64,000 nt of DNA from Chamaelirium japonicum (lineage: Eukaryota > Streptophyta > Magnoliopsida > Liliales > Melanthiaceae). The stretch is from contig CANTAL010000136.1 in assembly GCA_947650365.1 (NCBI GenBank), positions 124,001-188,000 of the forward strand, written 5' to 3'. The notes under the pieces were generated by a model that saw only the letters and a list, made by a program, of their open reading frames with translations, made no database searches and was not told the DNA's origin. The position numbers were made by a program, and so were the translations under genes. Of this stretch, positions 1 through 64,000 are shown in pieces. How positions within the stretch are numbered: the first letter of the stretch is position 1; each line of letters begins with the position of its first letter.

Positions 1-129
1 GATTGTGCGAATGAATTAGAATGGATCGTACGAATAAATTAGAATGGATCGTATGAATGAATTAGAATGGATCATGCGAATGAATTAAAATTGATCGTAT
101 GAATGAATTAGAATGGATCAAGTGAATGA

Positions 130-330
130 ATTAAAATTGATCGTACGAATGAATTAGAATGGATACATTCGTACGAATGAATTAGAATGGATCGTATGAA
201 TGAATTAGAATGGATTGTAGGAATGGATCGTACGAATGAAATAGACTTGTTGAATCGATTCAAATTCATTCGCACGATCCATTCTAATTCATTCATACGA
301 TCCATTCTAATTCATTCATACGATCCATTC
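130..330. repeat. switch segment with ATAGAC word, partner at 5.96-6.16 kb
   Basis: The sequence around the first F-to-R switch (GTAGGAATGG, then GAAATAGACTTGTTG, then CGATTC) recurs at 5,957-6,160, where the word reads GAAATAGACTAGTTGG (ATAGAC at 241 and 6,068, offset 5,827). A reverse-complement relative lies at 26,300-26,330. Confidence 0.75.
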
Positions 331-941
331 TAATTCATTCGTACGAATGTATCCATTCTAATTCATTTAAACGATCCATTCTAATTCTTTCATACGATCC
401 ATTCTAATTCATTCGCACGAATGTATCCATTCTAATTCATTCGTACGATCCATTCGATTTCATTCGCACGATCCATTCTAATTCATTCATACAATCCATT
501 CTAATTCATTCGTACGATCCATTCTAATTAATTCGCACGAATGTATCAATTCTAATTCATTCGTACGATCTATTCTAATTCATTCGCACGATCCATTCTA
601 ATTCATTCATACGATCCATTCTAATTCATTCGCACGATCCATTCTAATTCATTCGCACGATTCATTCAAATTCATTCATACGATCCAATCTAATTCATTC
701 ATATAATCCATTCAAATTCTTTCGCACGAATGCATCTATTCTAATTCATTCGTACGATCCATTCGAATTCATTCCTACGATCCATTCTAATTCATTCATA
801 CGATCCATTCTAATTCATTCGCACGAATGTATCAATTTTAATTCTTTTGTACGATCCATTCTAATTCATTCGCATGATCCAATCTAATTCATTCGCACGA
901 TCTATTCTAATTCATTAGCACGATCCATCTAATTCATTCGC

Positions 942-2300
942 ACGAATGAATTAGAATGGATACATTCGTGCGAATAAATTAGAGTAGATTGTACGAATGA
1001 GTAAGAATGGATCGTACGAAAAAAATTGAATGGATCGTAGGAACGAATTAGAATGGATCGTACGAATGAATTAGAATGGATACATTCGTGCGAATGAATT
1101 AGAATGGATCGTATGAGTGAATTAGAATGGATCGTATGAATGAATTCGAATGGATCGTACGAATAAATTAGAATAGATGCATTCGTGCGAAAGAATTTGA
1201 ATGGATTATATGAATGAATTAGATTGGATCATATGAATGAATTAGAATCGATAGTGCGAATGAATTAGAATGGATCGTACGAATGAATTAGAATGGATCA
1301 TATAAATGAATTAGACTGGATTGTGCGAATGAATTAAAATGGATCGTACGAATGAATTAGAATGGATCGTATGAATGAATTCGAATGGTTCGTACGAATG
1401 AATTAGAATGGATACATTCGTGTGAATGAATTAGAATGGATCATACGAAGATATTAGGGTGGATCGTACGAATGAATTAAAATGGATAGTACGAATGACT
1501 TAGAATGGATCGTGCAAATGAATTAGAATGGATCGTATGAATGAATTAGAATGGATACATTCATGCAAAAGAATTAGAATGGATTGTATGAATAAATTAG
1601 AATGGATCGTGCAAATGAATTAGAATGGATCGTACTAAAGAATTAGAATGGATCATACGAAGGGATTAGAATGGATCGTACGAAGGAATTAGAATGGTTC
1701 GTACGAATAAATTAGAATGGATCATGCGAATGAATTAGAATGGATTGTATGAATGAATTAGAATGGATTGTACGAATGTATCCATTCTAATTCATTCCTT
1801 GGCACAATCTATTCTAATTCATTCGTACGATCCATTCTAATTCATTCATTCGTACGATCCATTATATTTCATACATACGATCCATTCTAATTCATTCGCA
1901 CGAATGTATTCATTCGCACAATCTATTCTAATTCACTTGTACGATCGATTCTAATTCATTAGCACGATCCATTCTAATTCATTCGTACGATGAATTCTAT
2001 TTCATTCGTACGATCCATTCTTGCTAATTCGTACGATCCATTCTAATTCATTCGCACGAATGTATTCATTCTAATTCATTTGTATGATCCATTCTAATTC
2101 ATTCGCATGATCCATTCTAATTCATTCATAGGATCCATTCTAATTCATTCGTACGATCCATTCTAATTCATTCGCACAATCTATTCTAATTCATTCGTAC
2201 GAATCCATTCTAATGGATCGTACGAATGAGTAAGAATAGATTGTGCGAATGAATTAGAATGGATCGTATGAATGAATTAGAATGGATACATTCGTGCGAA
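942..2300. repeat. segmental duplicate, partner at 7.7-9.0 kb
   Basis: This segment shares with 7,700-9,020 an ordered set of rare words: GTAGGAACGAATTAG (GAACGAATTA at 1,041 and 7,841), GGCACAATCT after a bare ATTCATTCC (1,801 and 8,555), CATTCATTCGTACG, TATTTCATAC, and the R-to-F switch TCTAATGGATCG (about 2,211 and 8,937). The offset shrinks from 6,800 to 6,754 to 6,726, so small unit losses separate the copies. Confidence 0.87.
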
Positions 2301-3299
2301 TGAATTAGAATGGATCGTACGAATGAGTAAGAATGGATCGTACGAATGAATTAGAATAGATTGTGCGTATGAATTAGAATGGATACATTTGTGCGAAACA
2401 ATTAGAATGGATTGTATGAATGAATTAGAATGGATCGTATAAATGAATTAGAATGGATCGTATGAAGGAATTAGAATGGATCGTCCTAATGAATTAGAAT
2501 GGATCGTGCTAATTCATTCATACAATCCATTCTAATTCATTTGTACAATCCATTCTAATTCATTCGCACAATCTATTCTAATTCATTCGTACGATCCATT
2601 CTAATTCATTCGCACGATCCATTCTAATTGATTCGTACGATCCATTCTAATTCATTCATACTAATTCATACGATCCATTCTAATTCATTCGTACGATCCA
2701 TTCTAATTCATTTGCATGAATTAGAATGGATACATTCGTGCGAATGAATTAGAATGGATCGTACGAATGAGTAAAAATGGATCGTACGAATGAAATAGAA
2801 TGGATTGTACGAATGAATTAGAATGGTTCGTGCTATTGAATTAGAATGGATCGTACGAATGAATTCATTCTAATTCATACGATCCATTCTAATTCATTCT
2901 AATTCATGCATACGATCGTACGAATGAATAAGAATGGATCGTACGAATGAAATAGAATGGATCGTACGAATGAATTAGAATGGATCGTGCTAATGAATTA
3001 GAATATATCATACAAATGAATTAGAATAAATTGTGCGAATGAATTAGAATGGGTCGTACGAATGAATTAAAATGGATCGTATGAATGAATTAGAATGGAT
3101 CGTGCGAATGAATTAGAATGGATCGTACGAATGAATTAAAATGGATCGTATGAATGAATTAGAATAGATTGTGCGAATAAATTAGAATGGATCATACGAA
3201 TGAATTAGAAGGATACATACGAAAGAATCAATTAGAATGGATTGTACAAATGAATTAGAATGGATACATTCGTGCGAATGAATTAGAATGGATTGTATG

Positions 3300-3342
3300 A
3301 ATGAATTAGAATGGATCGTACGTACGATCCATTCTATTTCAT
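3300..3342. repeat. near-perfect palindrome at an F-to-R switch
   Basis: GTAC at 3,318-3,321 meets GTAC at 3,322-3,325, and the arms (GAATTAGAATGGATC on the left, its complement on the right) match over about 21 bp each with one mismatch. Beyond this the flanking F and R blocks stay complementary at lower identity for some hundreds of bases. Confidence 0.85.
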
Positions 3343-6254
3343 TCGTACGATCCATTTTACTCATTCGTACGATCCATTCTAATTCATTCGCACGATCCAT
3401 TCTAATTCATTCATATGATCTATTCTATATCATTCGCACGATCCATTCTTAGTCATTCGTACGATCCATTCTAATTCAATCGCACGAATGTATCCATTCT
3501 AATTCATTCGTACGATCCATTCTAATTCATTAGCACGATCCATTCTAATACATTCGTACGATCCATTCTAATTCATTCATACGATCCATTCTAATTCATT
3601 TGCATGAATGTATCCATTCTAATTCAGTCGTACGATCCATTCTAATTCATTCGCACCATCTATTCTAATTCATTCGTACGATTCATTCTAATTCATTACC
3701 ACGATCCATTCTAATTCATTCGTACGTTCCATTCTAATTTATTCTAATTCGAATTTATTCAAACGATCCATTCGAATTCTTTCGCACGATCCATTCAATT
3801 CATTCATACGATCCATTCTTATTCTTTCTCACGAATGTATCCATTCTAATTCATTCGTACGATCCATTCTAATTCATTCGCACAATCTATTCTAATTCAT
3901 TCGTACGATCCATTCTAATTCATTAGCACGATCCATTCTAATTCATTCGTACGATCCATTCTATTTCATTCGTATGATCCATTCTTACTCATTCGTACGA
4001 TCCATTCTAATTCATTCACACGAATGTATCCTTTCTAATTCATTCGTACGATCCATTATAATTCATTCGCACGATCCATTCTAATTCATTCATACGATAC
4101 AATCTAATTCATTCATACGATCCATTCTAATTCATCGCACGAATGTATCCATTCTAATTCATTCGTATGATCCATTCTAATTCATTCGCACAATCTATTC
4201 TAATTCATTCGTACGATCCATTCTAATTTATTAGCACGATCCATTCTAATTCATTCGTACGATCCATTTTATTTCATTCGTACGATCCATTCTTACTCAT
4301 TCGTTCGATCTATTCTAATTCATTTGCATGAATGTATCCATTCTAATTCATTCGTACGATCCATTCTAATTCATTCGCACCATCCATTCTAATTCATTCA
4401 TACGATCCATTCTAATTCATTCGTACGATCCATTCTAATTCATTCGCACGATCCATTCTAATATATTCATGCGATCCATTCTAATTCATTCGTACGATCC
4501 ATTCTAATTCTTTCGTACGATCCATTATAATTCATTCGCATGATCCATTCCAATTCATTCATACGATCCCATCTAATTCATTCATACGATCCATTCTAAT
4601 TCATTCGCACGAATGTATCCATTCTAATTTATTCGTACGATCCATTCTAATTCATTCGCACAATCCATTCTAATTCTTTCGCATGAATGTATCCATTCTA
4701 ATTCATTCGTACGATCCATTCTAATTCATTCGCACGATCCATTCTAATTCATTCATACGATCAATTCTATTTCATTCATTGATCCATTCGTGCGAAAGAG
4801 TTAGAATGGATTGTATGAATGAATTTGAATGGATCGTATGAATGAATTTGAATGGATCGTATGAATGAATTAGAATGGATCGTGCGAATGAATTAGAATG
4901 GATCGTATGAATGAATTAGAATGGATCATATGAATGAATTAGAATGGATCGTATGAATGAATTTGAATGGATCGTACGAATGAATTAGAATGGATACATT
5001 TTTGCGAAAGAATTAGAATGGATTGTGCGAATGAATTAGAATGGATCGTACGAATGAATTAGAATGGATACATTCATGCGAATGAATTAGAATGGATCGT
5101 ATGAATGAATTAGATTGGATCGTATGAATGAATTAGAATGGATCGTGCGAATGAATTAGAATGGATCGTACGAATGAATTAGAATGGATCGTATGAATTA
5201 ATTAGAATGGATCGTGCAAATGAATTAGAATGGATCGTACGAATGAATTAGAATGGATCGTATGAATGAATTAGAATGGATCGTGCGAATGAATTAGAAT
5301 GGATCGTACAAGTGAATTAGAATAGATACATTCGTGCGAATGAATTAGAATGGATAGTACGAATGAGTAATAATGGATCGTACGAATGAAATAGAATGTA
5401 TCGTACGATAGAATTAGAATTGATCGTGCAAATGAATTAGATTGGATCGTGCGAATGAATTAGAATGGATCGTACGAATGAATTAGAATGGATACATTCG
5501 TGCGAATGAATTAGAATGGATCGTTTGAATCAATTAGAATGGATCGTATGAATGAATTCGAATGGATCGTACGAATGAATTAGAATGGATTCATTCGTGC
5601 GAAAGAATTAGAATGGATTGTATGAATGAATTAGAATGGCCCGTATGAATGAATTAAAATGGATCGTACAAATGAACTAGAATAGATCATACAAATGAAT
5701 TAGAATGGATCGTATGAATGAGTTAGAATGGATCGTGCGAATGAATTAGAATGGACTGTACGAATGAATTAGAATGGATCGTATGAATAAATTCGAATGG
5801 ATCGTACGAATGAATTATAATGGATACGTTCGTGCTAATGAATTAGAATGGATCATAAGAAGGAATTAGGGTGGATCGTACGAATGAATTATAATGGATC
5901 GTACGAATGAATTAGAATGGATCATGCGAATAAATTAGAATGGATCATGCAAATGAATTAGAATGGATACATTCGTACGAATGAATTAGAATGGATCGTA
6001 TGAATGAATTAGAATGGATCGTACGATTGAATTAGAATGAATCGTAGGAATGGATCGTACAAATGAAATAGACTAGTTGGATCGATTCTAATTTATTCGC
6101 ATGATCCATTCTAATTCATTCATACGATCCATTCTAATTCATTCATACAATCCATTCTAATTCATTCGTACGAATGTATCCATTCTAATTCATTCATACG
6201 ATCCATTCTAAATCATTCGCACGAATGTATATATTCTAATTTATTCGTACGATC

Positions 6255-8122
6255 CATTCGGTTTCATTCGCATGATCCATTCTAATTCACTCATACGATC
6301 CATTCTAATTCATTCGTATGATCCATTTAAGTTCATTCGCACGAATGTATCCATTCTAATTCATTCGTACGATCCATTCTAATTCATTCGCACAATCTAA
6401 TCTAATTTATTCGCACGATCCATTCTAATTCATTTGTACGATCCATTCTATTTCATTCATATGATCCATTCTAATTCGTGTGAATGAATTACATTGGATC
6501 ATACAAATGAATTAGAATGGATCGTGCGAATGAATTAGAATGGATCGTACGAATGAATTAGAATAGATTATGCGAATGATATAGAATGGATCGTACGAAT
6601 GAATTAGAATGGATATATTCTAATTCATTCCCACGATCCATTATAATTCATTCATACGATCCATTCTAATTCATTCGTACGATCCATTCTAATTCATTAG
6701 CACGATTCATTCTAATTCATTCGTATAATCCATTCTATTTCATTCGTACGATCCATTCTTACTCATTGAATTAGAATGGATCATGCGAATGAATTAGAAT
6801 GGATCGTACGAATGAATTAGAGTGGATACATTCGTGTGAATGAATTAGAATAAATCGTACGAATGAGTAAGAATGGATCGTACGAATGAAATAGAATGGA
6901 TCGTAGGAACGAATTAGAATGGATCGTATGAATGACTTAGAATGGATACATTCGTGTGAATGAATTACAATGGATCGTATGAATGAATTAGAATGGATCG
7001 TATGAATGAATTCGAATGGATCGTACGAATGAATTAGAATGGATGCATTCGTGCGAAAGAATTAGAATGGATTGTATGAATGAATTAGAATGGATCGTAT
7101 GAATGAATTAGAATGGATCGTGCGAATGAATTAGAATGGATCGTACGAATGAATTAGAATGGATCGTAAGAATGAATTAGAATGGATACATTCTAATTCA
7201 TTCCCATTATCCATTCTAATTCCTTCATACGATGCATTCTAATTCATTCGTATGATCCATTCTAATTCATTCGCACGAATGTATCCATTCTAATTCATTC
7301 ATACGATCCATTCTAATTCATTCGCACGATCCAATCTAATTCATTCGCTCGATCCATTCTAATTCATTCGTACGATCCATTCTATTTCATTCGTACGATC
7401 CATTCTAATTCGTGCAAATTAATTAGATTGGATCATACAAATGAATTAGAATGGATCGTGCGAATGAATTAGAATGGATCGTACGAATGAATTATAATAG
7501 ATTGTGCGAATGAATTAGAATGGATCGTACGAATGAATTTGAATGGATACATTCTAATTCATTCCCACGATCCATTCTAATTCATTCATACGATCCATTC
7601 TAATTCATTCGTACGATCCATTCTAATTCATTAGCACGATCCATTCTAATTCATTCGTATGATCCATTCTATTTCATTCGTACGATCCATTCTTACTCAA
7701 TGAATTAGAATGGATCGTGCGAATGAATTAGAATGGATCGTATGAATGAATTAGAATGGATACATTCGTGCGAATGAATTAGAATAGATCGTACGAATTA
7801 GCAAGAATGGATCGTATGAATAAAATAGAAAGGATCGTAGGAACGAATTAGAATGGATCGTACGAATGAATTAGAATGGATACATTCGTGCGAATGAATT
7901 AGAATGGATCGTATGAATAAATTAGAATGGATCGTATGAATGAATTTGAATGGATCAAACGAATGAATTAGAATGGATGCATTCGTGCGAAAGAATTTGA
8001 ATCGATTGTATGAATGAATTAGAATGGATCGTATGAATGAATTAGAATGGATCGTGCGAATGAATTAGTATGGATCATACGAATAAATTAGAATAGATCG
8101 TATGAATGAATTAGAATGGATC
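6255..8122. repeat. 934-bp tandem duplication with inverted blocks
   Basis: Copies are about 6,255-7,188 and 7,189-8,122. GATCATACAAATG is at 6,497 and 7,431 and GCACGAATG at 6,339 and 7,273, both 934 bp apart. Each copy holds R, F, R and F pieces in the same order, with the switches at equivalent places (CTAATTCGTG at about 6,477 and 7,411; CTTACTCA joined to GAATTAG at about 6,766 and 7,698) and the shared word GTAGGAACGAATTAG. Confidence 0.88.
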
Positions 8123-9020
8123 GTGCGAATGAATTAGAATGGATCGTACGAATGAATTAGAATGGATCATATGAATGAATTCGAATGGTTCGTACGAATG
8201 AATTAGAATGGATACATTCGTGTGAATGAATTAGAATGGATCATACGAAGGAATTAGGGTGGATCGTATGAATGAATTAAAATGGATTGTACGAATGAAT
8301 TAGAATGGTTCGTGTGAATGAATTAGAATGGATCGTATGAATGAATTAGAAAGGATACATTCGTGCAAAAGAATTAGAATGGATTGTATGAATGAATTAG
8401 AATGGATCGTGCAAATGAATTAGAATGGATCGTACAAAAGAATTAGAAAGGATCGTACGAAGGAATTAGAATGGATCGTACGAATGAATTAGAATGGATC
8501 ATGCGAATGAATTAGAATGGATTGTACAAATGTATCCATTATAATTCATTCCTGGGCACAATCTATTCTAATTCATTCGTACGATCGATTCTTATTCATT
8601 CATTCGTACGATCCATTCTATTTCATACGTACGATCCATTCTCATTCATTCGCACGAATGTATTCATTCGCACAATCTGTTCTAATTCATTCGTACGATC
8701 GATTCTAATTCATTAGCACGATCTATTCTAATTCATTCGTATGATCCATTCTGTTTCATTCGTACGATCCATTCTTACTCATTCGTACGATCCATTCTAA
8801 TTCATTCGTACGATCCATTCTAATTCATTCGCACGATCCATTCTAATTCATTCATACGATCCATTCTAATTCATTCGTACGATCCATTCAAATTCATTCG
8901 CACAATCTATTCTAATTTATTCGTACAAATCTATTCTAATGGATCGTACGAATGAGTAAGAATAGATTGTGCCAATGAATTAGAATGGATCGTACGAATG
9001 AATTATAATGGATACATTCG
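7700..9020. repeat. segmental duplicate, partner at 0.94-2.3 kb
   Basis: This is the second copy of the dispersed segment. It overlaps the right copy of the 934-bp tandem duplication, so that segment exists in at least three related versions within the first 9 kb. Both orientation switches of the partner (F to R at about 8,528, R to F at about 8,936) are kept. Confidence 0.87.
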
Positions 9021-12000
9021 TGCGAATGAATTAAATGGATCGTATAAATGAATTAGATTGGATCGTATGAATGAATTAGAATGGATTGTGCGAATGAATT
9101 AGAATGGATCGTACGAATAAATTAGAATGGATACATTCGTGCGAAAGAATTAGAATGGATTAGAATAGATCGTATGAATTAATTCATTTGTACGATCCAT
9201 TCGTACGATCCAATCTAATTCATTCGCACGATCCATTCTAATTCATTCGTACGATCCATTCTTACTCATTCGTACGATCCATTCTTACTCATTCGTACGA
9301 TCCATTCTTACTCATTCGTACGATCGTACGAATGAATTAGAATGGATCGTATGAATGAATTAGAATAGATTGTATGAAGGAATTAGAATAGATTATGCAA
9401 ATGAATTAGAATGGATCGTACGAATGAATTAGAATGGATACATTCATGCGAATGAATTAGAATGGATCATACGAAGGAACTAGGGTGGATCGTACGAATG
9501 AATTAGAATGGATACATTCATGCGAAAGAATTAGAATTGATTCTATGAATGAATTTGAATGGATCGTACGAATGAATTAGAATGGATCGTACGAATGAAT
9601 TAGAATAGATTGTGCGAATGAATTAGAATGGATTGTACAAATGAATTAGATTGGATACATTCGTGCGAAAGAATTAGAATAGATTGTATGAATGAATTAG
9701 AATGGATCGTATGAAAGAATTAGAATGGATAATACGAATGAATTAGAATGGATCGTACGAATGAATTAGAATGGATCGTGCGAATGAATTAGAATGGATC
9801 GTACGAATGAATTAGAATGGATACATTCGTGCGAATAAATTAGAATGGATCGTACGAATGAGTAAGAATGGATCGTACGAATAAAATAGAAAGGATCGTA
9901 TGAATGAATTAGAATGGATCGTACGAATGAATTAGAATGGATCGTACGAATGAGTAAGAATGGATCATACAAATGAACTAGAATGGATCGTACGAATGAA
10001 TTAAAATGGATCGTGCGAATGAATTAGAATGGACCGTACGAATGAATTAGAATGGATCGTACGAATGAATTAGAATGGATCGTATGAATAAATTAGAATG
10101 GATTGTGCGAATGAATTAGAATGGATCGTACGAATGAATTAGAATGGATCGTATGAATGAATTAGAATGGATCGTGCGAATGAAATAGAATGGATCGTAC
10201 GTGAATTAGAATGGATCGTATGAATGAATTAGAATGGATCGTGTGAATGAATTAGAATGGATCGTACGAATGAATTAGAATGGATACATACGAAAGAATG
10301 GATCGTACGTATGAATTAGAATAAATCGTACGAATGAATTAGAATGGATACATTCATGGGAATGAATTAGAATGGATCGTACCAAGGATTTAGAATGGAT
10401 CATACGAATGGAATAAAATGGATCGTACGAAGGAATTAGAATGGATCGTACGAAGGAATTAGAATGGATCGTACGAAGGAATTAGAATGGATCATACAAA
10501 GGAATATGAAAGGATCGTATGAATGAATTAGAATGAATACATTTGTGCAAAAGAATTAGATAGAATGGATCATACGAATGAATTAGAATGGATCGTGCTA
10601 ATGAATTATAATGGATTGTACGAATGAATTAGAATGGATTGTGCAAATGAATCAGAATGGATCATGCAAATGAATTAGAATGAATCGTACGAATGAATTA
10701 GAATGGATCATACGAATGAATTAGAATGGATACATTCGTTAAAAAGAATTAGAATGGATTGTATGAATGAATTAGAATGGATCATGCGAATGAATTAGAA
10801 TGGATCGTACGAATGAATTAGAATGGATACATTCGTGCGAATGAATTAGAACGGATCGTACGAATAAGTAAGAATGGATCGTACGAATGAAATAGAATGG
10901 ATCGTACGAATGAATTAGAATGGATCGTGCTAATGTATTAGAATGGATCGTACGAATGAATTAGAATAGATTGTGCGAATGAATTAGAATGGATCGTACG
11001 AATGATTTAGCATGGATACATTCGTGTGAACGAATTAGAATAGATCGTACGAATGGATCGTACGAAGGAATTAGAATGAATTAGAATAGATATATTCGTG
11101 CGAGTGAATTAGAATGGATCGTATGAATGAATTAGATTGGATTGAATTAATGAATTAAAATGGATCGTACGTATGAATTAGAATGGATACATTTATGGGA
11201 ATGAATTAGAATGGATCGTACGAAGGAATTAGAATGGATCATACGAAGGAATTAGAATGGATCGTATGAATGAATTAGAATGGATACATTCATGCAAAAG
11301 AATTAGAATGGATTGCATTCTAAGTCATTCGTATGATCCATTCTAATTCATTCGCACGATCCATTCTAATTCATTCATACGATCCATTCTAATTCATTCG
11401 TACGATCCATTCTAATTCATTCGCACGATACATTCTAATTCATTCAAACGATCCATTCTAATTCATTCATACAATCCATTCTAATTCTTTCACACAAATG
11501 TATCCATTCTAATTCATTCGTAATATCTAATCTAATACCTTCGTATAATCCATTCTAATTCATTCGTACGATCCATTCTAATTCATTCGCACAATCCATT
11601 CTAATTCATTCATACGATCCATTCTAATTCATTCATACGATCCATTCTAATTCATTCGCACAATCTATTCTAATTCATTCGTACGATCCATTCTAATTCA
11701 TTAGCATGATCCATTCTAATTCATTTGTACGATCCATTCTATTTCATTCGTACGATCCATTCTTACTTATTCGTACGATTTATTCTAATTCTAATTCATT
11801 CGTATGATCAATTCTAATTCATTAGCACGATCCATTCTAATTCATTTGTACGATCCATTCTATTTCATTAATACGATCCATTCTAATTCATTCGCATGAT
11901 CCATTCTAATTCAATTATACGATCCTTTCTAATTCATTCGTACGATCCATTCTAATTCATTCGTACGATCCATTCTAATTCATTCGTACGAATGTATCCA

Positions 12001-13969
12001 CTCTAATTCATTCATACGATCCATTCTAATTCATTCGCACGAATGTATCCATTCTAATTCATTCGTATGATCCATTCTAATTCATTCATACGATCCATTC
12101 TAATTCTTTCATACGATCCATTCTAATTCATGCGATCCATTCTAATTTATTCGTACGACACATTCTTACTCATTCGTACGATCCATTATAATTCATTCGC
12201 ACGAATGTATCCATTCTAATTCATTCGTACGATCCATTCTAATTTATTCGCACGATCCATTCTAATTCATTCATACGATCCATTATAATTCATTCGTATG
12301 ATCCATTCTAATTCATTCGCAGATCCATTCTATTTCATTCATACGATCAATTCTAATTCATTCATACAATCTATTCTAATTCTTTCGTACGAATGAATTA
12401 GAATGGATCGTACGAAGGAATTAGAATGGATCATACGAATGAAATAGAATGGATCGTACGAAGGAATTAGAATGGATCGTGCGAATGAATTAGAATGGAT
12501 CATGCGAATGAATTAGAATGGATTGTACGAATGAATTAGAATGGATACATTCATGCAAATAAATTAGAATGGATCGTACGAATGAGTAAGAATGGATCGT
12601 ACGAATGAATTAGAATGGATCGTGTCAATGAATTAGATTGGATCGGATGAATTAGAATGGATCGTGCGAATGAATTAGAATAGATCGTACAAATGAATTA
12701 GAATAGATCGTGCGAATGAATTAGAATGGATCCTACGAATGAATTAGAATGGATACATTCGTGCGAATGATTTAGAATGGATCATACGAATGAGTAAGAA
12801 TGGATCGTACGAATGAAATAGAAGGGATCTTATCATACGATCCATTCGAATTCATTCATAAGATCCATTCTAATTCATTCGTATGATCCATTCTAATTCA
12901 TTCGCACGATCCATTCTAATTCATTCGCACGATCCATTCTAATTTATTCATACGATCCATTCTAATTCATTCATACGATCCATTCTAATTCATTCGTACG
13001 ATCCATTCTAATTCATACGTACAATCTATTCTAATTCATTCGTACGATCCATTCTAATTCATTAACACGATCAATTCTAATTAATTCGTACGATCCATTA
13101 TATTTCATTCGTACGATCCATTCTTACTCATTCGTACGATCCATTCTAATTCATTCGCACGAATGTATCCATTCTATTCTAATTCTTTCGTACGATTCAT
13201 TCTAATTCATTCCACGATCCATTCTAATTCATTCATACGATCCCTTCTAATTCATTCGTACGACCCATTCTAGTTCATTCGCACGATCCATTCCAATTCA
13301 TTCATACGATTCATTCTAACTCATTCATACAATCCATTCTAATTCTTTCGCACGAATGTATCCATTCCAATTCAATCGTACGATCCACCCTAATTCCTTC
13401 GTATGATCCATTCTAATTAATTCGCACGAATGTATCCATTCTAATTCATTCGTAAGATCCATTCGAATTCATTCATACGATCCATTCTAATTCATTCATG
13501 TGATCCATTCTAATTCATTCATACGATACATTCTAATTCAATCGCACGAATGTATTAATTCGTACAATCCATTCTAATTCATTCATACGATCCTTTCTAA
13601 TTCATTCGGACGAATGTATTCATTCGCACAATCTATTCTAATTCATTCACACGATCCATTCTAATTCATTAGCATGATCCATTCTAATTTATTAGTACGA
13701 TCCATTCTATTTCATTCGTACGATCCATTCTTACTCATTCGTACGATCCATTCTAATTCATTCGCACGAATGTATCCATTCTAATTCATTCGTACGATCC
13801 ATTCTAATTCATTCGCACTATCCTTTCTAATTCATTCATACGATCCATTCTAATTCATTCGTACGATCCATTCTAATTCATTCGTACGATCCTTTCTAAT
13901 TCATTCGTACGATCCATTCTAATTCATTCGCACTATCCTTTCTAATTCATTCGTATGATCCATTCTAAT

Positions 13970-14640
13970 TCATTCGTACGATCCATTCTAATTCATTCAT
14001 ATGATCCATTCTAATTCATTCATACAATCTATTCTAATTCTTTTGCATGAATGGATCCATTCTAATTAATTCGTACGATCCATTCTATTTCATTCGTACG
14101 ATCCATTCTAATTCATTCGCACGATCCATTCTAATTCATTCATACGATCCATTCTAATTCATTCATACAATCCATTCTATTTCTTTCGTACGAATGGATC
14201 CATTCTAATTCATTCGTACGATCCATTCTATTTCTTTCGCACGATCTATTCTAATTCATTCGTACGATCCATTCTAATTCATTCGTACGATCTATTCTAA
14301 TTCATTCATACAATCCTTTCTAATTCATTCATACGATCCATTCTAATTCATTCATACAATCTATTCTAATTATTTTGCATGAATGGATCCATTCTAATTC
14401 ATTCGTACGATCCATTCTATTTCATTCGTACCATCCATTCTAATTCATTCGCACGATCCATTCTAGTTCATTCATACGATCCATTCTAATTCATTCATAC
14501 AATCCATTCTATTTCTTTCGTACGAATGGATCCATTCTAATTCATTCGTACGATCCATTCTATTTCTTTCGCACGATCTATTCTAATTCTTTCGTACGAT
14601 CCATTCTAATTCATTCGTACGATCCATTCTAATTCATTCG
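13970..14640 (-). repeat. 332-bp tandem duplication
   Basis: Two copies of about 332 bp. TTTTGCATGAATGGATCC occurs at 14,041 and 14,373, and TTTCGTACGAATGGATCC is also 332 bp apart (its CGTACG at 14,187 and 14,519). The length fits twelve 23-bp units plus two 28-bp units. Confidence 0.82.
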
Positions 14641-15769
14641 CACGATCTATTCTTATTCATCCGTACGATCCACTCTAATTCATTCACACGATCTATTCTA
14701 ATTCATTCGTACGAGCTATTCTAATTCATTCGTACGATCCATTCTAATTCATTCGTGCGATCCATTCTAATTCATTCATACAATCCATTCTAATTCTTTC
14801 GCACGAATGTATCCATTCTAATTCATTCGACGATCCACCCTAATTCCTTCGTATGATCCATTCTAATTCATTCGCATGATCCATTCTAATTCATTTGTAC
14901 GATCCATTCTAATTCATTCATACAATCCATTCTAATTCTTTTCCACAAATGTATCCATTCTAATTCATTCGTACAATCCATTCTAATTCTTTCGTACGAT
15001 CCATTTTAATTCCTTTATACGATCCATTATAATTCCTTCGTACGATCCAATCTAATTCATTCATACGATCCATTCTAATTCGTTCGTACGATCTATTCTA
15101 ATTCATACGTACGATCCATTCGAATTCATTCATAGGATCCATTCTAATTCATTCATACGATCCATTCTAATTCATTCGCATGAATATATCCATTCTAATT
15201 CAGTACGATCCATTCTAATTCATTTGCACGAATGTATCCATTCTAATTGATTCGTACGATCCATTCAAATTCATTCATACAATCCATTTTAATTCTTTTG
15301 TAAGAATGCATCCATTCTAATTCATTCGTATGATCCACCCCAATTCCTTCGTATGATCCATTCTAATTCATTTGCACGAATGTATCCATTCGAATTCATT
15401 CGTACGATCCATTCGAATTCATTCATACGATCCATTCTAATTCATTCATACGATCCATTCTAATTCATTCGCATGAATGTATCCATTCTAATTCATTCGT
15501 ACGATCCATTCTAATTCATTCGCACAATCTATTCTAATTCATTCGTACAATCCATTCTAATTCATTTGCACGATTCATTCTAATTCTTTTGCACGATCCA
15601 TTCTAATTCATTCAAACTATCCATTCTAATTCATACGTACGATCCATTCTAATTCATTCATACGATCCAATCTAATTCATTCATACGATCCATTCTAATT
15701 CATTCGCACGAATTCATTCATACGATCCATTCTAATTCATTCATACGATCCATTCTAATTCATTCGCAC

Positions 15770-18163
15770 GATTGTTTCCATTCTAATTCCTTCGTTCGAT
15801 CCATTCTAATTCCTTCATACGATCCATTCTAATTCCTTTGTACGATCTATTCTATTTCTTTCGTATGATCCATTCTAATTCCATCGTACGATCCATTCTA
15901 ATTCATTCCCATGAATGTATCCATTCTAATTCATACGTACTATCCATTCTAATTCATTCATACGATCCAATCTAATTCATTCAAATAATCCATTCTAATT
16001 CTTTTGCATGAATGTATCCAATCTAATTCATTCGTACGATCCATTCTAATTCATTCGTACTATCCATTCTAATTCATTCATACTATCCATTATAATTCAT
16101 TCCTACGATCCATTCTAATTCATAAGTACGATCTATTCTAATTCATTCGTACGATCAGTTCTAATTCATTCGCACGATCCAATCTAATTCATTCGCATGA
16201 TCCATTCTAATTCATTCATACGATCCATTCTAATTCATTCATACAATCCATTGTAATTCTTTCGCTCGAATTTATCCATTCTAATTCATTCGTACGATCC
16301 ACCCTAATTCCTTCGTATGATCCATTCTAATTCATTCGCACGATCCATTCTAATTCATTCGTATGATCCATTCTAATTTATTCATACGATCCATTCTAAT
16401 TCATTCATACGATCCATTATAATTCATTAGCACGATTCATTCTAATTCATTCATACGATCCATTCGAATTCATTCATACGATCCATTCTAATTCATTCAT
16501 ATGATCCATTCGAATTCATTAGCACGATCCATTCTAATTCATTCGTACGATCCATTCTATTTCATTCGTACGATCCATTCTTACCCATTCGTACGATCCA
16601 TTCTAATTCATTCGCACGAATGTATCCATTCTAATTCATTCGTACGATCCATTCTAATTCATTCGCACGATCCATTCTAATTCATTCATACGATCCATTT
16701 TAATTCATACGTACAATCAATTCTAATTCATTCGTATGATCCATTCTAAATCATTATATCCATTCTAATTCATTCGTACGATCCATTGGAATTCATTCAT
16801 ACGATCCATTCTAATTCATTCATACGATCCATTCTAATTCATTTGCACGAATGTATCCATTCTAATTTATTCGTACGATCCATTCTAATTCATTTGTACG
16901 ATCCATTCTAATTCATTCATACAATCCATTCTAATTCTTTTGCACGAATGTATCCATTCTAATTCCTTCGTACGATCCACTCTAATTCCTTCGTACGATC
17001 CATTCTAATTCCTTCGTACGATCTATTCTATTTCTTTCGTATGATCCATTCTAATTCCATCGTACGATCCATTCTAATTCATTCCCATGAATGTATCCAT
17101 TCTAATTCATACGTACTATCCATTCTAATTCATTCATACGATCCAATCTAATTCATTCAAATAATCCATTCTAATTCTTTTGCATGAATGTATCCAATCT
17201 AATTCATTCGTACGATCCATTCTATTTCATTCGTACTATCCTTTCTAATTCATTCATACTATCCATTATAATTCATTCCTACGATCCATTCTAATTCATA
17301 AGTACGATCTATTCTAATTCATTCGTACGATCAGTTCTAATTCATTCGCACGATCCAATCTAATTCATTCGCACGATCCATTCTAATTCATTCATACGAT
17401 CCATTCTAATTCATTCATACAATCCATTGTAATTCTTTCGCTCGAATGTATCCATTCTAATTCATTCGTACGATCCACCCTAATTCCTTCGTATGATCCA
17501 TTCTAATTCATTCGCACGATCCATTCTAATTCATTCGTATGATCCATTCTAATTTATTCATACGATCCATTCTAATTCATTCATACGATCCATTATAATT
17601 CATTAGCACGATCCATTCTAATTCATTCATACGATCCATTCGAATTCATTCATACGATCCATTCTAATTCATTCATATGATCCATTCGAATTCATTAGCA
17701 CGATCCATTCTAATTCATTCGTACGATCCATTCTATTTCATTCGTACGATCCATTCTTACCCATTCGTACGATCCATTCTAATTCATTCGCACGAATGTA
17801 TCCATTCTAATTCATTCGTACGATCCATTCTAATTCATTCACACGATCCATTCTAATTCATTCATACGATCCATTTTAATTCATACGTACAATCAATTCT
17901 AATTCATTCGTATGATCCATTCTAAATCATTATATCCATTCTAATTCATTCGTACGATCCATTGGAATTCATTCATACGATCTATTCTAATTCATTCATA
18001 CGATCCATTCTAATTCATTTGCACGAATGTATCCATTCTAATTCATTCGTACGATCCATTCTAATTCATTTGTACGATCCATTCTAATTCATTCATACAA
18101 TCCATTCTAATTCTTTTGCACGAATGTATCCATTCTAATTCCTTCGTACGATCCACTCTAATT
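15770..18163 (-). repeat. 1,176-bp tandem duplication
   Basis: Copy 1 is about 15,770-16,945. Copy 2 is about 16,946-18,121 and resemblance runs on to 18,163. TCAAATAATC lies at 15,981 and 17,157, and TCATTATATC at 16,751 and 17,927, both 1,176 bp apart. Shared oddities include CATAAGTACG, GATCAGTTC, CCATTGTAATTC and CCATTGGAATTC. The copies look nearly identical by eye. Confidence 0.9.
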
Positions 18164-18946
18164 CATTTGAACGATCCATTCGAATTCATTCATACGATCC
18201 ATTCTATTTTATTCATACGATCCATTCTAATTCATTTGCACGAATGTATCCATTCTAATTCATTCGTACGATCCATTCTAATTCATTTGTACGATCCATT
18301 CTAATTCATTCATACAATCCATTCTAATTGTTTTGCACGAATGTATCCATTCTAATTCCTTCGTACGATCCACTCTAATTCCATCGTACGATCCATTTTA
18401 ATTCCTTCGTACGATCCATTCTAATTCCTTCGTACGATCCATTCTAATTCATTCCCATGAATATATCTATTCTAATTAATTCGTACGATCCATTCTAATT
18501 CATTAGCACGATCCATTCTAATTCATTCGTACGATCCATTCTAATTCATTCGTACAATCCATTCTTACTCATTCGTACGATCCATTCTAATTCATTCATA
18601 CGATCCATTCTAATTCGAATTAGTATGAATTAGAATGGATCATTCTAATTCATTTGCACGAATGTATTCATTCTAATTCATTCGTACGATCCATTCTAAT
18701 TCATTTGTACGATCCATTCTAATTCATACGAATGATCGTACTAATGTATCATTCTAATTCATTCGTACGATCCATTCTAATTCATTCGTACGATCTACTC
18801 TAATTCATTTGCACTATCCATTCTAATTCATTCATACGATCCATTCTAATTCATTCATACAATCCATTCTAATTCTTTCGCACGAATGTATCCATTCTAA
18901 TTCATTCGTACGATCCACCCTAATTCCGTCGTATGATCCATTCTAA

Positions 18947-21900
18947 TTAGAATGGATTAGAATAGATTGTGTGAATGAATTAGAATGGATCGTGCGAATG
19001 AATTAGAATGGATACATTCGTGCGAATGAATTACAATGGATTGTATGAATGAATTCGAATGGACCGTATGAATGAATTAGAATGGATCGTATGAATGAAT
19101 TCGAATAGATTGTATGAATGAATTAGAATGGATCGTATGAATGAATTAGAATGGATCGTACGAATGAATTAGAATGGATCGTGCGAATGAATTAGAATGG
19201 ATCGTACGAATGAATTAGAATGGATACATTCGTGCGAATGAATTAAAATGGATCATACGAAGGAATTAGGGTGGATCGTACGAATAGGGTCGTGCTAATG
19301 AATTAGAATGGATCGAACGAATGAATTAGAATGGATCGTACGAATGAATTAGAATGGATCGTACGAATGAATTTGAATGGATCGTACGAATGAAATAGAA
19401 TGGATACATTCGTTCAAAAGAATTAGAATAGATTGTATGAATGAATTAGAATGGATCGTACAAATGAATTAGAATGGATCGTACGAATGAATTAGAATGG
19501 ATACATTCGTGCGAATGAATTAGAATGGATCGTACGAATAAGTAAGAATGGATCATATGAATGAATTAGAATGGATCGTACGAATAAAATAGAATGGATT
19601 GTATGAAAGAATTCGAATGGATCGTATGAATGAATTAGAATGGATACATTCGTGCGAATGAATTAGAATGGATCATACGAAGGATTTAGAAAGGATCGTA
19701 TGAATGAATTCGAATAGATTGTGCGAATGAATTAGAATGGATCATACGAATGAATTAGAATGGATACATTCGTGCGAATGAATTAGAATGGATCGTACGA
19801 ATGAATTAGAATGGATACATTCGTGCGAATGAAATAGAATGGATCGTATGAATGAATTAGAATGGATCGTGCGCATGATCCATTCTAATTCATTCATACG
19901 ATCCATTCTAATTCATTCATACGATCCATTCTAATTCATTCGCACGAATGTATCCATTGTAATTCATTCGTACGATCCATTCTATTTCATTCGTACGATC
20001 CATTCTAATCCATTCTAATTAGAATGGATCATACAAAGGAATTAGGGTGGATCGTACGAATGAATTAGAATGGATACATTCGTGCGAAAGAATTAGAATG
20101 GATTGTATGAATGAATTAGAATGGATCGTATGAATGAATTAGAATGGATCGTGCGAATGAATTAGAATGGATCGTACGAATGAATTAGAATGGATCGTAT
20201 GAATGAATCAGAATGATCCATTTGTACGATCATTCGTATGAATTAGAATGGATCGTACAAATGAATTAGAATGGATACATTCGTGCAAATGAATTAGAAT
20301 GGATCGTACAAATGAATTAGAATGGATCGTTTGAATGAATTAGAATGAATTCAACTGGCAATGAATTAGAATGTATCGTAAGAAGGAATTAGAATGGATA
20401 CATTCGTGCGTATGAATTAGAATGGATCGTATGAATGAATTACAATGGATCGTGTGAATGAATTAGAATGGATCGTACGAAAGAATTAGAATGGATACAT
20501 TCGTGCAAAAGAATTAGAATGGATTATATGAATGAATTAGAATGGATTATACAAACGAATTAGAATGGATCGTGCGAATGAGGATACATTCGTGTGAATG
20601 AATTAGAATGGATCATACGAATGAGTACATTCGTACGATCCAATCTAATTCATTCATACGATTCATTCTAATTCATTCATACGATCCATTCTAATTCATT
20701 TGTACGATCTATTCTAATTCATTCATACAATCCATTCTAATTCTTTTGCACGAATGTATCCATTCTGATTCATTCGTACGATCCATTCTAATTCCTTCGT
20801 ACGATCCATTCTAATTCCTTCATAGAATCCATTGTAATTCGTTCGCACGATTGAATGTATCCATTCTAATTCATTCGTACGATGCATTCTAATTCCTTCG
20901 TATGATCCATTCTAATTCCTTCATAGGATCTATTCTAATTCATTAGCACGATCCATTCTAATTCATTCATACTATCCATTCTAATTCGCATTAGAATGAA
21001 TTAGAATGGATCGTACGAATGAATTAGAATAGATTGTATGAATGAATTAGAATGGATCGTACGAATGAATTAGAATGGATCGTACGAAGGAAATTAGAAT
21101 GGATCGTACGAAGAAATTAGAATGGATCGTACGAATGAATACATTCGTGCAAAGAATTAGAATAGATTGTTTGAATTAATTAGAATGGATCGTACAGATG
21201 AATTAGAATGGATCGTATGAATGAGTTAGAATAGATTGTGCGAATGAATTAGAATGGATCTTACGAATGAATTAGAATGGATACATTCGTGCGAATGAAT
21301 TAGAATGGATCGTATGAATGAATAATGGATCATACGAATAAAATAGAATGGATCGTACGAATGAATTCAAATGGATCATGCTAATGAATTAGAATGGATC
21401 ATACGAATGAATTAGAATAGATTGTGCAAATGAATACATTCGTGCGAATGAATTAGATAGATCGTGCTAATGAATTATAATAGATCGTACGAATGAATTA
21501 GAATAGATACATTCGTGCGAATGAATTAGAATGGATCGTACAAATGAGTAAGAATGGATCGTACGAATGAAATAGAATGGATAGTACGAATGAGTAAGAA
21601 TGGATCATACGAATGAAATATAATGAATCGTACGAATCAATTAGAATGGATACATTCATATGAATGAATTAGAATGGATCGTATGAATGAATTAGAATGG
21701 ATCGTGCGAATGAATTAGAATGGATCGTACGAATGAATTAGAATGGATAGTATGAATGAATTAGAATGGATCGTACGAATAAATTAGATTGGATACATTC
21801 ATGCGAAAGAATTAGAATGGATTGTATGAATAAATTAGAATAGATCGTAATAATGAATTAGAATGGATCATAGGTATGAATTACAATGGATACATTCATG

Positions 21901-24900
21901 GGAATGAATTAGAATGGATCATACGAAGGAACTAGAATGGATCATACGAATGAAATAGAATGGATCGTACGAAGGAATTACAATGGATCGTATGAAGGAA
22001 TTAGAATGGATCGTACGAAGGAATTAGAATGGATACATTCGTACGAATGAATTAGAATGGATCGTATGATCCATTCTAATTCATTCATACGATCCATTCT
22101 AATTCATTCATACGATCCATTCAAATTCCTTCGTACGATCCATTCTAATTCCTTCGTACGAACCATTCTAATTCATTTCCATGAATGTATCCATTCTAAT
22201 TCATACGTACGATCCATTCTAATTCATTCATACGATCCAAATTAATTCATTCATGCGATCCATTCTAATTCATTCACACAAATGTATCCATTCTAATTCA
22301 TTCTAATTCCTTCATACGATCCATTCATACGATCGATTCTAATTCATTCGCACGAATGTATCCATTCTAATTCATTCACACGATCCATTCTAATTCATTC
22401 ATACGATCCATTCTAATTCATTCGTACGATCTATTCTAATTCATTCGCACAATCTATTCTAATTCATTCGTACGATCCATTCTAATTTATATAATCCATT
22501 CTAACTCATACGTACGATCCATTCTAATTCATTCGTACAATCCATTCTAATTCATTCTCCCGTACGATCCATTCTAATTCATTCACATGAGCCATTCTAA
22601 TTCATTCATACGATCCATTCTAATTCATTCATACAATCCATACTAATTCTTTCGCACGAATGTATCCATTCTAATTCATTCGTACGATCCACCCTAATTC
22701 CTTCGTATGATCCATTCTAATTCATTCGCACGAATGTATCCATTCTAATTCATTCGCACAAATGTATCCATTCTAATTCATTCGTGTGATTCATTCGAAT
22801 TCATTCATACGATCCATTCTAATTCATTCATACGATCCATTCTAATCTATTCTTTTGCACGAATGTATCCATTCTAATTCATTCGTATGAAAATATCTAT
22901 TCGAATTGATTCGTACTATCCATTCTAATTCCTTCATACGATCCATTCTAATTCATTCGCACGATTCATTCTAATTCATTCATATGATCCATTCTAATTC
23001 ATTTGTATGATCCATTCTGTTTCATTCGTACGATCCATTCTTACTCATTCGTACGATCTATTCTAATTCATTCGCACGAATGTATCCATTCTAATTCATT
23101 CATACGATCCATTCTAATTCATTCGTACGATCAATTCTAATTCATCGTGCTAATTCATTCGTACGATCCATTCTAATTTATTCATACGATCCATTCTATT
23201 TCATTCGTATGATCCATTCTTACTCATTCGTACGATCCATTCTAATTCATTCGCACGAATGTATCTATTCTAATTCATTCATACGATCCATTCTAATTCA
23301 TTAGCACGATCCATTCTAATTCATTCGTACGATCCATTCTAATTCATTAGTACAATCCATTCTTACTCATTCGTACGATCCATTCTAATTCATTCGTACA
23401 ATCCATTCTAATTTGAATTAGAATGAATTAGAATGGATCGTACGAATGAATTAGAATGGATTGTATAAATGAATTAGAATGGATCGTGCTAATGAATTAG
23501 AATGGATCGTACGAATGAATTAGAATGGATCGTACGAAGGAATTAGAATGAATTGTACGAATGAATTAGAATGGATAGATTTGTGCAAAAGAATTAGGAT
23601 GGATCGTATGAATGAATTATAATGGATCGTGCGAATGAATTAGAATGGATACATTCATGCCAATGAATTAGAATGGATCGTACGAATGAATTAGAATGGA
23701 TCGTACGAATGAATTTGAATGGATCGTGCTAATGAAATAGAATGGATCGCACAAATGAATTATAAAAGATTGTACGTATGAATTAGAATGGATCGTACGA
23801 ATGAATTAGAATGGATCGTGCGAATGAATTAGAATGGATCATTCAAATATATTGGAATGGATACAATCGTGCGAATGAATTAGAATGGATCGTACGAATG
23901 AGTAAGAATGTATCCATTCTAATTCATTCATACGATCCATTCTAATTCATTCGCACGAATGTATCCATTCTAATTCATTCACACGAATGTATCCATTCTA
24001 ATTCATTCGCACGATCCATTGTAATTCATTCATACAATCCATTCTAATTCTTTTCCACGAATGTATCCATTCGAATTCATACGTACGATCCATTCTAATT
24101 CATTCATACAATCCAATCTAATTAATTCATACGATCCATTCTAATTCATTCGCACGATTGTATCCAATCTAATTAATTCGTACGATCCATTCTAATTCAT
24201 TCGCACAATCTATTCTAATTCATTCGCACGATCCAATCTAATTCATTCGTACGATCCATTCTAATTCATTGTGCGAATAAATTAGAATGGATCGTACGAA
24301 TGAGTAAGAATGGATCGTACGAATAAAATAGAATGGATTGTACGAATGAATTAGAATGGATCGTGCGAATGAATTAGATTGGATCGTGCGAATGAATTAG
24401 AATAAATTGTGCGAATGAATTAGAATAGATCGTACGAATTAATTAGAATGGATACATTCGTGCGAATGAATTTGAATGGATCGTACGAATGAATTAGATT
24501 GGATTGTATGAATGAATTAGAATGGATCGTACGTATGAATTCGAATGGATATATTCGTGCAAAACAATTAGAATGGATTGTATGAATGAATTACAATGGA
24601 TCGTGCGAATGAATTAGAATGGATACATTCGTGCGAATGAATTAGAATGGATACATTCGTGCGAATGAATTAGAATGGATCGTATGAATGAAATAGATTG
24701 GATCGTATGAATGAATTAGAATGGATCGTACATATGAATTAGAATGGATACATTAATGGGAATGAATTAGAATGGATCGTACGAAGGAATTAGAATGTAT
24801 CATACGAATGAAATAGAATAGATCGTACGAAGGAATTAGAATGGATCGTACGAAGGAATTAGAATGGTTCGTACGAATGAATTAGAATAGATTGTGCGAA

Positions 24901-25148
24901 TGAATTAGAATGGATCGCACGAATGAATTAGAATGGATACATTCATGCGAAAGAATTAGAATGGATTGTATGAATGAATTAGAATAGATACATTCGTGCG
25001 AAAGAATTAGAATGTATTGTATGAATGAATTACAATGGATCGTGCGAATGAATTACAATGGATCGTATGAATGAATTAGAATGGATCATATGAATGAATT
25101 AGAATGGATCGTGCGAATGAATTAGAATGGTTCGTACGAATGAATTAA
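18947..25148. repeat. satellite sub-region: alternating blocks
   Basis: Approximate blocks: F 18947-19874, R 19875-20019, F 20020-20214, a scrap of R 20215-20233, F 20234-20627, R 20628-20988, F 20989-22068, R 22069-23413, F 23414-23909, R 23910-24269, F 24270-25148. A small non-consensus word, TTCAACTGGC, interrupts the F block near 20,349. The last F block has a paralogue at about 30.05-30.95 kb. Only satellite is present. Confidence 0.9.
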
Positions 25149-25300
25149 TGTATCCATTCTAATTCATTCGTACGATCCATTCTAATTCATTCGCACGATC
25201 CATTCTAATTCATTCATACGATCCATTCTAATTCATTCATACGATCCATTCTAATTCACTAGCACAATCCATTCTAATTCATTCTAATTCATTCAAACGA
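24240..25300. repeat. segmental duplicate, partner at 30.05-31.1 kb
   Basis: An F block followed by the start of an R block shares its variant order with 30,050-31,100: GAATAAAATAG, CGAATTAATTAG, GTATGAATTCGAATGG, GCAAAACAATTAG (24,559) against GCAAAATAATTAG (30,363), GAATTACAATGG, and the F-to-R switch into TATCCATTC (25,151 and 30,950). The offset is about 5.80 kb, of which the LINE and one target repeat account for about 1.2 kb. Confidence 0.85.
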
Positions 25301-27638
25301 TCCATTCTAATTCATTCGCACGAATGTAACCATTCTAATTCATTCGTACGATCCATTCTAATTCATTCACATGAATGTATCCATTCTAATTCATTCTAAT
25401 TCCTTCGTACGATCCATTCTAATTCCTTCGCACGAAAATATCCATTCTAATTCATTCGTATGATCCATTCTAATTCATTCTAATTCATTCGTACGATCCA
25501 TTCGAATTCATTCATACGATCCATTGTGCGATCCATTCTAATTCATTCATACAATCATTCATACGATCCATTCTAATTCATTCATACGATCCATTTAAAT
25601 TCATTCGCACGAATGTATCCATTCTAATTCATTCGTACGATCCATTCTAATTCATTCGCACAATCTATTCTAATTCATTCGTACGATGCATTCTAATTCA
25701 TTCGCACGATCCATTCTAATTCATTTGCACGATCCATTCTAATTCATTCATACAATCCATTCTAATTCTTTTGCATGAATGTATCCATTCTAATTCATTC
25801 GTACGATCCATTCTAATTCCTTCATACGATCCATTCTAATTCCTTCGTACTATCCATTTTATTTCATTCGCATGATCCATTCTAATTCCTTCGTATGATC
25901 CATTCTAATTCATTCCCATGAATGTATCCATTCTAATTCATACGTACGATCCATTCTAATTCATTCAAACGGTCTAATCTAATTCATTCGTACGATCCAT
26001 TCTAATTCATTCGCACGAATGTATCCATTCTAATTCATTCGTACGATCCAATCTAATTCGTTTGCACAATCGATTCTAATTCATTCGTATGATCCATTCT
26101 AATTCATTAGCACGATCCATTCTAATTCATTCGTACGATCCATTCTATTTCATTCGTACAACCCTTTCTTACTCATTCGTACGATCCATTCTAATTCATT
26201 CGCATGAATGTATCCATTCTAATTCATTCGTACGATCCATTCTAATTCATTCGCACGATCCATTCTAATTCATTCATACGATCCAATGAATTAGAATGGA
26301 TCGATCCAACTAGTCTATTTCATTCGTACGATCCATTCTTACTTATTCGTACGATCCATTTTAATTCATTCGCACAAATGTATCCATTCTAATTCGTTCG
26401 TACGATCCATTCTAATTCATTTGTACGATCCACCCTAATTCCTTCGTATGATCCATTCTAATTCATTCGCACGAATGTATCCATTCTTTTTCATTCAAAT
26501 GATCCATTCGAATTCATTCATACAATCCATTCTAATTCATTCGTACGATCCATTCTAATTCATTCGCACGATCCATCCTAATTCATTCATACGATCCATT
26601 CTAATTCATTCTAATATCCATTCTAATTCATTCGCACAATCTATTCTATTTCATTTATACGATCCATTCAAATTCTTTCGCATGAATGTATCCATTCTAA
26701 TTCATTCGTATGATCCATTCTAATTCATTCGTACGATCCATTCAAATTTATTCGCACGATCCATTCTAATTCATTCATACGATCCAATCTAATTCATTTA
26801 TAAAATCCATTCTAATTCTTTCGCACGAATATATCCATTCTAATTCATTCGTACGATCCATCTAAATTCCTTCGTATGATCCATTCTAATTTATTCGCAC
26901 GAATGTATCCATTTTAATTCATTCGTACGATTCATTCAAATTCATTCATACGATCCATTCTAATTCATTCATACGATCCATTCTAATTCATTCACACGAA
27001 TGTATCCATTCTAATTCATTCGTACGATCCATTCTAATTTATTCGCACAATCTATTCTAATTCATTCGTATGATCCATTCTAATTCATTTGCACGATCCA
27101 TTCTAATTCATTTGCACGATCCATTCTAATTCATTCATACAATCCATTCTAATTCTTTTGCACGAATGTTTCCATTCTAATTTATTCGTACGATCATTCT
27201 AATTCCTTCGTACGATCCATTCTAATTCCTTCGTACGATCCTTTCTAATTCCTTCGTACGATCCATTCTATTTCATTCGTATGATCCATTCTAATTCCTT
27301 CGTACGATCCATTATAATTCATTCCCAAGAATGTATCCTTTCTAATTCATACGTACGATCCATTCTAATTCATTCGTACGATCCATTCTAATTCATTCAT
27401 ACGATCCATTCTAATTCATTCTTAAGTGTCCATTCTAATTCATTCGTACGAATGAGTAAGAATGGATCGTACGAATGAATCCATTCTAATTCATTCATAC
27501 ATCCATTCTAATTCATTCGCACGTTCCATTCTAATTCATTCGCACGAATGTATCCATTCTAATTCATTCTAATTCTTTCGTATGATCCATTCTAATTCCT
27601 TCGCACGAATGTATCCATTCTAATTCATTCGTACGATC
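25149..27638 (-). repeat. satellite sub-region: R block left of the LINE
   Basis: This is reverse-orientation satellite ending at the LINE target site. Two scraps of F sequence occur, near 26,287-26,304 and 27,450-27,480. Next to the first scrap is the word CCAACTAGTCTATTTC, the reverse complement of an odd word found at the 6,068 switch. Half-units such as TAATTCATTCTAATTC (two CATTC steps without the GATC part) recur here and in the right flank of the LINE. Confidence 0.88.
27626..27638. repeat. target-site duplication, left copy
   Basis: CATTCGTACGATC directly next to the poly(A) tail is identical to 28,838-28,850. The word is also part of the satellite, so a match by chance is easier than in unique DNA. 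However, both copies sit exactly at the junctions, and removing the LINE plus one copy restores the satellite phase. Confidence 0.85.
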
Positions 27639-27650
27639 TTTTTTTTTTTT
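27639..27650 (-). other. LINE poly(A) tail
   Basis: Twelve T on the + strand, uninterrupted, equal twelve A at the 3' end of the minus-strand element. It abuts the left target-site repeat with no extra bases. Confidence 0.9.
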
Positions 27651-27842
27651 AATCAAAGCTATGGGGATTTTATTAGGGACCCCGCCCAAGAAACAAAAAA
27701 AGAATATTCACATTACAACTCTGGCCTTTTATAGATCAAGGCTATCAGAGAAATGGAAAACAAAATACAGAGAACATTGAAACTAGAAACAAATCCATCT
27801 CCTCACTCATCTACAAAAACAGCCCCTCTAAGTCCCTTCCAA
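27651..27842 (-). other. LINE 3' untranslated region
   Basis: About 190 bp lie between the ORF2 stop codon and the poly(A) tail on the minus strand. No further open frame of note and no resemblance to the satellite were seen. It ends in AGCTTTGATT directly before the A run. Confidence 0.8.
27669..27674 (-). promoter_or_regulatory. polyadenylation signal AATAAA of the LINE
   Basis: The minus strand reads AATAAA here, 18 nt before the poly(A) run begins. This is a normal distance for a cleavage and polyadenylation signal, and it supports the view that the element was copied from a polyadenylated RNA. Confidence 0.75.
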
Positions 27843-28853
27843 CTATCTCATATAGCTTCTACCCTTGCAATCATCTTCAATTGTTTTACGAATATTTTCC
27901 TTTAAGTCTTGTGGGTATATCTGAATCATCTGATTGCCATGATCCATTTTTGATAAGATGTCTGCAGGTTGATTACCCTCTCTCCAGATGTGAGTGATCT
28001 TATACTCATTGTACTTTTTTAAGACCTCTCTGATACTTAAAACCTGGTGAATAGCATTCCAGGGAATAGCACATTCATCTCTAATACATTTCACTGCAAT
28101 AATAGAATCAGATTCAATCCACAGCTTTGAAATGTGCATATCTTCCGTATATAAGAGACCATTCATCACTGCATCTAATTCAATGTTTAGAATTTCAGTA
28201 TACTTAGAAGGACCATAAAAACATTGAATTGCTTCACCATTTCTGTTTCTGAACACTCCCCCAACAGAAGCTGAGTTGTTTGCCAAAGCTCCATCTATAT
28301 TCAACTTCATCCATCCCCTATCAGGTTTATCCCAAGTGACAGTTTGAATATTTCGAATATTAGGCTTCAGATGACATCCCCATTTTGCCAAAATAATTTT
28401 GTTATCCAAAGTATCTTCTTCAGAGTAATCACAACTAGACATTCTCAAAAAAACAGTTCTAGTAATGTAAGCCAGCAGGACTCTCTTGTGAGTAGTTTTT
28501 TTATCAAAAATTCTTTTGCATCTCTCTTCCCAGATCATCTTAACTACACAACCTGTAACTATTTTAGCTAGAGTATTAAGTTGACCTTTATTTCTGAATT
28601 TAGCTTTCAATCTGCTAATCTCTTCACTGAGATTACCAATTCTGGTTGCCTTGATGTCCAGTCTAGATAGAACTGATCTCCAAATCCAGTTAAAGTAAGA
28701 GCAATTGAAAAAAATATGGTCATGAGTTTCCCTATCAGACCAGCACAGAACACATAAAGAAGGAACCATCATACCTCTTCTATGAAGCTTATCACAGGTG
28801 AGAAGTTTTTTTAAAACAGCTCTCCACAAACAAACTGCATTCGTACGATCCAT
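27843..28853 (-). pseudogene. LINE ORF2 C-terminal fragment: zf-RVT plus RNase H
   Basis: An open frame of 336 codons ends in TAG at 27,843. Residues 1-5 (MDRTN) are encoded by satellite and target-site repeat, so the ATG belongs to the insertion site and not to the LINE; real element sequence starts at about residue 6. Residues 10-58 match the zinc-binding region of plant retroelement reverse transcriptases: DKLHRRG at 21-27, then C34, C37, H46 and C51, ending in a W-rich stretch. Residues about 182-303 are a plant-type RNase H domain with all expected acidic residues: D187 (NIDGA), E225 (IELDA), D249 (ESDS) and D298 (PADILSK), plus H288 in HIWREGNQ. RNase H removes the RNA strand of an RNA-DNA hybrid during retrotransposition. 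A full plant L1 ORF2 is about 1,200-1,400 residues, so most is missing. Expression is unlikely. Family assignment is firm; the exact LINE lineage is not. Confidence 0.9.
28838..28850. repeat. target-site duplication, right copy
   Basis: CATTCGTACGATC is the second copy of the 13-bp repeat, at the truncated 5' end of the LINE. The base before it (G at 28,837) differs from the base before the left copy (T at 27,625), which fixes the length at 13. Confidence 0.85.
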
Positions 28854-30049
28854 TCTAATTCATTCGCACAATCTATTCCAATTCATTCGTACGATCCATT
28901 CTAATTCATTAGCACGATCCATTCTAATTCATTCGTTTGATCCATTCTATTTCATACGTACGATCCATTCTTACTCATTCGTACGATCGATTCTAATTCA
29001 TTCGCATGAATGTATCCATTCTAATTCATTCGTACGATCCATTCTAATTCATTCGCACGATCCAGTCTAATTCATTCATACGATCCATTCTAATTCATTC
29101 ATACGATCCATTCTAATTCATTAGCACAATCCATTCTAATTCATTCTAATTCATTCATACGATCAATTCTAATTCATTCGAATGAATGTATCCATTCTAA
29201 TTCATTCGTACGATCCATTCTAATTCATTCGCACGGATATATCTATTCTAATTCATTCTAATTCCTTCGTACGATCCATTCGTATGATCCATTCTAATTC
29301 CTTCGCACGAAAATATCCATTCTAATTCATTCTTACGATCTATTCTAATTCATTCGTACGATCCATTCGAATTCATTCGTATGTTCCATTGTGCGATCCA
29401 TTCTAATTAATTCATATGATCATTCATACGATCCATTCTAATTCATTCATACGATCCATTCTAATTCATTCGTACGATCCATTGTAATTCATTCGCACGA
29501 TCCATTCTAATTCATTTATACTATCCATTCTTACTCATTCGTACGATCCATTCTAATTCATTCGCACGAATGTATCCATTCTAATTCATTCGTACGATCC
29601 ATTCTAATTCATTTGCACAATCTATTCTAATTCATTCGTACGATCCATTCTAATTCATTCGCACGAACCATTCTAATTCATTTGTACGATCCATTCTAAT
29701 TCATTCATACAATCCATTCTAATTCTTTTGCACGAATGTATCTATTCTAATTCATTCGTACGATCCATTCTATTTCATTCGCACGATCCATTCTAATTCA
29801 TTCATACGATCCATTCTAATTCATTCGTACGATCCATTATAATTCATTCGCACAATCCATTCTAATTCCTTCGTACGATCCAATCTAATTCATTCGTACG
29901 ATCCATTCTAATTGATTCATACGTATGATCCATTCGAATTCATTAGAATGGATCGTGCGAATGAATTAGAATGGATCGTTTGAATGAATTAGAATGGATT
30001 GTATGAATGAATTAGAATGGATCGTGCGAATAAATTAGAATGGATCGTA

Positions 30050-31100
30050 CGAATGAATTAGAATGGATATATTCGTGCGAATGAATTAGAATGGATCGTA
30101 CGAATTAGTAAGAATGGATCGTACGAATAAAATAGAATGGATCGTACGAATGAATTAGAATGGATCGTGCGAATGAATTAGATTGGATCGTGCGAATGAA
30201 TTAGAATAGATTGTGCGAATGAATTAGAATGGATCGTACGAATTAATTAGAATGGATACATTCGTGCGAATAAATTAGAATGGATCATATGAATGAATTA
30301 GATTGGATTGTATGAATGAATTAGAGTGGATCGTACGTATGAATTCGAATGGATACATTCGTGCAAAATAATTAGAATGGATTGTATGATTGAATTACAA
30401 TGGATCGTGCGAATGAATTAGAATGGATACATTCGTGCGAATGAATTAGAATGGATCGTATGAATGAATTAGATTGGATCGTATGAATGAATTAGAATGG
30501 ATCATACGTATGAATTAGAATGGATACATTCATGGGAATGAATTAGAATGGATCGTACGAAGGAGTTAGAATGTATCATACGAATGAAATAGAATAGATC
30601 GTTTGAAGGAATTAGAATGGATCATACGAAGGAATTAGAATGGATCGTACGAATGAATTAGAATAGATTGTGCGAATGAATTATAATGGATCACACGAAT
30701 GAATTAGAATGGATACATTCATGCGAAAGAATTAGAATGGATTGTATGAATGAATTAGAATCGATACATTCGTGCGAAAGAATTAGAATGGATTGTATGA
30801 ATGAATTAGAATGGATCGTATGAATGAATTACAATGGATCGTGCGAATGAATTTGAATGGATCGTACGAATGAATTAGAATGGATCGTATAAATGAATTA
30901 GAATGGATTGTGCAAATGAATTAGAATGGTTCATACGAATGAATTAGAGTATCCATTCTAATTCATTCGTACGATCCATTCTAATTCATTCGCACGATCA
31001 ATTCTAATTCATTCATACGATCCATTGTAATTCATTCGTACGATCCATTTTAATTCATACATACAATCCATTCTAATTCTTTCGCACGAATGTATCCATT
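30050..31100. repeat. segmental duplicate, partner at 24.2-25.3 kb
   Basis: This is the right-hand copy of the segment described at 24.24 kb, in the same orientation. Its F-to-R switch lies at about 30,949. The R sequence around 29,190-29,460 also matches 25,380-25,570, with CCATTGTGCG at 29,396 and 25,521, so several pieces on the two sides of the LINE are related. Confidence 0.83.
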
Positions 31101-33095
31101 CTTATTCATTCGTACGATCCATTCTAATTCATTCGCACGATCCATTCTAATTCATTTATACGATCCATTCTAATTCATTCGTATGATCCATTCTAATTCC
31201 TTCGTACGATGCATTCTAATTCATTCGTATGATCCATTCTTACTCATTCGTACGGTCCATTCTAATTCATTCATATGATCCATTGTATTCCATTCGTACG
31301 ATCCATTCTAATTCATTCATACGATCCATTCTAATTCATTTATATGATCCATTCTAATTCATTCGCACGAATGTATCCATTCTAATTCATTCGTACGATC
31401 CATTCTAATTCATTTGCACAATCTATTCTAATTCATTCGTACGATCGATTCTATTTCATTAGCATGATCCATTCTAATTCATTCGTACGATCCATTCTAT
31501 TTCATTCGTACGATCCTTTCTTACTCATTCGTACGATCCACTCTAATTCATTCGCACGAATGTATCCATTCTAATTCATTCGTACGATCCATTCTTATTT
31601 GTACGATACATTCGTGCGAAAGAATTAGAATGGATTGTATGAATGAATTAGAATGGATCGTATGAATGAATTAGAATGGATCGTGCAAATGAATTAGAAT
31701 GGATAGTATGAATGAATTAGAATGGATCGTGCGAATGAATTAGAATGGATCATACGAAGGAATTAGGGTGGATCGTACGAATGAATTAGAATGGATACAT
31801 TCGTGTGAAAGAATTAGAATGGATTGTATGAATGAATTAGAATGGATCGTACGAATGAATTAGAATGGATCGTGCGATTGAACTAGAATGGATCGTGTGA
31901 ATGAATTAGAATAGATACATTCGTGCGAATGAATTAGAATGGATCGTACGAATGAATTAGAATGGATCGTATGAATGAATTAGATTGGATCGTATGAATG
32001 AATTCGAATGGATCGTACGAATGAATTAGAATGGATACATTCGTGCGAATGAATTAGAATGGATCATACGAAGGAATTAGGGTGGATCGTACGAATGGAT
32101 TAGAATGGATACATTCGTGCGAATGAATTAGAATGGATCGTATGAATCAATTAGAATGGATCGTGCGAATGAATTAGAATGGATCGCACGAATGAATTAG
32201 AATAGATCGTACGAATAAATTAGAATGGATCATGCGAGTGAATTAGAATAGATTGTGCGAATGAATTAGAATGGATCGTACGAATGAAATAGAATGGATC
32301 GTACGAATGAATTAGAATGGATCGTATGAATGAATTAGAATGGATCATGCTAATGAATTAGAATGGATCGTACGAATGAATTAGAATGGATCATACGAAG
32401 GAATTAGGGTGGATCGTACGAATGACTTAGATTGGATACATTCGTGCGAAAGAATTTGAATGGATTGTATGAATGAATTAAAATGGAAAGTGCAAATGAA
32501 TTAGAATGGATCGTGCGAATGAATTAGAATGGATCATACGAATGAATTAGAATAGATTGTGCGAATGAATTAGAATGGATCGTACGAATGAATTAGAATG
32601 GATCGTATGAATGAATTAGTACGATCCATTCTAATTCATTCGCACGAATGTATCCATTCTAATTCATTCGTACGATCCATTCTAATTCATTCGCAGAATC
32701 CATTCTAATTCATTCGCACGATTGTATCCATTCTAATTCATTCGTACGATCCATTCTAATTCAATCGTACGATCCTTTCTAATTCATTCGCACGATCCAT
32801 TCTAATTCATTCATACGATCCATTCTAATTCATTCATACAATCCATTCTAATTCTTTAGCACAAATGGATCCATTCTAATTCATTCGTACGATCAATTCT
32901 ATTTCATTCGTACGATCCATTCTTACTCATTCGTACGATCCATTCTAATTAATTCGCACGATCCATTCTAATTCATTCATATGTTCCATTCTATTTCATT
33001 CGTACGATCCATTCTTACTCATTCGTGCGAATTCATTCTAATTCATTCGCATGATCCATTCTAATTCATTCATACGATCCATTCTAATTCATTCG

Positions 33096-34998
33096 TACGA
33101 AGGAATTAGAATGGATTGTGCGAATGAATTAGAATAGATCGTACGAATGAATTAGAATCGATACATTCGTGCAAAAGAATTAGAATGGATTGTATGAATG
33201 AATTAGAATGGATCGTACAAATGAATTAGAATGGATCGTGCGAATGAATTAGAATGGATCGTATGAATGAATTCGAATGGATCGTATGAATGAATTCGAA
33301 TAGATCGTATGAATGAATTAGAACGGATACATTCGTGTGAATGAGTTTGAATGGATCGTACGAATGAGTAACAATGTATCGTACGAATGAATTAGAATGG
33401 ATCGTATGAATGAATTAGAATGGATCATGCGAATGAATTAGAATGGATCGTATGAATGAATTAGAATGGATACATTCATGCGAATGAATTAGAATGGATC
33501 AAACGAATGAGTAAGAATGGATTGTACGAATGAAATAGAATGGATCGTACGAATGAATTAGAATGTATCGTACGAATGAATTCGAATGGATCGTACGAAT
33601 GAATTAGAATGTATTAGGAATTAGAATGGATCGTATGAATGAATTTGAATGGATCGTACAAATGAATTAGAATGGATACAATCGTGCGAATGAATTAGAA
33701 TGGAGCATACGAAGGAATTAGGGTGGATTTTACGAATGCAGTAGAATGGATACGTTTGTGCGAAAGAATTAGAATGGATTGTATGAATGAATTAGAATGG
33801 ATCGTATGAATGAATTAGAATGGATCGTATGAATGGATTAGAATGGACCGTATGAATGAATTAGAATGGATCATAGGAATGAGTAAGAATCGATCATACG
33901 AATGAAATAGAATGGATCGTACGAATGAGTAAGAATGGATCGTACGAATGAAATAGAATGGATCGTACGAATGAATTAGAATGGATCGTGCTAATGAATT
34001 GGAATGGATCATACGTATGAATTAGAATAGATTGTATGAATGAATTAGAATGGATCGTACGAATGAATTACACTGGATACATTCGTGCGAATGAATTAGA
34101 ATGGATCGTATGAATGAATTAGATTGGATCGTATGAATGAATTAGAATGGATCGTACCTATGAATTAGAATGGATAGATTCATGGGAATGAATTAGAATG
34201 GATCGTACGAAGGAATTAGAATGGATCATACGAATGAAATAGAATGGATCGTACGAAGGAATTAGAATGGATCGTATGAAGGAATTAGAATGGATCGTAC
34301 GAAGGAATTAGAATGGATACATTCGTGCAAAATAATTAGAATCGATTGTATGAATGAATTAGAATGGATCGTGCAAATGAATTAGAATGGATCGTGCGAA
34401 TGAATTAGAATGGATCGTACGAATGAATTAGAATAGATTGTGCGAATGAATTAGAATGGATCGTACGAATGAATTAGAATGGATACATTCGTGCGAATGA
34501 ATTAGAATGGATCGTATGAATGAATTAGAATGGATCGTATGAATGAATTCGAATGGATCATATGAATGAATTAGAATGGATATATTCGTGCGAATGAATT
34601 AGAATGGATCATACGAAGGAATTAGGGTGGATCGTACGAATAAATTAGAATGGATACATTCGTGCAAAAGAATTAGAATGGATTGTATGAATGAATTAGA
34701 ATGGATCGTATGAATGAATTAGAATGGATCGTGCGAATAAATTTGAATGGATCATACGAATGAATTAGAATGGATCGTATGAATGAATTAGAATGGATCG
34801 TACGAATGAATTAGAATGGATCGTACGAATGAGTAAGAATGCATCCTACGAATAAAATAGAATGGATCGTACGAATGAATTAGAATGGATCGTGCTAATG
34901 AATTAGAATGGATCGTACGAATGAATTAGAATAGATTGTGCGAATGAATTAGAATGGATCGTACGAATGAATTAGATTGGATTGTATGAATGAATTAG
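33096..34998 (+). repeat. F segment of a three-copy family (copy 1)
   Basis: It begins at the R-to-F junction CGTACGAAGGAATTAG (TACGAAGG at 33,096) and carries the short unit GAATGTATTAGGAATTAG (33,611) and TACCTATGAATTAG (34,155). The same series starts at 35,882 and 46,340. The R sequence before the junction is shared too, including ATTCGTGCGAATTCATTC near 33,025. Confidence 0.83.
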
Positions 34999-35881
34999 CA
35001 TGTTCCATTCTAATTCATTCACACGAATGTATCCATTCTATTTCATTCGTACGATCCATTCTTACACATTCTACGATCCATTCTAATTCATTCGCACGAA
35101 TGTATCCATTCTAATTCATTTGTACGATCCATTCTAATTCAATCGCACGATCCATTCAAATTCATACAAACGATCCATTCTAATTCTTTTGCACGAATGT
35201 ATCCATTCTAATTCATTCGTACGATCCATTCTAATTCCTTCATACGATCCATTCTAATTCCTTCGTACGATCCATTCTATTTCGCACGGTCCATTCTAAG
35301 TCATTCGTACGATCCATTCTATTTTGCACGATCCATTTTAATTCCTTTGTACGATCCATTTTATTTCACATGAATGTAACCATTCTAATTCCTTCGTACG
35401 ATCCATTCTAATTCCTTAGTACGATCCATTGTCTTTCGCACGATCCATTCTAAGTCATTCATACGATCCATTCTAGTTCATTCGCACGATCTATTCTTAT
35501 TAATTCGTACGATCCACTCTAATTCATTCGCACGATCTATTATAATTCATTCGTACGATCCATTCTAATTCATTCGTACGATCCATTTTAATTCATTCGC
35601 ACGATCCATTCTAATTCATTCATACGATCCATTCTAATTCATTCATACAATCCATTCTAATTCTTTCGCACAAATGGATCCATTCTAATTCATTCGTACG
35701 ATCCATTCTTACTCATTCGTACGATCCATTCTAATTCATTCGCACGATCCATTCTAATTCATTCATATGATCCATTCTATTTCATTCGTACGATCCATTC
35801 TTACTCATTCGTGTGAATTCATTCTAATTCATTCGCACGATCCATTCTAATTCAATCATACGATCCATTCTAATTCATTCG

Positions 35882-37960
35882 TACGAAGGAATTAGAATAG
35901 ATTGTGCGAATGAATTAGAATGGATCGTACGAATGAATTAGAATGGATACATTCGTGCGAATGAATTAGAATAGATCATATGAATGAATTAGATTGGATC
36001 ATATGAATGATTTAGAATGGTTCATACGTATGAATTAGAATGGATACATTCATGGGAATGAATTAGAATAGATTGTACGAAGGAATTAGAATGGATCGTA
36101 CGAAGGAATTAGAATGGATTGTATGAATGAATTAGAATGGATACATTCGTGCAAAAGAATTAGAATGGATTGTATGAATGAATTAGAATGGATCGTACAA
36201 ATGAATTAGAATAGTTCGTGCGAATGAATTAAATGGATCGTATGAATGAATTAGAATGGATCGTATGAATGAATTCGAATGGATCATATGAATGAATTAG
36301 AATGGATACATTCGTCCGAATGAATTAGAATGGATCGTACGAATGAGTAAGAATGGATCGTACGAATGAATTAGAATGGATCGTATGAATGAATTAGAAT
36401 GGATCATGTGAATGAATTAGAATGGATCGTACGAATGAATTAGAATGAATACATTCGTGCGAATGAATTAGAATGGATCGTACGAATGAGTAAGAATGGA
36501 TCCTACGAATGAAATAGAATGGATCGTATGAATGAATTAGAATGCATCGTACGAATGAATTCAAATGGATCGTATGAATGAATTAGAATGTATTAGGAAT
36601 TAGAATGGATCGTATGAATGAATTCGAATGGACCGTACGAATGAATTAGAATGGATACATTCATGCGAATGAATTAGAATGGATCATACGAAGGAATTAG
36701 GGTGGATCGTACGAATGAAATAGAATGGATACGTTCGTGCGAAAGAATTAGAATGGATTATATGAATGAATTAGAATGGATCGTATGAATGAATGAGAAT
36801 GGATCGTATGAATGGATTAGAATGGATCGTATGAATGAGTAAGAATGAATCGTACGAATGAAATAGAATGGATCGTACGAATGAGTAAGAATGGATCGTA
36901 CGAACAAAATAGAATGGATCGTACGAATGAATTAGAATGGATCGTGCTAATGAATTAGAATGGATTGTACGAATGAATTAGAATAGATTTTGTGAATGAA
37001 TTAAAATGGATCGTACGAATGAATTAGAATGGATACATTCGTGCGAATGAATTAGAATGGATCGTATGAATGAATTAGATTGGATCGTATGAATGAATTA
37101 GAATGGATCGTACCTATGAATTAGAATGGATACATTCATGGGAATGAATTAGAATGGATCGTATGAAGGAATTAGAATGGATCATACGAATGAAATAGAA
37201 TGGATCGTATGATGGAATTAGAATGGATCGTACGAAGGAATTAGAATGGATACATTCGTGCAAAAGAATTAGAATGGATTGTATGAATGAATTAGAATGG
37301 ATCGTGCAAATGAATTAGAATGGATCGTGTGAATGAATTAGAATGGATCGTACAAATGGATTACAATAGATTGTACGAATGAATTAGAATGGATCGTACG
37401 AATGAATTAGAATGGATACATTCATGTGAATGAATTAGAATGGATCGTATGAATGAATTAGAATGGATCGTATGAATGAATTCGAATGGATCGTACGAAT
37501 GAATTAGAATGGCTACATTTGTGCGAATAAATTATAATGGATCATACGAAGAAATTAGGGTGGATCGTACGAATGAATTAGAATGGATACATTCGTGCGA
37601 AAGAATTAGAATGAATTATATGAATGAATTAGAATGGATCGTATGAATAAATAAGAATGGATCGTGCGAATTAATTTGAATGGATCGTATGAATGAATTA
37701 GAATGGATCGTATGAATGAATTAGAATGGATCGTACGAATGAATTAGAATGGATCGTACGAATGAATTACAATGGATACATTCGTGCGAATGAATTAGAA
37801 TGAATCGTACGAATGAGTAAGAATGGATTGTACGAATGAAATAGAATGGATCGTACGAATGAATTAGAATGGATCGTGCTAATGAATTTGAATAGATTGT
37901 ACGAATGAATTAAAATGGATCGTACGAACGAATTAGAATGGATCGTATGAATGAATTAGA
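35882..37960 (+). repeat. F segment of a three-copy family (copy 2)
   Basis: TACGAAGG lies at 35,882, GTATTAGG at 36,590 and TACCTATG at 37,111. The offset from copy 1 grows from 2,786 to 2,979 and then drops to 2,956, which shows gain and loss of single 23-bp units inside the segment. Confidence 0.8.
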
Positions 37961-38583
37961 ATGGATCGTGCGAATGAATTAGAAGGGATCGTACGAATGA
38001 ATTAGAATGGATACATTCATGCAAATGAAATTAGAATGGATCTTACGAATGAGTAAGAATGGATCTTACGAATAAAATAGAATGGATCGTTCGAATGAAT
38101 TAGAATGGATCGTACTAATGAATTAGAATGGATCGTATGAATGAACTAGTATGGATTGTGCGAATGAATTACAATGGATCATGCGAATGAATTAGAATGG
38201 ATCGTATGAATGAATTAGAATGAATCGTGCGAATGAGTTAGAATGGATCGTACGAATGAATTAGAATGGATACATTCATGCGAATGAATTAGAATGGATT
38301 GTATGAATGAATTAGAATGGATCGTATAAATGAATTAGAAAGGATCATGCGAATGAAATAGAATGGATAGTACGAATGAATTAGAATGGATCGTACGAAT
38401 GAATTAGAATGGATCGTGCGAATGCATTCGAATAGATCGTACGAATGAATTAGAATGGATACATTCGTACGAATGAATTAGAATGGGTCGTACGAAGGAA
38501 TTAGAATGGATCATACGAATGAAATTAAATTGAACGTACGAAGGAATTAGAATGGATCGTACGAAGGAATTAGAATGCAACAT

Positions 38584-41500
38584 ACGAATGAATTAGAATG
38601 GATACATTCGTGCAAAAGAATTAGAATGGATTGTATGAATGAATTAGAATGGATCGTATGAATGAATTAGAATGGATCGTGCGAATGAATTAGAATGGAT
38701 CGTACGAATGAATTAGAATGGAAACATTCGTGCGAATGAATTAGAATGGATCGTACAAATGAGTAAGAATGGATCGTACGGATGAAATAGAATGGATCGT
38801 ACGAATGAATTAGAATGGATCGTGTGAATGAATTAGATTGGATCATGCGAATGAATTAGAATGGATCGTACAAATGAATTAGAATGGATACATTCGTTCG
38901 AATGAATTAGAATGGATCATATGAATGAATTAGAATGTATCGTGCGAATGAATTAGACTAGATCGTATGAATGAATTAGAATCGATACATTCGTGCGAAA
39001 GAATTAGAATGGATCGTACGAATGAATTAGAATGGATCGTACGAATAAATTAGAATGGATCGTGCGAATGAATTAGAATGGATCGTACGAATGAATTAGA
39101 ATGGATACATTCGTGCGAATGAATTAGAATGGATCGTACTAATGAGTAAGAATGGATCGTACGAATGAAATAGAATGGCTCGTATGAATGAATTAGAATG
39201 GATCGTGCGAATGAATTAGATTGGATCGTATGAATGAATTAGAATGGATGGTATGAATGAATTAGAATGGATCATGCGAATGAATTAGAATGGATACATT
39301 CGTGCGAATAAATTAGAATGGATCGTACGAATGAATTATAATGAATCATATGAATGAACTAGAATGGATCGTATGAATGAATTCGAATGGATCGTACGAA
39401 TGAATTATGATGGATACATTCCTGCGAATGAATTGGAATGGATCATACGAAGGAATAAGGGTGGATCGTACGAATGAATTAGAATGGATATATTCGTGCG
39501 AAAGAATTAGAATGGATTGTATGAATGAATTAGAATGGATCGTATGAATGAATTAGAATGGATTGTGCGAATGAATTAGAATGGATCGTACGAATGAATT
39601 AGAATGGATCGTACGAATGAATTAGAATGAATCGTGCGAATGAATTAGAATGGATCGTATGAATTAGAATGGATTGTATGGATGAATTAGAATGGATCGT
39701 ATGAATGAATTAGAATGGATCATGCGAATGAATTAGAATAGATTGTGCGAATAAATTAGAATGGATCGTGCGAATGAATTAGAATGGATCGTACGAATGA
39801 ATTAGAATGGATCGTATGAATGAATTAGAATGGATCGTGCTAATGAATTAGAATGGATCGTACGAATGAATTAGAATGGATCATACGAAGGAATTAGGGT
39901 GGATCGTACGAATGAATTAGAATGGATATATTCATGCGAAAGAATTAGAATGGATTGTATGAATGAATTAGAAATGATCGTGCAAATGAATTAGAATGGA
40001 TCGTGCTAATGAATTAGAATGGATCGTGCGAATGAATTAGATTGGATCATGCGAATGAATAGAATGGATCGTACAAATGAATTAGAATGGATACCTTCGT
40101 GCGAATGAATTAGAATGGATCGTATGAATGAATTAGAATGGATCCTATGAATAAATTCGAATGGATCGTATATATGAATTAGAATGGATCGTACGAATGA
40201 AGTAGAATGGATCGAACGAATGAATTAGAATGGATCGTATGAATGAATTAGAATGGATCGTGCGAATGAATTAGACTGGATCATATGAATGAATTAGAAT
40301 GGATACATTCGTGCGAAAGAATTAGAATGGATTATATGAATGAATTAGATTGGATCGTACGAATGAATTAGAATAGATCATATGAATGAATTAGAATGGA
40401 TCGTGCGAATGAATTAGAATGGATCGTACGAATGAATTAGAATGGATACATTCGTGCGAATGAATTAGAATGGATCATACTAATGAGTAAGAATGGATCG
40501 TACGAATGAAATAGAATGGCTCGTATGAATGAATTAGAATAGATCGTGCGAATGAATTAGATTGGATCGTATGAATGAATTAGAATGGATGGTATGAATG
40601 AATTAGAGTGGATCGTGCAAATGAATTAGAATGGATACATTCGTGCGAATGAATTAGCATGGATCGTACCAATGAATTAGAATGAATCATATGAATGAAC
40701 TAGAATGGATCGTTTGAATGAATTCGAATGGATCGTACGAATGAATTATGATGGATACATTCCTGCGAATGAATTAGAATGGATCATACGAAGGAATTAG
40801 GGTGGATCGTACGAATGAATTTGAATGGATACATTCGTGCGAAAGAATTAGAATGGATTGTATGAATGAATTAGAATGGATCGTATGAATGAATTAGAAT
40901 GGATCGTGCGAATGAATTAGAATGGATCGTACGAATGAATTAGAATGGATCGTACAAATGAATTAGAATGAATCGTGCGAATGAATTAGAATGGATCGTA
41001 TGAATTAGAATGGATTGTATGGATGAATTAGAATGGATCGTATGAATGAATTAGAATGGATCATGCGAATGAATTAGAATAGATTGTGCGGATAAATTAG
41101 AATGGATCGTGCGAATGAATTAGAATGGATCGTACGAATGAATTAGAATGGATCGTATGAATGAATTAGAATGGATCGTGCTAATGAATTAAAATGGATC
41201 GTACGAATGAATTAGAATGGATCATACGAAGGAATTAGGGTTGATGTTACGAATGAATTAGAATGGATATATTCATGCGAAAGAATTAGAATGGATTGTA
41301 TGAATGAATTAGAAATGATCGTGCAAATGAATTAGAATGGATCGTGCTAATGAATTAGAATGGATCATACGAATGAATTAGAATAGATTGTGCGAATGAA
41401 TTAGAATGGATTGTACGAATGAATTAGAATGGATCGTATGAATGAATTAGCACGATCCATTCTAATTCATTCGCATGAATGTATCCATTCTATTTCATTT

Positions 41501-44500
41501 GTATGATCCATTCTTACTCATTCGTACGATCCATTCTAAATCATTCGCACGAATGTATCCATTCTAATTCATTCGTACGATCCATTCTAATTCATTTACA
41601 CGATCCATTCTAATTCCTTCATACGATCTATTCTAATTCCTTCATACGATCCGTTCTAATTCATTCATAGAATCCATTCTAATTCTTTCGCACGATCCAT
41701 TCTAAGTCATTCGTACGATCCATTCTAATTCATTCGCACGATCTGTTCTTATCATTCGTACGATCCACCCTAATTCATTCGCACGATCTATTCTAATTCA
41801 TTCGTACGAGCTATTCTAATTCATTTGTACGATCCATTCTAATTCATTCGTACGATCCATTCTAATTCATTCGCACGATCCATTCTAATTCATTCATACG
41901 ATCTAATTTAATTCATTCATACAATCCATTCTAATTCTTTCACACGAATGGATCCATTCTAATTCATTCGTATGATCCATTCTATTTCATTTGTACGATC
42001 CATTCTTACTCATTCGTATGATCCGTTCTAATTCATTCGCACGATCCATTTTAATTCATTCATACGATCATTTTATTTCATTCGTACGATTCATTCTTAC
42101 TCATTCGTGCGAATTCATTCTAATTCATTCGCACGATCCATTCTAATTCATTCACACGATCCATTCTAATTGATTCATACGATCCATTCTAATTCATTCG
42201 TACGAAGGAATTAGAATGGATTGTGCGAATGAATTAGAATAGATCGTACAAATGAATTAGATTGGATACATTCGTGCGAATGAATTAGAAAGAATCGTAT
42301 GAATGAATTAGATTGGATCGTATGAATGAATTAGAATGGATCGTACGTATGAATTAGAATGGCTACATTCATGGGAATGAATTAGAATGGATCGTACGAA
42401 GGAATTAGAATGGATCGTACGAATGAATTAGAATGGATACTTTCATGCAAAAGAATTAGAATGGACTGTATGAATGAATTAGAATGGATCGTACAAATGA
42501 ATTAGAATGGATACATTCGTGCGAATGAATTAGAATGGATCGTATGAATGAATTAGAATGGATCGTATGAATGAATTCGAATGGATCGTACGAATGAATT
42601 AGAATGGAGACATTCGTGCGAATGAATTAGAATGGATCGTACGAATGAGTAAGAATGGATCGTACGAATGAATTAGAATGGATCGTACGAATGAATTAGA
42701 ATGGATACATTCGTGCAAAAGAATTAGAATGGATTGTATGAATGAATTAGAATGGATCGTATGAATGAATTAGAATGGATCGTGCGAATGAATTAGAATG
42801 GATCGTACGAATGAATTAGAATGGAAACATTCGTGCGAATGAATTAGAATGGATCGTACAAATGAGTAAGAATGGATCGTACGGATGAAATAGAATGGAT
42901 CGTACGAATGAATTAGAATGGATCGTGTGAATGAATTAGATTGGATCATGCGAATGAATTAGAATGGATCGTACAAATGAATTAGAATGGATACATTCGT
43001 TCGAATGAATTAGAATGGATCGTATGAATGAATTAGAATGTATCGTGCGAATGAATTAGACTAGATCGTATGAATGAATTAGAATCGATACATTCGTGCG
43101 AAAGAATTAGAATGGATCGTACGAATGAATTAGAATGGATCGTACGAATAAATTAGAATGGATCGTGCGAATGAATTAGAATGGATCGTACGAATGAATT
43201 AGAATGGATACATTCGTGCGAATGAATTAGAATGGATCGTACTAATGAGTAAGAATGGATCGTACGAATGAAATAGAATGGCTCGTATGAATGAATTAGA
43301 ATGGATCGTGCGAATGAATTAGATTGGATCGTATGAATGAATTAGAATGGATGGTATGAATGAATTAGAATGGATCATGCGAATGAATTAGAATGGATAC
43401 ATTCGTGCGAATAAATTAGAATGGATCGTACGAATGAATTATAATGAATCATATGAATGAACTAGAATGGATCGTATGAATGAATTCGAATGGATCGTAC
43501 GAATGAATTATGATGGATACATTCCTGCGAATGAATTGGAATGGATCATACGAAGGAATAAGGGTGGATCGTACGAATGAATTAGAATGGATATATTCGT
43601 GCGAAAGAATTAGAATGGATTGTATGAATGAATTAGAATGGATCGAATGAATGAATTAGAATGGATTGTGCGAATGAATTAGAATGGATCGAACGAATGA
43701 ATTAGAATGGATCGTACGAATGAATTAGAATGAATCGTGCGAATGAATTAGAATGGATCGTATGAATTAGAATGGATTGTATGGATGAATTAGAATGGAT
43801 CGTATGAATGAATTAGAATGGATCATGCGAATGAATTAGAATAGATTGTGCGAATAAATTAGAATGGATCGTGCGAATGAATTAGAATGGATCGTACGAA
43901 TGAATTAGAATGGATCGTATGAATGAATTAGAATGGATCGTGCTAATGAATTAGAATGGATCGTACGAATGAATTAGAATGGATCATACGAAGGAATTAG
44001 GGTGGATCGTACGAATGAATTAGAATGGATATATTCATGCGAAAGAATTAGAATGGATTGTATGAATGAATTAGAAATGATCGTGCAAATGAATTAGAAT
44101 GGATCGTGCTAATGAATTAGAATGGATCGTGCGAATGAATTAGATTGGATCATGCGAATGAATAGAATGGATCGTACAAATGAATTAGAATGGATACCTT
44201 CGTGCGAATGAATTAGAATGGATCGTATGAATGAATTAGAATGGATCCTATGAATAAATTCGAATGGATCGTACATATGAATTAGAATGGATCGTACGAA
44301 TGAAGTAGAATGTATCGAACGAATGAATTAGAATGGATCGTATGAATGAATTAGAATGGATCGTGCGAATGAATTAGACTGGATCATATGAATGAATTAG
44401 AATGGATACATTCGTGCGAAAGAATTAGAATGGATTATATGAATGAATTAGATTGGATCGTACGAATGAATTGGAATAGATCATATGAATGAATTAGAAT

Positions 44501-46845
44501 GGATCGTGCGAATGAATTAGAATGGATCGTACGAATGAATTAGAATGGATACATTCGTGCGAATGAATTAGAATGGATCATACTAATGAGTAAGAATGGA
44601 TCGTACGAATGAAATAGAATGGCTCGTATGAATGAATTAGAATAGATCGTGCGAATGAATTAGATTGGATCGTATGAATGAATTAGAATGGATGGTATGA
44701 ATGAATTAGAGTGGATCGTGCAAATGAATTAGAATGGATACATTCGTGCGAATGAATTAGAATGGATCGTACCAATGAATTAGAATGAATCATATGAATG
44801 AACTAGAATGGATCATTTGAATGAATTCGAATGGATCGTACGAATGAATTATGATGGATACATTCCTGCGAATGAATTAGAATGGATCATACGAAGGAAT
44901 TAGGGTGGATCGTACGAATGAATTTGAATGGATACATTCGTGCGAAAGAATTAGAATGGATTGTATGAATGAATTAGAATGGATCGTATGAATGAATTAG
45001 AATGGATCGTGCGAATGAATTAGAATGGATCGTACGAATGATTTAGAATGGATCGTACAAATGAATTAGAATGAATCGTGCGAATGAATTAGAATGGATC
45101 GTATGAATTAGAATGGATTGTATGGATGAATTAGAATGGATCGTATGAATGAATTAGAATGGATCATGCGAATGAATTAGAATAGATTGTGCGGATAAAT
45201 TAGAATGGATCGTGCGAATGAATTAGAATGGATCGTACGAATGAATTAGAATGGATCGTATGAATGAATTAGAATGGATCGTGCTAATGAATTAAAATGG
45301 ATCGTACGAATGAATTAGAATGGATCATACGAAGGAATTAGGGTTGATGTTACGAATAAATTAGAATGGATATATTCATGCGAAAGAATTAGAATGGATT
45401 GTATGAATGAATTAGAAATGATCGTGCAAATGAATTAGAATGGATCGTGCTAATGAATTAGAATGGATCATACGAATGAATTAGAATAGATTGTGCGAAT
45501 GAATTAGAATGGATTGTACGAATGAATTAGAATGGATCGTATGAATGAATTAGCACGATCCATTCTAATTCATTCGCATGAATGTATCCATTCTATTTCA
45601 TTTGTATGATCCATTCTTACTCATTCGTACGATCCATTCTAAATCATTCGCACGAATGTATCCATTCTAATTCATTCGTACGATCCATTCTAATTCATTT
45701 ACACGATCCATTCTAATTCCTTCATACGATCTATTCTAATTCCTTCATACGATCCTTCATACGATCTATTCTAATTCCTTCATACGATCCGTTCTAATTC
45801 ATTCATAGAATCCATTCTAATTCTTTCGCACGATCCATTCTAAGTCATTCGTACGATCCATTCTAATTCATTCGCACGATCTGTTCTTATTCATTCGTAC
45901 GATCCACCCTAATTCATTCGCACGATCTATTCTAATTCATTCGTACGAGCTATTCTAATTCATTTGTACGATCCATTCTAATTCATTCGTACGATCCATT
46001 CTAATTCATTCGCACGATCCATTCTAATTCATTCATACGATCTAATTTAATTCATTCATACAATCCATTCTAATTCTTTCACACGAATGGATCCATTCTA
46101 ATTCATTCGTATGATCCATTCTATTTCATTTGTACGATCCATTCTTACTCATTCGTACGATCCGTTCTAATTCATTCGCACGATCCATTTTAATTCATTC
46201 ATACGATCATTTTATTTCATTCGTACGATTCATTCTTACTCATTCGTGCGAATTCATTCTAATTCATTCGCACGATCCATTCTAATTCATTCACACGATC
46301 CATTCTAATTGATTCATACGATCCATTCTAATTCATTCGTACGAAGGAATTAGAATGGATTGTGCGAATGAATTAGAATGGATCGTACAAATGAATTAGA
46401 TTGGATACATTCGTGCGAATGAATTAGAAAGAATCGTATGAATGAATTAGATTGGATCGTATGAATGAATTAGAATGGATCGTACGTATGAATTAGAATG
46501 GCTACATTCATGGGAATGAATTAGAATGGATCGTACGAAGGAATTAGAATGGATCGTACGAATGAATTAGAATGGATACTTTCATGCAAAAGAATTAGAA
46601 TGGACTGTATGAATGAATTAGAATGGATCGTACAAATGAATTAGAATGGATACATTCGTGCGAATGAATTAGAATGGATCGTATGAATGAATTAGAATGG
46701 ATCGTATGAATGAATTCGAATGGATCGTACGAATGAATTAGAATGGAGACATTCGTGCGAATGAATTAGAATGGATCGTACGAATGAGTAAGAATGGATC
46801 GTACGAATGAATTAGAATGGATCATACGAATGAATTAGAATGGAT
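38584..46845. repeat. 4.1-kb near-identical tandem duplication
   Basis: Copy 1 is about 38,584-42,686 and copy 2 about 42,687-46,845. Marker words sit at a constant offset of 4,103 bp: GATGAAATAG at 38,781 and 42,884, GGGTTGATGTTACG at about 41,238 and 45,341, and the start of the R island at 41,473 and 45,576. After a 35-bp local expansion in copy 2 (near 45.75 kb) and a 1-bp difference, the offset becomes 4,139, for example GAATGGAGACATTCG at 42,602 and 46,741. The copies diverge from the next sequence at 42,707 and 46,846. Each contains an F block, an R island and F again. Differences seen by eye are few. Confidence 0.92.
39000..41368 (+). repeat. nested duplication, 1,341-bp spacing
   Basis: About 39.0-40.03 kb and 40.4-41.37 kb share the same ordered series of variants: ACTAATGAGTAAG, GAATGGCTCG, GAATGGATGGTATG, GAATTATGATGG and TTAGAAATGATCG. 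The offset is 1,341 bp at both ends checked (GAATGGCTCG at 39,180/40,521; GAATTAGGG at 39,891/41,232). The same nested pair is carried in the second 4.1-kb copy (about 43.1-45.5 kb). It diverges more than the 4.1-kb copies do, so it is older. Confidence 0.85.
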
Positions 46846-47830
46846 CGTGCGAATGAATTAGAATGGATTGTACGAATGAATTAGAATGGATACATTTGTG
46901 CGAATGAATTAGAATGGATCGTACGAATGAGTAAGAATGGTTCGTACGAATGAAATAAAATGGATCGTACGAATGAATTAGAATGCATCATACGAATGAA
47001 TTCGAATGGATCGTATGAATGAATTAGAATGTATTAGGAATTAGAATGTATCGTATAAATGAATTCGAATGGATCGTACGAATGAATTAGAATGGATACA
47101 TTCGTGCGAATGAATTTGAATGGATCATACGAAGGAATTAGGGTGAATCGTACGAATGAATTAGAATGGATACATTCGTGCGAAAGAATTAGATTGGATT
47201 GAATGAATGAATTAGAATGGATCGTATGAATGGATTAGAATGGATCATATGAATGAATTAGATTGGATCGTACGAATGAGTAAGAATGGATCTTACGAAT
47301 GAAATAGAATGGATCGTACGAATGATTAAGAATGGATCGTACGAATGACATAGAATGGATCGTATGAATGAATTAGAATGGATCGTGCTAATGAATTAGA
47401 ATGGATCGTACGAATGAATTAGAATAGGTTGTTTGAATGAATTAGAATGGATTGTACGAATGAATTAGAATAGATACATTCGTGCGAATGAACTAGAATG
47501 GATTGTATGAATGAATTAGATTGGATCGTATGAATGAATTAGAATGGATCGTACGTATGAATTAGAATGGATACATTCATCGGAATGAATTAGAATGGAT
47601 CGTACGAAGGAATTAGAATGGATCGTACGACTGAAATAGAATGGATCGTACGAAGGAATTAGAATGGATCGTAAGAATGAATTAGAATGGATACATTCGT
47701 GCAAAAGAATTAGAATGGATTGTATGAATGAATTAGAATGGATTGTGCAAATGAATTAGAATGGATCGTGCGAAGGAATTAGAATGGATCGTACGAATGA
47801 ATTATAATAGATTATGCGAATGAATTAGAA
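46340..47830 (+). repeat. F segment of a three-copy family (copy 3)
   Basis: It starts at the same R-to-F junction (TACGAAGG at 46,340, also present at 42,201 in the 4.1-kb repeat) and contains GTATTAGG at 47,031. It is partly inside the second copy of the 4.1-kb duplication and continues past its end. Confidence 0.75.
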
Positions 47831-47979
47831 TGGATCGTACGAATGAATTAGAATGGATACATTCGTGCGAATGAATTAGAATGGATCATACTAATGAGAA
47901 TGGATCGTGCGAATGAATTCGAATGGATCGTACGAATGAATTAGAATGGATACATTCATGTGAATGAATTAGAATAGAT

Positions 47980-50830
47980 CATACGAAGGAATTAGGGTGG
48001 ATCGTACGAATGAATTAGAATGAATACATTCATGCAAAAGAATTAGAATGGATTGTATGAATAAATTTGAATGGATCGTATGAATGAATTAGAATGGATC
48101 GTGCGAATGAATTAGAATGGATCGTACGAATGAATTAGAATGGATACATTCAAGCGAATGAATTAGAATGGATCATACGAATGAGTAAGAATGGATACAA
48201 TCGTGCGAATGAATTAGAATGGATCGTACGAATGAGTAAGAATGGATCGTACGAATGAGTAAGAATGGATCGTATAAATGAATTAGAATGGATCGCACGA
48301 ATGAATTAGAATGGATCGTGCGAATGAATTAGAATGGATCGTACGAATGAATTAGAATGGATCGTACGAAGGAATTAGAATGGATCGTACGAATTAATTT
48401 GAATAGATTGTATGAATGAATTAGAATGGATCGTACGAGTGAATTAGAATGGATCGTATGAATGAATTAGAATGGATCGTACGAATGAATTAGAATGGAT
48501 TGTACGAATGAATTAGAATGGATCGTATGAATGAATTAGAATGGATCGTGCTAATAAATTAGATTGGATCGTACGAATGAATTAGAATAGATTGTGCGAA
48601 TGAATTAGAATGGATCATACGAATGAATTAGAATGGATCGTATGAATGAATTAGAATGGATCGTGCGAATGAATTAGAATGGATTGTACGAATAAATTAG
48701 AATGGATATATTCGTGCGAATGAATTAGAATGGATCGTACGAATGAGTAAGAATGGATTGTACGAATCAATTAGAATGGATCGTACGAATTAATTAGAAT
48801 GGATACATTCGTGCAAAAGAATTAGAATGGATTGTACGAATGAGTTAGAATGGATCCATTTTAATTCATTCGCACGATCCATTCTAATTCATTCGCACGT
48901 ATGTATCCATTCTAATTCATTCGTACGATCCATTCTAATTCATTCATACGATCCATTCTAATTTATTCGTACGATCCATTCTAATTCATTTGAACGATCC
49001 ATTCTAATGCATTCGCACGAATGTACCCATTCTAATTCATTCGTACGATCCATTCTAATTCATTCGCACGATCCAATCTAATTCATTCGCACGATCCATT
49101 CTAATTCATTCGTACGATCCATTCTATTTCATTCGTATGATCCATTCTATTTCATTTGTGCGAATGAATTAGAATGTATCGTATGAATGAATTAGAATGG
49201 ATCGTATGAATGAATTAGAATAGATCGTATGAATGAATTCGAATGGATCATACGAATGAATTAGAATGGATACATTCGTGCGAATGAATTAGAATTGACC
49301 ATACGAAGGAATTAGGGTGGATCGTACGAATGAATTAGAATGGATACATTCGTATGAAAGAATTAGAATGGATTGTATGAATGAATTAGAATGGATCGTA
49401 TGAATGAATTAGAATGGATCGTGCGAATCAATTAGAATGGATCGTACGAATGAATTAGAATTGATCGTATGAATGAATTAGAATGGATCATGCGAATGAA
49501 TTAGAATGGATCATACGAATGAATTAGAATGGATACATTCAAGCGAATGAATTAGAATGGATCATACGAATGAGTAAGAATGTATACATTCGTGCGAATG
49601 AATTGGAATGGATCATACGAATGAGTAAGACTGGATCGTACGAATGAATTAGAATGGATCGTACGAATGAATTAGAATGGATCGTGCGAATGAATTAGAA
49701 TGGATCGTACGAATGAATTAGAATGGATTGTACGAATGATTTAGAATGGATTGTACGAATTAATTAGAATAGATTGTATGAATGAATTAAAATGGATCGT
49801 ACGAATGAATTAGAATGGATCGTGCGAATAAATTAGAATGGATCGTATGAATGAATTAGAATGGATACATTCGTGCGAATGAATTAGAATGGATCGTACG
49901 AATAAGTAAGAATGGATCGTACGAATGAATTAGAATGGATCGTATGAATGAATTAGAATGGATCGTGCTAATGAATTAGATTGAATCGTACGAATGAATT
50001 AGAATAGATTGTGCGAATGAATTAGAATGGATTTTACGAATGAATTAGAATGGATCGTGCGAATGAATTAGAATGGATCATACGAATGAATTAGAATGGA
50101 TACATTCGTGCGAATGAATTAGAATGGATCGTACGAATGAGTAAGAATGGATCGTACGAATGAATTAAATGGATCGTACGAATTAATTAGAATGGATACA
50201 TTCGTGCAAAAGAATTAGAATGGATTGTACGAATGAGTTAGAATGGATCCATTCTAATTCATTCGCACGATCCATTCTAATTCATTCGCACGTATGTATC
50301 CATTCTAATTCATTCGTACGATCCATTCTAATTCATTCATACGATCCATTCTAATTTATTCGTACCATCCATTCTAATTCATTTGCACGATCCATTCTAA
50401 TTCATTCGCACGAATGTATCCATTCTAATTCATTCGTACGATCTATTCTAATTCATTCGCACGATCCAATCTAATTCATTCGCACGATCCATTCTAATTC
50501 ATTCGTACGATCCATTCTATTTCATTCGTACGATCCATTCTATTTCATTTGTGCGAATTAATTAGAATGTATCGTATGAATGAATTAGAATGGATCGTAT
50601 GAATGAATTAGAATGGATCGTATGAATGAATTAGAATGGATCGTATGAATGAATTCGAATGGATCGTACGAATGAATTAGAATGGATACATTTGTGCGAA
50701 TGAATTAGAAAGGATCATAAGAAGGAATTAGGGTGGATCGTACGAATGAATTAGAATGGATATATTCGTCCGAAAGAATTAGAATGGATTATATGAATGA
50801 ATTAGAATGGATCGTATGAATGAATTAGAA
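47980..50830. repeat. 1.39-kb tandem duplication with R islands
   Basis: Two copies with a small R island each (48,856-49,158 and 50,248-50,550). CGCACGTATGTATCC is 1,393 bp apart, the R-to-F switch TTCATTTGTGCGAAT lies at 49,151 and 50,544 (1,393), and CAAGCGAATG at 48,151 and 49,540 (1,389). ATTAGGGTGG at 49,311 and 50,727 is 1,416 bp apart, one 23-bp unit more. Confidence 0.87.
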
Positions 50831-51389
50831 TGGATCATGCGAATGTATTAGAATGGATCGTATGAATGAATTAGAATGGATCATGCGAATGAATTAGAAT
50901 GGATCGTACGAATGAATTAGAATGTATACATTCGGGCGAATGAATTAGAATGGATCGTACGAATGAGTAAGAATGGATCGTACGAATGAAATAGAATGGC
51001 TCGTACGAATGATAACGAATGGATCGTGCTAATGAATTAGAATAGATCGTACGAATGAATTAGAATAGATTGTGCAAATGAATTAGAATGGATCGTACGA
51101 ATGAATTCAAATGGATACATTCTTGCGAAGGAATTAGAATGGATCGTACGAATGGATCGTACGAAGGAATTAGAATGAATTAGAATCTATACATTCGTGC
51201 GAATGAATTAGAATGGATCATATGAATGAACTAGAATGGATCGTGCTAATGAAGTAGAATGGATACATTCATGCGAATGAATTAGAATGGATCGTATGAA
51301 TGAATTAGATTGGATCGTATGACTGAATTAGAATGGATCGTTTGAATGAATTAGAATGGATCGTACGAATGAATTAGAATGAATTAGAA

Positions 51390-51720
51390 TGGATCCATTC
51401 TAATTCCTTCGTACGATCCATTCTAATTCCTTCCCATTAATGTTTCCATTCTAATTCATACGTCCGATCCATTCTAATTCATTCATAACGTACGATCCAT
51501 TCTAATTCCTTCGTACGATCCATTCTATTTCATTCGTATGATCCATTCTAATTCCTTCGTACGATCCATTCTAATTCATTCCAATGAATGTATCCATTCT
51601 AATTCATACGTACGATCCATTCTAATTCATTCATACGATCCAATCTAATTCATTTATATGATCCATTCTAATTCCTTCGCACGAATGTATCTATTCTAAT
51701 TCATTCGTACGATCCATTCT
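51390..51720. repeat. segmental duplicate, partner at 58.25 kb
   Basis: It starts at a GGATCC F-to-R switch and holds the inserted dinucleotide word ATTCATAACGTACG (51,481), which occurs once more at 58,336 in the same context. The offset is 6,855 bp. Confidence 0.78.
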
Positions 51721-54343
51721 AATTCATTCGCATAATCTATTCTAATTCATTTGTACGATCCATTCTAAGACATTCTAATTCATTTGCACGATTGTATGAA
51801 TGAATTAGAATGGATCGTACGAATGAATTAGAATAGATTGTGCGAATGAATTAGAATGGATCGTACGAATGAATAAGAATGAAGGAATTAGAATGGATTG
51901 TACGAATGAATTAGAATAGATTGTGCATATGAATTATAATGGATCGTACGAATGAATGGATCGTACGAATGAATTAGAATCGATACATTCATGCGAATGA
52001 ATTAGAATGGATCGTACAAATGAGAAAGAATGGATCGTACGAATGAAATAGAATGGATCGTACGAATGAATTAGAATGGATCGTGGTAATGAATTAGAAT
52101 GGATCGTATGAATGAATTAGAATAGATTGTGCGAATGAATTAGAATGGATCGTACGAATGAATTAGAATGCATACATTCATGTGAATGAATTAGAATGGA
52201 TCGTATGAATGAATTAGATTGGATCGTATGAATGAATTAGAATGGATCGTACGTATGAATTAGAATGGATACATTCATGGGAATGAATTAGATTGGATCG
52301 TACGAAGGAATTATAATAGATCATACGAATGAATTAGAATGGATACATTTGTGCAAAAGAATTAGAATGGATTGTATGAATGAATTAGAATGGATCATGC
52401 AAAAAAATTAGAAAGGATCGTACGAAGGAATTAGAATGGATCGTACGAAGGAATTAGAATGGATCCTACGAATGAATTAGAATAGATACATTCGTGCGAA
52501 TTAATTAGAATGGATCGTATAAATGAATTAGAATGGATCGTATGAATGAATTCGAATGGATCGTACGAATGAATTAGAATAGATACATTCGTGCGAATGA
52601 ATTAGAATGGATCGTACGAAGGAATTATAATGGATCGTACGAAGGAATTAGAATGGATCGTACGAATAAATTAGAATGGATACATTCGTGCTAATGAATT
52701 AGAATGGATCGTATGAATGAATTAGAATGGATCGTATGAATGAATTCGAATGGATCGTACGAATGAATTAGAATGGATACATTCGTGTGAATGAACTAGA
52801 ATGGATCGTACGAAGGAATTAAAATGGATCGTACGAAGGAATTAGAATGGATACATTCGTGCAAAAGAATTAGAATGGATTGTTTAAATGAATTAGAATG
52901 GATTGTGCAAATAAATTAGAATGGATCGTACGAATTAAATAGAATGGATCATACAAATGAATTAGAATGGATCAAACGAATGAATAAGATTGGATCATGC
53001 GAATGAATTAGAACGGATCATATGCACGAATGAATGAATTAGAATGGATCGTACGTATGAATTCTATTAATTAGAATGGATCTCTTCTAATTCATTTGCA
53101 CGATCCATTCTAATTCATTCGTACGATCCATTCTAATTCATTTGCACGAATGTATCCATTCTAATTCATTCGTACGATCCATTCGAATTCATTCATACGA
53201 CCCATTCTAATTCATTCATACCATCCATTCTAATTCATTCGCATGAATGTATCCATTCTAATTCATTCGTACGATCCATTCTAATTCCTTCGTACGATCC
53301 ATTCTAATTCATTTGCACTATCCATTCTAATTCATTCGCACAATCTTTTCTAATTCATTCGTACGATACATTCTAATTCATTAGCACGATCCATTCTAAT
53401 TCATTCGTACGATCCATTCTATTTCATTCATACGATCCATTCTTACTCATTCGTACGATCCATTCTAATTCATTCGCACGAATGTATCCATTCTAATTCA
53501 TTCGTACGATCCATTCATTCGTACGATCCATTCTAATTCATTCGCACAATCTATTCTAATTCATTCGTACGAATCATTCGAATTCCTTCATTCTTATTCG
53601 TTCGTACGATCCATTCTAATTCATTTGCACAATCTACTCTAATTCATTCGTACGATCCATTCTAATTCATTCATACAATCGTGCGAATGAATTAGAATGT
53701 AATAGAATGGATAGCACGAATAAATTAGAATAGATTGTGTGAATGAATTAGAATGGATCGTACGAATGAATTAGAATGGATATATTCATGCGAATGAATT
53801 ATAATGGATTGTATGAATGAATTAGATTGGATCGTATGAATGAATTTCAATGGATCGTATGTATGAATTAGAATGGATACATTCATGGGAATGAATTAGA
53901 TTGGATCGTACGAAGGAATTAGAATGGATCCTACGAATGAAATAGAATGGATCATACGAAGGAATTAGAATGGATCGTACATTATGAATGAATTAGAATG
54001 GATCGTACATATGAATTAGAATGGATACATTCATGGGAATGAATTAGAATAGATCGTACGAAGGAATTAGAATGGATCCATTCTAATTCATTCTAATTCA
54101 TTCATACGATCCATTCTAATTCATTCATACGATCCAATCTAATTTATTCATATGATCCATTCTAATTAATTCGCACGAATGTATCCATTCTAATTCATTT
54201 GCACGATCCATTCTAATTCATTCATACGATCCATTCTAATTCATTCGCATGAATGTATCCATTCTAATTCATTCTAATTCCTTCGTACGATCCATTCGTA
54301 CGAACCATTCTAATTCCTTCTCACGAATGTATCCATTCTAATT

Positions 54344-54356
54344 CATTCGTATGATC
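54344..54356. other. paralogous site lacking the LINE
   Basis: CATTCGTATGATC differs by one base from the LINE target repeat. Its surroundings match both LINE flanks: on the left TAATTCATTCTAATTCCTTCG and the TTC-CACGAATGTATCC unit, on the right CGCACAATCTATTC, TTAGCACGATCC, CTATTTCAT and CTTACT in order. It represents the unoccupied form of the insertion site. Confidence 0.72.
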
Positions 54357-57300
54357 CATTCTAATTCATTCGCACAATCTATTCTAGTTCATTCGTACTA
54401 TCCATTCTAATTCATTAGCACGATCCATTCTAATTCATTCATACGATCCATTCTATTTCATTTGTACGATCCATTCTTACTTATTCATACGATCCATTCA
54501 AATTCATTCGCATGAATGTATCCATTCTAATTCATTCGTACGATCCATTCTAATTCATTCGCACGATCTATTCTAATTCATTCGTACGATCCATTCAAAT
54601 TCATTCGTACGATCCATTCTAATTCATTCGCACGATCCATTCTAATTCATTTATACGATCCATTCTAATTCATTCGCACGAATGTATCCAATCTAATTCA
54701 TTCGTACGATCCATTTTATTTCATTCGTACGATCCATTCTTACTCATTCGTATGATCCGTACGAATGAGTAAGAATGGATCGTACGAATGAAATAGAATG
54801 GATCATACGAATGAATTAGAATGGATCGTGCGAATGAATTAGATTGGATCGTGCGAATGAATTAGAATGGATCGTACGAATGAATTAGAATGGATACATT
54901 CGTGCGAATGAATTAGAATGGATCGTGCAAATGAATTAGAATGGATCGTACGAATGAATTAAATAGATTGTATGAATGAATTAGAATGGATCGTACGAAT
55001 AAATTAGAATGGATACTTACGTGCGAATGAATTAGAATGGATCGTGCGAATGAATTAGAATGGATCCATTCTAACTCATTCGTACAATCCATTCTAATTC
55101 TTTTGCACGAATGTATCCATTCTATTTCATTCGTACGATCCATTCTAATTCATTCGTACGTTCCATTCTTACTCATTCGTACGATCCATTCTAATTCATT
55201 CGCGTGAATGTATCCATTCTAATTCATTCGTATGATCCATTCCAATTCATTCGCATGATCCATTCTAATTCATTCATACGATCCATTCTAATTCATTCGT
55301 ATGATCCATTCTAATTCATTCGCACAATCTATTCTAATTCATTCGTACGATCTAATCTAATTCATTAGCACGATCCATTCTAATTCATTCGTACGATCCA
55401 TTCTATTTCATTCGTACGATCCATTCTTACTCATTCGTACGATCCATTCTAATTCATTCACACAAATGTATCCATTCTCATTCATTCGTACGATCCATTC
55501 TAATTCATTCACACGATCCATTCTAATTCATTTGTACGATCCATTCTAATTCATTCACACGAATGTATCCATTCTAATTCATTCGTACGATCCATTCTAA
55601 TTCATTCGCATGATCCATTCTAATTCATTCATACGATCCATTCTAATTCATTCATATGATCCATTCTAATTCATTCGCATGATCCATTCTAATTCATTCA
55701 TACGATCCATTCAAATTCATTCATACAATCCATTCTAATTCTTTCGCACGAATTAGAAAGGATCGTACAAATGAGTAAGAATGGATCGTACGAATAAATT
55801 AGAATGGATCGCACAAAGGAATGAATTAGAATGGATACATTCGTACAATCCATTCTAATTCATTCGTACGATCCATTCTAATTCTTTCGCACGAATGTAT
55901 CCATTCTAATTCTTTCGCACGAATGTATCCATTCTAATTCATTCGTACGATCCACCCTATTTCCTCCGTATGATCCATTCTAATTCATTCGTACGATCCA
56001 TTCTAATTCATTCGTATGATCCATTATAATTCATTCATGCGATCGATTCTAATTTATTCATACGATCCATTTTAATTCATTCGCACGAATGTATCCATTC
56101 TAATTCATTCATACGATCAATTCTAATTCATTCGCACAATCTATTCTTATCCATTCGTACGATCCATTCTAATTCATTCACACGATCTATTCTAATTCAT
56201 TCATACGATCCATTCAAATTCATTCGTACGATCCATTCTAATTCATTCGTACGATCCATTCTAATTCATTCGCATGATCCATTCTACGTACGATCCATTC
56301 TAATTCATTCCCATGAATGAATCTATTCTAATTCATATGTACTATCCATTCAAATTCATTCAAACGATCCAATCTAATTCATTCATACGATCCATTCTAA
56401 TTCATTCGCATGAATGTATCCATTCTAATTCATTCGTACGATCCATTCCGATCCAATCTAATTCATTCATACGATCCATTCTAATTCATTCGTACGATCC
56501 ATTCTTACTCATTCGTATGATCCATTCTAATTCTTTCGCACGAATGTATCCATTCTAATTCATTCGTATGATCTATTCTAATTCATTCGCACGATCCATT
56601 CTAATTCATTTATACGATCCATTCTAGATCATTTGTACGATCCATTCTAATTCATTCATACGATCCATTCTAATTCATTCATACAATCCATTCTAATTCT
56701 TTCGCACGAATGTATCCATTCTAATTCATTCGTACGATCCTCTCTAATTCCTTCGTACGATCCATTCGAATTCATTCATACGATCCATTCTAATTCATTC
56801 GCACGTATGAATTGGATCGTATGAATAAATGAATTAGAATGGATCGTACGAATGTATTAGAATGGATCATACGAAGGAATTAGGGTGGATCGTACGAATG
56901 AATTAGAATGGATTAGAATGTATCGTACGAATGAATTAGAACGGATCGTACGAATGAATTAAAATGGATCGTACGATTGAATTATAGTAAATTGCGCGAA
57001 TGAATTAGAATGGATCGTACGAATGAATTAGAATGGATACATTTGTGCGAATGATTTAGAAAGGATCGTATGAATGAATTAGATTGGATCGTATGAATGA
57101 ATTAGAATGGATCATATGAATGAATCGTATGAATGAATTAGAATGGATCGTATGAATGAATTTTTCATACGAATGAATTAGATTGGATACACTCATGCGA
57201 ATGAATTAGAATAGATCATACGAAGGAATTAGGGTGGACCGTACGAATGAATTAGAATGGATACATTTGTGCGAAAGAATTAGAATGGATTGTATGAATC

Positions 57301-58245
57301 AATTAGAATAGATCGTGCGAATGAATTAGAATGGATCGTACGAATGAATTAGAATAGATCGTACGAATGAATTAGAATTGATTATGCGAATGAAGTAGAA
57401 TGGATCGTACGAATGAATTAGAATGGATACATTCGTTTGAATGAATTAGAATGGATCGTACGAAGGAATTAGAATGGATACATTCGTGCGAATGAATTAG
57501 AATGGATCGTACGAAGGAATTAGAATGGATCGTACAAATGAATTAGAATGGAGACATTCGTGCAAAAGAATTAGAATGGATTGTATGAATGAATTAGAAT
57601 GGATCGTGCAAATGAATTAGAATGGATCGTGCGATTGAATTAGAATGGATTGTACGAATGAATTAGAATAGAATATGTGAATGAATTAGAATGGATCGTA
57701 CGAATGAATTAGAATGGATACATTCATGTGAATGAATTAGAATGGATCATATGAATGAATTAGATTGGATCGTATGAATGAATTATGATGGATCGTACGT
57801 ATGAATTAGAATGGATCGTATGAATGAATTTTTCGTACGAATGAATTAGAATGGATACATTCGTGCAAATGAATTAGAATGGATCATACAAAGGAATTAG
57901 GGTGGATCATACGAATGAATTAGATTGGATACAATCGTGCGTAAGAATTAGAATGGATTGTATGAATGAATTAGAATGGATCGTGCGAATGAATTAGAAG
58001 GGATCGTACGAATGAATTAGAGTGAATCGTATGAATAAATTAGAATGGATCATGCGAGTGAATTAGAATGAAATAGAATGGATCATGCGAATGAATTAGA
58101 ATGGATCGTATGAATGAATTAGAATGGATCGTACGAATGAATTAGAATGGATACATTCGTGTGAATGAATTAGAATGGATCGTATGAATGAATTAGAATC
58201 GATCGTATGAATGAATTAGAATGGATCGTACGAATGAATTAGATT

Positions 58246-58570
58246 GGATCCATTCTAATTCTTTTATATGATCCATTCTAATTCATTCCCATGAATGTAT
58301 CCATTCTAATTCATACGTTCGATCCATTCTAATTCATTCATAACGTACGATCCATTCTAATTCCTTCGTACGATCCATTCTAATTCATTCGCACAATCTA
58401 TTCTAATTCTTTCGTACGATCTATTCTAATTCATTAGCACGATCCATTCTAATTCATTCGAACGATCCATTCTAATTCATTCGTACGATCCATTCTTACT
58501 CATTCGTCCGATCCATTCTAATTCATTCATACGATCCATTCTAATTCATTAGCACGATCAATTCTAATTC
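58246..58570. repeat. segmental duplicate, partner at 51.39 kb
   Basis: This is the second copy of the segment with ATTCATAACGTACG (58,336), again just after a GGATCC F-to-R switch (58,246-58,251). The near-identical junction shows that the switch was copied with its surroundings. Confidence 0.78.
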
Positions 58571-61500
58571 ATTCGTACGATCCATTCTAATTCATTCGTA
58601 TGATCCATTCTTACTCATTCGTATGATCCATTCTTATTCATTCGCACCAATGTATCCATTCTAATTCATTCGTATGATCCATTCTAATACATTCACACGA
58701 TCCATTCTAATTCATTTGTACGATCCATTCTAATTCATTCATACAATCCATTCTAATTCTTTCGCACGAATGTATCCATTCTAATTCATTCGTACGATCC
58801 ATTCTAATTCAATCGCACGATCCATTCTAATTCCTTCATACGATCCATTCTAATTCGTTCGTACGATCCATTCTAATTCATTCGCACAATCCATTCTAAT
58901 TCCTTCGCACGGTCTATTCTAATTCATTCGTATGATCCATTCTATTTCATTCGTATGATCCATTCTTACTCATTCGTACGATCCATTCTAATTCATTCGC
59001 ACGAATGTATCCATTCTAATTCATTCGTACGATCCATTCTAATTCATTCGCACCATCCATTCTAATTCATTCATACGATCAATTCTAATTCATTCATAAG
59101 ATCCATTCTAATTCATTCGCACGATCCATTCTAATTTATTCATACGATCCATTCTAATTCATTCATACAATCGATTCTAATTCATTCGCACGAATGTATC
59201 CATTCTAATTCATTCGTACGATCCATTCTTACTCATTCGTACGATCCACTCTATTTCATTCGTACGATCCACTCTTACTCATTCGTACGATCCATTCTAA
59301 TTCATTCGCACGAATGTATCCATTCTAATTCATTCGTACGATCCATTCTAATTCATTCGTACGATCCATTCAAATTCATTCGTACGATCCATTCTAATTC
59401 ATTCGCACGATCCATTCTAATTCATTCATACGATCCATTCTAATTCATTCAAACAATCCATTCTGATTCATTCACACAATCTATTCTAATTCATTCGTAC
59501 GATCTATTCTAATTCATTAGCACGATCCATTCTAATTCATTCGTACGATCCATTCTATTTCATTCGTACGATCCTTTCTTACTCCTTCATACGATCCATT
59601 CTAATTCATTTGCACGATCCATTCTAATTCATTCGTACGATCCATTCAATTTCATTCATATGATCCATTCTTACTCATTCGCACGATCCATTCTAATTCA
59701 TTCGCACGAATGTATCCATTCTAATTCATTCGTACGATCCATTCTAATTCATTTGCACGATCCATTCTAATTCTTTCGTACGATCCATTCTAATTCATTC
59801 ATACAATCCATTCTAATTCTTTCGCACGAATGTATCCATTCTAATTCATTCGTACGATCCTATGTAATTCATTCGCACAATCCATTCTAATTCCTTCGTA
59901 CGATCCATTCTAATTTATTCGTACGATCCATTCAATTTCATTCATACGATCCATTCTTACTCATTCATACGATCCATTCTAATTCATTCGCACGAATGTA
60001 TCCATTCTAATTCATTCGTACGATCCATTCTAATTCATTTGCACGATCCATTCTAATTCATTCATACGATCTATTCTAATTCATTCATATGATCTATTCT
60101 AATTCATTCGCACGATCCATTCTAATTCATTCATACGATCCATTCTAATTCATTCATACGATCCATTCTAATTCATTTCCACGAATGTATCCATTCTAAT
60201 TCATTCGTACGATCCATTCTATTTCATTCGTACGATCCATTCTTACTCATTCGTACGATCCACACTTATTCATTCATACGATCCATTCTTACTTATTCGT
60301 ACGATCCATTCTAATTCATTCGCACGATCCATTCTAAATCATTCATACGATCCATTCTAATTCATTTGTACGATCCATTCAAATTCATTCGCACGATCCG
60401 TTCTAATTCATTCATACGATCAATTCCAATTCATTCAAACAATCCATTCTAATTCTTTCGCACGAATGTATCCATTCTAATTCATTCGTACGATCCACCC
60501 TAATTCCTTCGTATAATCCATTCTAATTCTTTCGCACGAATGTATCCATTCTAATTTATTCATACGATCCATTCGAATTCATTCATACGATCCATTCTAA
60601 TTCATTCATACGATCCATTCTAATTCACTCATGTGATCCATTCTAATTCATTCGCACGAATGTATCCATTCTAATTCATTCGTACGATCCATTCTAATTC
60701 ATTCGCACAATCTATTCTAATTAATTCGTACGATCCATTCTAATTCGTTCGCATGATCCATTCTAATTCATTTATACGATCCATTCTAATTCATTCATAC
60801 AATCCATTCTAGTTCTTTTGCACGAATGTATCCATTCTAATTCATTCATGCGATCCACCCTAATTCCTTCGTACGATCCATTCTAATTCATTCGCATGAA
60901 TGTATCCATTCTAATTCATTCGTACGATCCATTCGAATTCATTCATACGATCCATTCCAATTCATTCATACGATCCATTCAAATTCATTCGCACAAATGT
61001 ATCCATTCTAATTCATTCAAACGATCCATTCCGATCCAATCTAATTCATTCATACGATCCATTCTAATTCATTCGCACGAATGTATCCATTCTATTTCAT
61101 TCCATTCGTGCGGATGAATTAGAATGGATCATACGAATGAATCGTGCGAATGAATTAGAATGGATTGTGCGAATGAATTAGAATGAATCGTATGAATCGT
61201 GCGAATGAATTAGAATGGATTGTGCGAATGAAGTAGAATGGATTGTACGAATGAATTAGAATGGATCGTACAAATGAATTAGAATGGATTCATTCCCATG
61301 GATACATTCGTGGAAATGAATTAGAATGGATCGTATGAATGAATTAGATTTGATCGTATGAATGAATTAAAATGAATCGTACGTATGAATTAGAATGGAT
61401 ACATTCGTGCGAATGAATTAGAATGGATCATACGAAGGAATTAGGGTGGATCGTACGAATGAATTAGAATGGATATATTCATGCGAAAGAATTAGAATGG

Positions 61501-64000
61501 ATTGTATGAATGAATTAGAATGGATCGTATGAATGAATTAGAATGGATCGTGCGAATGAATTAGAATAGAATGGATCCATTCTAATTCATTCGTACGATC
61601 CATTCTAATTCATTCGTATGATCCATTCTAATTCATTCATACGATCCATTCTAATTCATTCGCATGATCTATTCTAATTCACTCATACGATCCATTCTAA
61701 TTTATTAGCACAATCCATTCTAATTCATTTGTACGATCCATTCTATTTCATTCGTACGATCCATTCTTACTCATTCTTACGATCCATTCTAATTCATTCG
61801 CACGAATGTATCCATTCTAATTCATTCATACGATCCATTCTAATTCATTCGCACGATCCATTCTAATTCATTCATACGATCCATTCTAATTCATTCATAC
61901 AATCCATTCTAATTCTTTCGCACGAATGTATCCATTCTAATTCATTCGTACGATCCATTCTAATTCATTCGAACGATCCATTCTAATTCATTCATACGAT
62001 CCATTCTAATTCATTCGTACGATCCGTTCTAATTCATTCGCACAATCCATTCTAATTCCTTCGTACGATCCATTCTAATTCCGTCGTACGATCCATTCTA
62101 ATTCATACGATCCATTCTAATTCAATCATACGATCCATTCCAATTCATTCGCTCTAATTCCTTCGTACGATCCCTTCTAATTCTTTTGTACGATCCATTC
62201 TAATTCCTTCGTACGATCCATTCTATTTCATTCGTATGATCCATTCTAATTCCTTAGTACGATCCATTCTAATTCATTCCCATGAACGTAACCATTATAA
62301 TTAATACATACGATCCATTCCAATTCATTCATACGATCCAATTTAATTCATTCATACGATCCATTCTAATTCATTCGCACGAATGTATCCATTCTAATTC
62401 ATTCATACGATCCATTCTAAGTCATTCGCACGATCCATTCTAATTCATTCATACGATCCATTCTAATTCATTCATACAATCCATTCTAATTCTTTCGCAC
62501 GAATGTATCCATTCTAATTCATTCGTACGATCAATTCTAATTCATTCGAACGATCCATTCTAATTCATTCATACGGTCCATTCTAATTCATTCGTACGAT
62601 CCGTTCTAATTCATTCGCACAATCCATTCTAATTCCTTCGTACGATCTATTCTAATTCCGTCGTACGATCCATTCTAATTCATACGATCCATTCTAATTC
62701 ATTCATACGATCCATTCCAATTCATTCGCTCTAATTCCTTCGTACGATCCATTCTAATTCTTTTGTACGATCCATTCTAATTCCTTCGTACGATCCATTC
62801 TATTTCATTCGTATGATCCAATCTAATTCCTTCGTACGATCCATTCTAATTCATTCCCATGAATGTAACCATTCTAATTCATACATACGATCCATTCTAA
62901 TTCATTCATACGATACAATCTAATTCATTCATACGATCCATTCTAATTCATTCGCACGAATGTATCCATTCTAATTCATTCGTACGATCTATTCTAATTC
63001 ATTCGCACAATCTATTCTAATTCATTCGTACGATCCATTCTAATTCATTCGCACGATCTATTATAATTCATTCATACGATCCATTCTTATTCATTCATAC
63101 AATCCATTCTAATTCATTCTTATTCATTCGTACGATCTATTCTTATTCATTTGTATGATCCATTCAATCAAATTCATTCGCACGATCCAATCTAATTCAT
63201 TCGCACGATCCATTCTAATTCATTCGCACGAATGTATCCTCATTCGCACGATCCATTCTAATTCATTTGCACGATCCATTCTAATTCATTCATACAATCA
63301 ATTCTAATTCATTCGCACGAATGAAATAGAATGGATCGTACGAATGAAATAGAATGGATCGTACGAATGAATTAGAATGGATACATTCATGCAAATGAAT
63401 TAGAATGGATCGTATGAATGAATTAGAATGGATCGTATGAATGAATTAGAATGGATTGTACGAATGAATTAGAATAGATCGTATGAATGAAATAGAATGG
63501 ATCACATGAATGAATTAGAATGGATCGTGCGAATGAACAAGAATGGATCGTACGAATGAATTAGCATGGATACATTCGTGCGAATGAATTAGAATGGATC
63601 GTACGAATGAGTAAGAATGGATCCTATGAATGAAATAGAATGGATCGTACGAATGAATTAGAATTGATCGTGCCAATGAATTAGAATGGATCGTACGAAT
63701 GAATTAGAATAGATTATGCGAATGAATTAGAATGGATCGTACGAATGAATTAGAATGGATCGTGCGAATGAATAAGAATGGATCACACGAATGAATACAT
63801 TCTAATTCATTAGCATGATCCATTCTAATTCATTCGTACGATCCATTCTATTTCATTCGTACGATCCAATCTTACTCATTCGTACGATCGATTCTAATTC
63901 ATTCGCACGAATGTATCCATTCTAATTCATTCGTACGATCCATTCTAATTCCTTCGTACGATCCATTCTATTATATTCATACGATCCATTCTAATTCATT
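58248..64000. repeat. satellite sub-region: mostly R, to the window end
   Basis: Approximate blocks: R 58248-61107, F 61108-61574, R 61575-63319, F 63320-63797, R 63798-64000 (continues outside). A 577-bp tandem duplication lies at about 61.8-62.95 kb. Only satellite is present. Confidence 0.9.
61800..62955 (-). repeat. 577-bp tandem duplication
   Basis: Two copies, about 61,800-62,377 and 62,378-62,955. The unit with missing bases reading TTCGCTCTAATTCC lies at 62,149 and 62,726 (577 bp apart). Shared rare words are GATCCGTTC, TTCCGTCGTACG, TTCGAACGATCC and AATGTAACCATT. Confidence 0.87.

Follow-up and report, generated by a model that had tools for sequence, protein, structure and literature searches.

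Does a satellite array that reverses its orientation dozens of times keep inverting, or does it carry an old mosaic of orientations that is copied along with blocks of DNA? This question was raised by the window analysed here, a 64-kb stretch at positions 124,001-188,000 of contig C148 in a 1.52-Gb assembly. The original prediction was a plant satellite that flips about 73 times, with near-equal totals in the two orientations, through continuing inversion, perhaps by fold-back replication or break repair between palindromic centres.

Tandem repeat and HMM analyses indicated that the window is nearly all 23-bp satellite with a 28-bp variant (Table 1). A two-orientation profile HMM including a path for the 28-bp unit detected 67 direct switches between forward (F) and reverse (R) blocks, and 69 were found with an earlier version lacking this path. 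With the second HMM, 33,283 bases were assigned to F, 29,498 to R and 1,219 to the non-satellite state; blocks ranged from 19 to 6,116 bp (median 612) and match-state identity to the satellite consensus was 91%. The HMM path comprised 2,224 Chio1-like (23-bp) and 415 Chio2-like (28-bp) units. Synthetic 64-kb arrays of one orientation gave a single block in 3/3 cases, no satellite was called in 20 kb of shuffled window, and each of the 15 blocks below 250 bp favoured its own orientation (lnL 22-237). In agreement with the original prediction, the alternating satellite is real, and the expected number of flips and near-equal totals were close to the 67-69 switches and the 33.3 kb (F) and 29.5 kb (R) measured. 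The 1.2-kb LINE fragment, absent from that prediction, splits one R block and has a T-run at its left end. It is flanked on both sides by CATTCGTACGATC, which is only a possible target-site duplication because this word also occurs in the satellite.

Table 1 Features of the 64-kb window, in window coordinates
Feature	Position	Strand	Evidence
Apparent Chio1/Chio2-type satellite array, 69 F or R blocks, 67 direct switches	1..64000		HMM segmentation, tandem repeats, controls
Shared flip order (candidate barcode), 25 switches	245..12832		Flank matches, block order, block-length correlation, genome search
About 800 bp with three switches, missing from the C3 copy	8422..9221		Alignment breakpoints, block order
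Longest single-orientation block, R, 6,116 bp	12833..18948	-	HMM
Probable fold-back	23902..24703		R block 23,902-24,270 is an inverted copy of ~24,345-24,703
5'-truncated LINE retrotransposon end, zf-RVT and RVT_3 domains	27639..28837	-	Sequence domains
Direct tandem duplication of ~4.1 kb, copies 38,182-42,199 and 42,275-46,292	38182..46292		3,070 bp at 99.7%
Piece with four internal switches	53500..55753		At least 27 other places at 95-99%

Judging from its sequence features, the array appears to be the Chio1/Chio2-type satellite of Chionographis japonica, or of a species very close to it, which bears out the prediction of a plant satellite. The dominant 23-bp and rarer 28-bp monomers occur as in Chio1 and Chio2; the shorter lacks 5 bp and carries one substitution, as published for Chio1 relative to Chio2 (PMC10264360). 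The 9-mer TTCGTACGA, published in a figure legend (PMC12722358), contains the 8-bp dyad and was found in the R-strand consensus. The assembly searched contains 1,518,659,071 bases in 3,253 contigs, with scaffold C3 measuring 100.1 Mb; the primary assembly of C. japonica has 1,526,137,861 bp and a scaffold N50 of 81.11 Mb (PMC10264360). The window also has the mixed forward and reverse arrays of Chio1/Chio2. Alternation of orientation is thus already known: "frequently alternating orientation" is in print for Chio arrays (PMC12722358), and an F/R mixture was reported by the authors of the assembly built from HiFi reads (PMC10264360).

Comparison with other parts of the assembly indicated that the order of the switches is shared. 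All 25 switches between 245 and 12,832 were found in order in contig C39, where flanks identified 24 of them and block order the remaining one. Contig C211, for which the comparison comprised the first 18 of the 25, contained 18/18 covered switches in order (17 by flanks, one by block order), and chromosome scaffold C3 contained 22/25 at 42.165-42.185 Mb, with 19 recognised from their flanks and three from block order. As some of the best flank matches are sister switches of the same type, block order provides the more stringent test of shared switches. The logarithms of block lengths correlated with r 0.97-0.99, above all 10,000 shuffles in 3/3 comparisons. On C3, the joint that replaces 8,422-9,221 is in turn a junction between F and R. 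Satellite arrays are difficult to assemble and scaffolds C10 and C5 contain probable haplotype duplications, as might be expected if the switches came from chimeric or misjoined satellite reads. However, the same switches recur in separate contigs and scaffolds, and the published assembly in which the authors report the mixture was made from HiFi reads (PMC10264360). Since separately assembled contigs agree, the switches are unlikely to be artefacts, and misjoined reads appear an exceedingly improbable source for them.

Genome searches were carried out with ten window pieces, scoring the best 40 candidates for each and leaving out the window itself, so that all counts are lower bounds. The seven-switch piece 6400-7800 was found in at least 16 other places at 92-96%, piece 11000-13000 in at least 14 at 91% or more, 18300-19300 in at least 12 and 19600-21100 in at least eight (both at 92% or more), and 25900-27600 in at least 30 at 94% or more. 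At least 11 places matched 61300-63900 at 93% or more over essentially its full length. Piece 31500-33200 matched at least nine places at 92% or more over at least the first two of its three switches, and C217 and C211 covered its whole length among the matches listed. Whole-length cover of 21900-25300 was provided by C211 (96%) and C217 (86%) only, among the matches listed. At least 13 copies of 53500-55753 lay on seven large scaffolds, "large" being judged by match coordinates. Several copies, such as those on C94 and C3, were found at near-constant offsets and probably represent alleles; there are therefore fewer independent loci than places. A limited search of the literature returned no published account of switch order shared between units.

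Copies of the seven-switch piece were present in both orientations within ~55 kb of C3, near 74.0 Mb, indicating that larger segments were also inverted or copied inverted. This observation, like the patchwork seen in contig C217, counts against the explanation favoured below. C217 aligns in reverse orientation with the right part of the window, showing 98-99% identity in five pieces; its identity was 94% at 18300-19300 and 86% at 21900-25300, and it was not among the matches listed for the pieces left of 13 kb (254-945, 6400-7800 and 11000-13000). This contig could represent a recent paralogue or, if exchange has been patchy, the second haplotype.

Block order in C217 was the same as in the window over 35.0-49.3 and 51.5-61.4 kb, 24 kb in total, and 17/18 covered window switches matched at 95% or more by flanks. 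These 17 correspond to 15 distinct C217 switches, because one switch pair is duplicated in the window. The lone flank mismatch, at switch 55,749, adjoins a local length difference. The 4.1-kb duplication holds two switches; C217 has one copy, which is the sole large difference over the compared stretches. No private inversion was seen across the two ~10-kb stretches compared.

The orientation of recent repeats was analysed over 264 kb of C148. Repeat pairs of at least 98% identity comprised 12 direct and 0 inverted pairs at a length of 300 bp or more, 36 direct and 25 inverted at 200 bp or more, and 193 direct and 205 inverted at 150 bp or more; these pairs are not independent, one duplication yielding several. 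Inverted pairs were thus as common as direct ones at the lowest length threshold, which speaks against a mostly inherited mosaic. Recent perfect palindromes may be lost by assemblers, a possible bias in this age comparison. The claim that inversion is continuing here was mostly unsupported: switch order is common to C39, C211 and C3, C217 showed no private inversion in the stretches compared, and the pairs at 98% over 300 bp or more were all direct.

Junction sequences were compared using 108 of 192 switches, paired across the two HMMs with 111 cluster representatives. Clusters were cut at 90%; at 88% or lower, unlike junctions were lumped into big groups. Shared sequence of at least 3 bp was detected at 38% of FR (n = 56) and 42% of RF (n = 52) deduplicated junctions, and at 5% (FR) and 4% (RF) of simulated random joins (n = 499 usable out of 500). 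Junction phases were concentrated at few positions, two of which are dyads of the 23-bp unit. FR phase 0, read as an extra dyad of the 28-bp unit, accounted for 19/64 junctions, FR phase 10 (GATC) for 11/64 and RF phase 18 (TCGTACGA) for 10/57, each expected for 1 in 23. The microhomology excess and the clustering of phases at dyads supported the earlier proposal in so far as dyads matter.

As a class, the 127 switches examined did not have mirror arms of near identity around a short loop. Local alignment, the most tolerant test, revealed no mirror-arm excess over these 127 (KS p 0.83), 6/127 having a rank of 0.05 or less when 6.35 were expected. Similarly, the mean was 0.650 for anchored arms and 0.645 for shifted arms from the same block (p 0.31). 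Compared with the arms of other switches, the observed value was 0.665 and the null 0.642 (null SD 0.055), with a slight excess of switches below 0.05 (17/125). The anchored mirror arm beat every shift in 30/217 cases, with 19 expected, and a minority of the switches may therefore be old fold-backs.

Switch 24,270 is the clearest candidate, its arms being 96.1% identical over ~359 bp around a 74-bp loop; its R block, of 369 bp, is nearly all inverted copy. It scored 310, the highest of 34 null scores being 294. Since 3/127 switches beat all of their own nulls and three were expected, this fold-back is probable but not proven. The probable fold-back at 24,270 and the slight excess in two mirror-arm tests count against a mosaic that is mostly inherited. 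Best alignments ended exactly at 24,270 in at least 12 other copies, at 32,619 in at least six, and at ~55,749. Because the best alignments of many copies stop exactly at switches, some of these may be younger rearrangement joints.

The hypothesis of ongoing inversion at palindromic centres, through fold-back replication or break repair, can call on the microhomology and clustered junction phases, the probable fold-back at 24,270 and the two mirror-arm excesses. We nevertheless consider it improbable: the 127 switches showed no general excess, anchored and shifted arms had equal means, inverted pairs were absent at 98% over 300 bp, and switch order was preserved in the compared parts of C39, C211, C217 and, one indel aside, C3.

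Two-break inversion of existing segments could also have made most blocks, as the nearly equal F and R totals of the window would suggest. A blunt inversion leaves the same reflection phase at both block ends; equal phases were found in 6/182 blocks, the permutation mean being 9.6, in a test that takes a coarse phase from the 28-bp unit and whose signature later deletions could remove. Over 264 kb of C148 the totals were unequal (F 100 kb, R 134 kb), and we regard this origin as quite improbable. Alternation might instead be selected, dyads or inverted blocks forming hairpins that aid CENH3 loading. Switch order is conserved, and dyad proposals have been published for Chio (PMC10264360) and Tribolium (PMC13081366). 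However, copying accounts for the conserved order, and the satellite of the sister genus has TTCGTACGA yet consistently oriented arrays (PMC12722358), which leaves selection hardly likely.

Collectively, the sequence comparisons make it probable that this centromere-unit Chio1/Chio2 array carries a mostly inherited orientation mosaic, formed by rare microhomology joins followed by segmental copying, duplication and deletion. The flips look mostly old and would have been copied along with DNA blocks. Rare opposite-strand joins, guided by a few shared bases often at monomer dyads, would have created the switches, as the junctions suggest, and some of these originating joins may have been fold-backs. 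Segments that already carried many switches were then tandemly duplicated, and copies of them reached other contigs and chromosomes, as the shared switch order shows. Duplication and deletion within the mosaic, of which one case each was seen, may copy, remove or re-join switches; an indel spanning blocks can bring F and R together at a new joint with no inversion involved, which is what C3 would show if its missing stretch was deleted there. Inversion events are therefore probably far fewer than switches.

We lean towards the view that flip order serves as a barcode, in which centromere units on most chromosomes exchanged copies of composite segments containing dozens of frozen switches. The basis so far is the order shared over more than 12 kb on C39 and C3, and the presence of the 2.25-kb piece with its four switches on seven large scaffolds. 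For the spread of centromere units into a holocentromere, the proposed routes are interlocus gene conversion, inversions or circular DNA (PMC10264360). If the barcode reading is correct, switch order would reveal which units seeded which during holocentromere formation, and the published individual mixture per unit would need qualifying. Shared switch order provides an orientation-based marker that lasts while bases change by several per cent, and could distinguish local expansion from between-unit transfer.

Human fold-back inverted duplications (PMC3907307) resemble switch 24,270 in having an inverted copy and a short loop, but this state is not general among the window switches. The Chama satellite of Chamaelirium luteum (PMC12722358), from the sister genus, is centromeric and has TTCGTACGA; unlike the window, it is published as consistently oriented. 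The macro-dyad satellites TmSat1 and TmSat2 of Tribolium madens (PMC13081366) also change orientation within centromere-region arrays and have recurring inversion sites, a feature represented here by the shared switches. Tribolium arrays are predominantly two inverted subarrays, whereas the window has many unequal blocks; with 69 blocks and no general mirror-arm excess, it did not contain two kilobase mirror subarrays of that type. The closest match is Chio1/Chio2 of C. japonica (PMC10264360; PMC12722358). Both have monomers of 23 and 28 bp that differ by 5 bp and one base, an 8-bp dyad, arrays of mixed forward and reverse orientation and higher-order repeats, and the assembly sizes also agree. 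The mixture was described there as individual to each centromere unit (PMC10264360), whereas here one mixture recurs on several scaffolds and contigs.

Satellite amplification acts on several scales: a 4.1-kb step was found in the window, while on C39, another contig with related satellite copies, the steps measure about 16.5 kb and 151 kb, and on C45 about 120 kb. At the level of the monomer, 28-bp units (Chio2) occur throughout the window, and their 5-bp insertion, the complement of the adjoining GAATG, creates the motif CATTCG..CGAATG. Judging from these motifs, a tiny fold-back copy could be the source of Chio2 itself.

A truncated LINE lies within the satellite, its open frame comprising 338 codons. 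Searching the genome with pieces of the window gave matches on C217 and C211, two further satellite-bearing contigs; the match-to-match distances suggest that this LINE is present on C217 and absent from C211. The array on C148, the contig holding the window, is also broken to the left of the window by a 26-kb satellite-free stretch (C148:51315-77354).

Features located in the window
Feature	Position	Context	Domains
Truncated LINE	27639-28837	in satellite	zf-RVT, RVT_3
4.1-kb amplification step	38182-46292		

Matches at 79.8-85.9 Mb of scaffold C5 mirror each other around 82.85 Mb on opposite strands, possibly reflecting two haplotypes scaffolded head to head. Near 61.9-62.5 Mb of scaffold C10, five matched pieces occur a second time, all displaced by the same 467,319 bases, which points either to two haplotypes placed end to end or to a duplication that is both large and recent.
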